Shown here: positions 1 through 64,000 of the stretch, piece after piece
How positions within the stretch are numbered: position 1 is the first letter of the stretch
Layout: each line of letters starts with the position of its first letter
Origin: Bacillus rhizoplanae
Lineage (GTDB): Bacteria; Bacillota; Bacilli; Bacillales; Bacillaceae_G
Assembly (NCBI RefSeq): GCF_917563915.1
Contig: NZ_CAKJTI010000003.1
Location: 186,001-250,000 of the forward strand
Direction of reading: 5' to 3'
DNA length: 64,000 nt
The notes under the pieces: generated by a model
Database searches by the model: none
Told to the model about the DNA's origin: nothing
What the model saw: the letters and a program-made list of their open reading frames with translations, nothing else
Position numbers and translations under genes: made by a program

Positions 1-2
1 CA

Positions 3-47
3 ATTTATTATGACATATTAAGGGATGACAAATATGAAACGATTTAA
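3..47 (+). CDS. 3' tail of an upstream gene, probably bshA (partial)
   Basis: The window opens inside a frame that reads IYYDILRDDKYETI and stops at 45-47, overlapping the start of cca by 14 bases in another frame. In Bacillus the gene before cca is bshA, the bacillithiol-pathway glycosyltransferase, and such a tail would fit. Only 14 residues are visible, so the assignment rests on gene order. Confidence 0.4.
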   Translation: MYYDILRDDKYETI

Positions 48-1227
48 ACGAGCGGTTCCAATTATTAATACGTTAACACAAAATGGCTTTGAAGCGTATT
101 TTGTAGGTGGGAGCGTGCGCGATTATATAATTGGAAGACCAATTGGTGATATCGATATTGCAACATCAGCTTTGCCCGAAGATGTAATGCGTCTATTCCC
201 GCGTCACGTGCCTGTTGGAATTGAACACGGTACGGTCATTGTTGTACAAGAAGATGTTCCATATGAGGTAACGACATTTCGAACAGAGGGAGACTACGAA
301 GATTTTCGTCGCCCGAGCAGTGTTCAATTTGTTCGTTCGTTAGACGAAGATTTGCAGCGTCGTGATTTTACAATGAATGCAATTGCTATGACGGAGACCG
401 GAGAAATAGTTGATTTATTTGGCGGACAACAAGCCATTGCTAAAAAGGAAATTGCAACTGTAGGAAATGCAGCAGATCGTTTTCAAGAAGATGCTCTTCG
501 TATGATGCGCGGTATTCGCTTTGTTAGTACACTTGGATTTACATTAGAAGCAGGAACAAAACAAGCCATTATAAAGTATGGACATTTACTTGAACATATA
601 GCAATTGAGAGAATTACAGCCGAATTTGAAAAACTACTTGTCGGTACATATTGCGCAAAAGCACTTCAGCTGTTAGTAGAAACGAAATTATATGAGCATT
701 TACCTTATTTACAAATGTGCGGAGACTTTATTTCAAAATCGGCAGAGTATGATTGGAGCTTTTTCAAAAATGACACTGAGGCGTGGGCGTTCTTTTTATA
801 TTGCATTAGAGAAGAACATCCATCTGTTTTTTTACGACAATGGAAATTCTCGAATAAAAAAATAAAAGATATTGTATCCGTTTTATTATATGTGAGAGTA
901 CGAGAAAAACAAGGATGGAATGTATTTTTATTATATAAAGCTGGGAAAGATATTGCTCTTATGGCAGAGCGTGTATACGAAGCTGTCATGAATACATATT
1001 CAAATTCGAATGTTAAGAGTGTAGAAAAGGTATATGAAGATTTACCAATTCATAATCGTCAGCAATTGCAAGTCAGCGGGAATGATTTATTATCATGGAC
1101 AAATGAACAAGCAGGGCCGTGGGTTGCTAATGTATTACAAAAAATTGAAGAAGAAGTAGTATACGGACGACTAGAAAATGAGAAAGAGCGTATAAAGGAG
1201 TGGCTGCATAGATGCAATCTTCTATAA
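34..1227 (+). CDS. cca: CCA-adding tRNA nucleotidyltransferase
   Basis: Adds or repairs the 3' CCA end of tRNAs in the cytoplasm. The N-terminus carries the class II nucleotidyltransferase signature GGSVRD (residues ~25-30) followed by GDIDIATSA, which holds the metal-binding Asp-x-Asp pair. RRDFTMNAIA and the EDALRMMRGIRF RNA-binding motif follow, and the length of 397 aa is normal for the Bacillus enzyme. ATG at 34 is preferred over ATG at 25 because AAGGG at 20-24 sits directly against the latter. The end overlaps birA by 16 bases, so the two are probably co-transcribed. No HD phosphohydrolase domain is seen, as expected for the Gram-positive type. Confidence 0.95.
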   Translation: MKRFKRAVPIINTLTQNGFEAYFVGGSVRDYIIGRPIGDIDIATSALPEDVMRLFPRHVPVGIEHGTVIVVQEDVPYEVTTFRTEGDYEDFRRPSSVQFVRSLDEDLQRRDFTMNAIAMTETGEIVDLFGGQQAIAKKEIATVGNAADRFQEDALRMMRGIRFVSTLGFTLEAGTKQAIIKYGHLLEHIAIERITAEFEKLLVGTYCAKALQLLVETKLYEHLPYLQMCGDFISKSAEYDWSFFKNDTEAWAFFLYCIREEHPSVFLRQWKFSNKKIKDIVSVLLYVRVREKQGWNVFLLYKAGKDIALMAERVYEAVMNTYSNSNVKSVEKVYEDLPIHNRQQLQVSGNDLLSWTNEQAGPWVANVLQKIEEEVVYGRLENEKERIKEWLHRCNLL

Positions 1228-2192
1228 GAAAACAGTTATTGCAAATTTTTTCTGAAGCTGATGGCGAATTTCTATCGGGACAAACGATTAGCGAAAAGCT
1301 TGGATGCTCAAGAACAGCTGTATGGAAGCATATGGAAGATCTAAGGAGTGAAGGGTATGAATTAGAGGCCGTACGGCGCTTAGGATACCGCATTGCAAGT
1401 AAACCGGACAAAGTCACGGCAAATGAAATTCATCTTGGTTTGCAAACAGAGTTTTTAGGAAGAACGGTATTCTTTGAAGAATCGGTAACATCTACGCAGC
1501 AAATTGCAGCACGTCTTGCGTATGAGGGAGCAGCTGAAGGAACCATTGTTGTTGCTGAGGAGCAAACAGCAGGACGCGGACGATTGAGTAGAAAGTGGTA
1601 TTCACCAAAGGGGACAGGAATTTGGATGAGCATTATTTTACGCCCAACAGTTCCGATTCATCAAGCACCACAATTAACATTGTTAGCTGCCGTTAGCGTA
1701 GCGCAGGCAATTGAAAAATGTACAAATCTTTCTGTTGGAATTAAATGGCCGAATGATATTTTAATTAACGGGAAGAAGGTAGTTGGGATTTTAACAGAAA
1801 TGCAGGCAGATCCTGATAAAATTAATGCTGTTATTATTGGAATTGGCATTAATGTGAATCAAAAACAAGAACATTTTTCCGAAGAGATCCAGCACATTGC
1901 GACATCTTTAGCAATCAAAGCCGAAAAACCGGTTGTACGAGCTGAACTTATGCAGCAAATCTTCTTGCAGATGGAAAAGTTATATAAAGAATATTTAGAT
2001 CGTGGTTTTTCAGTTATTAAGCTTCTGTGGGAAAGTTACGCTGTGAGTATTGGAAAAGAAATTATAGCTCGTACGATGACAAATACGATTACAGGCATTG
2101 CAAAAGGAATTACTGCTGACGGGGTCCTTATACTGGAAGATCATGACGGAGTCGTACATCATATTCATTCAGCTGATATTGAAGTAAAGTAA
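1212..2192 (+). CDS. birA: Biotin-protein ligase / biotin repressor BirA
   Basis: Attaches biotin to acetyl-CoA and pyruvate carboxylases and represses biotin genes. An N-terminal winged helix-turn-helix (residues ~5-55, LGCSRTAVWKHMEDL) is followed by the ligase core with TAGRGRLSRKW (the biotinoyl-AMP-binding GRGRxxR loop) and IKWPNDI, which carries the catalytic lysine region. The C-terminal SH3-like domain ends near residue 326. The full length and the presence of the HTH indicate a bifunctional enzyme. It overlaps the end of cca and is followed by a hairpin. Confidence 0.95.
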   Translation: MQSSIRKQLLQIFSEADGEFLSGQTISEKLGCSRTAVWKHMEDLRSEGYELEAVRRLGYRIASKPDKVTANEIHLGLQTEFLGRTVFFEESVTSTQQIAARLAYEGAAEGTIVVAEEQTAGRGRLSRKWYSPKGTGIWMSIILRPTVPIHQAPQLTLLAAVSVAQAIEKCTNLSVGIKWPNDILINGKKVVGILTEMQADPDKINAVIIGIGINVNQKQEHFSEEIQHIATSLAIKAEKPVVRAELMQQIFLQMEKLYKEYLDRGFSVIKLLWESYAVSIGKEIIARTMTNTITGIAKGITADGVLILEDHDGVVHHIHSADIEVK

Positions 2193-2276
2193 AACGTTTA
2201 GCAGCTATTTTGCACTTCTTTTCTTTGCTGCTTATGAAAAACGAAGTCTCATTGCTCATTAGATTAGCATCAATAT

Positions 2277-2313
2277 ATAGCCCTTTGCTTAAAAAGAAGC
2301 GAAGGGCTATTGT
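2277..2313 (+). terminator. Hairpin after birA
   Basis: The arms ATAGCCCTTTGCT and its near-complement AAGCGAAGGGCTAT enclose a short A-rich loop. The downstream tract is only TTGTAT, so it may be an inefficient terminator for cca-birA. Confidence 0.45.
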
Positions 2314-2371
2314 ATGTGAAAAATGAGTTTCTTTTTTTGAAAAGTATAGCAATTATGTTTTGCTATTTGTT

Positions 2372-2540
2372 ATAATAAGATCGAATATGGGCAGTATCAA
2401 TGGGAACTGCACCGCTGTTTAGGAAAAGCGAAATAAAAATGTGGATTCTGCCTTGATCCAAAATAGGACTAGGACAGAGGGATGAATGTTGCCGAATGAT
2501 ACTACCCTTCTGCCTTTTTATGGTTAGAAGGGTTTTTTAT
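2372..2540 (+). promoter_or_regulatory. panB leader: promoter, structured 5' UTR and intrinsic terminator (possible pan-motif attenuator)
   Basis: A TATAAT -10 box lies at 2372-2377. The transcript can close an 11-bp long-range stem between 2390-2400 (GGGCAGTATCA) and 2497-2507 (TGATACTACCC) with one mismatch. A terminator hairpin follows: ACCCTTCT (2504-2511) pairs with AGAAGGGT (2526-2533) and runs into a T tract. The two stems share bases 2504-2507, so they are mutually exclusive, which is the geometry of a transcription attenuator. A conserved 'pan' RNA motif is known before pantothenate genes in several phyla; I could not verify its consensus here. Confidence 0.6.
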
Positions 2541-2591
2541 ATGTTTTTTCATCCGGCCATCTCCTCTCTCCAGGTAAAGGAGGAGAAGTTT

Positions 2592-3428
2592 TTGAAAACT
2601 GTAACGGATTTTTTGAAAATGAAAGAACAGAGTGAGCCGATTGCGATGGTAACTGCATATGACTATCCATCAGCAAAGTTTGTTGAAGAAGCAGAAGTTG
2701 ACATGATTTTAGTTGGTGACTCGCTTGGCATGGTTGTGCTCGGCTATGACTCAACAATTCCAGTAACAGTTGATGATATGATTCATCATACGAAAGCAGT
2801 GCGCCGCGGCGCGAAAAATACATTTGTTGTAACAGATATGCCATTTATGTCTTATCACGTTTCATTGCAAGAAACAATGCATAATGCACGCCGTATTGTG
2901 CAAGAAAGCGGTGCGCATGCAGTAAAAGTTGAAGGAGCAGATGAAGTTGTATCAATCATTCGTTTCCTTACGAATGCAGGCATTCCGGTTGTAGCACATC
3001 TTGGATTAACACCGCAATCTGTCGGTGTGCTAGGTGGCTATAAAGTGCAAGGAAAAGATGCAGAAAGTGCGAAGAAGTTGTTAGAAGACGCTAAAAAATG
3101 CGAAGAGGCAGGAGCAATTGCGCTTGTATTAGAGTGTGTACCGATGCAATTAGCGGAACTTGTAACAAAACAATTGTCAATTCCAACCATCGGTATTGGC
3201 GCTGGTAATGAAACGGATGGTCAAGTTCTCGTATATCACGATCTTATTACGTATGGTGTACAACGCGTTCCGAAATTTGTGAAGCAATACACGTCTGTGC
3301 AAGAAGAGATAGTAAGAGGTATTGAACAATATGTTCATGAAGTAAAGGTAAGACAATTTCCAGAGAAAGAACATTCGTTTACGATGAAAGAAGAAGAATG
3401 CTTAGCGTTATACGGAGGAAAACAATAA
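2592..3428 (+). CDS. panB: 3-methyl-2-oxobutanoate hydroxymethyltransferase
   Basis: First committed step of pantothenate synthesis: transfers a hydroxymethyl group from methylene-tetrahydrofolate to 2-oxoisovalerate, giving ketopantoate. Family motifs include [26 protein letters not shown] (metal-binding Asp), HLGLTPQSV and TIGIGAG. The start is TTG at 2592, behind a strong AAAGGAGGAGAAG site, because the longer frame from 2496 would run through the leader terminator. This gives 278 aa, the usual length. The stop overlaps the panC ATG by one base (TAATG), marking the panBCD operon. Confidence 0.93.
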
Positions 3429-4276
3429 TGCGTATTATTACGACAGTGCAAGAGATGCAGCAAATCGCGGGAGAGCTTCGTGCAAGTGGAAAAAAAGTTG
3501 GATTCGTTCCAACGATGGGCTATTTGCATGAAGGACATTTAACATTACTGAGACAAGCGAAAAAAGAAAATGATATTGTTATGTTAAGTATATTTGTAAA
3601 TCCGTTGCAATTTGGTCCGAATGAAGATTTAGATCGTTATCCGCGTGATATTGAGCGTGATGAGCGCTTAGCGCGTGAAGTAGAAGTGGATTATTTATTT
3701 TATCCAAGTGTCGAAGAAATGTATCCAGCGCAGCGAACAACGAATATTGAAGTTGTGAAGCGTACGGATGTTTTATGTGGAAAGCAGCGACCAGGTCATT
3801 TTGCTGGAGTTGTAACTGTATTGATGAAGCTTTTCAATATTACAATGCCAAATCGTGCGTATTTTGGTATGAAAGATGCACAGCAAGTAGCAGTTATTGA
3901 GGGATTTGTGGATGATTATAATATTCCCGTTACAATTGTGCCAGTTGAGATTGTACGCGAAGAAGATGGCTTAGCACGTAGTTCTCGCAACATTTATTTA
4001 TCAGAGAGAGAACGCCAAGAAGCACCGCATTTATATAAAAGCTTATGCACGGCGAAAGAACGAGCTGCTAAAGGGGAGCGTAATCCAAAAAATATTACGA
4101 ACTTCATTAAAGAATATATTGAAACGAACACACATGGTGTTGTCGATTATGCTGATCTATATGCGTATCCGAATTTAACTGAGGTTGAGAAAGTAAGCGG
4201 GCGTATGATTATTGCAATAGCTGTAAAGTTTGAAAATGCACGATTAATTGATAATATTACATTTACGGTTGAATAA
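3428..4276 (+). CDS. panC: Pantothenate synthetase
   Basis: Condenses pantoate with beta-alanine, using ATP, to form pantothenate. The ATP-binding HIGH-type motif appears as [11 protein letters not shown], preceded by [26 protein letters not shown] and the KMSKS-like RSSRNIYLS are also present. The 282-aa length fits the family. ATG at 3428 overlaps the panB stop, and panD starts 12 bases after the end behind AAGGAGGAG, so all three are one operon controlled by the leader before panB. Confidence 0.95.
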
Positions 4277-4288
4277 GGAGGAGCAACT

Positions 4289-4672
4289 ATGTTTCGCACA
4301 ATGATGAGAGCGAAGTTACACCGAGGTACGGTAACGGAAGCAAATTTAAATTATGTAGGAAGTATTACAATTGATGAGGATTTAATGGATGCAGTTGGTA
4401 TTGTTGAAAATGAGAAAGTGCAAATTGTAAACAATAATAACGGTGCTCGTTTAGAAACATATGTTATAAAAGGAGAACGCGGCACAGGGGTAATCTGTTT
4501 AAACGGCGCAGCTGCTCGACTCGTTCAGCCAGGCGATAAAGTTATTATCATTTGCTACGGGCTAGTTTCAGAAGAAAAAGTACTAACACATGTTCCGAAA
4601 ATTGCTGTTTTAGATGACAATAATCAAATTGTGGAAATGCTTGGAGCGGAAAAAGCAGGCACAATTTTATAA
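4289..4672 (+). CDS. panD: Aspartate 1-decarboxylase proenzyme
   Basis: Makes beta-alanine from aspartate for PanC. The self-processing site is visible: Gly24-Ser25 in NYVGSITID, where cleavage creates the pyruvoyl group on the new alpha-chain. The residues around the cofactor, [19 protein letters not shown], are conserved. The length of 127 aa is typical. It is the last gene of the panBCD operon, followed closely by a terminator. Confidence 0.96.
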
Positions 4673-4680
4673 TGTATAAG

Positions 4681-4714
4681 AAAAGCTATCTCTGCGAAAG
4701 GGATAGCTTTTCTT
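4681..4714 (+). terminator. panBCD terminator
   Basis: AAAAGCTATC and GGATAGCTTTT pair across a short loop and end in TTTTCTTG just after the panD stop. Confidence 0.8.
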
Positions 4715-4832
4715 GTACGAAAGCAAAATCATTTCATTTTTCGTATCTTTCCATTAAGATGAGTGAAAACGTGGTATAGTAACACTATAGAAATTTTTGT
4801 TGTTTGAAAGGTAAGAAATTGAGGTGTCATAG

Positions 4833-7622
4833 ATGAGTAAGCGTTATGTCGTAGTCGATTTAGAAACGACAGGGAATGCCTGGAAAGATGGGAAAGATAA
4901 AATTACTCAAATTGCAGCAGTTGTTGTAGAGGATGGAGAAATTCTTGAAATTTTCTCTTCTTTTATAAATCCTGAACGGGACATTCCACCATTTATTACA
5001 GAATTGACGGGAATTGATGAAACACTTGTGAGACAAGCCCCGTTGTTCCGAGATGTAGCGCCGATGATTATTGAACTATTACAAGGTGCGTACTTCGTTG
5101 CGCATAACGTTCATTTTGATTGGAATTTTTTGAAAGAAGAATTACGGCAAGCTGGATTCTCAGAAGTAACATGTCCGAAAATTGATACAGTTGAACTGGC
5201 ACATATTTTATTGCCGACAGCTGATAGTTATAAATTGCGTGATTTAGCAAAAAGATATGGCTTTGACCATGATCAGCCTCATCGTGCTGATAGTGATGCG
5301 ATGGTGACAGCAGAGATATTTTTACAATTACTTTCTAAAATGGAAAGTTTACCACTCGTTACATTGCAATCGTTATATGAATTAAGCGATATGTTCCAAA
5401 GTAACATTGGTGACATTATGTCTTCATGTATTTTGAATAAAATGATACATGGAACAGATGACGAGAAAAAATATGATATACACCGAAATATTGCTCTTTG
5501 CAAACGCAATTATACATTGCAAGTAGGTGAGGAGAATATTGCTGATTTTTCTTCTTTTTTAACAGAAGCGATGCAGCGCTTAGCTGAAGTAATGCCGTCT
5601 TTTGAAAAAAGAGAAGGACAGCAGCTGATGATAAATGAAGTTTACGAAGCGCTTAGAGACTCTAGGTTTTCGTTAATTGAAGCGGGAACAGGTACAGGGA
5701 AAACACTAGCGTATTTACTGCCTAGTATTTTTTATGCGAAAGAAAAAGAACAGCCGGTAGTCATTAGTACACAAACTGTGCAGTTGCAACAACAAATTTT
5801 AGCAAAAGAAATTCCATTGTTGAAAAAAATACTTCCGTTCCCGTTTGAAGTAGCGATGTTAAAAGGAAGGAAGCATTATTTGTGTTTACATAAATTTGAG
5901 CATGCACTGGGCGAAGTGGACAATCATTACGATGATGCATTAACGAAAGCGAAAATTTTAGTATGGCTTCTTGATACAGAATCAGGAGATCGAGATGAGC
6001 TAAATATTCCAGCTGGAGGAAAGTTATTATGGGAGCGTATTTGTAGTGATGCTCATAGTCCAAATAGCATGAAAAGTGCGTGGTTTAGCCGCTGTTTTTA
6101 TCAGCGTGCAAAAAATAAAGCATTATTTGCTGATGTTGTAATCACAAATCATACCTTATTGTTCCAAGATTTCGTAAGTGAAGAATCATTACTTGCATCA
6201 TGTGAACATATTATTTTTGATGAAGCTCATCATCTGGAAGAAACGGCAAGTAGAGCGTTAGGAGAGCAATTTTCTTGTATGTATTTTCAACTTATTTTAT
6301 CGCGTTTTGGTACGTTAGAAACATCTGATGTGTTAGCTAAAGTGTACGATATGATGAAGCAGTCGCAAATTGCTGTTCGTTCTACGTTTCAAATGATTAG
6401 TCGTACGTTGAAAGAAATTAAGTTTGACGCAGATGAGCTGTTCCAAATGCTGCGTACATTTATATTTCAAAAAACAAAGCAAGAACACGCACCTGGAAAT
6501 ATGCCGCTTATGTACCGTTATGATGTAAAGAAAGAAAGAGGAAAGCTTTGGCGCAGTATTGTTGAATTAACGGACCGTTTTGTGCATCAGCTAGGCATAT
6601 TGCTGACGTTATTAGAAAAACAAGGCGAGATGTTACAAAAGCAAAATGAATGGGAAATGAATATGATTACGGGAGAGTTTGTACATCTAATAGAGGTACT
6701 TTCTAAGATGACCCATTCTTTACGGAAACTTATTTTAGAAGATACGGGTCATGTGACATGGATGGAAGCTGAAACGAAAGGAACAATTCATTCGACTATC
6801 CTATATGCACAGCCAGTTGATATAAGCGATTTATTTGCAGATCAATTTTTAACACGTAAACGAAGCGTTATTTTTACTTCAGCCACTTTAACTGTAAATG
6901 ATACATTTGATTATATAGAAGAAGAGCTTGGATTAGTGGATTTTACACCAAATACATTAACGATTCCATCACCATTTCATTATGCAGATCAAGTAAAATT
7001 AATGGTTTCAACAGATGTTCCGCATATAAAACATGTAAGTGAAGAAGAGTATGTAAGAGCAGTGTCTGAACATATTATGAAGATTGCTAAAGCTACAAAT
7101 GGTCGAATGCTTGTTTTATTTACATCATATGAAATGTTAAAACAGACATTTGAAGTATTGAAAAAGGAAGAGGCGCTGGAAGAATTTCTTTTGTTAACAC
7201 AAAGTGTCCATAATCGTAGCCGTACCCGAATGATTCGAAAGTTTCAGGAGTTTGAAAAATCCATTTTATTAGGGACAAGCAGTTTTTGGGAAGGAATTGA
7301 CATACCAGGAGAAGCGTTAAGCTGTCTTGTAATTGTTCGTCTCCCGTTTACATCACCGCATCAGCCAATGATGCAAGCGAAAAGTGAACGGCTAAAAGAA
7401 AAAGGAGAAGATTCATTTACAAAGATTGCTTTGCCACAAGCAATTCTTCGTTTTAAACAAGGTTTTGGACGTCTTATTCGTACAACGACGGATACAGGAA
7501 CAGTATTTGTGTTAGATCGTCGTCTCACCTCATCGTTTTACGGGAAACGATTTGTTCAATCTATTCCGAGTATTCCATTGTACGAAGGACCGTTAGATGA
7601 TTTAATAGAAAAAATGGAATAA
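4833..7622 (+). CDS. dinG: DinG-family helicase with N-terminal DnaQ-like 3'-5' exonuclease
   Basis: Fusion typical of Firmicutes. Residues ~1-165 form a DEDD exonuclease (VVDLETTG, then HNVHFDWNFL and HRADSDAMVT), linked to an XPD/DinG-like superfamily 2 helicase. Walker A is EAGTGTGKT (~residue 283), the DEAH box is IIFDEAHHLEE, and the C-terminal motifs are GTSSFWEGIDIPG and QGFGRLIRT. Few cysteines sit between motifs Ia and II, so a full iron-sulphur cluster is not evident, unlike YpvA further on. It probably acts on DNA during repair. ATG at 4833 follows TTGAGGTGTC. Confidence 0.92.
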   Translation: MSKRYVVVDLETTGNAWKDGKDKITQIAAVVVEDGEILEIFSSFINPERDIPPFITELTGIDETLVRQAPLFRDVAPMIIELLQGAYFVAHNVHFDWNFLKEELRQAGFSEVTCPKIDTVELAHILLPTADSYKLRDLAKRYGFDHDQPHRADSDAMVTAEIFLQLLSKMESLPLVTLQSLYELSDMFQSNIGDIMSSCILNKMIHGTDDEKKYDIHRNIALCKRNYTLQVGEENIADFSSFLTEAMQRLAEVMPSFEKREGQQLMINEVYEALRDSRFSLIEAGTGTGKTLAYLLPSIFYAKEKEQPVVISTQTVQLQQQILAKEIPLLKKILPFPFEVAMLKGRKHYLCLHKFEHALGEVDNHYDDALTKAKILVWLLDTESGDRDELNIPAGGKLLWERICSDAHSPNSMKSAWFSRCFYQRAKNKALFADVVITNHTLLFQDFVSEESLLASCEHIIFDEAHHLEETASRALGEQFSCMYFQLILSRFGTLETSDVLAKVYDMMKQSQIAVRSTFQMISRTLKEIKFDADELFQMLRTFIFQKTKQEHAPGNMPLMYRYDVKKERGKLWRSIVELTDRFVHQLGILLTLLEKQGEMLQKQNEWEMNMITGEFVHLIEVLSKMTHSLRKLILEDTGHVTWMEAETKGTIHSTILYAQPVDISDLFADQFLTRKRSVIFTSATLTVNDTFDYIEEELGLVDFTPNTLTIPSPFHYADQVKLMVSTDVPHIKHVSEEEYVRAVSEHIMKIAKATNGRMLVLFTSYEMLKQTFEVLKKEEALEEFLLLTQSVHNRSRTRMIRKFQEFEKSILLGTSSFWEGIDIPGEALSCLVIVRLPFTSPHQPMMQAKSERLKEKGEDSFTKIALPQAILRFKQGFGRLIRTTTDTGTVFVLDRRLTSSFYGKRFVQSIPSIPLYEGPLDDLIEKME

Positions 7623-7690
7623 TAAGGTGAAGCTCCTATGAGTGAAGGGGTTCTCCATCCCTCACTCATGGATTAGCAGTTATCTTTCAT
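7621..7690 (-). repeat. bcr-like hairpin repeat after dinG
   Basis: A perfect ATGAGTGA/TCACTCAT hairpin (7639-7669) lies between GCTAAT-like and GGAGCTTCACCTTA-like flanks when read on the minus strand. This is the architecture of the other repeats at 17.5 and 18.5 kb. It may also end dinG transcription. Confidence 0.45.
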
Positions 7691-7757
7691 CTATTTTCTT
7701 TGATTTCTCGGAATGTTGAGGCGGGGTCCTACAGCTTGCCAATAGCATGATAAAAAT

Positions 7758-7790
7758 TAACGCCTAAAGCAAATTTGCTTCAGGCGTTAC
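7758..7790. terminator. Hairpin between dinG and ypmA
   Basis: TAACGCCT...AGGCGTTA forms a long inverted repeat. Only its minus-strand reading ends in a T tract (TTAATTTTTAT). The rest of 7623-7988 shows no gene. Confidence 0.45.
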
Positions 7791-7988
7791 CTGTGGGTAG
7801 GAGGAAATTTTATTTTTTCTTACATTAAGTATAGAAATACGATGGTTTTCGACTTCAAACCTTTTTTTGAAGAACATGTCCTGCTATAATAGATGGGTGA
7901 TGAAGCAGGGTTTATAAAGAATGTACTCTTATTGTAACCGCAATGCGTTCTTCTATAATTAGAAATTTTGTGTAACGGAGGAGTTTTT

Positions 7989-8159
7989 ATGGAGAAAAAA
8001 ATTGAAGTACTATCAACGACGCGTCTTGGATACACGTCTGATTTATACAAGATTGTTGATAGTTTAAATCGAACATTAAAAGAAAAAGATCTGATGTTCG
8101 GATTAGCATTAGATGAAAAAGAAAAAGAGACAGCAATATTTACGATTTACAGAACGTAG
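7989..8159 (+). CDS. ypmA: YpmA family protein (DUF4264-like)
   Basis: A small cytosolic protein of 56 aa of unknown function, conserved before ypmB in Bacillus. ATG at 7989 was chosen because GGAGGAG (7978-7984) is well placed, and the upstream frame adds non-conserved residues. The sequence is charged and helical, with no membrane segment. It lies seven bases before ypmB. Confidence 0.8.
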   Translation: MEKKIEVLSTTRLGYTSDLYKIVDSLNRTLKEKDLMFGLALDEKEKETAIFTIYRT

Positions 8160-8166
8160 TGATACA

Positions 8167-8643
8167 ATGAAAAAGTGGATTTTGACAATTTTTATTGTAA
8201 TCGTTGCTGTCGTTTTATATGGGGTACACATTTATAATACAACGATGGAGAAAAAAGTTCCGAAAGAATCGAAAACAGTTGAGATTGCAAAAGAAAAAGC
8301 AAAACTTACAGAAGTAACAAAAGTCGATTATTATAACGGTCAAGCTCCATATGAAGTTGTACAAGGTGTGAATGAAAAAGGAGAACAATATATCGTTTGG
8401 GTGCCTGAGAAAAAAGGAGATATTCTAGTGCGAAAAGCAAGCGAAGGTATTTCTGAAAAAGAGGCGTTGCAAATTGTTGCTAAAGAGCGAAAGCCAAAGC
8501 AATTTGTGAAAGCAAAATTAGGCGCTGAAAACAATGTTCCATTATGGGAAGTTACATATATTGATGATGAAAATCGTTACACTTACTATTATCTTGCATT
8601 CGAAGATGGTAAGTTTTTAAAACGATATAGCATTGAAAAATAA
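8167..8643 (+). CDS. tseB: YpmB/TseB, membrane-anchored PepSY-like protein acting on cell-wall synthases
   Basis: The protein of 158 aa opens with one uncleaved membrane segment (WILTIFIVIVAVVLYGVHIY, residues ~3-22). An extracellular region follows with two short alpha/beta repeats of PepSY type, including LWEVTYID and the DGKFL ending. In B. subtilis YpmB (TseB) facilitates PBP2A function; that role is carried over here by family. The start is ATG at 8167, giving a proper membrane anchor, since the longer frame begins inside ypmA. The aspB start follows closely, suggesting an operon. Confidence 0.82.
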   Translation: MKKWILTIFIVIVAVVLYGVHIYNTTMEKKVPKESKTVEIAKEKAKLTEVTKVDYYNGQAPYEVVQGVNEKGEQYIVWVPEKKGDILVRKASEGISEKEALQIVAKERKPKQFVKAKLGAENNVPLWEVTYIDDENRYTYYYLAFEDGKFLKRYSIEK

Positions 8644-8661
8644 GTGCAGGGGGAACTCGGG

Positions 8662-9849
8662 ATGAAATTAGCAAAGAGAGTAGCTGCTCTAACACCGTCT
8701 ACAACGTTAGAAATTACAGCAAAAGCACAAGCATTAAAAGCAGAGGGACATGATGTAATTGCATTAGGAGCAGGAGAGCCTGACTTTAATACGCCAGAGC
8801 ATATTATGGATGCTGCTCATAAAGCGATGTTAGAAGGTCATACGAAATATACACCAACAGGTGGATTAGCTACGCTGAAACAAGAAATTATCAAAAAGTT
8901 TGAGCGTGACCAAGGTATATCTTATGAACCATCTCAAATTATTGTGTGTAACGGTGCAAAGCATGCTTTATATACGCTGTTTCAAGTATTACTTGATGAA
9001 GGTGATGAAGTTATTATTCCAACTCCGTATTGGGTAAGTTATCCAGAGCAAGTAAAGCTTGCAGGTGGTGAACCAGTATATGTAGATGGATTAGAAGAAA
9101 ATAATTACAAAATCACACCGGAGCAATTGCGTGAAGTGATTACAGAGAGAACGAAAGCCGTAATTATTAACTCACCTAGCAACCCAACAGGGATGATTTA
9201 TAGCAAAGAAGAGTTGCAGCAGCTTGGGCAAGTATGCTTAGAGCATAACATTTTAATTGTTTCTGATGAAATTTATGAGAAATTAATTTATGGCGATGCA
9301 GAGTATACATCAATTGCTGAGATTTCTAATGAATTAAAAGAACAGACTCTTATTATTAACGGTGTATCAAAATCGCACTCAATGACAGGATGGCGCATTG
9401 GTTATGCAGCAGGTAATAAAGAACTTATTAAAGCGATGACGAATTTAGCGAGCCACAGTACATCAAACCCTACTTCAATTGCGCAGTACGGAGCGATTGC
9501 TGCTTATGCTGGAGACCAACAACCTGTAGAAATGATGCGCAGCGCATTTGAAGAGCGCTTAAATATCGTTTATGAGAAACTAATTCAAATTCCTGGGTTC
9601 TCTTGCATTAAACCGCAAGGAGCATTCTATTTGTTCCCGAATGTGAAAGAAGCAGTAGCATTAGCTGGTTATGAATCAGTTGATGAATGGGCAAAAGCAT
9701 TATTAGAGGAAGAGAAAGTTGCCCTCATTCCAGGAACAGGATTCGGAGCACCAAATAACGTTCGTTTATCATACGCAACTTCACTTGAACAATTAGAGAA
9801 AGCGTTAGAACGTATTAATACATTTATGAAAAACAAAATGAAAGGCTAA
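8662..9849 (+). CDS. aspB: Aspartate aminotransferase (class I PLP enzyme)
   Basis: Interconverts aspartate and 2-oxoglutarate with oxaloacetate and glutamate. Fold-type I marks are GAGEPDFNTP, NGAKHALY, NSPSNPTG, SDEIYEKLIY, and the PLP lysine in GVSKSHSMTGWRIGY. The conserved Arg that binds the substrate carboxylate lies in NNVRLSYATS near the end. The 395-aa length suits the Bacillus AspB subgroup. ATG at 8662 follows GCAGGGGGAAC; a GTG at 8644 is possible but adds non-family residues. Confidence 0.92.
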   Translation: MKLAKRVAALTPSTTLEITAKAQALKAEGHDVIALGAGEPDFNTPEHIMDAAHKAMLEGHTKYTPTGGLATLKQEIIKKFERDQGISYEPSQIIVCNGAKHALYTLFQVLLDEGDEVIIPTPYWVSYPEQVKLAGGEPVYVDGLEENNYKITPEQLREVITERTKAVIINSPSNPTGMIYSKEELQQLGQVCLEHNILIVSDEIYEKLIYGDAEYTSIAEISNELKEQTLIINGVSKSHSMTGWRIGYAAGNKELIKAMTNLASHSTSNPTSIAQYGAIAAYAGDQQPVEMMRSAFEERLNIVYEKLIQIPGFSCIKPQGAFYLFPNVKEAVALAGYESVDEWAKALLEEEKVALIPGTGFGAPNNVRLSYATSLEQLEKALERINTFMKNKMKG

Positions 9850-9901
9850 GCGTAGCTCTTTCATTTCTATCTTTGCTAATTATTTTAGACAGTTCAAATG
9901 A

Positions 9902-9933
9902 TGCCTCCCTTTCGTATAGGGAGGTTTTTTTGA
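9902..9933 (+). terminator. aspB terminator
   Basis: TGCCTCCCT and AGGGAGG pair over a short loop, followed by seven T. Confidence 0.85.
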
Positions 9934-9994
9934 CGAATTGTGTCAAAAAGAAATGTGAAGAGGTGTGTTATACTAGAAAGTGAGGTGTTTGATT

Positions 9995-10702
9995 ATGAAG
10001 AAAAAAATCATGTTAGAGTGGTTTGAACAAGGCAGCATTGCGATTCCAAAATTATTAATGATGCACTATAAAAAACTCGGTTTAAATGAAGTAGAGTTCA
10101 TGGTACTGTTGCATGTCCATACATTTTTAGAGTCGGGAAACTCTTTCCCAACACCAGGAGAAATTGCAGAGCGGATGACCATTACGCAAACAAAGTGTAT
10201 GGAAATTATTCAAGCGTTAATTCAAAAAGGTTTTTTAGCGCTAGAAGGAGGACGTAAATCCGCAGCAATGATTTGCGAAAGCTACTCGTTACAGCCTCTT
10301 TGGGAAAAGATATTACACTTTTTAATGAGTGAAAATATTGAAGAGGAAGAGCGAGAACAAAAACAATTACAAATAAATTTATATACGGTGTTTGAGCATG
10401 AATTTGGCAGACCATTATCTCCATTTGAGTGCGAGACGTTAGCAATGTGGCAAGATCAGGATCATCACGATCCACTTTTAATTCAAACTGCTCTTCGCGA
10501 AGCTGTTATGAGTGGAAAATTGAACTTTCGTTATATCGATCGCATATTGTTTGAATGGAAGAAGAACGGAATTAAAACGGTTGATCAAGCACAGAACCAA
10601 GGACGGAAATTTAGAGAAAATCAGCAACGAAATCAGCAAGTATCACGCCAAGAAACGAAGTATACAGGAAAAGTGCCGTTTTATAATTGGCTAGAGCAAT
10701 AA
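9995..10702 (+). CDS. dnaD: DNA replication initiation protein DnaD
   Basis: Primosome component that remodels DnaA-bound origin DNA and helps load the helicase with DnaB and DnaI. The N-terminal winged helix (residues ~5-95, with GEIAERMTITQTKCMEIIQALIQKGFL) precedes the DnaB2/DnaD C-terminal domain (~125-200, LSPFECETLAMW ... YIDRILFEWKKNGIKT) and a basic, Gln-rich tail. ATG at 9995 is used because GTGAGGTG sits eight bases before it. It is followed after 15 bases by nth, a standard Bacillus pairing. Confidence 0.93.
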   Translation: MKKKIMLEWFEQGSIAIPKLLMMHYKKLGLNEVEFMVLLHVHTFLESGNSFPTPGEIAERMTITQTKCMEIIQALIQKGFLALEGGRKSAAMICESYSLQPLWEKILHFLMSENIEEEEREQKQLQINLYTVFEHEFGRPLSPFECETLAMWQDQDHHDPLLIQTALREAVMSGKLNFRYIDRILFEWKKNGIKTVDQAQNQGRKFRENQQRNQQVSRQETKYTGKVPFYNWLEQ

Positions 10703-10717
10703 TGGTAGGAGGAAAAA

Positions 10718-11374
10718 ATGCTAAATAAAACACAAATTAGACATTGCCTTGATGTAATGGGAGAAATGTACCCAGAAGCGCATTGTGAACTTAATCATGA
10801 CAACGCATTTGAACTTGTTATTGCGGTAGCGCTATCTGCGCAGTGTACAGATGTTCTTGTAAATAAAGTAACAAAAAATCTATTTCAAAAATATAAAACA
10901 CCAGAAGATTATTTAAGCGTGTCTTTAGAAGAATTGCAGCAGGATATTCGTTCTATTGGTTTGTATCGGAATAAGGCGAAAAATATTCAAAAGCTATGCC
11001 GTATGCTTATTGATGAATACGGTGGAGAAGTGCCGCAAGATAGAGATGAGTTAACGAAGTTACCAGGTGTAGGACGAAAAACAGCAAACGTTGTTGTCTC
11101 CGTTGCATTTGGTATTCCAGCCATTGCTGTTGATACGCATGTAGAGCGCGTTAGTAAACGACTTGCCTTTTGCAAATGGAAAGATTCTGTATTAGAAGTA
11201 GAAAAGACATTAATGAAGAAAGTATCGATGGAAGAGTGGGGCGTAACACATCATCGTATGATCTTTTTTGGGCGCTATCACTGCAAGGCGCAGCGTCCTC
11301 AGTGCGAAGAATGCAGGTTGTTAGAGCTATGTCGTGAAGGTAAGAAACGCATGAGAGAGAAGGAGAAGAAATGA
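10718..11374 (+). CDS. nth: Endonuclease III, DNA N-glycosylase/AP lyase
   Basis: Removes oxidised pyrimidines and cleaves the abasic site. The helix-hairpin-helix LPGVGRKTANVV and the catalytic region AVDTHVERVSKRL (with the essential Asp) are present. The 4Fe-4S loop has the expected C-x6-C-x2-C-x5-C spacing in CKAQRPQCEECRLLELC. A clear AGGAGG precedes ATG. Its end overlaps ypoC by four bases, so dnaD-nth-ypoC form one operon. Confidence 0.95.
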   Translation: MLNKTQIRHCLDVMGEMYPEAHCELNHDNAFELVIAVALSAQCTDVLVNKVTKNLFQKYKTPEDYLSVSLEELQQDIRSIGLYRNKAKNIQKLCRMLIDEYGGEVPQDRDELTKLPGVGRKTANVVVSVAFGIPAIAVDTHVERVSKRLAFCKWKDSVLEVEKTLMKKVSMEEWGVTHHRMIFFGRYHCKAQRPQCEECRLLELCREGKKRMREKEKK

Positions 11375-11886
11375 AGCAAGTACTTGAAATACCAAATGAT
11401 TTTCGGTGTAGTCCTTTCTTTGAAGAAGAGACTGTCATTGAATACAATGCAGAAAAATCATTTGGAGAGCTTTTAAAAGAGACGTGCTTTCTCTTTGATA
11501 TCGAGCAGCGATATAAGCCATGGAATGAGATAGAAATGAGTATTTCTACTGTATTAAGCTTATGGAAAGAACAAAAAGAAGAGATTTCTATATTATTTCG
11601 AAACCGAAGCCGAAAAGAAGCAAAAGATCCGATGGTACGATATGCAGGACATCTTTTATCTATTTTACACTGGATGAATGGAATACATGTTGTCAGTTTA
11701 CAGGATATAAATGAACAAATAGAAAGATTAGAAAAAAAACCAGTTAACTTTATGGAACGTTTTTTATTTATTATGAAACAGCCAGATCATTATCATTCTT
11801 TTATTCAGCTGACACAGTTATATGAAGAATTGGAAAAGTTATATGTAAGAGTACTCATTATGCAAAAGAAGCCATCTTCTCGGTAG
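11371..11886 (+). CDS. ypoC: YpoC family protein, function unknown
   Basis: A 171-aa, mostly helical cytosolic protein found after nth in Bacillus. I see no catalytic motif. Leu/Glu-rich helices run through residues 100-165 and the C-terminus is basic. Its start ATGA overlaps the nth stop. The 3' end lies inside the hairpin shared with the convergent ponA. Confidence 0.75.
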   Translation: MKQVLEIPNDFRCSPFFEEETVIEYNAEKSFGELLKETCFLFDIEQRYKPWNEIEMSISTVLSLWKEQKEEISILFRNRSRKEAKDPMVRYAGHLLSILHWMNGIHVVSLQDINEQIERLEKKPVNFMERFLFIMKQPDHYHSFIQLTQLYEELEKLYVRVLIMQKKPSSR

Positions 11887-11908
11887 AGAAGATGGCTTCT
11901 TTTTTATT
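11868..11908. terminator. Shared terminator between ypoC and ponA
   Basis: AGAAGCCATCTTCTC pairs perfectly with GAGAAGATGGCTTCT and is followed by TTTTTTATT. It overlaps the ypoC stop codon and can serve ypoC on the plus strand. Confidence 0.85.
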
Positions 11909-11930
11909 AGTGTGTAGCTTGTTATCGTTA

Positions 11931-14522
11931 TTATTGAGTCGGTTTATTTGGATTTCCACCTTCTGCTGGTGGATTCGGATGATTTCCATCACCCGGTGGC
12001 GGTGTTGTATTTCCGCCACCCGGTGTTGTATTTCCGCCACCTGGTGTTGTATTTCCGCCACCCGGTGCGGTATTTCCACCACCAGGTGTTGTATTTCCGC
12101 CACCCGGTGGTGTATTTCCTTCACCTGCTGGTGGATTTCCGTTGTTTTGATTTTGTTTATCTTGTTCAGCTTTCTTAGCGGCATCTTCTTCAGCCTTTTT
12201 CTTAGCAGCATCATCTTCAGCTTTTTTCTTAGCATCATCACCAGGTACTACTACCGTCGCTGTTACCGGAGCACTAGAACTATTACCTTTTGTCGCAACG
12301 AGAGAAATGGTATAGGTAGCACCAGGTTGTACGCCGCTAATTGTTGCGCTTGTACCACTTATTTGTGGACTTCCGCTGGAACCATCACTGCCTTTGTAGC
12401 TTACAGAGTAGGATACATCATCAGATGAACCAGCCCATTTTAGCTGAATGCTATTAGAAGATTGATCATATGCAGCTTGTAAGCCACTTGGAGCATCTAC
12501 TTGCACCTTTTTAATAACATCCTTTTTAGCACCTTTAACATAAAGCTCATCATTTATGCGTTCTACACTACTTGGCATTTCAAAACGAGAGTTATCAGTT
12601 CCAAATTCACTCATCATCGCTTTAAACATACGTTGTGCGATAGCTGATGAATTTTTATCAATATATCCTTCGCTCTTTTTACTATATCCGGTCCATACAG
12701 CCATTGTATATTGTGGTGTATAGCCTGCAAACCAACTATCAGGACTTCCAGAAGCAGGGAAATCATAATCGCTTAGTTCTTTTGCAGTATAGTTTGTTGT
12801 CCCTGTTTTACCAGCAACGTCTAACGATGGAATATTTGCTACTTTACCAGTACCAGAATCCACAACACTACGAAGCATATCTGTAGTCATATATGCTGTG
12901 TAATCTTTCATTACTCGTTTTCCTTTTGGTGTAAAGTTCACTTCTTTGCCATCAGGATACACAACTTTTGTTACGAAGTGTGGTTTATGATATACACCAC
13001 CACTTCCGAATGATGCATACGCACCAGCAATGTCAAGAGGAGATGAAGTGTTACTTCCGATTGCTGTTGATTCATATACACCATTTTCTCCAAATTTCAT
13101 ACCAAGTCCTTCAGCAAAAGTTTGTGCTTTATCTAAACCGACTTCTTTAGCAGTTTTCACAGCAGGCACGTTACGGGACTGTGCTAATGCATCACGCATT
13201 GACATTGGACCTTTGTGGCTGTTATCAAAATTTCGAACCTCTTGACCTGAGGAATATTTATACGGCGAATCGTCAATTTGATGATACGTTGACCATTGCT
13301 TATATTCAATAGCAGGACCATAATCGAAAATTGGTTTCATTGTAGAACCTACTTGGCGTTCTGAATCAATAGCCATGTTATGTCCTTTAAATGTTGCTTT
13401 ATTTTCACCGCGTCCGCTACCGATTGCACGAACTTCGCCTGAGTTCGTATCCATGAATACGAATGCACCCTGGAATTTTTCATCCGGGTAGTTAATAATG
13501 TCTTCTGTGTTCATCATTTTATCTGCATAGTCCTGTGCTTTTGGATCTAATGTTGTATAAATAGAAAGACCATCAGAACCAATGTTGACATCTTTAATTT
13601 GTGATTCGATTTCTTTTACAGCGGCATCTAAGAATCCTTGATAAGGCATTTGTGTGACTTCTTGAGATGGCTTAAGACCTTCCGTTACTGGAATTTTTTT
13701 CGCATCTTCCATTTCTTTCTTCGTAATATAGCCATGTCTGTTCATTAAATATAATACTGTATCGCGTCGTTCTGTTGCAGCCTTCACATTTTCTGGTTTT
13801 GTAGGATCATAAATATTAGGACCCTGTGGTAATCCTGCAAGCATCGCTGCCTCATTTAATGTTAAATCTTTTAAATCTTTTCCATAATAATTCTGTGCAG
13901 CTGTTGCAATACCGTAAGAACGGTTACCTAAGTTAATTTTGTTTAAGTACATTTCTAGAATTTCATGTTTTGAATATTGCTGCTCTAACTTGTAAGCTAA
14001 ATACCATTCTTGTACTTTACGTTTTGTTGTTTTTTCCATCGTTAGGAAATAGTTTTTAACAACTTGCTGTGTAATTGTACTACCACCTTGAGAACCGAAG
14101 TCTCCGGTTATATTTAAGAAAATTGCTTTTGCAGTACGCCTAAAATCAATTCCATGATGCTCATAAAAGCGTGCATCTTCTGTAGCTAGGAAGGCATCTT
14201 CTACTACTTTTGGAATTTGATCATATGTGACCTTCGTTCGCTTTTCAGCACCATATTCATATATGAAATTGCCGTCTTTATCATAAAATTTTGTTGATAA
14301 TGGAACCTCAAGTTTTGCTTTATCTAATTTTGGAGCATCCTTTATCATAATAAAGAAAGCAGAAACCCCAGCTACTAGTGTCACAATGCCGACTAATAAG
14401 CAAGTGATTAGAAATTTACGTAGAAAAGAACCTTTTTTCTTTGGTTTCGCTTTTTTAGGATGTTCTTGTTTCTGTTTTTTCGCTTGTTTTCGTTCTTCAC
14501 GAGAACGATAATTTTCTGACAT
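11931..14522 (-). CDS. ponA: Class A penicillin-binding protein 1A/1B
   Basis: Bifunctional peptidoglycan synthase of 863 aa. A Lys-rich cytoplasmic N-terminus is followed by one membrane segment (~residues 34-58). The GT51 glycosyltransferase (EDARFYEHHGIDF, GGSTITQQVVKNYF) precedes the transpeptidase with the active-site serine in GSTMKP, SRN and KTGTT. A fibronectin type III-like domain (~residues 680-760) leads into an Ala/Lys-rich helix and a Gly/Pro/Asn tail built of GGGNTTP-like units. recU lies 65 bases upstream on the same strand, the conserved recU-ponA operon. The tail repeats are recent-looking at DNA level and could vary in copy number. Confidence 0.95.
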   Translation of the reverse strand: MSENYRSREERKQAKKQKQEHPKKAKPKKKGSFLRKFLITCLLVGIVTLVAGVSAFFIMIKDAPKLDKAKLEVPLSTKFYDKDGNFIYEYGAEKRTKVTYDQIPKVVEDAFLATEDARFYEHHGIDFRRTAKAIFLNITGDFGSQGGSTITQQVVKNYFLTMEKTTKRKVQEWYLAYKLEQQYSKHEILEMYLNKINLGNRSYGIATAAQNYYGKDLKDLTLNEAAMLAGLPQGPNIYDPTKPENVKAATERRDTVLYLMNRHGYITKKEMEDAKKIPVTEGLKPSQEVTQMPYQGFLDAAVKEIESQIKDVNIGSDGLSIYTTLDPKAQDYADKMMNTEDIINYPDEKFQGAFVFMDTNSGEVRAIGSGRGENKATFKGHNMAIDSERQVGSTMKPIFDYGPAIEYKQWSTYHQIDDSPYKYSSGQEVRNFDNSHKGPMSMRDALAQSRNVPAVKTAKEVGLDKAQTFAEGLGMKFGENGVYESTAIGSNTSSPLDIAGAYASFGSGGVYHKPHFVTKVVYPDGKEVNFTPKGKRVMKDYTAYMTTDMLRSVVDSGTGKVANIPSLDVAGKTGTTNYTAKELSDYDFPASGSPDSWFAGYTPQYTMAVWTGYSKKSEGYIDKNSSAIAQRMFKAMMSEFGTDNSRFEMPSSVERINDELYVKGAKKDVIKKVQVDAPSGLQAAYDQSSNSIQLKWAGSSDDVSYSVSYKGSDGSSGSPQISGTSATISGVQPGATYTISLVATKGNSSSAPVTATVVVPGDDAKKKAEDDAAKKKAEEDAAKKAEQDKQNQNNGNPPAGEGNTPPGGGNTTPGGGNTAPGGGNTTPGGGNTTPGGGNTTPPPGDGNHPNPPAEGGNPNKPTQ

Positions 14523-14587
14523 TATACTTTCTCCTACCTTTCATTTCCTCCCCAAAAGTCGAAAAATGAGCCTTATTGTTGACTCTA

Positions 14588-15190
14588 TCACGAAAAATAA
14601 AGTGTGTCTAGTGTATGAATATAATCAATGCGGGGGTGATAACCGCACGGTAATAAGTATCCATGCTCTTCCACTTCTTGTTTTGTAATCGATTTACGTC
14701 CACCAGTTTCTTGTCGATTCCAAAATGTAATGATATGTTTTGCTTCTAGTAAATAAAATTCATCGTAAAGCGTAAATTTAATAATAACAAATGCAATACC
14801 ACTATGAGCTAATACTTGCTTCATATGTTTAATTTGGTGAAGGTGGAAGTTTTGTAGTGGAAAGCTTGTTTTATTTTTAGTTTCTTTCGCTTCAAAGTCA
14901 ATGTATTTACCTTTGTATACACCGTTGTAATCGGTTGTAGAAGGTTGCTTAAAGTACGCTTCTTTAATCACAGCAGCACTTCGCTTCGGATAATCGACTT
15001 TTACAATTTGAAGAGGGGTGGGCTTTTTATGGACGCAAGCAATATTGTGCGTTAAATAGTACTGATTTGTTTCGTTTAGTTCCTCTTCAAGTGACATACC
15101 TCTATTACTATAAGTATGTTTTCTTGTAGGCACAGTATGAGTTTGCTGCGTTTCATTATACTTTTTTCCGTTTGGGTAACGAATGGTCAT
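14588..15190 (-). CDS. recU: Holliday junction resolvase RecU
   Basis: Cuts Holliday junctions during recombination and chromosome segregation. The family marks are [31 protein letters not shown] (PD-(D/E)xK catalytic core with Asp, Glu, Lys) and [14 protein letters not shown]. The 200-aa length is normal. It is the first gene of the recU-ponA operon and is divergent from yppC. Confidence 0.95.
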
Positions 15191-15295
15191 GGTTTGTCCA
15201 CTCCAACTTGCATAGAATCACTTACAATGGTGATTATATCAAAAAAAATGAAAAATAGGCGATTTTTTTGAATACAGAGAAGAGGTGAAAACATT

Positions 15296-16297
15296 ATGTT
15301 TGCACAAAGCGAATATGAAAAAATAAGACAAAAAAGGAAGATTGCTTCCTATACAAAGGAAGAGCAAGAGCTCGTGCATCGTATTGTACAACAAACTCTC
15401 CTTGCTAATGTTGATAATATTTCGCGCACGCATGCTTATAAAGAATACTATGAATGCAATAAAGAAATTCGTTGGTCATTTTTAGCCAGTATGGTATCTC
15501 GAAATGCAGGCTGGAATATGACAGATTTAGAAGGAAAATATTATCCAAAAGTTTTATCCAAGGAGATACGTAAACAATTATTTCTTACATATGAACGTGC
15601 AAATTGGCTTATTTTTTTAGATGCATATCCTCAGCTGTTATTGTATGAATATAGTAAACAAATGGAAAAGCCTCTGTTTCATTTGTTGCAAATATTTTCT
15701 GTTTCCATATTTATGGAAGTGGAATGGGATTATTTTTGGAATCAAAAAAAAGAGGATCGACTGATGACGGCTCTTATTATTAATGAACAACATATCATCC
15801 AAAAGCCGGTAATTGAGCATCCTTTTTATCAAAAGCATGTATTCCAAACATTATTATTCAAATTTCAGGAATTGTTTCATTTTAGTGCAGTGATATTTCC
15901 AACAGTAAATGGGAAATTATATGGTTTCTCCGTACGTCAGTTCGAAACACTAATAAAGAGAATTGAGCTAGGGAAACGATTAGCATGGTTATTATTTCAT
16001 CCAACTTATAAGGATTCTTTTTATACATTTTCCTCTCAAACAGTTCATACGGGGGCGAGGTTAGATTATGAACAATACTTCCTTACTTTTAAGGAGCAAG
16101 ATACTCCTCAGCTTCGCGATGTATTTTCTGTCATTTCACATCATCGTGATGCTGAGAAAGATTGGTTTCATTCAGGAATGGATATAGAGGAATTGTTTTT
16201 GTTTGAAGAACCGAAAATAGACATTGATATTACAGAATGGTTTTTACACAAGCAGAAGCAATTACACTTGTTTGCTTCACTCAATGATCTTTTTTAA
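15296..16297 (+). CDS. yppC: YppC family protein (DUF2515)
   Basis: A 333-aa protein conserved beside recU in Bacillus with no known biochemical role. The N-terminal half includes NISRTHAYKEYY and SMVSRNAGWNMTDL; the second half is rich in Phe, Trp and His. No signal peptide is seen. GAGAAGAGGTG precedes ATG. Function is not inferred. Confidence 0.8.
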   Translation: MFAQSEYEKIRQKRKIASYTKEEQELVHRIVQQTLLANVDNISRTHAYKEYYECNKEIRWSFLASMVSRNAGWNMTDLEGKYYPKVLSKEIRKQLFLTYERANWLIFLDAYPQLLLYEYSKQMEKPLFHLLQIFSVSIFMEVEWDYFWNQKKEDRLMTALIINEQHIIQKPVIEHPFYQKHVFQTLLFKFQELFHFSAVIFPTVNGKLYGFSVRQFETLIKRIELGKRLAWLLFHPTYKDSFYTFSSQTVHTGARLDYEQYFLTFKEQDTPQLRDVFSVISHHRDAEKDWFHSGMDIEELFLFEEPKIDIDITEWFLHKQKQLHLFASLNDLF

Positions 16298-16330
16298 CAG
16301 AATTCATTATTCATGATATAATAAAAAAAT

Positions 16331-16564
16331 CCCGCTTCATGAAAAGCGGGAAGAAATTTAAACAAGCTGTAAGAGCCCGATTGATTCAACTAACTTTTCA
16401 TGGAAGAAAACCGTTTCCGTGAAAAGAAGTTTCACTTTATCCCGCTCAAACGGTTGGTAAGAAGTAAGAGCGGGAAGGAAATCAAACCAACCGTAAGAGC
16501 CCGATTGGTTCAACTAACTTTTCACGGAAGAAAATCGTTTCCATGAAAAGAAGTTTCACTTTAT
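16331..16564 (+). repeat. Two tandem bcr-like repeats
   Basis: Two adjacent units (16331-16440 and 16441-16564) each open with CCCGCT and a CGGG-containing hairpin. Both then contain GTAAGAGCCCGATT, TTCAACTAAC, a hairpin (TTTTCA-GGAA ... TTCC-TGAAAA), and end AGAAGTTTCACTTTAT. The TTTAT ends match the target-site style reported for bcr1 of the B. cereus group, although the family call is from memory. Confidence 0.7.
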
Positions 16565-16668
16565 GTAGCAGGGAAATTTGGTCCATCTAATTTTGGATTT
16601 CCTGTTTCTGGTTTATTTTGTTTGTTTTGAGTTTGGTTTTTCTTGTTTTCATTTTTGTTTTTAGCCAT
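16561..16668 (-). CDS. sspM: Small acid-soluble spore protein M
   Basis: A 35-aa spore-core protein rich in Asn, Lys and Gln (MAKNKNENKKNQTQNKQ...). It ends in KLDGPNFPAT, which mirrors the KLGGPNRPST end of B. subtilis SspM, and it lies in the same position beside yppC. The minus-strand start follows a GGGAGGTGTTGAC site. Its stop codon TAA abuts the bcr-like repeat, whose last TTTAT shares bases with it. Confidence 0.8.
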   Translation of the reverse strand: MAKNKNENKKNQTQNKQNKPETGNPKLDGPNFPAT

Positions 16669-16828
16669 TGTCAACACCTCCCTTTCGTATTGTTGCCACT
16701 TTCATAAACTTCATACAAAAAATCACTTTCTTTGCCGAATTAAAACTAGTTTTGTCAAGCATGCAGGAGCAAAAAAAGAGCTGTCGAATTAATGACAAAA
16801 GGAAAGCAAAGAGGGAGGCATGTTGAAG

Positions 16829-17071
16829 ATGAAAATGGTTCAGAAAGAGGATGTAATGAAAAAAATGGATCAGATGTTAAATACTCTTGATTTGCTTGAA
16901 ATGAACGTGTCACTTAGAGTTAATCATGCGCTTAAGGATAAAAGGGAATTTGTAGTTAATAAAGTAGAGATAATGGAAATGCATATAAAGCATATGGAAG
17001 CAAAATTATTGCAGCATGAAGAGAAAGGTAATTGGGTACAAACGTTTCAAGTAGTGGCAGTTAGTATATAA
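16829..17071 (+). CDS. YppD-like small protein
   Basis: About 80 aa, helical, with heptad-like Met/Leu spacing (MDQMLNTLDLLEMNV...). It occupies the yppD position before yppE. Starts at 16820, 16829 and 16835 are all possible; 16829 gives the best distance to GAGGGAGG (16810-16817). Function unknown. Confidence 0.65.
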   Translation: MKMVQKEDVMKKMDQMLNTLDLLEMNVSLRVNHALKDKREFVVNKVEIMEMHIKHMEAKLLQHEEKGNWVQTFQVVAVSI

Positions 17072-17084
17072 GTAGGTGGAAATA

Positions 17085-17435
17085 GTGGAATATGTAACAT
17101 TGATTGAAATGACAAAGAAATTAATTGGATATAACGATGAAACAATTATAAAAAAAAGAGAAAGTGAAGAACTTGAGTTTGACTTCTATCATGATATAAA
17201 GCCATTCGTGTCTTTAGTAGATAAAGGATTAGAAGAATGGAAACAACTTGCGCTTGAGTGGTTGTATCGAGCAAAGCCTAAATATATACATGTACAGCAA
17301 ATTGAACAAGTATGTACAAATTTACAAAGCAATTCTTTACAGTGTTTTGCACAGAAAATGAATGGGAAGCGTTTTTATGAAACACACCAGGCAATTCATT
17401 ATACATTACAAAATATTTTAGAACAATGTAAGTGA
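17085..17435 (+). CDS. yppE: YppE family protein (DUF1798)
   Basis: A 116-aa four-helix-type protein of unknown role. DFYHDIKPFVSLVDKGLEEWKQLALEW is the most family-like stretch, in two parts either side of a turn. GTG at 17085 is favoured because AAGTAGGTGG lies directly upstream; GTG at 17076 overlaps that site. A terminator follows immediately. Confidence 0.75.
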   Translation: MEYVTLIEMTKKLIGYNDETIIKKRESEELEFDFYHDIKPFVSLVDKGLEEWKQLALEWLYRAKPKYIHVQQIEQVCTNLQSNSLQCFAQKMNGKRFYETHQAIHYTLQNILEQCK

Positions 17436-17437
17436 TA

Positions 17438-17465
17438 AGAGGGGAGAATCCCCTCTTATTTTTAT
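17438..17465 (+). terminator. yppE terminator
   Basis: AAGAGGGGA-ATCCCCTCTT with an ATTTTTAT tail; the T run also forms the left TTTAT end of the next repeat. Confidence 0.8.
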
Positions 17466-17545
17466 CCCGCATTAACGGCGGGATTGGTTCAACTAACCAT
17501 CAGTGGGGGTGAAGAAAATCCCCACTGATGGAAGTTTCCCTTTAT
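17460..17545 (+). repeat. Short bcr-like repeat
   Basis: TTTATCCCGC with its own hairpin (CCCGC/GCGGG), then GGTTCAACTAAC, then a 13-bp perfect hairpin (CATCAGTGGGG/CCCCACTGATG), GAAGTTTCCC and TTTAT. It is flanked by TTTAT on both sides. Confidence 0.65.
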
Positions 17546-17751
17546 ACTTCTGTCACGATATTTTTTTCTGTTTCGTAAGCTGGTTTTGTAGCTCCAATTG
17601 TTTCTAGTTCACGTGTTACACTTCTATACTGTGATAAGCAAATTTTTCCTTGTAGATAAGAATGTCTTGCAAAATCAAGTAACTCATTCAAATCCTCAGG
17701 TTCATATCCCTTTTTTTCGAAAAAATCTTGTTTTAAATCCCCTAATACCAT
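17542..17751 (-). CDS. yppF: YppF-like protein
   Basis: A 69-aa protein with the motif KKGYEPEDLNELLDFAR and a second helix LSQYRSVTRELE, matching the YppF family found between yppE and yppG. The start ATG (complement of 17749-17751) has GGGGGAGGAATCAGC upstream; a longer frame to 17841 lacks a ribosome site. It is encoded opposite to its neighbours. Function unknown. Confidence 0.7.
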   Translation of the reverse strand: MVLGDLKQDFFEKKGYEPEDLNELLDFARHSYLQGKICLSQYRSVTRELETIGATKPAYETEKNIVTEV

Positions 17752-18000
17752 GCTGATTCCTCCCCCATAAGAATCTTTTCTATATAATGGTAGCATACAA
17801 ACGCTTACTTTTTTATTTTTTTGAAAATTTAAATTTTGCATAAGGTATAATTTGTATTACTTTATCAACTATCGGTTGTCTTTTACCTTTCATGGTAATG
17901 ATTTGGAAAAAGGGGAATCGACTAGTACTGGCTAGTGAGAGAGTTAGTCAACGCTGGAATTTTCAACTTATAGGATGATTACACAATTTTTTTACGATTT

Positions 18001-18009
18001 CATATTCTA
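18001..18009 (+). promoter_or_regulatory. Putative sporulation -10 box before yppG
   Basis: CATATTCTA fits the CATA-N3-TA type -10 used by the mother-cell sigma factors E and K. It lies 35 bases before yppG. The -35 side is not decisive. Confidence 0.4.
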
Positions 18010-18043
18010 ACTATATAGAAAACTGTTAGAGGGGGGAGAATGT

Positions 18044-18490
18044 ATGTTTCAACATTCCAGCATGTATCAGATTGAACAAGATCCATACTTACGTTATAAT
18101 ATGTATCCTTTTATGCCTTACTACATGAATCAAACAAATTATTTTCAACCTTTTCAACTTCCGCCAATGAATCAGCCAATGAATCAGCCAATGAATCAGC
18201 CAATGAATCAACCAATGAATCAACCAATGAATCAACCAATGTTTTATCCACCGAAACAACCTATTCAATCTTCTTTTCATCCACATACGCCATATCCGAT
18301 GATGAATAAACAAAATTATACAAAGCAACAGCAACAGCCAAGTCAATTTTCTAGTTTTGTATCGCAGTTTAAAACAGCTGATGGAAATTATGACATTAAT
18401 AAAATGATGGGTACTGCAGGTCAAATGATGAATGCAATGAATCAAATTACCGGTATTGTCAAACAAGTAGGGGGCTTTTTTATAAAGTGA
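18044..18490 (+). CDS. yppG: YppG family protein, probable spore coat component
   Basis: A 148-aa Met/Asn/Gln/Pro-rich protein. Residues ~45-68 are tandem copies of NQPM, encoded by near-identical 12-base units. The C-terminal third (QFKTADGNYDINKMMGTAGQ) is the conserved YppG segment and ends in an amphipathic helix. Start ATG follows AGAGGGGGGAGA. Composition and the upstream CATA-N3-TA box suggest production in the mother cell; coat location is an inference. Confidence 0.75.
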   Translation: MFQHSSMYQIEQDPYLRYNMYPFMPYYMNQTNYFQPFQLPPMNQPMNQPMNQPMNQPMNQPMNQPMFYPPKQPIQSSFHPHTPYPMMNKQNYTKQQQQPSQFSSFVSQFKTADGNYDINKMMGTAGQMMNAMNQITGIVKQVGGFFIK

Positions 18491-18550
18491 AACTTCCTTT
18501 CATGGGTGTTTTTCCCATGAAAGGTTAGTTGAACGAATCGGGCTCATAAG
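18481..18550 (-). repeat. bcr-like repeat, reverse orientation
   Basis: Read on the minus strand it contains GAGCCCGATTCGTTCAACTAAC, then a CCTTTCATGGG/CCCATGAAAGG hairpin, then AAGTTTCACTTTATA: the same order as the units at 16.4 kb. The yppG stop lies inside its right end. The hairpin may act as the yppG terminator. Confidence 0.6.
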
Positions 18551-18746
18551 GGTAGTTTTTTTATCTTTTATATAGGGCAATATGTGTAAAGGATTGAAGA
18601 AGGATTTCCTAAAATACAGATGATATGTGTAATCTAGTAAAAAACCAAATTTTGCATGTGAAATGTCATAAAAAATAGTTGTTCGGACCTCCTATCCATT
18701 TTACAATGACAGTAGCGTTAAAATATGATGTATGGAGAGGACGAAT

Positions 18747-18830
18747 GTGAAAAAGGTTATTTTACTTTTGTTTTTTGTCATGATTACATTAACTGTTTTT
18801 ATTTTTACAAACTTTAAACATTTTTTATAG
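18747..18830 (+). CDS. 27-aa predicted single-pass membrane peptide
   Basis: GTG start at 18747 behind GGAGAGGACGAAT, encoding a basic KK start, a long hydrophobic stretch (VILLLFFVMITLTVFIF) and a short TNFKHFL tail. No name can be given. Its position between yppG and cotD hints at a sporulation role, but that is inference only. Confidence 0.45.
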   Translation: MKKVILLLFFVMITLTVFIFTNFKHFL

Positions 18831-18885
18831 ACAAATTTCCGATATAGAAATAGGTGTTTGTAACAAACGGCTTTTACTCTTTTCT

Positions 18886-18894
18886 CATATTGTA
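18886..18894 (+). promoter_or_regulatory. Putative sporulation -10 box before cotD
   Basis: CATATTGTA fits the CATA-N3-TA consensus of sigma E/K promoters, with an AAC-containing segment about 20 bases upstream. It fits cotD being a late mother-cell gene. Confidence 0.45.
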
Positions 18895-18935
18895 AAGTGT
18901 AAGCTCATTTTCAAACTGTGAGAGGAGAGAAAACT

Positions 18936-19436
18936 ATGTATCCTTGTCATCCTTGCTTCGGGGGAGCAGCACCTTTCGGGGGAGCAGTGGCACCTTTCGG
19001 GGGAGCAGCACCTTTCGGAGGAGCAGTGGCACCTTTCGGGGGAGCAGCACCTTTCGGGGGAGCAGTGGCACCAATTACAACAACACCTCCTATTGTGCAT
19101 CCGACAAAATGTTGTGTAACACACACATGCTCAAAAACGGTGGTCCCTCATATTCACCCAACACATATAAAACACGTTCATCATCAGGTAGTGCAATCTC
19201 AGCATTATTTCCCACAAACACACTCTGCTGCAAATGTTATATCCCCTGCTGATCCAGTGTATGTTGGTGGATTTGGTGGGTTTGGCCCAGGTGGTCCTCA
19301 AGTATCGCCACTTGGCCCAAATGTTGGCCCAAGTGTAAGTCCAGCAATGTTACCACCAGGCCCAAATGTTGGCCCAAGTGTAAGTCCAGCAATGTTACCA
19401 CCAAGCCCAAATGTTGGTGGCATGTTTAAAAAGTAA
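18936..19436 (+). CDS. cotD: Spore coat protein CotD
   Basis: Inner spore coat protein. The N-terminus contains six APFGG(A/AVA) units. The conserved middle is [20 protein letters not shown] followed by [14 protein letters not shown], the Cys/His-rich CotD core. Two copies of a [15 protein letters not shown] unit precede the end. ATG at 18936 follows GAGAGGAGAG. Both repeat blocks are nearly identical at DNA level (an [12 protein letters not shown] pair spans 39 bases), so length variants between strains are likely. Confidence 0.9.
18960..19072 (+). repeat. In-frame tandem repeat in cotD
   Basis: Alternating blocks GGGGGAGCAGCACCTTTC and GGGGGAGCAGTGGCACCTTTC give about three copies of a 39-base unit, with one A for G change. 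The frame is kept throughout. Confidence 0.85.
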
Positions 19437-19443
19437 GTGTTAT

Positions 19444-19476
19444 GCTAGAACTAGCAAATTGCTAGTTCTTTTTTTG
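19444..19476 (+). terminator. cotD terminator
   Basis: CTAGAACTAGCAA and TTGCTAGTTC form a hairpin followed by seven T. Confidence 0.85.
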
Positions 19477-19497
19477 AAAAGAGAAGGGGCGTTTCAT

Positions 19498-20052
19498 ATG
19501 AAAGTTGTAGCTGTTACAGGATATAAGCCATTTGAATTAGGGATTTTTTCAAATGACCATCCTGGAATTTCTTACATAAAAAAAGCGATACATCAAAGGC
19601 TGCTTCCTTTGTTAGAAGAAGGATTAGAATGGGTTATAATTAGTGGACAATTAGGGGTAGAACTATGGACAGCCGAAGTTGTATTTGATTTGCAATTGGA
19701 ATATCCAGATTTGAAATTAGCTGTATTTACCCCTTTTTTAGATCAGGAAGAAAATTGGAAGGAAAACAATCGGGAGTATTATGAATGTATTCTCTCACAA
19801 GCAGATCACGTTGATAGTATAACGAAGCGGAAATATGAAAGCCCAGAACAATTCCGGCTAAAAAATCAATTTTTCATTGAAAAAAGTGATGCATTACTTG
19901 CTATGTATGATGAAGAGAAACCAGGAAGTCCTAAATACATCGTAGAAGCAGCGAAAAAAAAGGAAGAAGCCCAAAATTATCAATGTTATTTTATACTTTT
20001 TTCTGATTTACAAGATATAATAGAAGAAGAACAGTGGAATAAGGATATATGA
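19498..20052 (+). CDS. ypsA: YpsA family protein (SLOG/DUF1273)
   Basis: A 184-aa protein with the SLOG Rossmann-like fold marks: a hydrophobic first strand ([15 protein letters not shown]) and [16 protein letters not shown], the glycine-containing nucleotide-binding loop. In Firmicutes YpsA is linked to cell-division control and is encoded next to gpsB, as here. ATG at 19498 was chosen over an upstream TTG-type frame because GAGAAGGGGCG precedes it. Confidence 0.85.
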
Positions 20053-20122
20053 TTGACAAAACGGACTGTTTCTGAAAAAATTTACTTAATGAAAGTTTTG
20101 GTAAAGACTTGAGGTGACCTAA

Positions 20123-20470
20123 ATGATTTCTGATAAAATTAAGTTAACAGCGAAAGATATTTTAGAAAAAGAGTTTAAAACGGGAATGCGAGGCTATCAA
20201 CAAGAAGAAGTAGATAAATTTTTAGACATGATTATTAAGGATTATGAAGCATTCCATAAAGAAATTGAACAATTACAGCAACAAAATTCACGTTTAAAGC
20301 AAGAATTGGAGCAACAAAAAGCAATGGCACAACAAGTACAATCTCAGCCAGCGCCAACTCCAGCTCCTGTTCCTACTCCGCAACCAGTTTACAATAATAC
20401 GAATACAGATATTTTAAAACGTCTGTCGAATTTGGAAAAAGCTGTGTTTGGAAGTAAATTGTACGAATAA
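20123..20470 (+). CDS. gpsB: Cell division regulator GpsB
   Basis: A DivIVA-like coiled-coil adaptor that couples PBP1 to the division site. The N-terminal membrane-binding domain contains [16 protein letters not shown] and [11 protein letters not shown] coiled coil of Glu/Gln/Leu follows (residues ~45-72). A Pro/Thr/Gln linker then leads to the short C-terminal hexamerisation domain ([15 protein letters not shown]). Length 115 aa. ponA, its known partner, lies in the same window. Confidence 0.93.
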
Positions 20471-20515
20471 TGGAAGCATCTAAATAAACTTGTAGCAATT
20501 TACATGCAAAAAACG

Positions 20516-20544
20516 TTGCAAAATATTTATGTTTCCACTATACT
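20516..20544 (+). promoter_or_regulatory. rnpB promoter
   Basis: TTGCAA (20516-20521), a 17-base spacer and TATACT (20539-20544) make a strong sigma A promoter, putting the start near 20551. Confidence 0.8.
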
Positions 20545-20550
20545 AATTCA

Positions 20551-20957
20551 TGTCATAACGTTTGGGTAATCGCTGCAACGCTTTGTTGTAGAGGAAAGTC
20601 CATGCTCGCACGACCTGAGATGGTCGTAGTGTTCGTGCCTAGCGAAGTCATAAGCTAGGGTATTCTGGCGTAAAGCTGGATTAACGGCAGGGAAAAAACC
20701 TAAGTCCATTGGATATGGTTTGACTACCTTTAAAGTGCCACAGTGACGAAGTCCCAGAAGAAATGATGGGAGTGGAACGAGGTAAACCCCACGAGCGAGA
20801 AACCCAAATATTGGTAGGGGAACTTTTCCTAAGGAAATGAACGATGGGAAAAGACAGATGCAATTGCTCTGTAGATAGATGATTGCCACCGGAGTACGAG
20901 GCGTGGGCCGTTTGCAGTACAAAGGTACAGAACATGGCTTACAGAACGTTATGAACC
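20551..20957 (+). ncRNA. rnpB: RNase P RNA, Bacillus (type B)
   Basis: Catalytic RNA of RNase P, which trims tRNA 5' ends. Conserved core blocks are intact: GGGTAATCGCTGCA, GAGGAAAGTCCATGCTCGCAC, GTGCCACAGTGACGAAGT, GGAACGAGGTAAACCCC-ACGAGCGAGAAACCC and ACATGGCTTACAGAACGTTATG. The 5' CATAACGTT pairs with the 3' end AACGTTATG (P1). About 400 nt, the expected size. Confidence 0.96.
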
Positions 20958-20973
20958 AATCATGAGTTTGTTC

Positions 20974-21006
20974 AGCTCTCCTTTGTAAGAGGAGGGCTTT
21001 TTATTT
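20974..21006 (+). terminator. rnpB terminator
   Basis: AGCTCTCCT and AGGAGGGCT with one G-T pair, followed by TTTTTATTT. Confidence 0.8.
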
Positions 21007-21157
21007 GTATTAATTTTTGGAATGTGAGTTAAAATGGTAAAGAAAGTTTTACAAATTTAATACAATTGAAGTGAAATAAAATGTTATGATTTTAACTGAT
21101 TAGCAGAGAACAGTTACTGCCAATGAGTGTTTGATTATATATATGAGGAGAATGGAA

Positions 21158-22294
21158 ATGGGAAAAGTTACTTTAATTGCAACTGCTGCAATGGGAATTG
21201 AAGCACTTGTTGCAAGAGAAGTTCGCAATCTCGGTTATGAATGCCAGGTAGATAATGGGAAAGTAACGTTTGAAGCGGACGAAAAAGCTATTTGTCGCAG
21301 TAATTTATGGCTCCGTACAGCGGATCGTGTGAAAATTAAAGTTGGTGAATTTAAGGCAACAACATTTGATGAATTATTTGAAAAAACAAAGGCGCTAAAT
21401 TGGGGGGATTATATTCCGGAAAATGGAGAATTCCCTGTTATCGGTAAATCAATTAAATCTACACTATTTAGTGTACCTGATTGTCAAAGTATCGTAAAAA
21501 AAGCAGTCGTTGAAAAATTAAAAAGTACATATAGACGCACAACATGGTTTGAAGAGAATGGCCCGCTATTTCGTATCGAAGTTGCGCTATTAAAAGATGT
21601 AGCAACGTTGACAATTGATGCAAGTGGTGTTGGGCTTCATAAGCGTGGATACCGCGTTGGACAAGGGGAAGCACCGTTAAAAGAAACATTGGCAGCTTCA
21701 TTAATTATGTTAACCAACTGGAAGCCAGATCGCCCGTTTGTAGATCCTTTTTGCGGTTCTGGAACGATTCCACTTGAAGCCGCATTAATTGGTCAAAATA
21801 TTGCTCCAGGCTTTAACCGTGATTTTGCTTCTGATGGATGGGGTTGGATTGGTAAACAAAATTGGGATGAAGCTCGTCAAGAAGTGGAAGACTTAGCCAA
21901 TTATGATCAACCGCTTCAAATTATCGGATCAGATATTGATCATCGTATGGTACAAGTTGCCCAAGATAATGCTGATGAAGTAGGGCTTGGTGATCTTATT
22001 ACATTTAAGCAAATGCAAGTAAAAGATTTTACAACAAAAGAGGAATATGGTTATGTTGTGACGAATCCTCCATACGGAGAGCGTTTAAGTGAAAAGCCTC
22101 TTGTTGAAAAAATGTATGCAGAGATGGGACAAGCATTCCGACCGCTGGATACTTGGTCTTTATATATATTAACAAGCCATCCAGAGTTTGAGAAATGGTA
22201 CGGCAAAGATGCATCAAAGAAACGAAAATTATTTAATGGATTTATTCGCACTGATTACTATCAGTATTTTGGCAAACGCCCGCCGCGTGATTAG
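21158..22294 (+). CDS. ypsC: THUMP-domain class I methyltransferase, RlmL-like (YpsC)
   Basis: Likely methylates a guanine N2 in 23S rRNA. Residues ~1-155 hold the ferredoxin-like and THUMP RNA-binding parts. The UPF0020 Rossmann methyltransferase follows with DPFCGSGTIPLEAAL (SAM-binding) and the catalytic TNPPYGERL (NPPY). Length 378 aa. ATG at 21158 is used because GAGGAGAATGGAA precedes it; several upstream in-frame starts exist. Substrate site is inferred from the family. Confidence 0.88.
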   Translation: MGKVTLIATAAMGIEALVAREVRNLGYECQVDNGKVTFEADEKAICRSNLWLRTADRVKIKVGEFKATTFDELFEKTKALNWGDYIPENGEFPVIGKSIKSTLFSVPDCQSIVKKAVVEKLKSTYRRTTWFEENGPLFRIEVALLKDVATLTIDASGVGLHKRGYRVGQGEAPLKETLAASLIMLTNWKPDRPFVDPFCGSGTIPLEAALIGQNIAPGFNRDFASDGWGWIGKQNWDEARQEVEDLANYDQPLQIIGSDIDHRMVQVAQDNADEVGLGDLITFKQMQVKDFTTKEEYGYVVTNPPYGERLSEKPLVEKMYAEMGQAFRPLDTWSLYILTSHPEFEKWYGKDASKKRKLFNGFIRTDYYQYFGKRPPRD

Positions 22295-22357
22295 TATAAA
22301 ATTTCTTTAGAACGCATATACTTGCTATTATGCGATAATCTAAAGGAGGAAGCGCTA

Positions 22358-22543
22358 ATGGATGGTTTGCAATTTTCTATGATTCAAAAGGCTATTCATC
22401 GAACGTATGATGAATTAGAAAAAGAAGTAAACCTTCACGGCGTAGCGGATCATGAATTACAAAGAGCACGTGAAGAATATTTATCAGCTTTATCACATGA
22501 AACATTAATTGATAAACGGTATTTAAAATCATTGATAGAGTAG
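22358..22543 (+). CDS. Conserved 61-aa protein, function unknown
   Basis: A small acidic helical protein (MDGLQFSMIQKAIHRTYDEL...) with an excellent AAAGGAGGAAG site before ATG at 22358. It lies between ypsC and ypvA and is followed by its own terminator. No motif recognised. Confidence 0.65.
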   Translation: MDGLQFSMIQKAIHRTYDELEKEVNLHGVADHELQRAREEYLSALSHETLIDKRYLKSLIE

Positions 22544-22545
22544 AG

Positions 22546-22577
22546 AAGTTTTCCTGCAACTAGGAAAACTTTTTTCG
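22546..22577 (+). terminator. Terminator after the 61-aa gene
   Basis: AAGTTTTCCT and AGGAAAACTT pair, followed by TTTT. Confidence 0.8.
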
Positions 22578-22676
22578 CTCGTTTGTTATGTAAGCAACAA
22601 GAAAACAGCAACTGCTCTTTTTATGAGTGGTTGCTCTGTCTTTTTTATATAGAAATTATGTAGTTGGAGGAATACG

Positions 22677-24617
22677 ATGTTTACGAAGCAAAAGCTGCCA
22701 TTTGAAGTGGGGAAACAAGATAATTTTTTCGACAAGTTAAATGAGTGGATTGGAGACGTATTTTACGACATTTTACCAGAAAAGGGATTTGAGGAGCGTG
22801 ACGAGCAAATTTTTATGGCGTTCCAATTAGAACGAGCATTTCAAGAGAAGAAAGTAATGTTTGCTGAAGCGGGTGTTGGGACAGGAAAGACGATTGTATA
22901 CCTTCTTTATGCGATTTGTTATGCACGTTATACAGGGAAGCCAGCTATTATTGCTTGTGCGGACGAAACGTTGATTGAGCAGCTCGTGAAAGAAGAAGGG
23001 GACATTGCTAAATTATCAGAAGCATTAGGATTATCTGTCGATGTACGTTTGGCAAAATCAATGGATAATTACCTATGTTTACGTAAACTTGAAGATGTAA
23101 TGAGTGGACGAGCTCCGGAAGTGATTGAAGATTTATATTATGAATTGCCTCAATTCGTATTTGATCATGGAACAATGCAAAACTTTACTCATTACGGCGA
23201 TCGAAAAGAATTTCCGTTATTAAACGATGAAGAATGGTCTAAAGTATCTTGGGACTTTTTCCAGGATTGTTTCACATGTGAGTCTCGTCATCGCTGTGGA
23301 CAAACATTATCTCGTGAACATTATCGTAAAGCAGCAGATTTAATTATTTGTTCGCAAGATTTCTACATGGATCATATTTGGACGTATGATGCACGTAAAC
23401 GTGAAGGACAAATGCCATTGTTACCGGAAAGTAGCTGCGTTGTCTTCGATGAAGGGCATCTTGTAGAATATGCAGCGCAAAAAGCACTTACGTATCGTTT
23501 AAAACAAACAATGATGGAACAACTTTTAACAAGATTACTGCAAAATGATATTCGCGAAGAGTTCGCTCATTTAGTAGAAGAAACAATTTGGCAAACGGAA
23601 CAGTTCTTTGAAGCGCTAAAAGAAAGTAAGAAAGAAATTGCTGGTTCTGACCGTTTAGAAATTCGATTAACAGAAAAAGTAACGACAGAGGCAAAGCGAT
23701 TATATGCAAAAATTTCTGAAGTTGGCGACGCGCTTGTTTTTGAAAGTGAAATGCACACAGTAAACACATACGATTTAAATATTGTTGACGAACATTTAGA
23801 TGTATTAGAGCATTCATTACGATTGTTCATGCATGAGAAAAATGTAATTACGTGGGGAGAAGAAGGTGATGGTGCCTTTACGCTTGTTATTATGCCGCGT
23901 GCTGTAGAAGAAGTGCTGCAAGAAAAAGTATTCTCCAAAAAAATTCCGTACATCTTCTCATCTGCGACATTATCAGAAAACAATTCATTTGCATTTACTG
24001 CAAATAGTTTAGGGGTAAAAGATTATTTATCATTCTCAGTTGCTTCCCCGTTTGAATATGAAGAGCAGATGAAAGTGTACTTACCGACATATGCAAAAGC
24101 GAACGAATGGGAAAGAAAATGTCAGTATGCATTAGAAGAAATTCAAAAAACAAATGGACGCACATTGATTCTATTCCGTACAAAACAAGAATTAATAGCA
24201 TTTAAAGAATATGTAGGGAAAGAACAAATGTCAGTACCGTTTTTATATGAAGGAGATCAAGAGATTAGTCAGCTTGTTTCTCGTTTCCAAAATGAAGAGG
24301 AAACGGTATTATGTGCAGTTCATTTATGGGAAGGTTTAGATATTCCAGGTTCTTCGTTATCTCACGTTATTATTTGGTCGCTTCCATTCCCTCCAAATGA
24401 TCCTGTATTTGAAGCGAAGCGCAAGCACGTAAATGATCCGTTTTGGGATGTTGATGTACCATATATGATTTTACGCCTTCGTCAAGGAATTGGGCGTTTA
24501 ATTCGTACGAGTGAAGATAAAGGATATATTTCGTTATTCTTATCAGAAGGTGAGAATGAGAAAGTAGTAGAAGCTGTTAAACAAGTTCTCCCAGTAGAAG
24601 GGGAAATATTACAATAA
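22677..24617 (+). CDS. ypvA: YpvA, XPD/DinG-like DNA helicase
   Basis: A superfamily 2 helicase of 646 aa without the exonuclease domain found in DinG. Walker A is EAGVGTGKT (~residue 66), the DEAH-like motif reads FDEGHLVE, and the C-terminal motifs are HLWEGLDIPGSS and RQGIGRLIRT. Between motifs I and II, YLCLRK and DCFTCESRHRCGQ give the cysteine set expected for an XPD-type 4Fe-4S cluster. DEGH instead of DEAH is notable. GTTGGAGGAATACG precedes ATG. Probable role in DNA repair; the substrate is unknown. Confidence 0.85.
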   Translation: MFTKQKLPFEVGKQDNFFDKLNEWIGDVFYDILPEKGFEERDEQIFMAFQLERAFQEKKVMFAEAGVGTGKTIVYLLYAICYARYTGKPAIIACADETLIEQLVKEEGDIAKLSEALGLSVDVRLAKSMDNYLCLRKLEDVMSGRAPEVIEDLYYELPQFVFDHGTMQNFTHYGDRKEFPLLNDEEWSKVSWDFFQDCFTCESRHRCGQTLSREHYRKAADLIICSQDFYMDHIWTYDARKREGQMPLLPESSCVVFDEGHLVEYAAQKALTYRLKQTMMEQLLTRLLQNDIREEFAHLVEETIWQTEQFFEALKESKKEIAGSDRLEIRLTEKVTTEAKRLYAKISEVGDALVFESEMHTVNTYDLNIVDEHLDVLEHSLRLFMHEKNVITWGEEGDGAFTLVIMPRAVEEVLQEKVFSKKIPYIFSSATLSENNSFAFTANSLGVKDYLSFSVASPFEYEEQMKVYLPTYAKANEWERKCQYALEEIQKTNGRTLILFRTKQELIAFKEYVGKEQMSVPFLYEGDQEISQLVSRFQNEEETVLCAVHLWEGLDIPGSSLSHVIIWSLPFPPNDPVFEAKRKHVNDPFWDVDVPYMILRLRQGIGRLIRTSEDKGYISLFLSEGENEKVVEAVKQVLPVEGEILQ

Positions 24618-24645
24618 GCTTGGCGTATGCCAAGCTTATTTATAT
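24616..24645 (+). terminator. ypvA terminator
   Basis: TAAGCTTGGC and GCCAAGCTTA form a perfect hairpin that includes the stop codon, followed by TTTATA. Confidence 0.7.
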
Positions 24646-24707
24646 ATAAGAGGAATTTGCGCATTTGTGTTGAATTAAAGTGAAGTAGGAAAAGGAGGGT
24701 CTTGAAT

Positions 24708-26225
24708 ATGACGGCAGTTACATATGAAATTGAAAAAGAGTTTCTAGCTTTTATAAAGAAAATGATGAATTATGAGGAAGCGCTAAACCTTATATTTTGG
24801 GATTTACGCACAGGTGCGCCCAAAAACGGTGTAGATCAACGTTCTGAAGTAATTGGTATGCTTTCGGCAGAAGTGTTCGATATGTCAACTTCTAAAGAGA
24901 TGGAGGCCTATTTAATAGGGTTAGAAGAGTTAATTGCAGAAGGAAAACTCTCAGATGTGACAAGAAAAACTGTAGAAGAGTGCCGAAAAGAATATGATCG
25001 AAATAAGAAAATTCCAAAGAATGAATATGAAGAATTTGTAAAACTACAGGCAAAAGCAGAAAGTGTGTGGGAAGAAGCACGCGAAAAATCTGATTTTGAA
25101 ATGTTCCGTCCATACTTAGAAAAAATTGTTGAATTTAAAAAGAAGTTTATTACATATTGGGGTTATGAAACATACAAGTATAATACATTATTAGATATGT
25201 ACGAACCTGGTGTAACAGTAGAAGTATTAGACCGCGTATTTGGACAATTACGTGAGCGCATTGTTCCGCTTGTTGGAGAAATTGCTAACGCAAATAAAAT
25301 GTTGCAAACGGAAGCTTTAAGTAAACATTTTTCCAAAGAGCAGCAAAAACAATTTAGCTTACAACTATTAAAGCAATTGGATTATAATTTTGATGCAGGA
25401 CGCTTAGACGAAACTGTACACCCATTTGCAATTACATTAAATCGTGGTGATGTCCGCATTACAACACGCTATGATGAAAATGATTTCCGCATGGCAGTAT
25501 TTGGAACAGTTCATGAATGCGGTCATGCAGTGTATGAGCAAAATATTTCAAAAGAGTTAGAAGATACACCGCTCTGTGATGGCACATCTATGGGTATTCA
25601 TGAATCACAATCTTTATTCTTTGAGAACTTTATTGGTCGCAATAAGTCGTTCTGGAAAAAGAATTATGATCTATTAAAACAATATACAGATGGTCAATTT
25701 AATAGTTTATCTGTAGATGAGTTTTACGATGCAATTAATGAATCGAAACCATCTTTCATTCGTATCGAAGCGGATGAATTAACGTACCCACTTCATGTGA
25801 TGGTTCGTTATGAAATTGAAAAAGAATTATTTGATGGAACATTAGAAGTAAAAGACTTACCATCTGTTTGGAACGAAAAAATGAAGAACTACCTAGGAAT
25901 CCGTCCGGAAAATGACGCACAAGGTGTACTGCAAGATGTACACTGGGCTGGTGGAGATTTCGGATACTTCCCATCATATGCGCTCGGTTACATGTATGCA
26001 GCACAATTCAAGCATAAGATGCTAGAAGATATTCCAAATTTTGATGAACTATTAGAAGAAGGAAATGTTGCACCAATTCGTGAATGGTTAACAAAAAATA
26101 TTCACCGATATGGAAAAATGAAAAAACCGTTAGAAATTTTGCAAGATGTAACGGGTGAAGGATTAAATGCGAACTATTTAGCGGATTATTTGGAAGGGAA
26201 ATATAAAGGAATTTACGAATTATAA
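24708..26225 (+). CDS. ypwA: M32 family metallocarboxypeptidase
   Basis: Zinc carboxypeptidase of the Taq type that trims C-terminal residues from peptides. The active-site HExxH is HECGHA (~residue 264) followed by the third ligand in HESQSLFFENFIGR. The family signatures DVRITTRYDEND and ESKPSFIRIEADELTYPLH are also present. Length 505 aa. ATG at 24708 lies after AAAGGAGGGTC. Cytosolic: no signal peptide. Confidence 0.93.
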   Translation: MTAVTYEIEKEFLAFIKKMMNYEEALNLIFWDLRTGAPKNGVDQRSEVIGMLSAEVFDMSTSKEMEAYLIGLEELIAEGKLSDVTRKTVEECRKEYDRNKKIPKNEYEEFVKLQAKAESVWEEAREKSDFEMFRPYLEKIVEFKKKFITYWGYETYKYNTLLDMYEPGVTVEVLDRVFGQLRERIVPLVGEIANANKMLQTEALSKHFSKEQQKQFSLQLLKQLDYNFDAGRLDETVHPFAITLNRGDVRITTRYDENDFRMAVFGTVHECGHAVYEQNISKELEDTPLCDGTSMGIHESQSLFFENFIGRNKSFWKKNYDLLKQYTDGQFNSLSVDEFYDAINESKPSFIRIEADELTYPLHVMVRYEIEKELFDGTLEVKDLPSVWNEKMKNYLGIRPENDAQGVLQDVHWAGGDFGYFPSYALGYMYAAQFKHKMLEDIPNFDELLEEGNVAPIREWLTKNIHRYGKMKKPLEILQDVTGEGLNANYLADYLEGKYKGIYEL

Positions 26226-26229
26226 GAGA

Positions 26230-26268
26230 GAAAACGAGCTATTTATTGTAGCTCGTTTTCTTTTTAGA
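26230..26268 (+). terminator. ypwA terminator
   Basis: GAAAACGAGCTA and TAGCTCGTTTTC form a perfect stem over ATTTATTG, with TTTTT after it. Confidence 0.85.
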
Positions 26269-26542
26269 GTTGATCGGGATTGGAAATATTATTTTTAATG
26301 CAATCGTTAGCCGTAGATTTTAAAGAAAATATAGTTTTCTCGATACTGTGGGGGAAATCTTCAAGGTTTCCCTCTATTTCAATTGTATCTTTGCTTAAAT
26401 CAATAGAGATTGTCAGTATAATTTTTCCGCTTTTCACATCAATAATGTCTATAGTAAATAGTTTATTTACTAGGTCGATATCGATAAATTTGTATTGATA
26501 TGTAAGTTCCAATTTAGAATAACTTGTATATTTATTTCTCAT
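26264..26542 (-). CDS. Hypothetical 92-aa protein
   Basis: Encoded against ypwA, starting with MRNKYTSY behind GGAAGTGCA; an upstream in-frame Met would extend it by 15 residues without a ribosome site. It alternates hydrophobic and charged residues like a beta sheet (FTIDIIDVKSGKIILTISID). No signal peptide or family is recognised. Confidence 0.5.
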   Translation of the reverse strand: MRNKYTSYSKLELTYQYKFIDIDLVNKLFTIDIIDVKSGKIILTISIDLSKDTIEIEGNLEDFPHSIEKTIFSLKSTANDCIKNNISNPDQL

Positions 26543-26628
26543 TGCACTTCCTTCATACACGTATATTATAGAGTACATTCGCAGCAAGTAATGAGAATTC
26601 CTTCAACGTGTACCATTATTGAATGAAA

Positions 26629-26661
26629 AAGCAGAGGAGCTAAAAAAGCACCTCTGCTTGC
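26629..26661 (-). terminator. Oxidase operon terminator
   Basis: AAGCAGAGGTGC/AGCTCCTCTGCTT hairpin on the minus strand, ending in TTTTTC, just after the subunit I stop. Confidence 0.7.
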
Positions 26662-26665
26662 TATA

Positions 26666-28315
26666 TTACCAGAATTTAAAACCTTTCGAACCTGGCGGTG
26701 CATTTTGAATCATATCCATAAATGGAATGGTATATGCGAATAAAATAAGCAGTGCTGTAATTCCAAGCCATAGTTTCCAATTTTCAAAGACAATTGGCGG
26801 TTGATCAGACGCATCAGATACTTCTCCAACCGGAAATTCAGTGTGCCCTTTTGGTGCAAAGAAAGCAAGATCTAAAAAGATAATGATTGCTAATATAATG
26901 CCGACAAATAAGATTGTTCCTCCGACTGCTTGTGCAATTTGATACGGTATCCACTCAATAGCTTGCGGTGCATTTCCATATGTGGAAAAAGAAGAGCGGC
27001 GCGGAGCTCCTAATAGTCCAGCAAAGTGCATCCCAGCAGACATGAAGAACATTCCAAGTGCCCATACACAAGTTTGAATCATCGCAAGGCGATTCATTTC
27101 TTTTGTCATAACACGTCCTGTTAAGTGGGGGATAAGCCAATAGCCAATGCCGAAAAATGTTAGTACAACAGATGTGGCTAACGTTAAGTGAAAGTGTCCT
27201 GTTATCCAGATTGTATTATGAACTACTTGGTTTAATTGGTGGCTTGCATTCACAAGTCCTCCTGCCCCGGCTGGAATGAACATAAGCATTCCGACGAACG
27301 GTGCAAAGAATCTAGCATCGGACCATGGAAGCATACGCAGCCAGCCGAATAGTCCGGTTGCTCCTTTTGAGCGGCCATATTGCTCAAATGATGCAAATAG
27401 AGAGAATGCTGTCATTAATGAAGGGATGATAACCATGAATGTTAAGGTGACCTGTAAAAATTTCCACCCTGGGTCAATACCTGGTTCTGTTAATTGATGG
27501 TGAAATCCAACCGGAACAGAAAACAATAAGAATAAAATAAACGATAAACGAGCAAGTGAATCACTAAAAATTTTTCCGCCAATAATCTTTGGAATAATGA
27601 CATACCATGCCATGTAGGCAGGGAGAAGCCAAAAATATACGAGTGGATGGCCGAAGTACCAAAATAATGTTCGGCTAACAAGGACATCAATTTTATCAAC
27701 GATGCCTAAGCTCCAAGGAATAAATTGTACGAGTGCTGTTGCAGCAACGCCAAGAGTGGCAACGAGCCAAAGCAGCATTGTAATAACAGCCATGAAGCTA
27801 AGTAATGGACCGGTTTTTCCTTTGTTTTGCTTTTTCCATGTGCGATAATGAGCAAACATTGCAAAGCCGCTAAACCAACTGCCGACAACAACGAGAGTAA
27901 GACCGATATAAAAACCAGGGTGAGCTTTTAACGGAGCATAAAATGTATAGAGAACAGTAGCTTTATTTAATAGTATAAAAATAGCAGTGATGGTTGTTCC
28001 AATCGTCATAAGCCAAAAACCAATCCAGCCTGTTGTTCGTACTCCTTTTGAAAGAGTCCCAGTAGTTTTGCTCATACAAGCAAACAAAAAGCCGATAATA
28101 AAAAATGTTGTTAATACGAGGCCAAGTAACACGCCATGTGTTGTTAGTACTTGATAATAACCAATTCCAGCTGGAAGATTAAATTTTCCAGATCGGACAA
28201 GTACTTGCAGTAACCCGCATACCCCTCCTAAAAATAGAGCGATAAATGCAACATGTATATGAGCCATCGCAAGTTTGGCATCTTTTTTATATATTTTATC
28301 TTGAACATGTATCAT
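26666..28315 (-). CDS. cbaA: ba3-type cytochrome c oxidase subunit I
   Basis: Heme-copper oxidase catalytic subunit, 549 aa, with about 13 membrane helices. The CuB/heme ligand region is WYFGHPLVYFWLLPAYMAWY (His-Pro-x-Val-Tyr) and the later ligands appear in HNTIWITGHFHLTLATS. An early THGVLLGLV helix carries a further heme His. The short CuA subunit next to it and the small third ORF match the ba3/b(o/a)3 (type B) class, so the symbol follows the Geobacillus genes by analogy. It overlaps subunit II by four bases. Confidence 0.88.
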   Translation of the reverse strand: MIHVQDKIYKKDAKLAMAHIHVAFIALFLGGVCGLLQVLVRSGKFNLPAGIGYYQVLTTHGVLLGLVLTTFFIIGFLFACMSKTTGTLSKGVRTTGWIGFWLMTIGTTITAIFILLNKATVLYTFYAPLKAHPGFYIGLTLVVVGSWFSGFAMFAHYRTWKKQNKGKTGPLLSFMAVITMLLWLVATLGVAATALVQFIPWSLGIVDKIDVLVSRTLFWYFGHPLVYFWLLPAYMAWYVIIPKIIGGKIFSDSLARLSFILFLLFSVPVGFHHQLTEPGIDPGWKFLQVTLTFMVIIPSLMTAFSLFASFEQYGRSKGATGLFGWLRMLPWSDARFFAPFVGMLMFIPAGAGGLVNASHQLNQVVHNTIWITGHFHLTLATSVVLTFFGIGYWLIPHLTGRVMTKEMNRLAMIQTCVWALGMFFMSAGMHFAGLLGAPRRSSFSTYGNAPQAIEWIPYQIAQAVGGTILFVGIILAIIIFLDLAFFAPKGHTEFPVGEVSDASDQPPIVFENWKLWLGITALLILFAYTIPFMDMIQNAPPGSKGFKFW

Positions 28316-28785
28316 TTGTCAGTCACCTCTACTTTCGCGCTCATCATATGATGGCCTGTCCCGCAATATTCATTACATACGATTAAATACTCACCAGTCT
28401 TTTGAAACACTTGAGAAGCTGTGCTCACATAGCCGGGCTCAACCATCATATTCACATTTGTCCCCGCAATTTCAAAGCCATGCACAACATCTTTCGTTGT
28501 GACAACAAAGTCAATTTTGGCTCCTTTTGGCACTTTAATCACATTTGGTGTAAAGGAAAATGCTTGTGAGACAATTGTTACTTGATAATGATCTTTACCA
28601 ACTTGTTTTACACCAGGATGATCAAACGGGGCAGTCGCATTTACTTTTTCTGGATCAATTGTTGTTAAACAGCTAGGCGGCTGGTTTCCCATATAAAACG
28701 CGCTTACTCCAATTATAGCTAAAAATACAAATAATGAACCGATACCGAAAATGAGCCAAATTTTTTCGTATTTATGCAAGTGCAT
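28312..28785 (-). CDS. cbaB: ba3-type cytochrome c oxidase subunit II (CuA)
   Basis: One N-terminal membrane anchor (IWLIFGIGSLFVFLAIIGV) precedes an extracellular cupredoxin domain. The CuA ligands are visible in VHGFEI (His) and YLIVCNEYCGTGHHMM (Cys-x3-Cys-x3-His-x2-Met). It takes electrons from cytochrome c and passes them to subunit I. Length 157 aa, the short form typical of type B oxidases. ATG follows AGGGGAGATGGG. Confidence 0.9.
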   Translation of the reverse strand: MHLHKYEKIWLIFGIGSLFVFLAIIGVSAFYMGNQPPSCLTTIDPEKVNATAPFDHPGVKQVGKDHYQVTIVSQAFSFTPNVIKVPKGAKIDFVVTTKDVVHGFEIAGTNVNMMVEPGYVSTASQVFQKTGEYLIVCNEYCGTGHHMMSAKVEVTDK

Positions 28786-28815
28786 ATCCCATCTCCCCTT
28801 TGTTTACCAATAACA

Positions 28816-28962
28816 TTACAATCGATTTAAAAAAATTTGGTATACACTAAACCATGTGAAGATTAAAAAGAAGCCAAGCAAAAAAACAGAAATTAATGTC
28901 CCTTTTAGTGAACTTTTCTTTTGTTGTTTGTTTTCGACTGGCTGTAGTTTACGTTCTCCCAT
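28816..28962 (-). CDS. Cytochrome c oxidase subunit IIa-like membrane protein
   Basis: A 48-aa protein: a basic N-terminus (MGERKLQPVENKQQKKSS) and one membrane helix (LISVFLLGFFLIFTWFSVY). It sits directly upstream of subunit II with GGGAGGGAGAAAA before ATG. Small single-helix IIa subunits are known beside ba3 oxidases, so this is probably the first gene of the operon. From its start to 29340 no gene is visible, only AT-rich sequence that should hold the promoter. Confidence 0.7.
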   Translation of the reverse strand: MGERKLQPVENKQQKKSSLKGTLISVFLLGFFLIFTWFSVYQIFLNRL

Positions 28963-29344
28963 TTTTCTCCCTCCCCGAGAAAGTGAATCTTACATTTTTA
29001 TCATACGAAATATTTTGATAATTTCCACATAGACGGTGGTGCTTTCAAAAATTGTTCATTGATACAATTAAAACTATGTTTATGATGAAAAATTGATAAA
29101 TCGTGAGTTGTTACAGATTTTGTAATGAGGAATTGTGAAAAAAATGTGAAGTAGATGGTTCATTCACAATGCTAGCAAGCTAAGTGGTTTTGAAGTTCTT
29201 AAAAAATAGGTATCATTTCAAAATGAAAGAGGTTTCAAAAAGTCGAACGAAAATTGTATATTTTTTAAATTTGTACGTGTTTTTTCGTAAAATGCTTTTC
29301 AAAGTAAAGAAAGTGAGTTATAATCCTTCTATAAATAAATAGAT

Positions 29345-29520
29345 TAGCAACACTCATATAATCGCAGGGATATGGCCTGCAAGTTTCTACCGAAGTACCG
29401 TAAATGCTTCGACTATGAGTGAGGACGAATATATTGCTATAGTTGCATTCTTTTTTTGCAAAGCTCCAAAAGCACGTCCCTCACTTGTATTGGGTGAAGG
29501 CTGCTTTTGGAGTTTTTTAT
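29345..29520 (+). promoter_or_regulatory. Guanine riboswitch with terminator upstream of xpt-pbuX
   Basis: The purine aptamer runs 29351-29421: P1 arms CACTCATA and TATGAGTG, the core TATAATCGC, two kissing hairpins (GCAGGGATATGGCCTGC and CGAAGTACCGTAAATGCTTCG) and the specificity base C in CGACTATGAG, which selects guanine/hypoxanthine rather than adenine. A terminator follows (CTCCAAAAGCA/TGCTTTTGGAG then TTTTTT, 29463-29519). Ligand binding should stop transcription before xpt. Confidence 0.95.
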
Positions 29521-29528
29521 TTGCATAA

Positions 29529-30137
<609 letters not shown>

Positions 30138-30138
30138 G

Positions 30139-31470
30139 ATGAAGCAACACCCTCTTAAGATTGCATCTCTTGGTATTCAACATATGTTGGCAATGTATGC
30201 CGGGGCAGTTATCGTTCCGCTCATTGTTGGAGGCGGACTCGGATTAAATCAGGGTGAACTTACGTATTTAGTGTCAATTGATTTATTAATGTGCGGCATT
30301 GCAACTATTTTACAAGCATTAACGAATCGTTTTTTCGGTATTGGACTTCCAGTTGTGTTAGGTTGTACTTTTACAGCAGTTGGACCAATGATTGCTATTG
30401 GTAAGCAATATGGGGTATCCGCTGTGTATGGTTCTATTATTGCAGCAGGACTATTTGTTGTTTTATTTTCTAGTATGTTTGGAAAACTTGTAAAGCTGTT
30501 TCCACCAGTTGTTACTGGATCAGTTGTAACAGTTATTGGAGTTACATTAGTTCCAGTAGCGATTAATGACATGGCTGGCGGTGTAGGAAGTAAAGACTTC
30601 GGTAGTTTATCCAATTTAGCATTAGCATTCGGAGTGTTGTTATTTATTATCATTATGTACCGTTTTTTTGATGGTTTCATTCGCTCTATTTCTATTTTAT
30701 TAGGTTTATTATTTGGTACAGCAATTGCTGCGTTAATGGGGAAGGTAAGTTTACAAGCTGTAGCGGAAGCAGATTGGTTTCATGGTGTACAGCCATTTTA
30801 CTTTGGTACACCAACATTCGAATTAACACCTATCATTACAATGATTCTCGTTGCTTGTGTGGGAATTGTCGAAGCAACAGGAGTTTATTTCGCACTATCG
30901 GATATTTGTAACAAAAAAATTGGTGAAAAAGAATTGGCAAAAGGATATCGTGCAGAAGGAATTGCAATGATGTTAGGTGGTATTTTTAACGCATTTCCGT
31001 ATACGACATATTCACAAAATGTAGGTCTTGTGCAACTGACAGGTGTGCGCAATCGTGTTGTCATTTATACATGTGGCGGTATGTTAATTGTACTTGGATT
31101 TATTCCGAAGATTGCAGCATTAACAACAATTATTCCAACGCCAGTACTTGGCGGTGCAATGCTTGCAATGTTCGGAATGGTTATGGCATATGGCATTAAA
31201 ATGTTAAGCGCTGTTAACTTTGCAAAACAGGAAAACTTATTAATTGTTGCATGCTCTGTTGGAATTGGTCTTGGCGTAACAGTTGTGCCAACATTATTCT
31301 CGCAGCTTCCAGAGAGCGTTCGTATTTTAACAGATAACGGAATTGTATTAGGAAGTGCATCAGCAGTACTTTTAAATATTGTGTTTAATATGATTCCGCA
31401 AAAACAAACGAAAGTAAAAGAAGAGCAGGTTGCAAAGAGCGAAAAAAGCGTAGCAAACTTTGCAGGTTAA
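30139..31470 (+). CDS. pbuX: Xanthine permease, rebuilt across an integration junction
   Basis: NCS2 purine/H+ symporter of 443 aa with about 12-14 membrane helices (GIQHMLAMYAGAVIVPLIVGG; substrate region VGIVEATGVYFA). Codons from 290 on (31006-31470) have a second, diverged copy at 50463-50918. The two match over 26 bases, then mainly at protein level, with mostly third-position changes. The C-termini differ: this copy ends KSEKSVANFAG, the remnant ends MQSAVSEA. I infer that the present 3' part came with the integrated element and that the gene is a functional chimera. Confidence 0.93.
   Translation: MKQHPLKIASLGIQHMLAMYAGAVIVPLIVGGGLGLNQGELTYLVSIDLLMCGIATILQALTNRFFGIGLPVVLGCTFTAVGPMIAIGKQYGVSAVYGSIIAAGLFVVLFSSMFGKLVKLFPPVVTGSVVTVIGVTLVPVAINDMAGGVGSKDFGSLSNLALAFGVLLFIIIMYRFFDGFIRSISILLGLLFGTAIAALMGKVSLQAVAEADWFHGVQPFYFGTPTFELTPIITMILVACVGIVEATGVYFALSDICNKKIGEKELAKGYRAEGIAMMLGGIFNAFPYTTYSQNVGLVQLTGVRNRVVIYTCGGMLIVLGFIPKIAALTTIIPTPVLGGAMLAMFGMVMAYGIKMLSAVNFAKQENLLIVACSVGIGLGVTVVPTLFSQLPESVRILTDNGIVLGSASAVLLNIVFNMIPQKQTKVKEEQVAKSEKSVANFAG
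31006..31031 (+). other. attL core: left junction of the integrated element
   Basis: The 26 bases from ACATATTCACAAAATG to CTTGT are identical to 50463-50488. Identity stops exactly upstream (G versus C at the preceding base) and meets its first mismatch just downstream. The distance between copies is 19457 bases. Crossover inside this block by the adjacent tyrosine recombinase explains the duplicated pbuX 3' end. Confidence 0.8.
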
Positions 31471-31521
31471 ACGGATTTAATACGTTATCTTTATCCAACA
31501 TATTGCCGTCTAAAATATGTT

Positions 31522-31578
31522 AAAACGTCGTCTATATTTTCTTTCCTTTTGGAATGAATTTAGAGGTGGCGTTTTTTT
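31522..31578 (+). terminator. Terminator-like hairpin containing the integrase ribosome-binding site
   Basis: AAAACGTCGTCT (31522-31533) can pair with AGAGGTGGCGTTTT (31562-31575) using several G-T pairs, and a run of seven T follows. The 3' arm holds the GAGGTGG Shine-Dalgarno of the integrase, whose ATG is at 31579. It is the only terminator-like structure between pbuX and the integrase. Confidence 0.5.
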
Positions 31579-32592
31579 ATGAAAAGAAAAAGAATTAGTG
31601 TTCGAAAAGTATCCGAGAATAATGAAAAGAATTTGTATGATTTCGACTTTCAACAAGCATATGATTACTTTTTATCTGCCAAGAAATCGGAAGGATTGCG
31701 AGAAACAACATTAATTAGTTACGATGAACATTTTCGTTTCTTTACGAATTGGCTGAAAGAATTCCATAAGGATGTTCAGAAGATAAGTGATGTGAACTCT
31801 TTTCTGCTTCGTGAGTATATGAATTATATGAGAGAAGAACATATGAATATTAAAACAAAAGAGGCAGGTCTATCACCACAGACGATTAATGCAAGAATCC
31901 GCTTTTTAAAAAATTTTTATAACTTACTATTTAAGGAGGAGATAGTTGAAATAAATCCAGCAGAATCTGTTCGCTTTTTAAAAATTGATGAAACGCCATT
32001 TCAACCTTTGACAAAAGAAGAAATGAAGCGACTATTTAATATACCCGACGTGAAGAACTATCCGCAATTTAGAGACTATGTTTTAATGAATCTCCTTTAT
32101 GACAGTGGAATGAGAATTAACGAAGCAATAAATCTTGTCGTTTCAGAACTTGAGATTAAGGCAAAACGAATTATATTACCTGCAAGTAAAAATAAAACAC
32201 GTAAAATTAGAATCATTCCGTTGTCTAGCCATACTGTAAGGCTCTTAATGGAATTAATTAATGAGAATCAAGCACATTTTGAAAGTGAGTATGTGTTTTT
32301 AAATTGGTATGGTGAGCATTTATCGGAGGACACTTTCCGAAGAAATCTGAAACGATATGTTGAAAAGGCAGGTATAACGAAGCGGTTTTCTTGCCATGAT
32401 TTTCGTAGGCAATTTTGTACAGAATTTTTAGCAGAAGGCGGTTCGCTGTTCAGTTTGCAGTCAATCGTTGGTCATAGTCAAATCTCTACTACAAGGAAGT
32501 ATGTGAGGTTTGATGAACAAATGATTAAAAACCAACATGAACTATATAGCCCTGTAGTGAAATTGCGTCAGAAGTTTAAAAGGGGAAGGTAA
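31579..32592 (+). CDS. Tyrosine recombinase (integrase) of the pbuX element
   Basis: A 337-aa phage-type integrase. The N-terminal SAM-like core-binding domain (residues ~20-115) precedes the catalytic domain. Active residues are the first Arg in YDSGMRINEAINLV, the His-x-x-Arg of CHDFRRQFCTEFL, His in VGHSQISTTRKYV and the Tyr nucleophile there. It lies 108 bases after the rebuilt pbuX in the same direction, next to its attachment site, as expected for the enzyme that inserted the element. No excisionase is recognised. Confidence 0.9.
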   Translation: MKRKRISVRKVSENNEKNLYDFDFQQAYDYFLSAKKSEGLRETTLISYDEHFRFFTNWLKEFHKDVQKISDVNSFLLREYMNYMREEHMNIKTKEAGLSPQTINARIRFLKNFYNLLFKEEIVEINPAESVRFLKIDETPFQPLTKEEMKRLFNIPDVKNYPQFRDYVLMNLLYDSGMRINEAINLVVSELEIKAKRIILPASKNKTRKIRIIPLSSHTVRLLMELINENQAHFESEYVFLNWYGEHLSEDTFRRNLKRYVEKAGITKRFSCHDFRRQFCTEFLAEGGSLFSLQSIVGHSQISTTRKYVRFDEQMIKNQHELYSPVVKLRQKFKRGR

Positions 32593-33030
32593 AAGAATTT
32601 TGGTATTGAAAGCTGTACTGATTTTCTATTAGGCATTTGCTTTCTTAAGCATTGCTTAAAGTAAGAGTTTTTGAAGCGAAAGAAAAAGAACCGCGATGCC
32701 CACGAAGCTGATGGTTCTTCTTCTGATTCCAAAATTTCATAGTAGTCTTGTTAGGAAAAGGGAGGATAGCACCTTAATTTACGCGTATACGGTATTAAAA
32801 CCTCCGATACGAGAAAAATTTCTGTGAAACGCTGCTATATTAAGAAGGGAGGGGAAATTCCTCTATTTTCGTTACTGTTTTGAAGAGGAAGGGACTAAAG
32901 GAACATTGTGTTCAGCTAGTTAATAATCCAGGAATTTTCCATAGGTTCTTCGAGGGCAATTAGGCAAGATAAAAAACATGTTTCTGCTTGCAGAGAATAG
33001 GATTATGAAGGAATGTCGGATTTACAGATA
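32593..33030. other. Non-coding stretch, no gene seen
   Basis: About 440 bases after the integrase without an ORF that has a ribosome site. I see short purine-rich runs and stop codons in all frames. It could hold recombinase arm sites or a decayed gene; nothing specific is supported. Confidence 0.4.
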
Positions 33031-33033
33031 TAA

Positions 33034-33064
33034 ATAAAGAGAGCAGTGATGTACCTGCTCTCCT
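33034..33064 (-). terminator. Terminator of the Xre-type regulator gene
   Basis: GAGAGCAG and CTGCTCTC pair around GTACATCA; read on the minus strand the stem is followed by TTTATTTATA. Confidence 0.7.
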
Positions 33065-33088
33065 AGATTTGGGGAAGAGTAGATTTCT

Positions 33089-33760
33089 CTATACCTGTGT
33101 GTTATTTTGATTGTGCTTATTTATTTCTTCTTTCACTGCTTTTAATATTTTGTCCTTGCTTTCTTGACCGAGATTGGTTAAATCATTTTCAAATAAACCA
33201 ATAAAAAAGTTAAAGTTCTCTCTATCCTCTCTCAGGGAGGTTAACAAAGAATGTAGATTATTAATGACATTTTCGAAAGTTTGTATATTCTTATCGATGT
33301 TAAATGAAAGTTCCTCCTTAATCTCTTGATTTTTCTTTTTGAGTTGTTCATGTAAATCCATCATCCATTTACTTTCAAAGTTCTTTCTAGGGAGAGTTAA
33401 CTTATCTTGTTGATATTGTTCAACGTCACTAAGTTCTTCTTTCCGTTGTATCCAAATTTCTTCAATTTCCCTCGCTCTTCGTTCTTCCCAATCCGCTACT
33501 TCCTCTGCTTCAGCATTAATCTTCTCTGGGGATGCAATGTGATAAAAATTGTAGAGAAAATCTTCAATATTGTTCTCTTCCCATCCTAGGTGCTTCATTA
33601 TATCGTACGCAGTAGTGTAGTCAGGCTTCTTAATCAATCCTCTTTCAAGCTGCGAAATATATGTTTCAGCCTTCCCAACTAAGCGTGATAATTCTCTAGA
33701 ACCAAGCTTTCTCTTTGTTCTTAGTGCTTTAATATCTTTTCCGAAATTAGTGATACTCAA
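33089..33760 (-). CDS. Xre-family helix-turn-helix regulator
   Basis: A 223-aa protein. The N-terminal cro/C1-type HTH (residues ~5-60) reads LRTKRKLGSRELSRLVGKAETYISQLERG. The rest is long, charged and helical with likely coiled coil (residues ~95-220), so it probably multimerises. TTG at 33760 is the chosen start, with TGGAGGAATACAAC upstream; the ATG nine codons earlier lacks a site. It faces the operator-like palindrome at 33882 and probably controls the element's genes to the right. Confidence 0.8.
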   Translation of the reverse strand: MSITNFGKDIKALRTKRKLGSRELSRLVGKAETYISQLERGLIKKPDYTTAYDIMKHLGWEENNIEDFLYNFYHIASPEKINAEAEEVADWEERRAREIEEIWIQRKEELSDVEQYQQDKLTLPRKNFESKWMMDLHEQLKKKNQEIKEELSFNIDKNIQTFENVINNLHSLLTSLREDRENFNFFIGLFENDLTNLGQESKDKILKAVKEEINKHNQNNTQV

Positions 33761-33881
33761 AGTTGTATTCCTCCAATAGTGAAACAAAATGTGATTTATG
33801 TAAATTATAACATACTACAAAATGGCGATAAAGTGTAATTTGTAAAGTTTTTATAACTCAATTACGTAAATTTTATTTACA

Positions 33882-33903
33882 TTGTAGCATATTTATACTA
33901 CAA
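33882..33903. promoter_or_regulatory. Palindromic operator candidate
   Basis: TTGTAG, ten bases, CTACAA. A related half-site CATACTACAA lies at 33811-33820, next to the regulator's own start region. Paired sites between divergent genes fit binding by the Xre-type protein. Confidence 0.5.
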
Positions 33904-33977
33904 TAAATTTATTCTTGTAAAAGGGAAGCAATTGTATTTATAAAAAACAAAATCATTAAAAAGGATGGTTAATAATT

Positions 33978-34235
33978 ATGAACAAGCAACAAATCGAAAA
34001 AGATAACAATGAAATTTTAGAGTTTGTAATGGATTTACTTGAATCTACAGCATCAGATAGAGATGAATTTTACGAGTATCGTACATTATCTAGCAAAGGG
34101 GTAACTGTATTCACAAAAACAAGAGAGGAACATTTACAGTTTATGATTGAATTTATTGCAGAACAACTAAGTCAACATAATTACTTTTATGAAAAAGAGG
34201 GTATTGATAAATACAAGTGTAAATTAGAAAATTGA
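33978..34235 (+). CDS. Hypothetical 85-aa protein
   Basis: A small acidic helical protein (ILEFVMDLLESTASDRDEFYEY). ATG follows AAAGGATGG. It is the first gene right of the divergent regulatory region, a position often taken by excisionase or anti-repressor genes, but the sequence has no HTH that I can identify. Confidence 0.55.
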   Translation: MNKQQIEKDNNEILEFVMDLLESTASDRDEFYEYRTLSSKGVTVFTKTREEHLQFMIEFIAEQLSQHNYFYEKEGIDKYKCKLEN

Positions 34236-34447
34236 TTCCTATTAGAATACTAGTATAGTCACCAAAATAAGAAGTGCATAATCAATAAAGATGGGTTGCT
34301 ATTCCTTAAACAATAAAAATAACAATTAAAATGGAATTGGCACTACATTAATATTATCTAAGAATTAACTACCTAAAGTCTCTAAATAGCGGCTTAAGGT
34401 AGAAAGCTTTTAGATACAACTAGAATAAATACTGAAAATGAAAGTGA

Positions 34448-35764
34448 GTGTTAAACATATTGAATTACTTACAGAAATGTGAAAGCTTAAAAATAGTGGA
34501 TGCAACATGTGGAAAGGGTAAGACTTCTTGGGCAATTCAACGTATGAATGAAGCTAATGAATCAGAAAAGTTTATGTTTATCACTCCATTTTTATCTGAA
34601 GTCAAACGAATTAAAAACTCTGTTACAAATAGGAAATTCTCAGAACCTGATGTGGACAAAGACAACGTTACAAAACTGGACAGTTTAAAGAGATTAGTAA
34701 GGCTTGGAAAAGACATTGTCAGTACTCATGCGTTATTTTCGAATATTGATGAAGCGACATTAACTTTTATCAAATCTCATAACTATACCCTAATCTTAGA
34801 TGAGGTAGCAAATGTTATTGAACAGGCAAATATTTCGAAAGATGATATTAAATTATTGCTTGGGCATGATGAAAATGAACCATATGTTACGGTGAATGAG
34901 GATGGTTTTGTAACTTGGAAAAAAGAGAAATACGATGGAACATTCAAACGAATTGAAAGGTTAGCCAAGACTAACAATTTGATGATTTTCAATGATGCAG
35001 CAATGTTTTGGACGTTTCCTGTATCAGTATTTAAAGCATTTAAAAATGTAACCATACTCACATACATGTTTTGGGGGCAATCACAGCGGTATTATTTCAA
35101 AATGTTTGGAGTACCGATGCATTTCAATTCTGTGGAATTTGACCATGAAACTGGTCGTTATGAATTAATTCCATATGTTAGACCAACGCAAGAAAATGTG
35201 GCTCTCCTAAAGCAAAATATCAATATCTATTATCCAAATAGGTATAATGAGAAGAATATGAATGCTGTTGGAGATGAAAGAGGGGCATTCAGCAAAAGAT
35301 GGTTAACTGATAATATCAAGGACAAAGAAATGGTTAAGCTAATTCAAAGTCACGGATACAATTTCTATTGGAACAAATGCAAGGTTAAATCAGATAAAGT
35401 GATGTGGACTTGCCAAAAGGACTTCGAGAAAAAATTGACACCAAAGTCAGCAAAAAAACAGTTTGTTTCACTTACTGCGAGAGCAACAAATGACTATATC
35501 AACAAGGAAGTATGTATATATCTTGCCAATCGCTTTATGAATCCCGTTGAAAAGAAGTTCTTTCAATATCATAACGTCAATGTTGATGAGGATTTTTGGG
35601 CATTGTCAGAATTAATTCAATGGTTGTTCCGAAGCAGAGTAAGACGTGGAGAAACAATTGAATTGTATATCCCTTCAAGCAGAATGAGAGGCTTGTTAGA
35701 GAAGTATCTAAATGGAGAAGCAGTAGCATGGTTTGAAAAGGATGATGTCTTTGTTGTAGAGTGA
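34448..35764 (+). CDS. P-loop helicase-like protein of the element
   Basis: A 438-aa protein with Walker A ATCGKGKTS (residues 19-27) and Walker B LILDEV (115-120). A phage-helicase-like order follows with SLTARATNDY and a C-terminal EYL-type region; the WGQSQRYYFKMFG stretch is unusual. The DEV(A) box replaces DEAD/DEAH. It may be an SF2-type helicase or replication protein for the excised circle. Start is GTG at 34448 behind GAAAGTGA; a TTG at 34460 is possible. The family is uncertain. Confidence 0.6.
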   Translation: MLNILNYLQKCESLKIVDATCGKGKTSWAIQRMNEANESEKFMFITPFLSEVKRIKNSVTNRKFSEPDVDKDNVTKLDSLKRLVRLGKDIVSTHALFSNIDEATLTFIKSHNYTLILDEVANVIEQANISKDDIKLLLGHDENEPYVTVNEDGFVTWKKEKYDGTFKRIERLAKTNNLMIFNDAAMFWTFPVSVFKAFKNVTILTYMFWGQSQRYYFKMFGVPMHFNSVEFDHETGRYELIPYVRPTQENVALLKQNINIYYPNRYNEKNMNAVGDERGAFSKRWLTDNIKDKEMVKLIQSHGYNFYWNKCKVKSDKVMWTCQKDFEKKLTPKSAKKQFVSLTARATNDYINKEVCIYLANRFMNPVEKKFFQYHNVNVDEDFWALSELIQWLFRSRVRRGETIELYIPSSRMRGLLEKYLNGEAVAWFEKDDVFVVE

Positions 35765-35901
35765 TGAAGTCAGAAGTATCTATGTAGATTTTTGCATAAG
35801 TGATTGCTGAATTCCTTGGTGCTGTAGGGGTTGTGTTTGAATTTCTTATAATGGAATATATGAAAATGCATAGGTAGTCGAATAAGGAAATTTTCATATA
35901 C

Positions 35902-36062
35902 ATGGGGCTAATCGTAGCGAAGCGGAGATTAGCCCCATGGTCGGGGAGGAGAGAGTGAGGAACGAACGAGTGACGGGCTGACAAGCCTAAAAAGCTTTTA
36001 AAAGAGACTAAGAAGGCGTTGTCCACGCCCGTCACTACGCTATCGCTTCGTGCCTTCTCGGC
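35902..36062. other. GC-richer structured non-coding region
   Basis: GGGGCTAATC and GATTAGCCCC form a perfect 10-bp hairpin (35902-35937). AGTGACGGGC (~35970) is matched by GCCCGTCACT (~36030), a 10-bp inverted repeat 50 bases apart, with a nested GGCGT-TGTCC-ACGCC hairpin. The segment is clearly richer in G+C than its surroundings and has no ORF with a ribosome site. Possible readings are an oriT, a single-strand origin or a structured RNA; none is proved. The rest of 35765-36655 shows no certain gene. Confidence 0.55.
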
Positions 36063-36080
36063 AGTTGCCGGTTCTATCTT

Positions 36081-36338
36081 CTACCGCATTGTTTTATCTG
36101 CAGCAGCTTTCCTTTCTAGAAACCTCTTTTTGTCAGCCTTAGTCATCTTGAGTAAGCGTACACTGGCATTGTTAATATTGAACCTCTTTCGAAATTTGTA
36201 TTGGCTATCGGATTTGTTAATAACATTATTTCCAGATTCGGTATAGAAAGTCCTACACCTTACGGAGTTATTAATTAGCACGTAGTCAGGTGTGTTGTTT
36301 AAGGGACATTCTATTTTAATGACCCATATCTTATTCAA
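36081..36338 (-). CDS. Possible 85-aa basic protein
   Basis: TTG start, no clear Shine-Dalgarno, ending in a Lys/Arg-rich helix (KADKKRFLERKAAADK). Composition looks protein-like, but the start is weak and part of it lies on the structured region. Could be a decayed gene. Confidence 0.25.
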   Translation of the reverse strand: MNKIWVIKIECPLNNTPDYVLINNSVRCRTFYTESGNNVINKSDSQYKFRKRFNINNASVRLLKMTKADKKRFLERKAAADKTMR

Positions 36339-36655
36339 AATGGAGATATAGGTTTGCAGGTGATTTATAAAACTCTGGTTTTATTAGCTTGCGAGGGAAG
36401 CACTAATATCCGTCTTATTATCACTTTCTCAATTAAATCATCCATTTAGGACATGATATTTATTGTATTTTTGTATAGCAATAACACTAGTGAACACCTT
36501 TGTTTTCCCGATTACAAGTAGTAAGAAATGCCTTTGATTTGGTGCATTGGGTGCAATAATCTTTAAATTACTAAGCTAAAACAAAAGAATGATGGAGGCG
36601 AAATAACAACCTCTATCATTCTTCTTTGTAAACCTGCTATCCAAAATAAGAGTTT

Positions 36656-37069
36656 CTACCGGGATAAATAAGTATTGTTCGTACCATATACCCATTGACC
36701 TGATATATTATCACGAATATCTACAACAAAAGTTCCGACTTTCATATCATAAAATTTCGCCCATCCATCGCCATATGAAGTGAATGATTTCCACCCTGTA
36801 CAAGCCCAAGTAGAAGTATTACATAAACGAACCTGTAATTGACTTGGAGAAGCTTGAGCGCTGCCATATCCATTCGTTCTCCATAAAGTACTTTTGACTA
36901 CTATAACTTCTACATCATTTCTAGAGCTAGTTGTGGTAATCCAATTATCATATTCCCCATCCTCAGTTTCAAAATAAACACTAGCTGCGCTTGCTTGGTT
37001 CGTTCCTACAGCAAATACTCCAATAAGACCCATAGCTAACACGTAAAAGAAAAACAATATTCTTTTCAA
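36656..37069 (-). CDS. Secreted protein of unknown function
   Basis: A 137-aa protein with a classical signal peptide: KR, a hydrophobic core (ILFFFYVLAMGLIGVFAVG) and likely cleavage after QASA. The mature part of about 108 aa is beta-rich with two cysteines (RLCNTSTWACTGW) that may form a disulphide. The start is TTG at 37069 behind GGGAGGGAG; the upstream ATG at 37099 would bury the signal. It could be a secreted toxin or bacteriocin-like factor, but no family is recognised. Confidence 0.6.
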   Translation of the reverse strand: MKRILFFFYVLAMGLIGVFAVGTNQASAASVYFETEDGEYDNWITTTSSRNDVEVIVVKSTLWRTNGYGSAQASPSQLQVRLCNTSTWACTGWKSFTSYGDGWAKFYDMKVGTFVVDIRDNISGQWVYGTNNTYLSR

Positions 37070-37309
37070 ACAATCTCCCTCCCTTAATTCATACTTCAAA
37101 AACTCAAAGTAATTTTATGAATTATCGTATTGATTTAGTATTGAAAGTGAAAAAGTGCAATAATTTAAAAGTTATTGCACCTTTTTATATCCTTGATACA
37201 ATAGGGTTTGTAAGGTGTAATAACTTAGTGAAATGAATAGTGGATGATAAGAGAGAAGATGATAATGAAATATAGCTAAAGAATCTAAAAGGTAACGAAA
37301 GGAGAACAT

Positions 37310-39205
37310 ATGTCAAGGATTAAATTCTATTCTGAGTCTGATATGGCTTGTGGTTGGGAACTAGAAAAAATAGTAAAAAAAGTTAATAATGAGGTTATTG
37401 ACTCTGAATGGGGTATCACTGATTTATTAGACTTTCATAATATTTTAAAATATATAAACATTGAAGGCTTTAGTGACCATATCGTTAAAGAGACAAGTGT
37501 TGATATAAAAGCTTATGAGAAAAAAATAAAACAAAAAATCGGTATCTTCATGGGCTGTTACAAGGATGTCTTCCTCAACCTATATGATGAAGTTGACTTG
37601 GATACCAAAGATGATTTCTTTGAAGTTCTTGAAGTTTACAATTTATATCAAAAAATTGAAATTAATGATTTTAGACGATTTCTTGAAAAGGGAAATATAC
37701 ATATTTATATAGTACTCAAGTTTAAGAGATTGACTGAGTATTTTAATGAAGCAGTTAAAGATGTGTTATTATCTGACTCTAAGAATGCAGAGACAATTCT
37801 ATCAAAGTATCTAAAAGAAAATGATTTATATTTGCCACCATCTTTGAATGAAACAGATATATTAAATTTAATTGATGAATATATTGATTCACCACTAGTT
37901 AATATAAATGTATTGAGAAAAATCATTAACTTCCCAACAAATAAGGGGTTAAGTATATCTGATAAAATCAAATTGCATGCCAAGAGGAAAGCTAAAGAAG
38001 AGGAAGAAAAAATTTTTAATAACGGAATAGGTATTGAATCGGGAGTAATGATTTCTTATCCGCAGGAACAAGATGAAGCTATATTAATTACTATGGATGG
38101 TAGAACGGCAGACATCAAGGTAAGTCGAAAGTGGATTGAAGAAAATATTGATTATCCTACACTTTGGAATAATTTTATTTATCTATTCGGATTTACGGAT
38201 TTGAAGATGAGATTAGCAATCGACTCTAAAAAAAGTGAAAGCAGTACTCTAGAGTCAGTACTTAGACCACAAGCAGAACATTTGTATTACCAATCATCCT
38301 TTTTTGATTTCAAAGAAATGTTGTCTAATGCAGAGATATATAGTTATGTTAATGTATTAAATGTTCTTGGTGTAAGATTGGAAGAAATGATTGAATGGTT
38401 TTTTGATGCATATATGAAAGAAGAATTTCAGATTAATGATTTCATCGTTAAAATGCCTTCGAGTGAAGCATCATATTTCGAAAAGTGCAGAACTATTCTT
38501 CCTGAGATAGATAGAATTTTTAAACAGTATAATACTCTGATTGAAGATGGGGTGATAGACCAGGAATTAATTCAAATGTCATCTTCAAGTTTTAAAAATA
38601 AAGATATTAAGTCATTTAATAAAAAGAAGTATGTTTACTCTTCGAGTGACTGGTATAAAACAGCTTCATATTTATTATTTTCTGACCAGAGTGGCATATT
38701 TTATTTACCAAATAAAGAAGATAAATATAAGAATTTTTTTAACTTGATGATTGCTGAAAAATTAAATAGAAGTGATTTTGAAGAGTATCAACTGAAAGGA
38801 ATGCAATGGTTATTCGATAATAACTTGATTTGTGAAAATAACATGGGCTACTTAGAGTTTGTTGACCAAAGAGTCATATATATTCTTAAGGAGCTGTATT
38901 ATAAAGATGTAATGAGCTATTGGCATTATTCTAAGGATACACAAGTATTGTTAGAGGAGTTAAGTACTCGTAATCTTGTTGATTTTGAAAATAGCCTGTT
39001 TTCAAGAAATGAACAAGATTATCTTGACTATTATCTCAATAAATCAAAATTTACCAATGGTTATGATATTCGAAATAAATACTTACATGGAACAAATACT
39101 AATGACGAGAAACAATACGAGTCAGATTACTACTTGATTCTTAAACTGTTTGTCATAATAGTCATTAAAATAAATGATGACTTATGTATTAAAGAGGATA
39201 GATGA
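37310..39205 (+). CDS. 631-aa protein with C-terminal HEPN-like motif
   Basis: A large, cytosolic, very AT-rich gene standing alone with its own terminator. Near the C-terminus is RNKYLH (residues 588-593), the R-x4-H arrangement of HEPN ribonucleases, followed by a long hydrophobic helix (YYLILKLFVIIVIKIND), as in DUF4209-type and abortive-infection proteins. No nucleotide-binding motif is seen in the first 500 residues. AAAGGAGAACAT precedes ATG. Defence against phage is an inference from the motif and from its place in a mobile element. Confidence 0.65.
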   Translation: MSRIKFYSESDMACGWELEKIVKKVNNEVIDSEWGITDLLDFHNILKYINIEGFSDHIVKETSVDIKAYEKKIKQKIGIFMGCYKDVFLNLYDEVDLDTKDDFFEVLEVYNLYQKIEINDFRRFLEKGNIHIYIVLKFKRLTEYFNEAVKDVLLSDSKNAETILSKYLKENDLYLPPSLNETDILNLIDEYIDSPLVNINVLRKIINFPTNKGLSISDKIKLHAKRKAKEEEEKIFNNGIGIESGVMISYPQEQDEAILITMDGRTADIKVSRKWIEENIDYPTLWNNFIYLFGFTDLKMRLAIDSKKSESSTLESVLRPQAEHLYYQSSFFDFKEMLSNAEIYSYVNVLNVLGVRLEEMIEWFFDAYMKEEFQINDFIVKMPSSEASYFEKCRTILPEIDRIFKQYNTLIEDGVIDQELIQMSSSSFKNKDIKSFNKKKYVYSSSDWYKTASYLLFSDQSGIFYLPNKEDKYKNFFNLMIAEKLNRSDFEEYQLKGMQWLFDNNLICENNMGYLEFVDQRVIYILKELYYKDVMSYWHYSKDTQVLLEELSTRNLVDFENSLFSRNEQDYLDYYLNKSKFTNGYDIRNKYLHGTNTNDEKQYESDYYLILKLFVIIVIKINDDLCIKEDR

Positions 39206-39224
39206 CAATAAGTGAAATGGCGAA

Positions 39225-39262
39225 GACCTAACTCATGATAAGATAGGTCGTATTTTATTATT
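39225..39262 (+). terminator. Terminator of the HEPN-like gene
   Basis: GACCTA and TAGGTC arms (extended by G-T pairs) followed by TATTTTATTATTTTT. The sequence from here to 39595 shows no gene. Confidence 0.6.
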
Positions 39263-39595
39263 TTTAATTATGAACATGCTTCAGTATCATTGTTTTTGGG
39301 TATAACAAGCAATGAAAAATACTTAAACATGGCATAACCATTGATATAATAACGCCTAATGACTTTACGAACCGAATGTGGTGCAGTGGATAGCAGGTGA
39401 TTTTCGTTTCTTTCGTTGAATTGTGCCGAGTGCATGATTATATCAATGTTTTCTGCTTCTGTAGCGGCTATGTTCTTAACAACTGAAGTACTTTAGTTGG
39501 ATTAGTAACAAATAAACCAGAAGGTTATCTTACAATGCGAAGGTAGCCTTTTCATATAGGAAAGGTATTATGAAGCAAAATTATAGTCTATAAAA

Positions 39596-39667
39596 CCAAG
39601 ATATCCGCTATAATTTAATTTCCATATACAACACAGTTAAGGAATCCAAAGAGGCTCTTAACGATGA
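39596..39667 (+). repeat. Promoter-leader repeat, copy 1
   Basis: About 70 bases matching 40167-40236 with roughly nine differences: ATCCGCTATAAT (a -10 box), CATATACA, CACAGTTAAGGA, TCCAA(A/G)GAGG and CTTAAC just before ATG. In this copy the ATG opens a 12-codon frame that doubles as a hairpin followed by seven T. Confidence 0.7.
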
Positions 39668-39799
39668 AAAGGGTAGCTACTACAATGCTATCCTTTTTTT
39701 GATACAATCGTAATAAAATGTTGATTTTATTAGGTATTTGTTCTATTAAAAACATATCTCTAAACAAGTGACACATAATGTAATCACTTGTTCAGCAAA

Positions 39800-40168
39800 T
39801 TAATAGACTTTAAGAGCATTAGAACGTTTAACTTCCTTTTTAAATTCCTTAGCAATTGGCTTTCGTGACTGCATGAGAATCTCGTATAGACCATCTTCTG
39901 TTAAGAACCACTGTTCTGTATTCTCTCGAAGTCCACCGTGACCTTGCTTATAACCATTAGTTATAGTCAAGGTAGATTTGATTTTCTCTTCTTCATCTAT
40001 GGAGTTTAGCATTTTTGATGTATTCGAATGCTCAATCCAATTAGCCACATCTTTTGCTAAAAAGAGGGGATTGTCAGCATCCCCATATATTCTAAATTGC
40101 TTTCCAAGCACTTCTCTATAAATAATCCTTCTTTTTGAACTGCAAAATCTGAAACATAGAAATACCAA
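39800..40168 (-). pseudogene. Remnant of a Bro-N domain antirepressor
   Basis: Residues ~18-115 match the Bro-N fold of phage antirepressors: REVLGKQFRIYG, NPLFLAKDVANWIEHSN, WFLTEDGLYEILMQSRKPIAKEFKKEV. The protein ends at once after this domain (RSNALKVY), without the usual C-terminal half. The first 17 residues look out of frame: the +1 frame gives an ATG and FQILQF before a stop. I read it as a truncated, probably inactive copy. Confidence 0.65.
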
Positions 40169-40236
40169 GATTATCCGCTATAATGAAATTACCATATACA
40201 GCACAGTTAAGGACTCCAAGGAGGTTCTTAACAATG
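40167..40236 (+). repeat. Promoter-leader repeat, copy 2, with integrase-like stub
   Basis: Second copy of the 39596 repeat. Its ATG at 40234 opens a 13-codon frame (MEGSVKKDKKTGK, then TGA). That is how the arm-binding domain of many phage integrases begins, so this may be the torn 5' end of another integrase gene. The Bro-N remnant lies between the two copies. Confidence 0.55.
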
Positions 40237-40492
40237 GAAGGAAGCGTCAAAAAAGATAAGAAAACAGGAAAATGAATAATTGAAAATTACGTATGCAATC
40301 ACTATCTTCTAACGTGGTGTATTTTTTAATTGATAATATGTAAAAAGGAAAGAATCCGATAATTAGGGACTTTTTGTGAAACTTTCATTTTTAAAGATAT
40401 GGTATAATTTTCATAGTTTATAAAGTTATGGAGAAGTTGAAAAATTATAAAATCTGAAAGACTAGATAGAAAATATAGAGAGGATTCAAGTA

Positions 40493-40768
40493 ATGGGGCA
40501 ATTTCAAAGTAATTTTCAAATGGCAGGACAAATTGCTACTCAAATGGGAACGGCTGCTAACACAATTCAAAGTGCGACAAATAGCCATATAACTAAGGCG
40601 GAACGTACAACGTTATCTGTTAACTACAAAGCGCAAGAAGCAAATCAACAAGCTTTAGGGTTAACGAAACAATTTTATGATGCCTTTCAACAAGGAATTA
40701 ACAACATTCATTCTGTAGCAAAGGATTTTGAGCTTATGGATAACGAACTTCAACAAACTTTTCGCTGA
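40493..40768 (+). CDS. Small helical partner of an LXG effector (TIGR04197/DUF3130-like)
   Basis: A 91-aa WXG100-like helical-hairpin protein (MGQFQSNFQMAGQIATQMG ... NYKAQEANQQAL). Such proteins precede LXG effectors and help target them to the type VII secretion apparatus. AGAGAGGATTCAAGTA precedes ATG. It is the first gene of a five- or six-gene operon that ends with a DUF4176-like gene. Confidence 0.8.
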   Translation: MGQFQSNFQMAGQIATQMGTAANTIQSATNSHITKAERTTLSVNYKAQEANQQALGLTKQFYDAFQQGINNIHSVAKDFELMDNELQQTFR

Positions 40769-40812
40769 AATGACAACCTACGCAAATATAAAATAATAGT
40801 AGGAGGAAAAAG

Positions 40813-41175
40813 ATGAGCCAAGATATTCAAAAATAAATTAATCAGTTAAACGAAAAATTAAGAAGTCTATCAGAAGAACAATATCAAAATCAATACGCTA
40901 TGCAAAAACAAGGACAAACGGAAACAGATTTTTATGAATGGAAAAGTCAAAGTTATTGTCTATTTGAACGAATATTAGAAACTTGGCATAACGATAGAGA
41001 ACTAGGAAAATTCTTTCATAATTTGCGTCAAGATGTATGTCAACTCGAGCGAAAACTTACTCACGAATTAGAAGAGCAAAAAGAAACGTTGCTAAAAGAA
41101 AAACAAAACCTTAGTAATCTCGAAAATGACTTTATTTATCAACGACAAAGTTTAGCACGGGAGGTGAATTTATGA
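40813..41175 (+). pseudogene. DUF5082/YwqH-like LXG partner with a premature stop
   Basis: A 120-codon frame opens at ATG 40813, with a strong AGGAGGAAAAAG, but has TAA at codon 8 (40834-40836). A single C-to-T change from CAA would create it. Downstream the frame stays open (ISxLNEKLRSLSEEQYQNQY-like helix, FYEWKSQSYCLFERILE, LERKLTHELEEQKETLLKE). Restart at ATG 40900 is possible but lacks a ribosome site. The second chaperone is therefore probably lost or reduced. Confidence 0.75.
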
Positions 41176-42395
41176 GTTTAAATATGTATCTAGGAGAAGT
41201 ACAAGCTCAATCACAAAGTATGAATGCTTTTTGCGCTGCAACTATTCAAGGAATGGAACAAGCCATCAGTTCGATTGATGCTTTTGTTGGTGATGCTGTT
41301 CTGCAAGGACAAACTTACAATAGCGCAAAAACATTCTTTGCACAAACCTTTCGTCCTTTAGCTCAAGGAATTATTTATTTGTGTGAAGAATTAATTCGTC
41401 AAAATAATGCTTTTCCAAATAACTTTCAATCACAAGTCGCTTCAACAGATGTTATCGAACAAGAAATACTAGCACAAATTCGAGAGATTGAGAGAATGAT
41501 AGCAACGATGGAAGCAATGAGTGAAAACATGCCAGGCACGCAGACGATGATACAGATTTACTATACTATGAAACGGAAGCTTCAAGAAAAGTTAGAACAT
41601 CTGTATAAATTCAATTATACTTCTAGTAGTAATTATGATACAGCATTTCAATTAGCTGCCAGCATCGCTCAAGGTCTTGCGGAAGTTCAAAGTGGGAAAG
41701 GTTTTAATGCCGCCAGCGGTACATTTAGTAATCAAGGGTTGAACATGGAGTGGACGGCATCTATTCAAAAAATTACAGAAGATAAAGCTCGTGAAGCCGA
41801 GAAACTTGCTAATTTAAAAAAGGAACCTAATGATAAAACTAAAATTCTCAAAGGTTCAGCAGAAGGTGCTAAAGAGAATCGTCTTGGTGGAAAGTTGGAA
41901 GGTACAGTAGTAGATGCAACTACTGACATTGGAAGAGGAACAGCAGTCAACAATAAACTGTTGACTGGAAATTTAGAAGCTAACTTCGGCAAAAATAAAG
42001 AGGCTATAATAGAAGATATCTATACAGGTGGTTTGTTTGGCTTTAAAGCGGAAGCTTCATTTTTAGAAAGTAATATTGAAAAAGAAGAGTTTATTGGAGA
42101 GAAAACTACAGTAACGCAAAAATTTCAAAATGTTAGTAGTGCATTTGGGATTGATGAATATAGTTTTAAAGCAGACGCTTCATATACAGCACACAAGTAT
42201 GAAGTGTTACTTGAAAAAATTGATATACCTGACATTATTCCTTATTTTAGTGACAATGACTTTACTGTACGCTTTGAATTTGGAATTGGTAATGTTGGTT
42301 TCAAGCTTCATGCGGGGGCTGAAAATGGATTTTATACGCCTCTGTATAAAGACTTTGCTGTTGGATTTTTTGTAAAACCAGAGAAAAAGGAGTAA
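41172..42395 (+). CDS. LXG-domain type VII secretion effector
   Basis: A 407-aa protein whose N-terminal ~200 residues form the helical LXG secretion domain (MSLNMYLGEVQAQSQSMN, then FAQTFRPLAQGIIYLCEELI and SSSNYDTAFQLAASIAQGLAEVQSGKGF). Residues ~240-407 form a separate beta-rich region with repeated (G/S)FKA(E/D)AS-type motifs (GFKAEASF, SFKADASY, GFKLHAGA). It ends GFFVKPEKKE. I do not recognise a toxin family there. ATG overlaps the preceding stop (ATGA). Target unknown; antibacterial activity is inferred from the LXG class. Confidence 0.82.
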   Translation: MSLNMYLGEVQAQSQSMNAFCAATIQGMEQAISSIDAFVGDAVLQGQTYNSAKTFFAQTFRPLAQGIIYLCEELIRQNNAFPNNFQSQVASTDVIEQEILAQIREIERMIATMEAMSENMPGTQTMIQIYYTMKRKLQEKLEHLYKFNYTSSSNYDTAFQLAASIAQGLAEVQSGKGFNAASGTFSNQGLNMEWTASIQKITEDKAREAEKLANLKKEPNDKTKILKGSAEGAKENRLGGKLEGTVVDATTDIGRGTAVNNKLLTGNLEANFGKNKEAIIEDIYTGGLFGFKAEASFLESNIEKEEFIGEKTTVTQKFQNVSSAFGIDEYSFKADASYTAHKYEVLLEKIDIPDIIPYFSDNDFTVRFEFGIGNVGFKLHAGAENGFYTPLYKDFAVGFFVKPEKKE

Positions 42396-42399
42396 ATAT

Positions 42400-42591
42400 A
42401 TGCGTCCGTTCAAACAAATGAGAACTATATATTTAATAACAGTACCTATTATTGCTATTCTTTCGTTGCTTTTTCCACAATCATTAGGAGACCGTATTCT
42501 TACGTTTTTCTGCATACTTATTTTTGGCGGATTAGCAGTAGGCTTTACTTATTTACTAGACTTTATTGGGAGAAAATTAAAAAATAAATGA
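42400..42591 (+). CDS. Two-helix membrane protein, candidate immunity protein
   Basis: A 63-aa protein with two membrane segments (IYLITVPIIAILSLLF and ILTFFCILIFGGLAVGFTYLLDFI) and a basic end. It starts four bases after the LXG gene, the usual position of the cognate immunity gene. A membrane location suggests that the effector may attack membranes or cell-envelope targets; this is inference. Confidence 0.65.
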   Translation: MRPFKQMRTIYLITVPIIAILSLLFPQSLGDRILTFFCILIFGGLAVGFTYLLDFIGRKLKNK

Positions 42592-42607
42592 GAAGAACGA
42601 AGTTAAT

Positions 42608-42794
42608 ATGTTCAAATCAGCAAAAATTATAATAATCATAGCAATTGTGATTACGATTTTGCTAGACTAATAGCCCATTTTCAGCAAAAGAAAAAATAAT
42701 ATATACATTGGGCGTGGCTATTTATGGTGTAATTGTTCTAGGTGGAATTACTCTAATAGATTATATTATCAAGAAGAAAAAGGAGAATAAATAA
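42608..42794 (+). pseudogene. Frameshifted second copy of the immunity-like gene
   Basis: ATG 42608 gives MFKSAKIIIIIAIVITILLD and a stop at 42668; another frame then continues FSAKEKIIYTLGVAIYG ... LIDYIIKKKKENK to 42794. The second half aligns in layout with the preceding gene (SLGDRILTFFCILIFGG ... LLDFIGRKLKNK). One lost or gained base near 42665-42680 would restore it. Confidence 0.65.
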
Positions 42795-43043
42795 ATGAAA
42801 CTACTACCTATTGGTTCAGTTGTTAAATTAGAAGATATAGAACCAATCGTTATGATTATCGGAAGAATGGTTGTTTCAGCAGATAAGCGTGATTTTGACT
42901 ATGTAGGTGTTCCTTACCCTGTTGGTTATTTAGGTGATGAAAGAGTATTATGCTTTAATCATGATAAGATTGTAGAAGAGTTACATAGAGGCTATATGAC
43001 TGAAAGTGAATTGGTGCTACGTGAGAAATTAGTAGAGCTGTAA
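42795..43043 (+). CDS. DUF4176-like protein of the LXG operon
   Basis: An 82-aa protein (MKLLPIGSVVKLEDIEPIVMIIGRM ... DYVGVPYPVGYL, in parts). This is the DUF4176 pattern repeatedly found beside LXG effectors. Its ATG abuts the stop of the frameshifted gene, with AAAAAGGAG upstream. The role is unknown. A terminator (43206) follows after 160 bases. Confidence 0.75.
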   Translation: MKLLPIGSVVKLEDIEPIVMIIGRMVVSADKRDFDYVGVPYPVGYLGDERVLCFNHDKIVEELHRGYMTESELVLREKLVEL

Positions 43044-43205
43044 ATAAAGTTTTTTGTTTACAATATATTCTTTTAGTAAAAAATGCATTGAACACCTTGG
43101 ATGAATTCTGAGGTGTTTGTATCTATGATGAAAGTAAAAAAATCATGTTTTTGGTTATATGACTCAGTGCTTAGTGAATAATTAAATTATTCCTAACTAG
43201 CAAGC

Positions 43206-43236
43206 AGACAGGTGGATTTAGCTACCTGTCTTTTTG
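43206..43236 (+). terminator. Terminator after the LXG operon
   Basis: AGACAGGT and ACCTGTCT pair over GGATTTAGCT and run into TTTTT. Between 43240 and 43510 I see no gene. Confidence 0.75.
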
Positions 43237-43510
43237 GTTATAAGAAGTTGCGAACAGAGATTTGCAAAAGTACTAATTGTTATTGTTAGAGTGTACTTAT
43301 ACAGAAACAATAGGTGGAAATTTATAAATGCAGTTGTGATAAGGTTTCAGTATGTATTCTTTGTTTATGTTTGTTCGTTACTGAAAATAAAATATTGAAA
43401 TGTGCTGGTTTTATTGATACAAGAAGACATTTAGTTGAGGTCTTCCCTTATTGGGGAATGAATAAACGATTGTTTGGTTTTTAAGATATGGCTTAACAAT
43501 AACTTAATAA

Positions 43511-43960
43511 AACTGTGATTTCATTAAGAATAAACGCAACAACAATATCATTGCTCTAAAAGCTGGAACAGGTCGTGTAAAAACTGAAGAAATCGATGCT
43601 GTTATCGGGAAATATATTGACTCAAAATCTTTACTATGCACAGATACAGCTACTAACTATAGGGAATTTGCTAAATTAAAGGGTTTAAAGCACGAACCAA
43701 TCAATGACAGACAAAAACAACGAGTGAAGAAAGGAATTTTTCATATTCAAAACGTTAACAACTTTCATAGCCGTTTAAAGACTTGGATGAGAAGATTTCA
43801 AGGAGTTGCAACAAAGTACCTTGATAACTACCTTTATTGGTTCAGATGGCTCGAATTGGACAAGCATTTTTCCTTTGAAAAACAAGTGGAGCAAATGCTT
43901 ATTTCAGCGTGTCAAAAATCAAACAAAATCACTGTTAATAATCTTAGGAGCATAGCATAA
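43511..43960 (+). pseudogene. IS1595-type (ISXO2-like) transposase remnant
   Basis: An open frame without a proper start reads NNIIALKAGTGRVKTEEID, LLCTDTATNYREFAKLKGLKHEPIND and HIQNVNNFHSRLKTWMRRFQG, with LDNYLYWFRWLE near the end. This is the C-terminal half of the ISXO2 DDE-type domain: the second acidic residue and the last catalytic block remain. The N-terminal zinc ribbon and the first Asp are missing. No inverted repeats were found. Confidence 0.75.
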
Positions 43961-43982
43961 AGACAAAAGAGAGGTGAATTTA

Positions 43983-44294
43983 TTGGCAAGGAAAAATCTG
44001 AATATATTTACTAAAATCTCGTTTTTTACAGCACTGGCTACGATTATTGTCTTACCAATTTACACTTTATTAAGAAGTTTAGACGATAGCGTGAATTATA
44101 TTATAAGAGTGTTTGCATTGCTCACATTCCTCCTTTCTGTATTCGGTATACCTTTGAGCATCATTTCTATGTTCAGCAAAGAACATTTAGGTAAAAGAAT
44201 TTTCGCTTTAATTGTAAATTTATTGCCTATAAGTCTTATCGTTTATGCTTTAATTATGGAATTTATAGATGAATTTCTCAGAACAGCACCTTAG
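43983..44294 (+). CDS. Hypothetical three-helix membrane protein
   Basis: About 103 aa with three hydrophobic segments (ISFFTALATIIVLPIYTLL, VFALLTFLLSVFGIPLSII, IFALIVNLLPISLIVYALI). TTG at 43983 has GAGAGGTGAAT before it; a GTG at 43974 lies inside that site. No family recognised. The stretch to 44617 holds a further 75-codon frame at 44338 without a ribosome site that I do not support. Confidence 0.55.
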   Translation: MARKNLNIFTKISFFTALATIIVLPIYTLLRSLDDSVNYIIRVFALLTFLLSVFGIPLSIISMFSKEHLGKRIFALIVNLLPISLIVYALIMEFIDEFLRTAP

Positions 44295-44617
44295 TTAAAA
44301 GGGACTCTGCTACGAGTCAACATTTTATGAAATTCTAATGGAAAAAAACAAAGTTTACGAAAACAGCCAAATTTTAAAACAATCTAAGTCTACTCCATCT
44401 TTTAAATGGTTCTTAATACTAATAACCATAAACTTGTCGATGATTTCAAATCTAGGTTTCTGGGGAGAAATATTGTTAATTTTGCAAATCCTCTTTACCA
44501 CTTGTTTAAAAATATCTGAATCCCCACTATTTTTTGCCAAAAAATCATCCCTTTTTCCTTATTGATGGGTGCGTTAGGGTCTTAAGAATTCGTTGAATAT
44601 AAGCACCCATTTGTGAA

Positions 44618-45049
44618 CTAAATGGAAGTGTCTAAACGAATGGTCTCGTCTTTGAATCTAGTTCCATCCTCAGCTTTTCTGTACACATCAATTAATACTA
44701 CGTTGTTGTCTTGCCACTTAACCTCGAAGTTATCGACGGTCGTTAAATCAAACCCTTCAAAATCCTTATAATTCTCCAACTTATTTCCGTAATCCCCGTA
44801 ATAAATTCGGAAGGAAGTGTTTCCGTAGGTTATCTTCTTATCCTTTTCATCTATAACTCCGGTGCTAATTTCCTGAAGGTCGATGATATGCACTTGGTTT
44901 GGAGAAGGACTTGTTAAAAAGGAAGTTCCTGATATAAGAGAAGATTTAGAAACTTCTCCTTCCCATTCATCTGTTGTTGAACAGCCACAAAAGATGGCTA
45001 ATATTCCTATAGAAATCATCCAATATTTAAGCAGTAAGCTTACCTTCAT
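44618..45049 (-). CDS. Putative lipoprotein
   Basis: A 143-aa protein with a lipoprotein signal (KYWMISIGILAIFCGC, lipobox F-C-G-C with Cys22), so it should be anchored outside the membrane. The mature part is acidic and beta-rich (TSFRIYYGDYGNKLENY, VDNFEVKWQDNNVVLIDVY). GAGGAGTAGATAAGAA precedes ATG. Function unknown. Confidence 0.6.
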   Translation of the reverse strand: MKVSLLLKYWMISIGILAIFCGCSTTDEWEGEVSKSSLISGTSFLTSPSPNQVHIIDLQEISTGVIDEKDKKITYGNTSFRIYYGDYGNKLENYKDFEGFDLTTVDNFEVKWQDNNVVLIDVYRKAEDGTRFKDETIRLDTSI

Positions 45050-45407
45050 TTCTTATCTACTCCTCATTCTCGTCTCCTGTAATATGAGACTTATTCTCCA
45101 ACTAACTCTGCCCAGTTAGTGCAAAATGCCTCTTTACTAATTTTACCATACAATTACTCGTAAAAATGCTAAAAGAGTTCCTATCTAGTGCATATTCAGA
45201 AACCACACTCATCCACAAACTATCTTTCGGTAAATTTCCGACACGACTCAAATAATAGTTATGTTTTAGTGCAGTAAAGTGATAAAACAGATAGTAATAA
45301 GCTGATATAGTTCGAAAAGGATATCCGAAAACAACGTGCAATCTAAGTGTGTTATTTAAGGAATATATGTCTCTACTCCTATCATGTTGTTTTTCGATAA
45401 ACCATAC

Positions 45408-45530
45408 GTATCAAAAGGTATACTTTTTGAGACGTACTTTACGAAACGGTCGAATAAGGGTTCTCATAGTCTCGTATGGTGTCAAATCGAATTTTGAGAC
45501 GTATCATAATTTAGTTTTACCTTTTGATAC
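45408..45530. other. res-like recombination site with three sub-sites
   Basis: Three imperfect inverted repeats built from GT(A/G)TCA(A)AA and TTTTGA(G/T)AC half-sites: 45408-45433, 45479-45500 and 45501-45530. A further half-site GTATCAAA is at 45550. Three resolvase dimer sites before the recombinase gene is the layout of Tn3/Tn21-type res. Confidence 0.7.
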
Positions 45531-45575
45531 GCATTCGATAAAATAAGAGTATCAAATAACAAGGTGGAATAAATC

Positions 45576-46178
45576 ATGGATAACAAAGAGTTCGGATATG
45601 TACGAGTAAGTAGTAAAGACCAAAACGAAGCAAGACAATTGGAAAGCATGTATGCTCTTGGAATTGATGAACGTGATATACATATCGATAAGCAAAGCGG
45701 CAAAGACTTTAATAGACCTCAATACCAAGCTTTGAAAATGCGTTTGCGTAAAGGAGATACATTATACATTCATTCATTAGATAGACTAGGTCGTAACAAA
45801 GAGATGATTCTTAATGAGTGGAAGGATATCACACAGAACATCAAAGCACATATTGTCGTAATTGATATGCCATTATTGGATACACGCAAATACAATGATT
45901 CAATCGGCTCTTTTGTAGCTGACTTGGTATTACAAGTATTATCATGGGTTGCTGAAGAAGAGAGAGTAAAGATTAAGACTCGTCAAGCTGAAGGCATAGC
46001 TTTAGCAAAAGCACAGGGTAAACACCTAGGAAGACCTAAAACATCTATTACCTCTGAATTCGAACATGCTTATAAGCAATGGAAAGCAGGAGATATCACT
46101 GCAGTTGAAGCAATGAAGCAATCAAGTATGACTAAGGCTACATTCTATCGCAGGGTTAAGGAATATGAAACGAACTAA
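45576..46178 (+). CDS. Serine recombinase (resolvase/invertase family)
   Basis: A 200-aa protein. The catalytic N-terminus is FGYVRVSSKDQN (nucleophile Ser), with LYIHSLDRLGRN holding the conserved Arg residues, then the long E helix (EEERVKIKTRQAEGIALAKAQG). The C-terminal helix-turn-helix is VEAMKQSSMTKATFYRRVK. ACAAGGTGG precedes ATG. It probably resolves multimers of the element at the res site just upstream; plasmid or transposon ancestry is likely. Confidence 0.9.
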   Translation: MDNKEFGYVRVSSKDQNEARQLESMYALGIDERDIHIDKQSGKDFNRPQYQALKMRLRKGDTLYIHSLDRLGRNKEMILNEWKDITQNIKAHIVVIDMPLLDTRKYNDSIGSFVADLVLQVLSWVAEEERVKIKTRQAEGIALAKAQGKHLGRPKTSITSEFEHAYKQWKAGDITAVEAMKQSSMTKATFYRRVKEYETN

Positions 46179-46179
46179 A

Positions 46180-46208
46180 GGAGACTCCTAAAAGGGTCTC
46201 TTTTCATT
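46180..46208 (+). terminator. Resolvase gene terminator
   Basis: GGAGACTCCT-AAAAGGGTCTC hairpin with TTTTCATTTG. The same end sequence, including GATAT-GGGGG, recurs at 48.47 kb. Confidence 0.7.
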
Positions 46209-46385
46209 TGTATAAGATATAGGGGGCGTGAATTCCACATTTTCAGTGGGTTAATAGTTGGGATATGAGATAGGTAGACTCATTCACACGTCACGAAATA
46301 AGTTTGTTACTTGCGACAAGACTTTCACTCCTTGTAATATGAAATTAAGAATAGTAGTTGAAAAACAGTGGAACGGGGTATTAAT

Positions 46386-47603
46386 TTGAGAATTGATATT
46401 TATTTTCATGATTATAAAGATAAAAGTGAATCCAACAGGACTTTGGAAGTTCTGGAGTTATTCCTAAACACACATGTAATCATGAATAATTATAGTAGTG
46501 TGTACAATAGTGTATCATTTAAATTTTTGAATAATCCACCGAAGAAAAGGGAGGCAAAAATACTTATGCCTTATGGGATTCATCCAGAGGTGGAGATTCT
46601 CTCTGATTTTAGAGATAATGGGAAATTATGTGTAGAGACATTTCATCATGCGCTAGGTTTAATACAAGAAGCAATTCACCGTATACCACATGCCCCAGCT
46701 AAAAAAGAATTTGATTTTGATGTTAAAGGACTTTTGAGAGATATTAGTACTGCTGCTAAAGATGCCCCTCATTCCAAAGATGCAATCAAACATTTGGGGG
46801 ATAACAAAAAGCAACTCACTATACAAAATCGTATGAATCACAAATTGAGGATGGTTGAAAATTTTAGGGAGAATCCGAGACCTTTAGATACAAGGCTTAT
46901 AGGGGTTCGTGTCCTTAGCAACAGATATCGATTTCATGATGATGAGGATATTTATTTCTATCAGAATATGTATGCAATCATCTTTTCTGATGTTCTCCGA
47001 AGGTACGATATCCGTTTACCTAGCTATAAGGAAATTTATATCGATTTAGTAAATTCTTTAGAAGAAGCCATTGATATTAGCACTAGTAAGGATGACTGGT
47101 TTCAATACACCCATGCAATATTAGATTACACACGATTTAAACAATCTTCACAAGAAACGAAAGAACAATTATTATTAGATTGTTTATTTGAAGGACTAAG
47201 ATTTATTACAGATTTCGACCACTTAGAAAAGGACAAAATTGAAAGTGTAATTAAGTATATCCAAAAGCATAAACTGCAAACACCGCTTATTTATGCGATA
47301 AAAGAAAATGAAGAATACGAGGTGAAAATTCAATATAAAGTAACCAGAGAAAATATCATCGGAAATTATGTAAAAGCCAGTTATAATTTACACATTTTCC
47401 AAAAGGCAACAGGAGAAGAGCGTGTAATTCCTCTTGGGGTCTTCGAAACATTTAATGTTCCTTATGTTTTAGGCAATATTCGTCTTACTAAGAAACAAGT
47501 CACAATTAGGGGAAGAACAGGATTAAGAGCCGAAATTTATCGTTCAAGCGAAAAAGCACCTAGTGAGTACAAATTTCAGTTTCATGAACTGTTTGTGAAT
47601 TAA
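46386..47603 (+). CDS. Unrecognised 405-aa protein
   Basis: The protein has a mixed N-terminal domain (RIDIYFHDYK, then FKFLNNPPKKREAKILMPYG). A helical middle has many His and Arg residues (HHALGLIQEAIHRIPHAP ... IGVRVLSNRYRFHDDED), and a beta-rich C-terminal part reads VTIRGRTGLRAEIYRS. No P-loop, signal or membrane segment is seen. TTG at 46386 follows GGAACGGGG; GTG at 46368 is an alternative. It is followed by the DUF4259-like gene after 70 bases; a toxin-antitoxin or defence pair is conceivable but unproved. Confidence 0.6.
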   Translation: MRIDIYFHDYKDKSESNRTLEVLELFLNTHVIMNNYSSVYNSVSFKFLNNPPKKREAKILMPYGIHPEVEILSDFRDNGKLCVETFHHALGLIQEAIHRIPHAPAKKEFDFDVKGLLRDISTAAKDAPHSKDAIKHLGDNKKQLTIQNRMNHKLRMVENFRENPRPLDTRLIGVRVLSNRYRFHDDEDIYFYQNMYAIIFSDVLRRYDIRLPSYKEIYIDLVNSLEEAIDISTSKDDWFQYTHAILDYTRFKQSSQETKEQLLLDCLFEGLRFITDFDHLEKDKIESVIKYIQKHKLQTPLIYAIKENEEYEVKIQYKVTRENIIGNYVKASYNLHIFQKATGEERVIPLGVFETFNVPYVLGNIRLTKKQVTIRGRTGLRAEIYRSSEKAPSEYKFQFHELFVN

Positions 47604-47673
47604 TGTTGAAGGTATATGCTAACTGTTAATCATCAGTTGTTAAAAATTTAAAGACATTTTGGAGGAGTAAAAA

Positions 47674-48417
47674 ATGGGTGCTTGGGGAGTTGCGATATTA
47701 TCCGATGATGTAGCCGAAGATGTTAGCTTTAGATATAAGGACTTATTAGGTGATAATTATTCGAATGAAGAAGCAAGTAAAATAGTGATTGAAGAATTTC
47801 AGAATGAGTTAGATGATGAAGAAATCACGACTTTTTGGTTATCATTTGCTTTAATACAATGGAAACTAGGAAGACTTCAAGAGCAAGTAAAAAATAAAGC
47901 ACTTCAAATTATTGATAGTGGTGCTGACCTCGAACGTTGGGAAGAAGACCCTAAATTAAAGAAGAAGCGTGAAGCGGTTCTTCTTAAACTAAAAGAGCAA
48001 TTAAATTCTCCACAACCAAAAGCTAATAAAGTACCAAAGAGGTTTGTAACTGATACAGATTTAAAAGCAGGTGATGCCATTAGCTATCAATTACTGTCAG
48101 GAGATTATATTATTCTTAAGGTCATTGGTATTATTGAACAATGGACTGGAGATAAATATCCTCTTTTTGAAATATGTGATTGGCAAGGTAAAGTAATTCC
48201 TTCTAAAGAAAAAATTAATCAATTAGAATTAAAAAATGGGAATCAAGAGTTGAAAGCATTATCTCTTTTCCCTGCAGGTAAAAGAGATAACCCCACTAAA
48301 AGAATTAAAGCGGTAGCAGAAGAAGTAAGAATAATATTGGATATGGAAGCACCGTCTACCTTATTAACTTGGAAAGAATTTGATGATGAATTAAAGAAAT
48401 TTTACCATTTTGATTAG
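47674..48417 (+). CDS. DUF4259-like protein
   Basis: The N-terminal ~110 residues carry the DUF4259 pattern MGAWGVAILSDDVAEDV, a YKDLLG helix and TTFWLSFALIQWKLGRL. A second domain (residues ~125-247, PKRFVTDTDLKAGDAISYQLLSG) looks like a small beta barrel, giving a two-domain form. Proteins of the first type often occur singly near toxin loci as presumed immunity factors. TTGGAGGAGTAAAA precedes ATG. Confidence 0.7.
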   Translation: MGAWGVAILSDDVAEDVSFRYKDLLGDNYSNEEASKIVIEEFQNELDDEEITTFWLSFALIQWKLGRLQEQVKNKALQIIDSGADLERWEEDPKLKKKREAVLLKLKEQLNSPQPKANKVPKRFVTDTDLKAGDAISYQLLSGDYIILKVIGIIEQWTGDKYPLFEICDWQGKVIPSKEKINQLELKNGNQELKALSLFPAGKRDNPTKRIKAVAEEVRIILDMEAPSTLLTWKEFDDELKKFYHFD

Positions 48418-48462
48418 TCTTTAATACTCCCAAAAATCCATAAGAAGTTAGGAGTAATTATA

Positions 48463-48492
48463 AGGGACTCCCTATGGGGTCTCTTTTCATTT
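48463..48492 (+). terminator. DUF4259-like gene terminator
   Basis: GGGACTCCC-TATGGGGTCTC followed by TTTTCATTTG. About 50 bases around it resemble the resolvase terminator region. Confidence 0.7.
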
Positions 48493-48639
48493 GCAATGAT
48501 ATGGGGGGATTTTTCGTATTTTTATTCCATACATTTATGGAATAAGTGTATAGTAGGTAAAAAACACCTTAAGAAAAAATTATTGTTTCCAAACGAAGCT
48601 AAATGCTACGTCCTTCAGAAAATTCGTAAATTCTTATGA

Positions 48640-48828
48640 TTAATCTTGATTCCACTCTTTGCTACAGTCTGGACATTTCCATTTAAGAATTCGGTCGGCT
48701 TCAATGCTTGCGATACCAATTTTTCTTGTAAAATGAGTTGCACCATATGCTTTTTGTGATTGTTTTGGTATAGGTTCTCCTTGCAAATCAGCATTGCAAT
48801 ACGGGCAGAATTCTTTGCTATTTCCCAT
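48640..48828 (-). CDS. Small zinc-ribbon protein
   Basis: A 62-aa protein with two Cys pairs, FCPYCNADL near the start and WKCPDCSKEW at the end, forming a predicted zinc ribbon. AGAAGGAGTGATTTG precedes ATG at 48828. Similar small proteins occur in phages and islands; function unknown. Confidence 0.6.
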   Translation of the reverse strand: MGNSKEFCPYCNADLQGEPIPKQSQKAYGATHFTRKIGIASIEADRILKWKCPDCSKEWNQD

Positions 48829-49006
48829 CAAATCACTCCTTCTAGCTAAACCCTAATCTTTAATGTAAATATAACATATTTAAGTAAAGGGGAAGTATTT
48901 AATATGAAATATTCGCAATAATTAAAATATATATATTATATAATGCTGCATTGATGTAAAATGATTATATGGTGTTAAATATTACATAGTTAATTTTGGA
49001 GGGATT

Positions 49007-50152
49007 ATGTTGGACTTCAGAAATAATATACAAAAGCTTTCATTGCAAGTACTTGAGAGAAAGAGCCATATAACAAATGAAGAGATGACAAAACAAGCAT
49101 TAATCATCCCTTTTATCCAAAAACTAGGATATGATGTTTTTAATCCGCTAGAAGTTAGACCAGAATTTACAGCAGACTTTGGTATTAAAAAAGGTGAAAA
49201 AGTCGATTATGCTATTTTTAAGAATGGTGAACCTATTATCCTTGTTGAAGCAAAATCAGTCACAGAAAATTTAAAAAAGCATGATTCGCAATTGTCTCGC
49301 TATTTCAATGCAATTCCAGAAGTGAAAATAGGTATTTTAACTAATGGTGTAGAATATAAGTTTTTTACTGATTTAACAATGGATAACATGATGGATAACA
49401 CACCATTTTTCACTTTCTCAATGGATAGTGTGACTAACTTAGATATTGAAACGATTGAAAATTTCACGAAAGAGAATTTTGATGCTACAGAGATTGTTAA
49501 ATTTGCAGAAGAACTGATTTATATGACAAATTTGAATGCCAATATTAAGGAACTATTTAAGAATCCTTCTGATGATTTTTTGCGGTTTTTAATTAAAGAT
49601 TTTAGTTCAACTAGAATTACAAGTAATGTATTGGAAAGATTTCGACCGATAGTCCAAAAAGCAATCAATAACACTTTGCTGGAAATTATTAGTGAGGGAT
49701 TGTCACCAAGACCAGCAGAGGTATTAATAGACAAAGAAAAAGAAGAAGAAGCAGAGATGGAATCCGAGGTATCGACAACAAAAATAGTACCTACTACTAC
49801 GGCGGAAGAGTTAAAGGCATTTGATATAATTAAGAAGACGTTAGAAGATAACGGACGTAATATTGAAAATTTAAAGCACAAAGATACTCTGAACTATTTC
49901 AATGTGATGAATCGAGTAATTACAAAATGGTTTATCCGTGTGAATTTAGACCAAGCAGTAAAATATATTTACACCAGACTTGAACCCGAAGTAGCCAGAG
50001 AATTATGCCCTAATTTTGAAGTAGTAGAAGGAATTAAATCTACATGTAATAGCCGAATTATAATAAATGAAGTTGAAGATTTAGAGGAAATGAAAGAATT
50101 AATTATTACTTGCTTTGATGAAGTGACTGAACAATTGCCATTAAATAAGTAG
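49007..50152 (+). CDS. Orphan HsdR-N-like nuclease-domain protein
   Basis: A 381-aa protein whose first ~170 residues match the N-terminal nuclease domain of type I restriction HsdR and its orphan relatives. Catalytic candidates are Asp67, Glu81 and Lys83 in VDYAIFKNG and ILVEAKS (PD-(D/E)xK fold). FIQKLGYDVFNPLEV and ILTNGVEYKFF are also typical. No helicase, specificity or methylase gene is nearby. The C-terminal region (~250-381) is acidic and unassigned. TTTGGAGGGATT precedes ATG. Antiphage or DNA-processing roles are inference. Confidence 0.72.
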   Translation: MLDFRNNIQKLSLQVLERKSHITNEEMTKQALIIPFIQKLGYDVFNPLEVRPEFTADFGIKKGEKVDYAIFKNGEPIILVEAKSVTENLKKHDSQLSRYFNAIPEVKIGILTNGVEYKFFTDLTMDNMMDNTPFFTFSMDSVTNLDIETIENFTKENFDATEIVKFAEELIYMTNLNANIKELFKNPSDDFLRFLIKDFSSTRITSNVLERFRPIVQKAINNTLLEIISEGLSPRPAEVLIDKEKEEEAEMESEVSTTKIVPTTTAEELKAFDIIKKTLEDNGRNIENLKHKDTLNYFNVMNRVITKWFIRVNLDQAVKYIYTRLEPEVARELCPNFEVVEGIKSTCNSRIIINEVEDLEEMKELIITCFDEVTEQLPLNK

Positions 50153-50157
50153 TAGCC

Positions 50158-50196
50158 ATAAAAAGTGCTAGGGATAGTCCTAGTGCTTTTTTTACT
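50158..50196. terminator. Terminator after the HsdR-N-like gene
   Basis: AAAAAGTGCTAGG and CCTAGTGCTTTTTTT form a symmetric hairpin. Confidence 0.85.
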
Positions 50197-50322
50197 TTTA
50201 TTGTTAAGGTCTGCTTTGATTTAGTATCTATTAGATACTCTATTTAATGGGGATAGGACTTACAATAATTATATTGGTAAAGGCTAAAGTAACATAGGTA
50301 ATGAAAAATAATGGCAATTGTA

Positions 50323-50352
50323 TTGCCGAGTATTGAAAAAATTTATTATAAT
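50323..50352 (+). promoter_or_regulatory. Outward-facing promoter near the right end of the element
   Basis: TTGCCG, an 18-base spacer and TATAAT point towards the right junction. In the excised circle this would lie before the pbuX 3' segment and the integrase. No gene is seen from 50197 to 50462. Confidence 0.4.
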
Positions 50353-50462
50353 AGAAATAACCAAATAAGGAAAGAAAACATAGACGACAATTAAATATGT
50401 TGGATGTTCAATATTTATGAAATGCTGATATAAGAGTAATATGAGTCTGTTTTGTCATTTGC

Positions 50463-50488
50463 ACATATTCACAAAATGTAGGTCTTGT
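50463..50488 (+). other. attR core: right junction of the integrated element
   Basis: Identical to 31006-31031. The base before it differs from the left copy (C versus G), and so does the second base after CTTGT. Everything to the right is the host's own pbuX end. Confidence 0.8.
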
Positions 50489-50918
50489 TCAACTGACAGG
50501 TGTGCGCAATCGTGTTGTCATTTACACATGCGGTGGTATGCTTATTGTACTTGGATTTATTCCAAAGATTGCCGCGCTAACAACGATTATTCCAACGCCA
50601 GTACTTGGCGGTGCAATGCTTGCTATGTTCGGAATGGTTATGGCATATGGTATTAAAATGTTAAGCGCTGTTAACTTTGCAAAACAGGAAAACTTATTAA
50701 TTGTTGCATGCTCTGTTGGAATTGGTCTTGGTGTAACAGTTGTGCCAACATTATTCTCGCAGCTTCCAGAGAGCGTTCGTATTTTAACAGATAACGGAAT
50801 TGTATTAGGAAGTGCATCAGCAGTACTTTTGAATATTGTGTTTAATATGGTTCCGCAAAAACAAACGAAGGTAAAAGAAGAGCAAGTTGCAATGCAAAGT
50901 GCTGTTTCTGAAGCGTAA
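50463..50918 (+). pseudogene. pbuX: Displaced 3' end of the host pbuX
   Basis: The frame starts at codon 290 (TYSQNVGLVQLTG) and runs to MQSAVSEA. It has no start codon in the family sense and no ribosome site. It matches the left copy closely in protein, with many silent changes. The strong terminator behind it is in the natural place for the xpt-pbuX operon, so I take this as the ancestral 3' end. Confidence 0.88.
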
Positions 50919-50958
50919 AACAAAGCAGTATCTCACGATGAGATACTGCTTTGTTTTT
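50915..50958. terminator. Original pbuX terminator, shared with the DUF418 gene
   Basis: AAACAAAGCAGTATCTC and GAGATACTGCTTTGTTT pair perfectly over ACGAT, with TTTTTTC after and AAAA before. The DUF418 stop lies in its right arm. Confidence 0.9.
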
Positions 50959-52102
50959 TCATCGGCATGTTTTTTCCATAGGTACCGAGACGCCAAATAT
51001 ATTCAAGTGGACCATACTGATAACGAGATAGCCACCAGCGGCTGACAAAGATTTGAATAATATAGAAGCCGATACAGAAGAGTGTGCCGCCCCATAGCGG
51101 GAATATAATATTTACTTGAAACAGTAAGCCGAATACCAATAAAGTTACAATAGTTTGCGAAATATAGTTTGTTAATGCCATGCGGCCAACATATTGGAAT
51201 GGACGAAATATTTTTTGCCATTTTGCATGCTGCAATAAACGCATAAGTGTGAGAATGTAAAAAATGAATAATGTTTTTCCGCTTAACGTAATAAAGGCAA
51301 TCATCTTAAACGGCACGTATGAATCGTTCATATTGAAATAGACAATCATAATCCACCATGTTGGCAAAGTAGCGATGAAGGCAATGATTTGCCATTTCTT
51401 TAGCTTTGTATCAATGTCTTTTACGCGGCGGAAGATTTCTTTTTTGCCGGCGTATAGACCGAGTAAAAAGAGACCAACTGTTTCCGGTAGCATCATAAGA
51501 GAAGAGCCGACTTCTTCAGAGTAAAAAGTAGTAAACCGACCTTGTACTTGTAAGAACCAATCTTGCAACGGAACAATTGGAGCGGAAAAACCTCCAAGCT
51601 TTTCAGTTGGTACGACTAGCATCGTTAAATTAGCAAGCAACATAATACATTCCCATATACTTAACAAAATAAGTGACCAAATTAACAAAGTTTTTGGTTG
51701 TCTTTTATAAAATAAAAGAAGTACGAATCCACTTATTGCATAATTATGTAAAATATCGCCGTCCCAAAGCAAAACATAATGTAAAAATCCAAACAATAAC
51801 AATATCAGTAGTCTACGTATAAATAGTAATTTTGGACGATATGCTTTCTCTTCAGCACGTTTCATAAAAATATAAAAACCAAGGCCGAACAAAAAGGAAA
51901 AAATTGTGTAAAATTTTGTTTGGACAAACATATCATAAAATAGTCGGATGTAACGATTCAATCCTTCGTAAACGCCTGTTAGATCTCGTGATTCAATGCC
52001 AGCTAATACAGGCCAGTTTACAAGGAAAATGCCAAAGACTGCAATTCCTCGTATGATATCAATGGAATGAATCCTCTCATTTTGTGAAATATTTTTTATC
52101 AT
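50933..52102 (-). CDS. DUF418 family membrane protein (YeiB-like)
   Basis: A 389-aa protein with about ten membrane helices. The N-terminus RIHSIDIIRGIAVFGIFLVNW is the acyltransferase-like start of the family, and the C-terminal DUF418 block contains FRPFQYVGRMALTNYISQT and GPLEYIWRLGTYGKNMPMKK. Its substrate is unknown. AAAGGAGATGAAGT precedes ATG. It marks the return of backbone genes after the element. Confidence 0.88.
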   Translation of the reverse strand: MIKNISQNERIHSIDIIRGIAVFGIFLVNWPVLAGIESRDLTGVYEGLNRYIRLFYDMFVQTKFYTIFSFLFGLGFYIFMKRAEEKAYRPKLLFIRRLLILLLFGFLHYVLLWDGDILHNYAISGFVLLLFYKRQPKTLLIWSLILLSIWECIMLLANLTMLVVPTEKLGGFSAPIVPLQDWFLQVQGRFTTFYSEEVGSSLMMLPETVGLFLLGLYAGKKEIFRRVKDIDTKLKKWQIIAFIATLPTWWIMIVYFNMNDSYVPFKMIAFITLSGKTLFIFYILTLMRLLQHAKWQKIFRPFQYVGRMALTNYISQTIVTLLVFGLLFQVNIIFPLWGGTLFCIGFYIIQIFVSRWWLSRYQYGPLEYIWRLGTYGKNMPMKKQSSISS

Positions 52103-52217
52103 ACTTCATCTCCTTTTGTGTATATTTCTTTTAGTATATACGGTATGAAAAGTGGTGGTATATATATTTCCAATTTTTTTAACTGTTAACATTTCTCCTG
52201 TGAGTTATAATAAGAGG

Positions 52218-52292
52218 GCACAACAATCCTACTACTCCTTTAGAACAGGCAGTATGAAAGCTCCTTTATTTGAAAAGGAGCTTTTATTTTTA
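52218..52292 (+). ncRNA. Candidate small RNA
   Basis: A TATAAT box (52208-52213), with TGTTAA 16 bases before it, is followed within 80 bases by a terminator (AAGCTCCTTT/AAAAGGAGCTTT then TATTTTT). No start codon with a ribosome site lies between them. A transcript of roughly 75 nt is predicted. Confidence 0.35.
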
Positions 52293-52301
52293 AAATATAT
52301 A

Positions 52302-52357
52302 TTGATAATCATTCTCTCTAATGGTACAATGTGTTTAAAATTGATAATCATTATCAA
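52302..52357 (+). promoter_or_regulatory. Promoter with two Fur-type boxes
   Basis: TTGATA (52302-52307), 17 bases and TACAAT (52325-52330) form a sigma A promoter. TGATAATCATTCTCT overlaps the -35, and TGATAATCATTATCA (52342-52356), a perfect 7-1-7 Fur palindrome, lies at the expected transcript start. Iron-dependent repression is strongly suggested. Confidence 0.8.
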
Positions 52358-52376
52358 GAAAGTTAGGTGTGATTAT

Positions 52377-52463
52377 ATGGTATACGCATTTTTAGCAGGA
52401 ACAGTTGTTTTATATGCAGTTGTAACAAAACATGTGTTAAATCGAGTAGGAGCAACTAAATAA
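52377..52463 (+). CDS. 28-aa membrane peptide under Fur control
   Basis: ATG at 52377 behind AGTTAGGTGTG encodes MVYAFLAGTVVLYAVVTKHV plus LNRVGATK: one membrane helix and a basic tail. The Fur-type promoter before it and the terminator after it make a tight single-gene unit, supporting a real gene. It might be an iron-sparing peptide, but I cannot match it to a known one. Confidence 0.6.
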   Translation: MVYAFLAGTVVLYAVVTKHVLNRVGATK

Positions 52464-52478
52464 TGAACTATATTACAT

Positions 52479-52522
52479 AGAAATCCCTTTCGTTTTCAAA
52501 AAGAATGAAAGGGATTTTTTAT
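52479..52522 (+). terminator. Terminator after the Fur-controlled peptide
   Basis: AAATCCCTTTCGTTTT and GAATGAAAGGGATTT form a stem, followed by TTTATTTTTTT. Confidence 0.85.
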
Positions 52523-52597
52523 TTTTTTACTGTGAAGATGCTGAAAATTTAGTAATATAATAGGTGGATACATCTTGGAACAAAGGGGCACGAGGGG

Positions 52598-55500
52598 ATG
52601 ACAAAAACAGTGCAAACAAACAGTTTACAAAAGCTTGTTTGTTTTTATGAAGAATGGCAGAAAAAAGGTGATATAGAACATAGTGAAAAGTTGCTTGAAG
52701 TTATACAGAAATATAAAGAAGAGCAGCTTATGATTGCATTTTGTGGACATTTCTCTGCTGGAAAATCAACAATGATGAACTATTTATATAAAGATCAATT
52801 GTTGCCAACAAGTCCGATTCCAACGAGTGCGAATGTCGTAAAGATAGAAAAAGGACATGCTCGCGTCGTTGTTACATTAAAATCAGGACAGAAATACGAG
52901 TATGACGGTATGTATACAGCAGAAGAATTAAAACAGCTTTGTAAAAATGGCGATGAAGTGATTGGAATTCATATTTATCGGAGCGATGCACCGCTCCCAG
53001 AAGGCGTTGTTCTTGTTGATACGCCTGGTATTGATTCAACTGATGATGCACATCAACTTGCGACTGAATCTACGCTGCATCTTGCTGACATTATTTTTTA
53101 TATGATGGATTATAATCATGTGCAATCGGAAGTGAATTTACAGTTTGTCAAAGAATTAAAGCAACGTAATAAAACGGTTTATCTTGTTGTGAACCAGATT
53201 GATAAGCATAAAGAACATGAATTGTCTTTTTCTGCTTATCAGCAAAGCGTAATGCAGTCATTTGCAAATTGGAATGTTGACGTTGATGGTATATTTTATA
53301 CGTCTTTACGATTGCAACAACATTCGTACAATGAATTGGAAAAGCTAGAGGGTCTGCTTATTTCTATTATGAAAGAACGCGGTTCTTATGTAAAAGGTGG
53401 AATGGAAAAGGAAGTTTCTTATTTACTACAAGAACATCTTTCTTATTTGTTAACACAGTATGAGAAACAGCTGGAGCCGTTTCGTGAAGAATTGGCATCG
53501 CTATTATCGTATGAAGAAGTTACGTCGATTTTAGAAGAACTTGCTGAAAAAGAAAAAGAATTTTATGCAAAAGAAGATGAAGTGAAAAATAGATTTATCA
53601 TAGGGCTGCAAAATATATTAGATAATGCATATTTAATGCCATTTGAAATGCGTGATTTAGCAAATCAATACTTAGAAACAAAATTGACGAAATTTAAGGT
53701 TGGTTTATTATTTGCAAAAGCGAAAACTGATCAAGAAAAACAGCGTCGTTTACAAGTGTTTTATGAGTCCCTGCAAAAGACGGTAGAAGCGCAATTAGAC
53801 TTTCATGTAAAAGAATATATTGTTTCTTTTACAAAACAAGAAGAGATATTTACAGAAGAATTAGGAAAAGCAGTATACGATTTGAATATTTCCTTTGAAT
53901 CGTCGCTTTTAGAGGAAATAATTAAGCAAGGAGCAGGATTTACAGGAGATTATTTATTACATTATACAGCAGATGTTGCAAATGAATTAAAGAAACGATA
54001 TTTCAATGCAGCACAATCTGTATTTGCGAAAGCTTTACCGATATTACAAGAAAGAGGAAAAGCTGAGCTGCTAAGCATTGATAGAGAACAAAAGCAGTAC
54101 GAAGCGGTGCAACATGCGAATGACATGAAACGTCAATATATGGAACAGTACGATCAGTATGAAACATATTTGCATGATGTATGGAATGATTGTGTTTCTG
54201 TGCCTGAAACGATGGAAATAGAAGATATTTTACAACGAACACAACGAGTGACAAATGCTAAATTTCAATTGCAAGAACAAGAAGCTGTATCTACGTATAC
54301 GGAAAATCAAGTTGCAAGCACAGGAAATGTTAATATTCAGCGCGTATTAGAACATGTGAAGGAAACAGAATTTGTTCTAAAACAGCTTCCGGCTTTGACG
54401 CACGTATACGACGAAATTGTTGAAAAGAGAACACGCATTGAAACGAAGCAATTTACAGTGGCGTTATTTGGAGCATTTAGTGCAGGGAAATCGTCCTTTG
54501 CCAATGCCTTATTAGGAGAAAAAGTATTACCAGTATCACCGAATCCTACAACAGCAACTATTAATCAAATTTTACCGGTAACAGATGAGAAGCCGCATGG
54601 TACGGTAGTGGTACAGTTCAAATCGGAAACGGCGCTCTTTGAGGACTTAAAGGCTGTTTATAAGTTATTTCACCGTGATATTACATCTTTGGAAGAAGCA
54701 CTCTTACAAATTGATGATGTACTGCAATATCCAGCGCCAAGTGGCAGACAAAAAACAACGTTTAGTTTTTTACGAGCGGTGCAGCATGGGTATGCGGAAG
54801 TAGGGCATCGTTTAGGAGAGCAATCTCGCGTAACATTAGCTGAATTTGCTGATTATGTGGCCAATGAAGAAAAGTCATGCTTTGTAGAATATATGGAGCT
54901 TTATTATGATTGCGAATTAACGAGACAAGGCATTGCACTTGTTGATACGCCGGGAGCAGACTCTGTTAACGCACGCCATACAGACGTAGCATTCCAATAT
55001 ATAAAAAATGCAGACGCAATTTTATTTGTAACGTATTATAATCACGTGTTTTCACGAGCAGATCGAGAATTTTTAATTCAACTTGGACGTGTAAAAGATA
55101 CGTTTGCACTTGATAAAATGTTCTTCTTAATTAATGCTGCGGATTTAGCACAGTCAGAAGAGGAATTACACACAGTAAAAGGGTATATTAGTGATCAATT
55201 GTTGCAGTACGGTATTCGGAATCCACGTCTATTTGCGATTTCTAGCTTATTTGCATTAGAAGAAAAACAAGGAAAAGATATTTCGAAAGAAACGTATGGT
55301 ATTTTAAAACATTCTGGTCTTGCACCGTTTGAACAAGCTTTCACTTCGTTTATCATGAGAGATTTAATGCTTGTATCGGTTCATTCTTTATATGGAGCAC
55401 TTCAAAACGGTTATAAACTTCTTACAAATATGATTGAAAGTGCAACACAAGGAAATGAAGAAAAAGAACAAAAACGAAAAAAATATGAAGCGGAACGTGA

Positions 55501-56248
55501 AGAACTGCTTCATATGATCTCTTCGCATAGTGTGGTAACAGAAGAAATGGCATTGGAAAATGAAGTGAAAGAGCTTCTATATTATGTAAAACAGCGCTTA
55601 TTTTTACGATACAATGATGTGTTTACAGAATTTATTAATCCAGCTTCTTTACGAACACAAGGGAATGTGAAAGAAAAATTACAAGAGTGCATGATGGAGT
55701 TAATTGCCTTCTTACAACATGATTTATTGCAAGAAATGCGTGCAACGTCGCTGCGTCTTGAAAAATGGATGAATGAAACGATGAAACATGTGCAAGAAGA
55801 AGTAACGGTGCAATGTGCTACAAAGAATGAACAGCTCGTCATCCGTACAGATACAACATATGATTATCGCGTTCTTATGCATGAAAATCCATTTCCAAAT
55901 ATGGAAGCAAAACAATTTAAAAAAGCATTATCCCATTTTAAAAGTGAGAAAAGCTTCTTTGAAAAAAATGATAAAGCATTGATGCAAGAAGAAATGAAGC
56001 AAACGTTAGAACCATTTGTGGCAGATTACGTAATGGAAGAACAGCACCTATTTGTTAATCACTATAAACAAGAATGGCTTCATAGATGGCAACTTGTGAA
56101 AACAGTCATGATGCAAGACGCAGCGCAATACTATGAAAGTTTATTATTTGCGTTATTGGAAACAATTGATGTTTCTGCATACGAAAAGAGAAAAGAAGAA
56201 TTGGAAAAACAATTAATGAAAATAAAACATGAAGTAGAAGTTCTATAA
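52598..56248 (+). CDS. dynA: Dynamin-like GTPase DynA (two fused dynamin domains)
   Basis: A 1216-aa protein made of two bacterial dynamin-like units. P-loops are GHFSAGKST (~residue 50) and GAFSAGKSS (~629). G3 motifs are LVDTPGIDS and LVDTPGADS, and G4-like NQIDKH and INAADLA follow. Long coiled stalks separate the units. In B. subtilis DynA (YpbR) tethers and fuses membranes and helps to survive membrane damage, including phage attack. The TGACAAAAACAG start follows CACGAGGGG. No obvious break is seen across 3.6 kb. Confidence 0.93.
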   Translation: MTKTVQTNSLQKLVCFYEEWQKKGDIEHSEKLLEVIQKYKEEQLMIAFCGHFSAGKSTMMNYLYKDQLLPTSPIPTSANVVKIEKGHARVVVTLKSGQKYEYDGMYTAEELKQLCKNGDEVIGIHIYRSDAPLPEGVVLVDTPGIDSTDDAHQLATESTLHLADIIFYMMDYNHVQSEVNLQFVKELKQRNKTVYLVVNQIDKHKEHELSFSAYQQSVMQSFANWNVDVDGIFYTSLRLQQHSYNELEKLEGLLISIMKERGSYVKGGMEKEVSYLLQEHLSYLLTQYEKQLEPFREELASLLSYEEVTSILEELAEKEKEFYAKEDEVKNRFIIGLQNILDNAYLMPFEMRDLANQYLETKLTKFKVGLLFAKAKTDQEKQRRLQVFYESLQKTVEAQLDFHVKEYIVSFTKQEEIFTEELGKAVYDLNISFESSLLEEIIKQGAGFTGDYLLHYTADVANELKKRYFNAAQSVFAKALPILQERGKAELLSIDREQKQYEAVQHANDMKRQYMEQYDQYETYLHDVWNDCVSVPETMEIEDILQRTQRVTNAKFQLQEQEAVSTYTENQVASTGNVNIQRVLEHVKETEFVLKQLPALTHVYDEIVEKRTRIETKQFTVALFGAFSAGKSSFANALLGEKVLPVSPNPTTATINQILPVTDEKPHGTVVVQFKSETALFEDLKAVYKLFHRDITSLEEALLQIDDVLQYPAPSGRQKTTFSFLRAVQHGYAEVGHRLGEQSRVTLAEFADYVANEEKSCFVEYMELYYDCELTRQGIALVDTPGADSVNARHTDVAFQYIKNADAILFVTYYNHVFSRADREFLIQLGRVKDTFALDKMFFLINAADLAQSEEELHTVKGYISDQLLQYGIRNPRLFAISSLFALEEKQGKDISKETYGILKHSGLAPFEQAFTSFIMRDLMLVSVHSLYGALQNGYKLLTNMIESATQGNEEKEQKRKKYEAEREELLHMISSHSVVTEEMALENEVKELLYYVKQRLFLRYNDVFTEFINPASLRTQGNVKEKLQECMMELIAFLQHDLLQEMRATSLRLEKWMNETMKHVQEEVTVQCATKNEQLVIRTDTTYDYRVLMHENPFPNMEAKQFKKALSHFKSEKSFFEKNDKALMQEEMKQTLEPFVADYVMEEQHLFVNHYKQEWLHRWQLVKTVMMQDAAQYYESLLFALLETIDVSAYEKRKEELEKQLMKIKHEVEVL

Positions 56249-56251
56249 GTA

Positions 56252-56506
56252 TTAAGAGAAGAAGATACGTTCAATGCGTTTTTGTAGAACAGCATCTAAT
56301 GATTTTACAAATCCTGCAAATTCATCTGAGGAAACCATATGAGTTAAGACGAGACGTTTTCCATCTGGCGTTTCGCCGCATAAGACGAAGGAAGTGAATT
56401 CATATGGTTTTCCTTCTATCACTAACTTTGGATAGGAGTACGTGCCATTTTTCTTTTTCTTCTCATCGATGGAGATTATATTGCACTTCTTTTCATTGTT
56501 GTCCAT
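56252..56506 (-). CDS. Conserved hypothetical 84-aa protein
   Basis: Starts MDNNEKKCNIISID behind AAAGGAGGTCATCACT, which fixes the start; upstream extension is unlikely. The body YPKLVIEGKPYEFTSFVLCGE is beta-like and the end is helical. Convergent with dynA, three bases apart. Function unknown. Confidence 0.6.
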   Translation of the reverse strand: MDNNEKKCNIISIDEKKKKNGTYSYPKLVIEGKPYEFTSFVLCGETPDGKRLVLTHMVSSDEFAGFVKSLDAVLQKRIERIFFS

Positions 56507-56590
56507 AGTGATGACCTCCTTTGTATTACTTATGGAAGACAAGGGGTATTTAGAACAGGAGGAGATGAGAGAATTTTTAAGGAACAATTA

Positions 56591-57040
56591 ATTGTTGAGT
56601 GTATTTCTGAAGATAAGGCACCGATATCATTATTATTACTTGCTGATCCGAGCGAAAGGCAGTTACAGTCGTATCTTCAACGAGGAATGATTTATGTTGC
56701 TAAACGCGATGAACATGTGATAGGGACATACATATTATTGGAAACACGCCCTAATACGATGGAGATTATGAATATTGCAGTTTGTGAACAAGAACAGGGT
56801 AAAGGCATCGGGAAGCAGTTATTGCAGCATGCGATCGCAACTGCAAAGGAACAAAGCATGCGCACACTTGAAATTGGGACAGGTAATTCGAGTATCTCGC
56901 AGCTTGCCTTATATCAAAAATGTGGATTTCGTATTTTTTCTATTGATTTTGAGTACTTTTCGAAGCATTATGAAGAAGAGATTATAGAAAATGGCATTGT
57001 ATGCCGGGATATGATTCGGCTTACGATGGACTTATACTAG
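56591..57040 (+). CDS. GNAT family N-acetyltransferase
   Basis: Acetyl-CoA-dependent transferase of unknown substrate. The acetyl-CoA loop is EQEQGKGIGKQLL (Q/R-x2-G-x-G/A), preceded by the strand MEIMNIAVCE and followed by GNSSISQLALYQKCGFR. From ATG 56687 the protein would be 117 aa and lack its first strand and helix. The frame continues upstream (IVECISEDKAPISLLLLADP) to an ATT at 56591 behind AAGGAACAA, which gives 149 aa, the normal GNAT size. ATT initiation is rare, so the start is uncertain. Confidence 0.75.
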   Translation: MVECISEDKAPISLLLLADPSERQLQSYLQRGMIYVAKRDEHVIGTYILLETRPNTMEIMNIAVCEQEQGKGIGKQLLQHAIATAKEQSMRTLEIGTGNSSISQLALYQKCGFRIFSIDFEYFSKHYEEEIIENGIVCRDMIRLTMDLY

Positions 57041-57052
57041 GGGGAAGAGAAC

Positions 57053-57325
57053 ATGGAAGTACATGCAGCAATTACAGCACATTCTCGTAAACAAAATGAA
57101 GTGGTGAAAGCATTTCTGCAATTAGAGGCGCAACGTGAAGCAGCAATTGAAGCGGCAGTATCGCTTGCATCAAATGGGAAGCCTTTCTCTGTTGATGTAA
57201 TTAATATGGTAACAAAACAAATTAATGGGCTTGCGAAAAACGGTATTGCACCGCAACGTAAGATTGTGACAGAAGAAATGGTGATGGAGTACGTAGGACG
57301 TTTACAAGAGAAAGAAGGTCGTTAA
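57053..57325 (+). CDS. ypbS: YpbS family protein (DUF2533)
   Basis: A 90-aa helical protein (MEVHAAITAHSRKQNEVVKAF). It contains the family-like NGKPFSVDVINMVTKQINGL and ends EYVGRLQEKEGR. It sits 12 bases after the acetyltransferase with GGGGGAAGAGAAC upstream and two bases before the sulfurtransferase. Function unknown. Confidence 0.8.
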   Translation: MEVHAAITAHSRKQNEVVKAFLQLEAQREAAIEAAVSLASNGKPFSVDVINMVTKQINGLAKNGIAPQRKIVTEEMVMEYVGRLQEKEGR

Positions 57326-57327
57326 GT

Positions 57328-58155
57328 ATGATCGTTACAGTCGAATGGTTACATGAACATATACAAGATGAGCATGTTCGTATTATCGATTGTCGTTTTG
57401 ACTTAGCAAATCCGAATTGGGGAAGAGAGCAGTATAATGAGGCACATATTTCAGGTGCGCTCTATTTTGATTTAGATAAAGATTTATCAAGTCCGGTTAC
57501 ACAACATGGCGGACGTCACCCGCTTCCAAATATAGAAGCGTTTGTACAAAAACTTTCACAAGCTGGGATTGATGAACATACAACAGTTGTGGCATATGAT
57601 AGTCAAGGAGGAGCAATGGCCTCTCGTCTCTGGTGGCTCTTAACGTACCTTGGACATGACAAAGTATATGTGTTAAATGGTGGCTTCCCAGCATGGAAGG
57701 AGCAAAGGGTCGAAGTAACGAATGATATACCAGTCTTTGAACCTAAGACGTTTGTTCCAACTCTGCAGCATGATATTGTCGTAACAATGGAAGAATTACA
57801 AGAGAAAATTAATAAACAGGCAAATATAACACTTATTGATTCGCGAGAACCAAAGCGCTATGCAGGATTAGAAGAACCAGTTGATAAAGTAGCCGGCCAC
57901 ATTCCGACTGCACAAAATTATTTTTGGAAAGATGGCGTAACTGATTTTGGTGCTTTTAAGGGGCAGGACGCACAAGAAAAGCGCTTTATCCATCTTGATA
58001 AAAAGAAAGAAACGATTGTGTATTGCGGATCAGGTGTAACGGCATGTCCGAACGTATTAGCGTTAAAAATGGCTGGTTTTACAAATGTAAAATTATATGC
58101 GGGCAGCTGGAGTGATTGGATTTCTTATCCTGAAAATCCAATTGTGAAAGAATAA
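57328..58155 (+). CDS. Sulfurtransferase with two rhodanese domains
   Basis: Thiosulfate or 3-mercaptopyruvate sulfurtransferase, 275 aa. The first rhodanese domain (residues ~1-130) is non-catalytic (VVAYDSQGGAMASRLWWLL lacks the Cys). The second (~150-275) has the active-site loop YCGSGVTACPN, where Cys carries the persulfide; CGSGVTA is the thiosulfate-type loop. Also present are GHIPTAQNYFW and LYAGSWSDWI. Translationally close to ypbS. Confidence 0.88.
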   Translation: MIVTVEWLHEHIQDEHVRIIDCRFDLANPNWGREQYNEAHISGALYFDLDKDLSSPVTQHGGRHPLPNIEAFVQKLSQAGIDEHTTVVAYDSQGGAMASRLWWLLTYLGHDKVYVLNGGFPAWKEQRVEVTNDIPVFEPKTFVPTLQHDIVVTMEELQEKINKQANITLIDSREPKRYAGLEEPVDKVAGHIPTAQNYFWKDGVTDFGAFKGQDAQEKRFIHLDKKKETIVYCGSGVTACPNVLALKMAGFTNVKLYAGSWSDWISYPENPIVKE

Positions 58156-58231
58156 CAGTAGCCTATTGCACCTCAAAAAATTTTGTATTACAATAGGATC
58201 ACAAGCAAGAAATACTTTCATAACAATATAT

Positions 58232-58260
58232 TTTACACATTGCGAACAATGTGATAAGAT
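58232..58260 (+). promoter_or_regulatory. Promoter of the tandem 6S-like RNAs
   Basis: TTTACA, a 17-base spacer and TAAGAT, with a start expected near 58267. Confidence 0.65.
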
Positions 58261-58266
58261 AACGAC

Positions 58267-58465
58267 AAATAAATAAAACATCCTGCGGTGTGCGTAACTT
58301 ATTTATGTCTAAAACCGATGTTAGTTTTACGGAAGTTCGATATTTAGAGGCCAACATCAAGCCTTTCTTTGAGAAGGAAGATGAAAGGTAACTGTGAGAA
58401 CATCCACCTGCGAGTAGCGGGTTTTTGGACATTTACGAGGGACGGCACGTGCGGGGGTTCTATTT
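58267..58465 (+). ncRNA. 6S-like RNA, copy 1
   Basis: A structured RNA of about 190 nt with no coding potential. The closing stem pairs CCTGCGGTGTGC (58282-58293) with GCACGTGCGGG near 58446-58456. An internal hairpin CACCTGCGAGTAGCGGG lies near the 3' side. The closing stem and the long internally open duplex fit Firmicute 6S RNA, which binds sigma A polymerase. The call is from remembered features. Confidence 0.6.
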
Positions 58466-58486
58466 ATCCTTATGATTAATAATAAA

Positions 58487-58668
58487 TGCCTACGATGTAC
58501 GTAGCTTGTGTATGTCTTAAACCAATGAGAGTAATACGGAAGTTCAATATTGAAATGTGGCCATCATGCCATCTTTTTAAGAAGGAAGATGAAAGCATTT
58601 TTGAGAGCATCCACCTGCGAGAGCGGGTTTATGGACATCTAGAAGAGAACGGCATATGTGGGACTATA
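58487..58668 (+). ncRNA. 6S-like RNA, copy 2
   Basis: Diverged tandem copy of the preceding RNA. Shared blocks include TATGTCT(T)AAACC, TACGGAAGTTC-ATATT, GAAGGAAGATGAAAG, GAGCATCCACCTGCGAG-GCGGGTT and ATGGACAT. The closing stem has changed on both sides (CCTACG with TGTGGG), a compensatory pattern that supports a conserved fold. No good separate promoter is seen before it. Confidence 0.6.
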
Positions 58669-58672
58669 TAAA

Positions 58673-58704
58673 AAACTTACGTTTTATACGTAAGTTTTTT
58701 TGTT
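58673..58704 (+). terminator. Terminator after the 6S-like pair
   Basis: AAACTTACG and CGTAAGTTT pair over TTTTATA, with seven or more T. Confidence 0.85.
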
Positions 58705-58777
58705 TTGAGAAGCCTTTTTGTCAGCACGCTGGAAATCATTTAAGTTTCGTTGTGTGGAAACAATAAAAAATATTAGA

Positions 58778-58875
58778 GATAAAATGAACCCCCTACTGAT
58801 GAGAGCTTTACTTTATCATATCTGGCGATTCATCCCCCACCTCAAGCGCGAAGCGGTAGGTGGGGGAGTTCAATG
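58778..58875 (+). repeat. bcr-like hairpin repeat
   Basis: AGAGCTTTACTTTAT is followed by GGCGATTCATCCCCCACCTC, a loop and GGTAGGTGGGGGAGTTCAATG, a strong hairpin near CTTTAT, like the other repeats. It lies at the 3' end of the minus-strand gene and may serve as its terminator. Confidence 0.4.
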
Positions 58876-59325
58876 TTATCTGCATTCACCTGTAAATTCT
58901 CCATAATAAACATAGCACTTTCGGTCTTCATCAATCTCCCTTGAGTCTAAGGTGAATTCCATTAATATTCCATCCCTTTGAACGTACAAAATATCTGAAT
59001 GTAGATACGTTAAGATTTCCTCATGATTCCATACATCTTTACTTTCTATCAAAATCGAATTTGCTCCTTGTAGTTCTCTAATCTCAAAACCTATATGGGA
59101 ATATGTGGTTTCTGGAGAATCATCGAAGAATTTTTCTCTTTTGACATATAATACTGCAGTTCCGTCAGGATCCATTGCGGTCGCTGTTACGACATACGTA
59201 CCTCCTTCTTTAATGAAATACTCACAAGTCATCCTTGCGACGGTTTCAGAGATAGGAATATCCGCATAGTTCCATAAGGCAGGATATTGTTTAGCTTCAT
59301 CATTGAGTCGATATTCTAACCGCAA
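58876..59325 (-). CDS. Hypothetical 149-aa protein
   Basis: TTG start behind GGAAGAGGG. A beta-rich, acidic protein (EGGTYVVTATAMDPDGTAVLYVKRE, then WNHEEILTYLHSDILYV). No signal or membrane segment. It is divergent from the lipoprotein operon that follows, and the two may share control. Function unknown. Confidence 0.55.
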   Translation of the reverse strand: MRLEYRLNDEAKQYPALWNYADIPISETVARMTCEYFIKEGGTYVVTATAMDPDGTAVLYVKREKFFDDSPETTYSHIGFEIRELQGANSILIESKDVWNHEEILTYLHSDILYVQRDGILMEFTLDSREIDEDRKCYVYYGEFTGECR

Positions 59326-59407
59326 TCGTAATCCCTCTTCCTTTTTCTTCTAATTTATCATGAATTCTTTTATAATAAAAATATAATATATAAAGGGGTG
59401 TGGGAAG

Positions 59408-59719
59408 GTGACAAAAACCAAATGGTTAGTAACAGGTGTTCTTACATCTTTAATGACCGGCACTTTAGCTGGCTGTACAAAAGATCTCCCTCCAAAACCA
59501 AATGATAAGAGCTGTTCCGATTGGGATTGGGATGATGAACTTGGCGTGTGGCGATGTGATGACAATCATTCAAGTTATCATGGGCATTATTATTACGGTG
59601 GTAAATATTATCAAAATAAATCAACTTTCAAAAATTCATCTGAATTTAAGTCCTATCAAGCTTCGTCTAATTTTAAAGGAGGAATTGGAAGCGGTTCAAA
59701 GGGCGGATTCGGAGGTTAA
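59408..59719 (+). CDS. Small lipoprotein of the glutathionylspermidine-synthase-like operon
   Basis: GTG start after AAAGGGGTGTGGGAAG. The N-terminal signal ends in a lipobox (LMTGTLAGCTKD), so Cys22 should be lipidated. The mature part is rich in Trp, Asp, His and Tyr (DWDWDDELGVWRCDD, HYYYGGKYY) and ends in a Gly/Ser tail, like the small secreted partners (DUF1190/YgiB type) found in such operons. The next gene starts three bases after its stop. Confidence 0.65.
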   Translation: MTKTKWLVTGVLTSLMTGTLAGCTKDLPPKPNDKSCSDWDWDDELGVWRCDDNHSSYHGHYYYGGKYYQNKSTFKNSSEFKSYQASSNFKGGIGSGSKGGFGG

Positions 59720-59722
59720 GTC

Positions 59723-60955
59723 ATGTCGTTTTACATAAAGGAACGAAGTCAATTTTATTCGAGGTTCCCACACTTTTGGTCTGACTTATACGGGAGTGAG
59801 TATAGCCTTTTTCATGTTTTTGAAATAACAGAACAAACTATGAGGCATTTGCAATTAGCAACAGAACGAATGGGAAAAGTATTTTTTAAGACTGCTAGCC
59901 TTCTTCGGAACTTATCGGATGCTCAGCTTCTTGAACTTGGTTTTCCATCTTCAAGTCTGCCTTTTATCAGAATGAAATCTCTGTTTCCTGAATCTATTAT
60001 TTCACGGTTTGATTTTACTTTGACGAATGGTGATATCAAAATGCTTGAGTTTAATAGTGATACCCCTACTTTTATCATGGAATGCTTTCAAATGAATGGA
60101 CAGGTATGCAAAGAATTAGACTATCATGACCCAAACGAGAATCAGGAACGTCTTCTTTCTTCTGGTATCACAAAAGCTGTAATGGAGGCTGCTAAAGGAA
60201 TAGAAATGCCAAACGTTGTCTTCACAGCCCATCATGAACATATAGAAGATTGGAATACTACTGCGTATTTGAGTCAGCTATGTCAGGTTAAAAACAAAAC
60301 GGTGTCAATGTCAGAACTCAGAATTACTGACGATGCTTTGGTCGACAGAGACGGTGTGCCTATTGATATTTTGTATCGTCAAACATATCCTATTGAAGAT
60401 TTGGTTGAGGACCGGGATCCTAATACCGGTGATTTTGTGGGGATTGAGTTACTGCAACTTGTAAAGGAAGGAAAGCTCTTTATTATAAATCCTGTTTCAT
60501 CCTTTCTACTTCAGCCGAAATCGATTCAATGCCTGATTTGGGGATTAGCTGAGATAGGCGTTTTTTATACAAATGAGGAACGACAATGGATTAAGGAATA
60601 TATGCTTCCTACTTACTTAGAACCAGATTTATTTTTAGGAAAAAGTTCTTTTGTTCAAAAACCTTCGTTCGGTAGAGAGGGTAACACGGTTATAATTCGT
60701 GACAAAGACACGAATATTGTGATTCAAAATTCATATCAAACGTATAAAAAAGAACTTCCTGTATTTCAAAAGTATATAAAGCTTCCGGTTGTTTCCCTTG
60801 AGACTGAAAAAGGGAACGAGGAGTTGTCGTATGTGTTTGGATCGTTTTTAATTGCTGGAAAACCAAGTAGTATTGGTATACGGGCCGGTGGAAAAATTAC
60901 GGGGAATGAATCTTATTATTTACCTGTAGGGATAAAAAAGGGGGATTATAAATGA
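59723..60955 (+). CDS. Glutathionylspermidine synthase-like ATP-grasp protein
   Basis: A 410-aa ATP-grasp ligase resembling the synthetase half of Gsp and E. coli YjfC/YgiC. Visible marks are FDFTLTNGDIKMLEFNSDTP (metal- and substrate-binding strand), LFIINPVSSFLLQPKS, and KSSFVQKPSFGREGNTV (ATP-grasp Lys and loop). The last strand is FGSFLIAGKPSSIGIRAGG. It forms an amide bond to an unknown amine or peptide; the true substrate in bacteria of this type is not settled. Its stop overlaps the DUF350 start. Confidence 0.82.
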   Translation: MSFYIKERSQFYSRFPHFWSDLYGSEYSLFHVFEITEQTMRHLQLATERMGKVFFKTASLLRNLSDAQLLELGFPSSSLPFIRMKSLFPESIISRFDFTLTNGDIKMLEFNSDTPTFIMECFQMNGQVCKELDYHDPNENQERLLSSGITKAVMEAAKGIEMPNVVFTAHHEHIEDWNTTAYLSQLCQVKNKTVSMSELRITDDALVDRDGVPIDILYRQTYPIEDLVEDRDPNTGDFVGIELLQLVKEGKLFIINPVSSFLLQPKSIQCLIWGLAEIGVFYTNEERQWIKEYMLPTYLEPDLFLGKSSFVQKPSFGREGNTVIIRDKDTNIVIQNSYQTYKKELPVFQKYIKLPVVSLETEKGNEELSYVFGSFLIAGKPSSIGIRAGGKITGNESYYLPVGIKKGDYK

Positions 60956-61338
60956 TGAACTTTTTACTTTATTTAGTGGTTTCACTCGGCCTTTTATGTA
61001 TTGGTCTTTTTCTTATGGAATTGACAACAAAAGTGAAGGAATTTTCGTTAATGGCTAAAGGAAATAGAGCAGCAAGCTATGCACTTGGAGGGAGACTTCT
61101 TGGTCTTGCCATCGTCTTGTATTCGACTGCTGCCCATTCTATTTCACTTATGGATATGGTTTTATGGGGAGCGGTTGGGATTTTAGCGCAGATTGTTGTA
61201 TTTTATTTAGCCGAATGGTGCACACCGCGTTTTAATATCAATCAAAGCATTGAAGAAGATAACCAGGCCGTCGGACTTTTCCTGATGTTTTTATCAATTT
61301 CCATCGGAATTGTGATTGCTGGGTGTTTAACATATTGA
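60952..61338 (+). CDS. DUF350 family membrane protein
   Basis: A 128-aa protein with four membrane helices (FLLYLVVSLGLLCIGLFLMEL, LGLAIVLYSTAAHS, AVGILAQIVVFYLAEW, LFLMFLSISIGIVIAGC). DUF350 proteins regularly accompany glutathionylspermidine-synthase-like genes. The ATGA overlap with the upstream stop indicates coupled translation. Confidence 0.82.
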   Translation: MMNFLLYLVVSLGLLCIGLFLMELTTKVKEFSLMAKGNRAASYALGGRLLGLAIVLYSTAAHSISLMDMVLWGAVGILAQIVVFYLAEWCTPRFNINQSIEEDNQAVGLFLMFLSISIGIVIAGCLTY

Positions 61339-61374
61339 AAAACCTCACGTTTTATACGTAAGGTTTTTATTTTT
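61339..61374 (+). terminator. Terminator of the DUF350 operon
   Basis: AAAACCTCACG and CGTAAGGTTTTT pair (one G-T) over TTTTATA. Confidence 0.8.
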
Positions 61375-61518
61375 CATTTGTTAATCCTTCTGATACGTAA
61401 TCAATAAGTTTGTCCATTTGATTTATTTTGTAGGAAATACTTGTTGTAATAAGGAAAAGTTTGAATTCAAAGTGTTGACATCTATTTTAAATAGGAGTAA
61501 CATTTTCTATGTAATTAA

Positions 61519-61686
61519 ATATGTCTCTGTTAGGTGAGGCTCCTGTATAGAGAGATGCTACTGCCCAAAAATGTCGAGAGACGCCAATGGGTCAACAGGA
61601 ATGATCGAATTAAGGTCTTTCTTAATGTAGCTGGTGAAGAACCTATGCTATACAGTGCTAAAGCTCGGCGAGGGAGAGGTGCGATT
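61519..61686 (+). promoter_or_regulatory. M-box (ykoK) Mg2+ riboswitch
   Basis: The conserved M-box blocks are in order: GTTAGGTGAGGCTCCTGTAT, GCTACTGCCCAAAAATGTC, GACGCCAATGGGTCAACAG, AATGTAGCTGG, CCTATGCTATACAGTGCTAAAGCTC. It senses Mg2+ and normally turns off Mg2+ transporter genes. A hairpin (AAGCTAC/GTAGCTT, 61697-61718) and a strong terminator (61748) follow. Confidence 0.95.
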
Positions 61687-61747
61687 TTTTTAATATAAGC
61701 TACTATAAAATGTAGCTTCATTAAACTTCGCTTATTTGTGTATGTTC

Positions 61748-61783
61748 AGACCTTTACTCGTTTCCGGGTAAAGGTCTTTTTAG
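61748..61783 (+). terminator. Terminator between M-box and leader ORF
   Basis: AGACCTTTACTCG and CGGGTAAAGGTCT pair and end in TTTTTAG. Read-through should depend on the riboswitch state. Confidence 0.8.
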
Positions 61784-61845
61784 TAAGGTTGTATTTTGTA
61801 CAAATATACATAACTAAAAATAAGTTTATGAGGAGGTGAGGAGCA

Positions 61846-61950
61846 ATGTCAGCTTCGGACTCGGTTCCGTTACCCATATATTTCAAAAAAAGAATACGTC
61901 ATGTAGGTAGGAAGCGAATTGTTCCTCCCTCTATATCTGTAAATAGATAA
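61846..61950 (+). CDS. 34-aa leader peptide between M-box and mgtA-like gene
   Basis: ATG at 61846 behind GAGGAGGTGAGGAG encodes MSASDSVPLPIYFKK and then a basic stretch (RIRHVGRKRIVPPSISVNR). Its position between an Mg2+ riboswitch and the transporter-like gene recalls leader ORFs of enteric mgtA, which are also rich in Pro and basic residues. That function is only analogy. Confidence 0.5.
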   Translation: MSASDSVPLPIYFKKRIRHVGRKRIVPPSISVNR

Positions 61951-62000
61951 GTCGAGAAACAATGAGTTTCTTCCTGCGTGCGCGAAGGAGGAGACGGACG

Positions 62001-62711
62001 ATGTTATATGTAAATAAACGAGATGAAATTATAGGCAACATGAATCATAAAGGGCAAGAAGTTTTACAGAAAAACAATGAAATGTTAGTGGAAGTTGCGA
62101 TTCGAGATGTGAAATCTGTATATGCTTATTTTAAAACAACAAGAAATGGTCTTTCCGTTAAAGAAGCAAAAAAACGTATCGCACAATATGGGAAAAATGA
62201 ACGATATGCGAATAAAAAAATTATGCTGGCTTATATTATGATGAAGTTGATTGAAAAAGTAAGTCTGTTTGAAAAGGAAACGAATCAAACAAGTGCAACA
62301 ACATCAAAAACGGTTGCTGTTTTAAGAGTAGTAAATGATAAAGCAAATGGAGTAGATACAAATTCTGAAATGATGAATATTCCTGTAGAAGAATTGGTTC
62401 CAGGTGATGTAATTTGTCTTTCAGCAGGTGATACTGTACCAGCTGATGCCCGCATTATTTACGCAAAAGATTTATTAGTAGATGAATCTCCTTTAACAGG
62501 AAAGGAAATGCTTGTAGAAAAATATGAAAGTTGTTATCATATCGAAAAAAAGCGATTTATGCCGTTAAAACGCATAAAAGATTACAATCCACTTTATCTT
62601 GAAAATTTATGCTATAAAAGCACCCATATTGTTAATGGAACAGCAAAGGCAGTTGTTGTTTCAACTGGAAATAATACGTACGTGGAACTATTACATCAAT
62701 ATTGTAAGTAA
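62001..62711 (+). CDS. Membrane-less fragment of an MgtA-type P-type ATPase
   Basis: A 236-aa protein. Residues ~35-80 match the cation-ATPase N-terminal domain (YFKTTRNGLSVKEAKKRIAQYG) and ~120-175 the actuator domain (EELVPGDVICLSAGDTVPADARI). The TGES loop is altered to LTGKEM. No membrane helices, no DKTGT phosphorylation site and no nucleotide-binding domain are encoded. AAGGAGGAGACGGACG sets ATG at 62001; a further in-frame ATG at 61962 adds an Arg-rich start. Either a decayed transporter or a retained regulatory fragment. Confidence 0.7.
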   Translation: MLYVNKRDEIIGNMNHKGQEVLQKNNEMLVEVAIRDVKSVYAYFKTTRNGLSVKEAKKRIAQYGKNERYANKKIMLAYIMMKLIEKVSLFEKETNQTSATTSKTVAVLRVVNDKANGVDTNSEMMNIPVEELVPGDVICLSAGDTVPADARIIYAKDLLVDESPLTGKEMLVEKYESCYHIEKKRFMPLKRIKDYNPLYLENLCYKSTHIVNGTAKAVVVSTGNNTYVELLHQYCK

Positions 62712-62777
62712 TCTTTATGGATGCTAAATGGAGTAAATCATTGTATAATAAAAAGTACAATCATTATTGATTATTTA

Positions 62778-62811
62778 TAACCTTGCGTAATGACGTGAGG
62801 TTTTTATTTTT
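62778..62811 (+). terminator. Terminator after the ATPase fragment
   Basis: AACCTTGCGT and ACGTGAGGTT pair over AATG, followed by TTTATTTTT. Confidence 0.8.
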
Positions 62812-62829
62812 GTCATTAGGAGAGGAATT

Positions 62830-63696
62830 ATGAAAAAAGTATTATTAGTAGATGGTATGGCACTATTATTTCGTGCTTTTTATGCAACAAGTGTCTACGG
62901 GCAATTTATGAAAAGACAAGATGGTACTCCGACAAACGGGATTCATGGTTATATGAAGCATTTATTAACAGCGTCTGGGACAATTGAACCGACTCATATT
63001 GTAACGTGCTGGGATATGGGGAGTACAACCTTTCGAACAGAAGCGTTTTCAAACTATAAGGCGAATCGCGGGGCACCGCCAGAAGAATTAATTCCACAAT
63101 TCGATTTAGTGCAAGAAATGACTGCGCATTTATCTATTCCAGTCATTGGTATGAAAGGATATGAAGCTGATGACTGTATTGGAACATTAGCAAAAGTGTA
63201 TCAAAATGAAGCAGAAGTGTTTATTTTAACGGGTGATACAGATTTGCTGCAGCTTGTTGATACAAATATTACCGTCATGCTCCTTCGCAAAGGAATTGGA
63301 AACTATGAATATTACACGCCTGAAAAAATTATCGAAGAAAAAGGTGTACAGCCGTGGCAAATTGTTCATGCAAAGGCATTTATGGGTGATTCAAGTGACA
63401 ATTATCCAGGAGTAAAGGGCATTGGTGAAAAGACAGCATATAAGCTCATTCAAGAGCACGAAACAGTTGCAGCTGTTTTAGAAAACATTGCACTATTAAC
63501 GAAAACACAGCGTACAAAAATTGAAAATGACTTAGACAATTTGCATATGTCATTACAACTTGCACAAATTCATTGTGAAGTGCCAATTTCTTGTGGATTA
63601 GAAGAAGCCCTTCACACAATTGATATAGAAAAAATCCGATTCGTTTGTGAGCAAATGAACTGGGGCAGACCCGAAATGTTTGTAAATATGTTATAA
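62830..63696 (+). CDS. ypcP: 5'-3' exonuclease (YpcP/FEN-like)
   Basis: A stand-alone flap endonuclease/exonuclease like the N-terminal domain of DNA polymerase I, 288 aa. Metal ligands are seen in LLVDGMALLFRAF (Asp), YEADDCIGTLA and FILTGDTDLLQL. The helix-hairpin-helix region GDSSDNYPGVKGIGEKTAYKLI binds DNA. It removes RNA primers and processes flaps. TAGGAGAGGAATT precedes ATG. Confidence 0.93.
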   Translation: MKKVLLVDGMALLFRAFYATSVYGQFMKRQDGTPTNGIHGYMKHLLTASGTIEPTHIVTCWDMGSTTFRTEAFSNYKANRGAPPEELIPQFDLVQEMTAHLSIPVIGMKGYEADDCIGTLAKVYQNEAEVFILTGDTDLLQLVDTNITVMLLRKGIGNYEYYTPEKIIEEKGVQPWQIVHAKAFMGDSSDNYPGVKGIGEKTAYKLIQEHETVAAVLENIALLTKTQRTKIENDLDNLHMSLQLAQIHCEVPISCGLEEALHTIDIEKIRFVCEQMNWGRPEMFVNML

Positions 63697-63703
63697 ATTG
63701 AAA

Positions 63704-63792
63704 CTTCTATTAGTAGAAGCTTTTCTGCATCCCGCATTGATGGAAAGCCTGCCTAATAGGGTATTTACTGCCCAAAAGTAGCGGGATAAAAA
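63704..63792. repeat. Hairpin and bcr-like repeat after ypcP
   Basis: GAAACTTCTA/TAGAAGCTTTT is a likely ypcP terminator. Directly after it the minus strand reads TTTATCCCGCTAC ... GCGGGA, the opening of the other bcr-like units. Confidence 0.45.
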
Positions 63793-63827
63793 GCGGTTCT
63801 TGAAAAGGATTTATTCTAGACTATAGA

Positions 63828-63870
63828 TAACGCCCAATCAAACTATACATTTGATTGGGCGTTATTATTT
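63828..63870 (+). terminator. Isolated terminator-like hairpin
   Basis: AACGCCCAATCAAA and TTTGATTGGGCGTT pair perfectly, followed by ATTATTTATATTT. No gene is seen from 63871 to the end of the window. Confidence 0.7.
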
Positions 63871-64000
63871 ATATTTAAAACATTTCAACTGGATATGGTT
63901 TCTACCATATCTAATTTCTTTAGATTGATAGTAAAGGTAGTAAACAAACTGTTGGTAAAGTCACGTTTCAGTCGCAGAACTATACACATATTGACTCATG

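Follow-up and report, generated by a model that had tools for sequence, protein, structure and literature searches.

An integrase-bearing element within the xanthine permease gene pbuX that appears to carry and rebuild the gene's 3′ end

In the 64,000-nucleotide stretch of Bacillus rhizoplanae DNA analysed here (the window), the 3′ part of the xanthine permease gene pbuX is present twice, once within a complete gene and once, lacking a 5′ part, far downstream. This raises the question of whether the second copy is the remains of a duplication, or the displaced end of a gene that a mobile element has entered and rebuilt, as the original prediction had it.

Results

Anatomy of the pbuX repeat

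The complete pbuX gene (30139-31470) encodes 443 amino acids in a reading frame that is open throughout. The repeat begins at nt 868, the first base of codon 290, which marks the start of the element. Here 26 bases agree exactly between 31006-31031 and 50463-50488, and a mismatch bounds the block at both sides, so alignment bears out the predicted identity with differing flanks. The predicted doubling of the 3′ part also holds, the full repeat covering 31006-31435 and 50463-50892, where 18 of 430 nt differ (95.8% identity), a similarity that is not chance. Beyond it the C-terminal tails, the last ~12 codons, diverge, reading VAKSEKSVANFAG on the left and VAMQSAVSEA on the right. We read the left tail as that of the element by analogy with genome G507, as there it is the right-hand tail that occurs in the empty-site relative. 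The start-to-start spacing of the two copies gives an element of 19,457 bp, matching the expected ~19.46 kb. The left gene is thus an intact chimera of host codons 1-289 and carried codons 290-443, and both the repeat anatomy and the open 443-residue frame agree with the proposal that the element brings its own codons 290-443. The second 3′ copy sits at the far end of the element, ahead of a hairpin that we read as the native pbuX terminator and of a DUF418 gene. The direct repeat therefore begins inside the gene and reaches its end while the promoter-side gene is intact, the pattern that defines gene-rebuilding integration.

The integrase start codon (31579) lies 108 bases downstream of the left pbuX stop codon, exactly where a tyrosine recombinase had been anticipated, and the product matches PF00589. 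A 35-nt inverted repeat (31514-31548 and 50367-50401, 83%), absent from the original prediction, lies slightly inside both element ends. The features of the locus are collected in Table 1. The gene ahead of pbuX we take to be xpt, from the arrangement of the xpt-pbuX operon, and the LXG/DUF3958/DUF4176 cluster may be linked to type VII secretion. The serine recombinase has relatives encoded in the G316 and G493 stretches, at 42% and 46% identity.

Table 1. Features of the pbuX locus and of the element within it, in window coordinates
Feature	Position	Strand	Evidence
Purine riboswitch of the xpt-pbuX operon (host)	29334..29435	+	Rfam RF00167, 93.1 bits
xpt, xanthine phosphoribosyltransferase (host; presumed name)	29544..30137	+	ORF; protein matches ORF upstream of pbuX in G316, G178, G157
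pbuX codons 1-289, host part of chimera	30139..31005	+	NCBIfam TIGR03173, 557.6 bits (whole 443 aa)
pbuX codons 290-443, element-carried, attL side, with element-specific C-terminal tail	31006..31470	+	Repeat comparison and G507 analogy
26-bp identity block, including putative 7-bp crossover overlap 31011-31017 (TTCACAA)	31006..31031	+	Converging repeat edges
Left arm-type motif 1 (TATCCAACATATT)	31492..31504	+	Motif comparison
Left arm-type motif 2 (ACGTCGTCTATATTTTCTTT)	31525..31544	+	Motif comparison
Tyrosine recombinase (integrase), 337 aa	31579..32592	+	Pfam PF00589, 5.6e-38; alignment of 7 integrases
Helix-turn-helix regulator	33089..33787	-	PF01381, 3.1e-07
Helicase-like phage-type protein	34448..35764	+	phrog_2467, 6.7e-67; ResIII, 9.8e-05
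Candidate anti-phage defence protein PDC-S56	37310..39205	+	PADLOC PDLC05039, 9.8e-239
Cluster: LXG-domain protein (41172-42395), DUF3958, DUF4176	40493..43043	+	PF04740, 4.9e-11; PF13125, 9.9e-17; PF13780, 1.2e-25
Serine recombinase (resolvase-type)	45576..46178	+	PF00239, 8e-26
HSDR_N / endonuclease-like protein	49007..50152	+	phrog_4225, 3.4e-109; PF04313, 2e-15
Right arm-type motif pair, inverted relative to left pair, 56 bp from identity block	50371..50406	-	Motif scoring
Remaining native pbuX 3′ end (attR side), lacking its 5′ part	50463..50918	+	Repeat comparison
Hairpin with 19-bp perfect arms, directly after right copy	50917..50957	.	Repeat search
DUF418 gene, native right-hand neighbour	50933..52102	-	PF04235, 1.4e-39

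We also asked what class of element this is. A Pfam scan of 19 of the element's 26 ORFs found neither a relaxase nor a type IV secretion gene, the other seven ORFs being of at most 79 aa, and an integrative and conjugative element was dropped on this ground. Terminase, portal, capsid and lysis genes were likewise absent from the scanned ORFs (Pfam 19/26; PHROGs 10/26), nor was a packaging gene recognised among those compared with PHROGs (10/26). The window element was accordingly not classed as a prophage, virion genes being found in its G316 relative and not among its own scanned ORFs. With regard to a possible PICI-like phage satellite, the phage-type genes of the window element are a regulator, an antirepressor fragment and those for the phrog_2467 and phrog_4225 proteins.

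Recurrence at pbuX and empty sites

The search for this integrase adjoining pbuX, suggested beforehand, was successful: in all seven further genomes with an integrase at least 54% identical (54-62%), its gene lies directly behind pbuX. These genomes (G316, G507, G493, G178, G518, G511 and G157) belong to three families; in the families of G178 and G157 no additional integrase was found at E-values up to 1e-75. The left repeat edge of the window element and of three others falls at one pbuX position to within a single base, and intact right copies begin at nt 868 (window, G507, G493) or nt 867 (G316). The G316 element is a complete-looking prophage; the 10 proteins scanned include a terminase, a portal protein, a major head protein and an endolysin. 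The right pbuX copy was not found in the genomes G178 and G518 and is present only in truncated form in G511 and G157, which indicates that several elements have decayed. An element remnant is also retained at pbuX in Ectobacillus.

At all 12 loci examined in relatives of G507 and G316, a single uninterrupted pbuX aligns over its full length with the two flanks joined together; these are the one full-length match to G507 besides itself and 11 of the 14 to G316 besides itself. The expected uninterrupted gene in element-free relatives was therefore seen, for the G507 and G316 elements rather than in the B. cereus group, and two pbuX copies without an element occurred at none of the loci examined. 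Relatives of the DUF418 gene were found beyond pbuX in L001, L147 and L148, and in two genomes of the genus Ectobacillus a DUF418 gene lies ~1.2 kb past pbuX. Within a set of 397 genomes from one order, the best match to the xpt-pbuX DNA of the window is 73% identical; a class-level draw gave no match at E-values up to 1e-240, a bar that this 73% match also misses.

Among viral contigs no relative was identified through the integrase, an intergenic 23-mer or the pbuX 3′ part. In plasmid and phage records all integrase matches (for plasmids, among the matches listed) are below 60% identity, and those to the pbuX 3′ part reach at most 70%. The element DNA shares a single 70-bp stretch with one plasmid and has no match in phage records. 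A query with the left flank aligned with three plasmid records, over 1-2% of its length, and no phage record was hit with xpt-pbuX DNA.

The integrase and its relatives

Residues R179, H273, R276 and H299 and the RKY tyrosine align across seven integrases and fit what we take to be the tyrosine-recombinase catalytic pattern. Identity as XerC or XerD was rejected, the scores of 159.7 and 162 bits being far under the respective NCBIfam equivalog cut-offs of 335.15 and 329.6. The pbuX integrases group together in a single clade (FastTree support 1.000), with two tRNA-Arg integrases as its sister group (0.983) and a third, from L068, placed outside. None of 16 weaker integrases (31-46% identity) lies beside pbuX, one of them having only 186 bp upstream. 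Surroundings were compared for 11 of the 16; ten were resolved and rebuild tRNA-Arg, tRNA-Val or a HesB/IscA-type gene, and in G013 no repeat was found. The tRNA-Arg(CCT) elements carry identity blocks of 47 bp, and 59 bp in the less close G545.

A motif pair occurs inside the four intact right ends at offsets of 56, 57, 56 and 56 (window, G316, G507, G493) and recurs, inverted, before int. With the spacing derived from the right ends (the left-end motifs lie further apart), these ends score 20.9-30.1, compared with 15.3 for the best of 785,430 other positions, a pool from which element ends were excluded; an earlier null containing them was set aside. Left arm-type motif 2 falls within the 5′ side of a predicted hairpin including the int Shine-Dalgarno sequence. 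Most int leaders have a hairpin covering this region in folding predictions made without a shuffled control, and no terminator was found in the int leader under the scan rules.

The core site

In three tRNA-Arg elements the repeat starts 4, 3 and 3 nt ahead of TTCCTAA. Among six resolved HesB/IscA-type elements, three have repeats that begin right at a heptamer (TTCACTA, TTCACTA and TTTACAA) and three have them begin further upstream. G440 and G461 share one element end and do not count as independent cases. As the repeat edges at pbuX, tRNA-Arg and the HesB/IscA-type gene converge on similar heptamers, the crossover in pbuX is likely to be a TTCACAA-like heptamer, TTCNCAA. In the eight occupied pbuX genes this heptamer matches TTCCTAA at 5/7 positions in six, 6/7 in G507 and 4/7 in G493; at least 5/7 is reached at 1.6% of pbuX positions. 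Whether this integrase group left a tRNA gene for a protein-coding target with codons similar to the anticodon loop seems to us an evenly balanced question. The predicted targeting of conserved coding sequence stands in that the core is conserved, though it ranks only 88th of 1,270 windows, and the notion that it is the most conserved stretch of pbuX was rejected.

Discussion

How did the two copies of the pbuX 3′ end arise? Very probably, an integrase-borne element inserts at a core in pbuX, carries the 3′ end of the gene and rebuilds an intact chimera. The element's own tyrosine recombinase would integrate at a short core around Tyr291-Ser292-Gln293, at the beginning of the conserved QNxG motif. 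The rest of the gene, from codon 290 to the stop, would be carried adjoining the element's attachment site, and one crossover would leave the intact chimeric pbuX on the left and the headless native 3′ end on the right. This reading draws on direct observations: the anatomy, the recurrence at the same place, the integrase linkage, the empty sites in relatives of two elements and the motif pairs. We suspect, with some reserve, that the element is still excisable. The original prediction did not anticipate the use of this site in several families and by a prophage, a carried segment that follows the host allele, or integrase relatives directed at tRNA genes.

A tandem duplication or decayed paralogue of pbuX, with unrelated genes inserted between the copies later, would account for 3′ parts that are alike and for a right one without a 5′ part. 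However, the left edge is the same in the window, G316, G507 and G493, the adjoining integrases are all of one clade, both ends bear matching motif pairs and the 12 relatives of two elements have a single uninterrupted pbuX. Recurrence at the same place already refutes simple duplication, and we give this explanation almost no weight. It is also very improbable that the element entered by RecA-dependent homologous recombination across the segment it carries, its integrase playing no part at pbuX. Repeats of 405-447 identical bases would suffice for this route, and the mosaic identity suggests some recombination between copies, but it leaves unexplained the presence of one integrase clade at pbuX, the near-fixed distance of the right-end motifs and the agreement of repeat edges with related tRNA-gene integrases. 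Both routes could operate.

For the integrase-borne element, why the carried segment should be so similar to the host allele is a further question. Across 365 nt, the left and right interiors of the four elements are 95.9, 98.9, 100 and 100% identical, compared with 67.7-76.7% between genomes, while the tails differ between copies in three of the four. In G507 the two copies show no differences in 390 nt, 10 of which distinguish them both from the empty relative, and the tails then diverge abruptly. We hypothesise, and consider it somewhat better than an even proposition, that the carried segment was homogenised with the host allele by homologous recombination, keeping the attachment site matched. 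Alternatively, and with a lesser but real probability, the gene is rebuilt without homogenisation by elements that move within one species, the carried allele being host-like by common descent. Phages are often narrow in host range, which suits this explanation, as does the 4% difference of the window's carried segment. In G316 and for the truncated G511 copy, left-right identity extends beyond the stop codon, complete through it in G316, so that within-species acquisition is enough there. Against it, the interiors in G507 and G493 are identical or nearly so but their tails change abruptly, and this requires a recombination junction. In the window a low-mismatch tract (permutation p 0.010, for a statistic picked after viewing the data) is only suggestive as a trace of recombination.

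Taken further, homogenisation leads to a tentative model that we hold as possible while leaning against it, in which host recombination keeps overwriting the carried tract with the resident allele, making a self-updating attachment site, in a lineage that came from tRNA-Arg with Tyr-Ser-Gln codons resembling the anticodon-loop heptamer. If true, the core would stay host-matched and the permease host-like, while integrase, tail and cargo diverge. Such overwriting by the host would bear on how mobile elements match their sites across diverging hosts.

Gene-rebuilding integration is already known from e14 in icd. What is new here is pbuX as a site, within the literature searched, the ~460-nt carried segment and the proposed homogenisation. 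Neither pbuX nor xanthine permease was found as an integration site in that literature, although the TIGER tables (10.1093/nar/gkaa156) may include pbuX; the main text of PMC12884075 mentions neither pbuX nor xanthine, and the portions consulted of PMC12504390 and PMC2885750 are unrelated to pbuX as an integration site. A transporter gene joins the list of protein-coding sites rebuilt by elements. With tRNA genes and two protein genes as targets and similar heptamers at their cores, the related integrases form a natural series in which target switching is directly testable. Automatic annotation would probably list an intact pbuX and treat the far copy as a pseudogene.

Comparison with known systems

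In Escherichia coli K-12, e14 duplicates 165 bp of icd after codon 362, with 12 exchanges, as described in the sections consulted of PMC11148124. Like e14, the pbuX element lies inside a coding gene, carries its 3′ end and leaves an intact chimera and a far-side 3′ fragment (PMC11148124). It differs in gene and host, in the ~460-nt length of its segment and in an interior whose identity to the host copy reaches 100%. At the internal gene sites surveyed with TIGER (PMC10111431, in part), a replacement sequence at attP keeps the gene functional, and the sequence carried here likewise keeps pbuX whole. The identity blocks given in that part of the survey reach ~250 bp, which the carried part exceeds, in contrast to exact pbuX blocks of 405 bp in G507 and 447 bp in G316. 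With the tRNA-Arg(CCT) elements of the sister clade the pbuX elements share related integrases, a carried 3′ part of the target and a similar core heptamer, although those elements target a tRNA gene and carry a part about a tenth as long. Unlike the temperate phage in G316, the window element is without virion genes among its scanned ORFs, yet the pbuX site and the integrase clade are common to both.

The element and its two copies of pbuX

The 3′ part of pbuX is present twice in the window, in copies 19,457 bp apart. Their opening 26 bases are identical (26/26), the sequence to the left of this block differs immediately, 18 of 430 positions are mismatched and the last dozen codons show no match between left and right. 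The original prediction had described an intact, rebuilt pbuX, an identity block of 26 bases with a spacing of about 19.46 kb and a recombinase 108 bases after the left copy, all of which we recovered.

Features at the ends of the window element
Feature	Position	Description
pbuX	30139–31470	443 codons, intact; TIGR03173, 557.6 bits
Tyrosine recombinase	31579–32592	begins 108 bp past the left pbuX copy
Second copy of the pbuX 3′ part	50463–50918	repeats pbuX from nt 868 (31006, codon 290)
Hairpin resembling the native terminator	50917–50957	3′ of the right pbuX copy
DUF418 gene		beyond the right pbuX copy

Related integrases and empty sites

Whole-genome searches identified seven integrases 54–62% identical to that of the window, three from one order draw of 397 genomes (E up to 1e-75) and four additional ones from the 193 genomes of the family of G316 (E up to 1e-60). 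All seven sit directly behind pbuX, and they fall into three families in the search tool's grouping (193, 24 and 34 genomes). None of 16 weaker integrases (31–46% identity) was found beside pbuX, one of these, L064, having just 186 bp of upstream sequence. The pbuX-linked integrase is patchy: of the 61 genomes in the genus to which G507 belongs, at least four have it, and of the 36 in the G316 genus, at least one does. In the integrase tree the pbuX clade has a support of 1.000, and its neighbours are two tRNA-Arg integrases out of three (0.983).

A trace of the element at pbuX was observed in a fourth family (19 genomes), where a genome-contig scan revealed, in Ectobacillus funiculus L001, similar intergenic sequence and the integrase's first codons, followed by a DUF418 gene. 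Adjoining this remnant, the start of xpt joins directly onto an apparent pbuX tail (L001:5600–6400, judged by eye), and the salvage operon therefore seems to have been deleted there. Two genomes of the genus Ectobacillus have a DUF418 gene after pbuX, the same as in the window.

Close B. cereus-group genomes lacking the element had been expected to carry an uninterrupted pbuX, and among relatives of G507 and G316 we found a single uninterrupted gene in 12 genomes. When the left flank and right copy of G507 were joined, the product aligned over its full length with G517 at 95.4%, and the joined flanks of G316 aligned with 11 relatives from one end to the other at 88.2–94.8% (11 of the 14 full-length matches besides G316 itself); each of the 12 gave one match to its query. 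Because the native pbuX tail of G517 is that of the G507 right copy, the left-copy tail of G507 is, on this comparison, the element's own.

Origin of the carried segment

The window, G316, G507 and G493 have intact right copies, the last on a different contig and those of G316 and G507 at distances of 37.5 and 10 kb. They start at pbuX nt 868, 867, 868 and 868 respectively, with a mismatch between the G493 copies at nt 872. The right copies of G511 and G157 are truncated, and none was found in the genomes of G178 and G518 at E up to 1e-8. Interior identity between left and right is 95.9% in the window, 100% in G316 and G507 and 98.9% in G493; between genomes it is 67.7–76.7%. A tree of the copies places each of the four left ones as sister to the right one of the same element.

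Over 390 positions the two G507 copies are identical to each other and each carry 10 differences from the empty relative; the tails then diverge abruptly. As read from these alignments, such a junction needs recombination between the element and host copies. The carried allele could be host-like without overwriting in two of the cases, through recent acquisition within the species for G316 and transfer between sister species for the window. Given these alternatives, we consider overwriting of the carried segment by host sequence likely.

Element cargo

The G316 element encodes terminase subunits, a portal, a major head protein, an endolysin and a regulator among 10 proteins scanned, and is a complete-looking prophage. 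No virion or conjugation genes were detected among the window element's scanned ORFs (Pfam 19 of 26, PHROGs 10 of 26), and its cargo includes the candidate defence protein PDC-S56, an LXG-type cluster and an HSDR_N protein, together with a resolvase that has relatives in the G316 and G493 stretches. The part common to all elements compared is the integrase; besides the resolvase, one further gene is common to G511, G518 and G493 (77–83%), and two weak pairs were seen among the elements.

Within the window, a 68-nt direct repeat (87%) spanning 39602–40239 lies either side of a short BRO-N antirepressor-like gene (39800–40168), and 58277–58668 holds a tandem pair of 6S RNA genes (Rfam RF00013, 91.7 and 99 bits). 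In the frame read, 57 codons of the G507 pbuX (from C55) are followed by an in-frame stop; this occupied gene may be inactive, from a cause unrelated to the element.

Element ends, other targets and proposed crossover

Using a motif matrix made from nine left ends (pbuX stop to integrase gene), we found the same motif pair in inverted orientation at each of the four right ends, 56–57 bp from the core, with scores of 20.9–30.1; the top score among 785,430 other positions of six stretches was 15.3. The spacing in the score came from the right ends, and the left-end motifs stand further apart. We read these pairs as putative arm sites for the integrase. Those at the left overlap a hairpin predicted in the integrase leader of the window (31506–31582) and of most relatives by folding without a shuffled control, and a T-run occurs in five of nine leaders. 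As the hairpin's 3′ arm includes the Shine-Dalgarno region, the leader itself may keep integrase translation low.

End repeats were resolved for 10 of 11 weaker integrases examined; no repeat was found beside that of G013. The targets were tRNA-Arg(CCT) in G032, G258 and G545 (repeats of 47, 47 and 59 bp), tRNA-Val in G531 (50 bp) and, in G440, G461, G019, G102, G553 and G556 (69–124 bp), the 3′ end of what we take, by recognising its sequence, to be a HesB/IscA-type gene. All six resolved elements of this last kind carry the gene's 3′ end, with repeat copies 8–41 kb apart, and it is thus the second protein-coding gene that integrases of this kinship target. A neighbouring integrase clade lies behind the HesB/IscA-type iron-sulphur carrier gene (L060–L063, L065, L067, L010; stretches L111–L116, L150–L158). 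In the G545 stretch (L117–L119), there are two tRNA-Arg 3′ copies, one 16.7 kb and the other 33.3 kb away from the tRNA gene, an arrangement that resembles tandem integration of two elements.

The tRNA-Arg repeats begin 3–4 bases upstream of TTCCTAA, the anticodon loop, and the three most restrictive HesB-type repeats begin at TTCACTA, TTCACTA and TTTACAA, the two TTCACTA cases having an identical element end. The pbuX counterpart is TTCNCAA (window 31011–31017); in three of the four elements, five or six shared bases come before it, and we infer crossover at this heptamer. At least five of seven bases match TTCCTAA at 578 of 36,232 pbuX positions (1.6%), and at this heptamer in seven of eight occupied pbuX genes (G493 has four of seven). 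The simplest history would be a target switch by the integrase, away from the tRNA and onto a gene whose heptamer resembles that of the tRNA. The pbuX heptamer runs up to Gln293, with which the NAT signature motif opens (Gln-Asn-x-Gly, as defined in PMC5972032). How far this motif lies from the pbuX stop codon determines the length of the carried segment.

Comparison with known systems

In the open-licence literature searched, we found no paper that names pbuX, or xanthine permease, as a place where elements integrate. The principle of gene-rebuilding integration is already known, both from e14 in icd, where 165 bp are duplicated (PMC11148124), and from integrases at internal gene sites, for which PMC10111431 gives identity blocks of up to about 250 bp.
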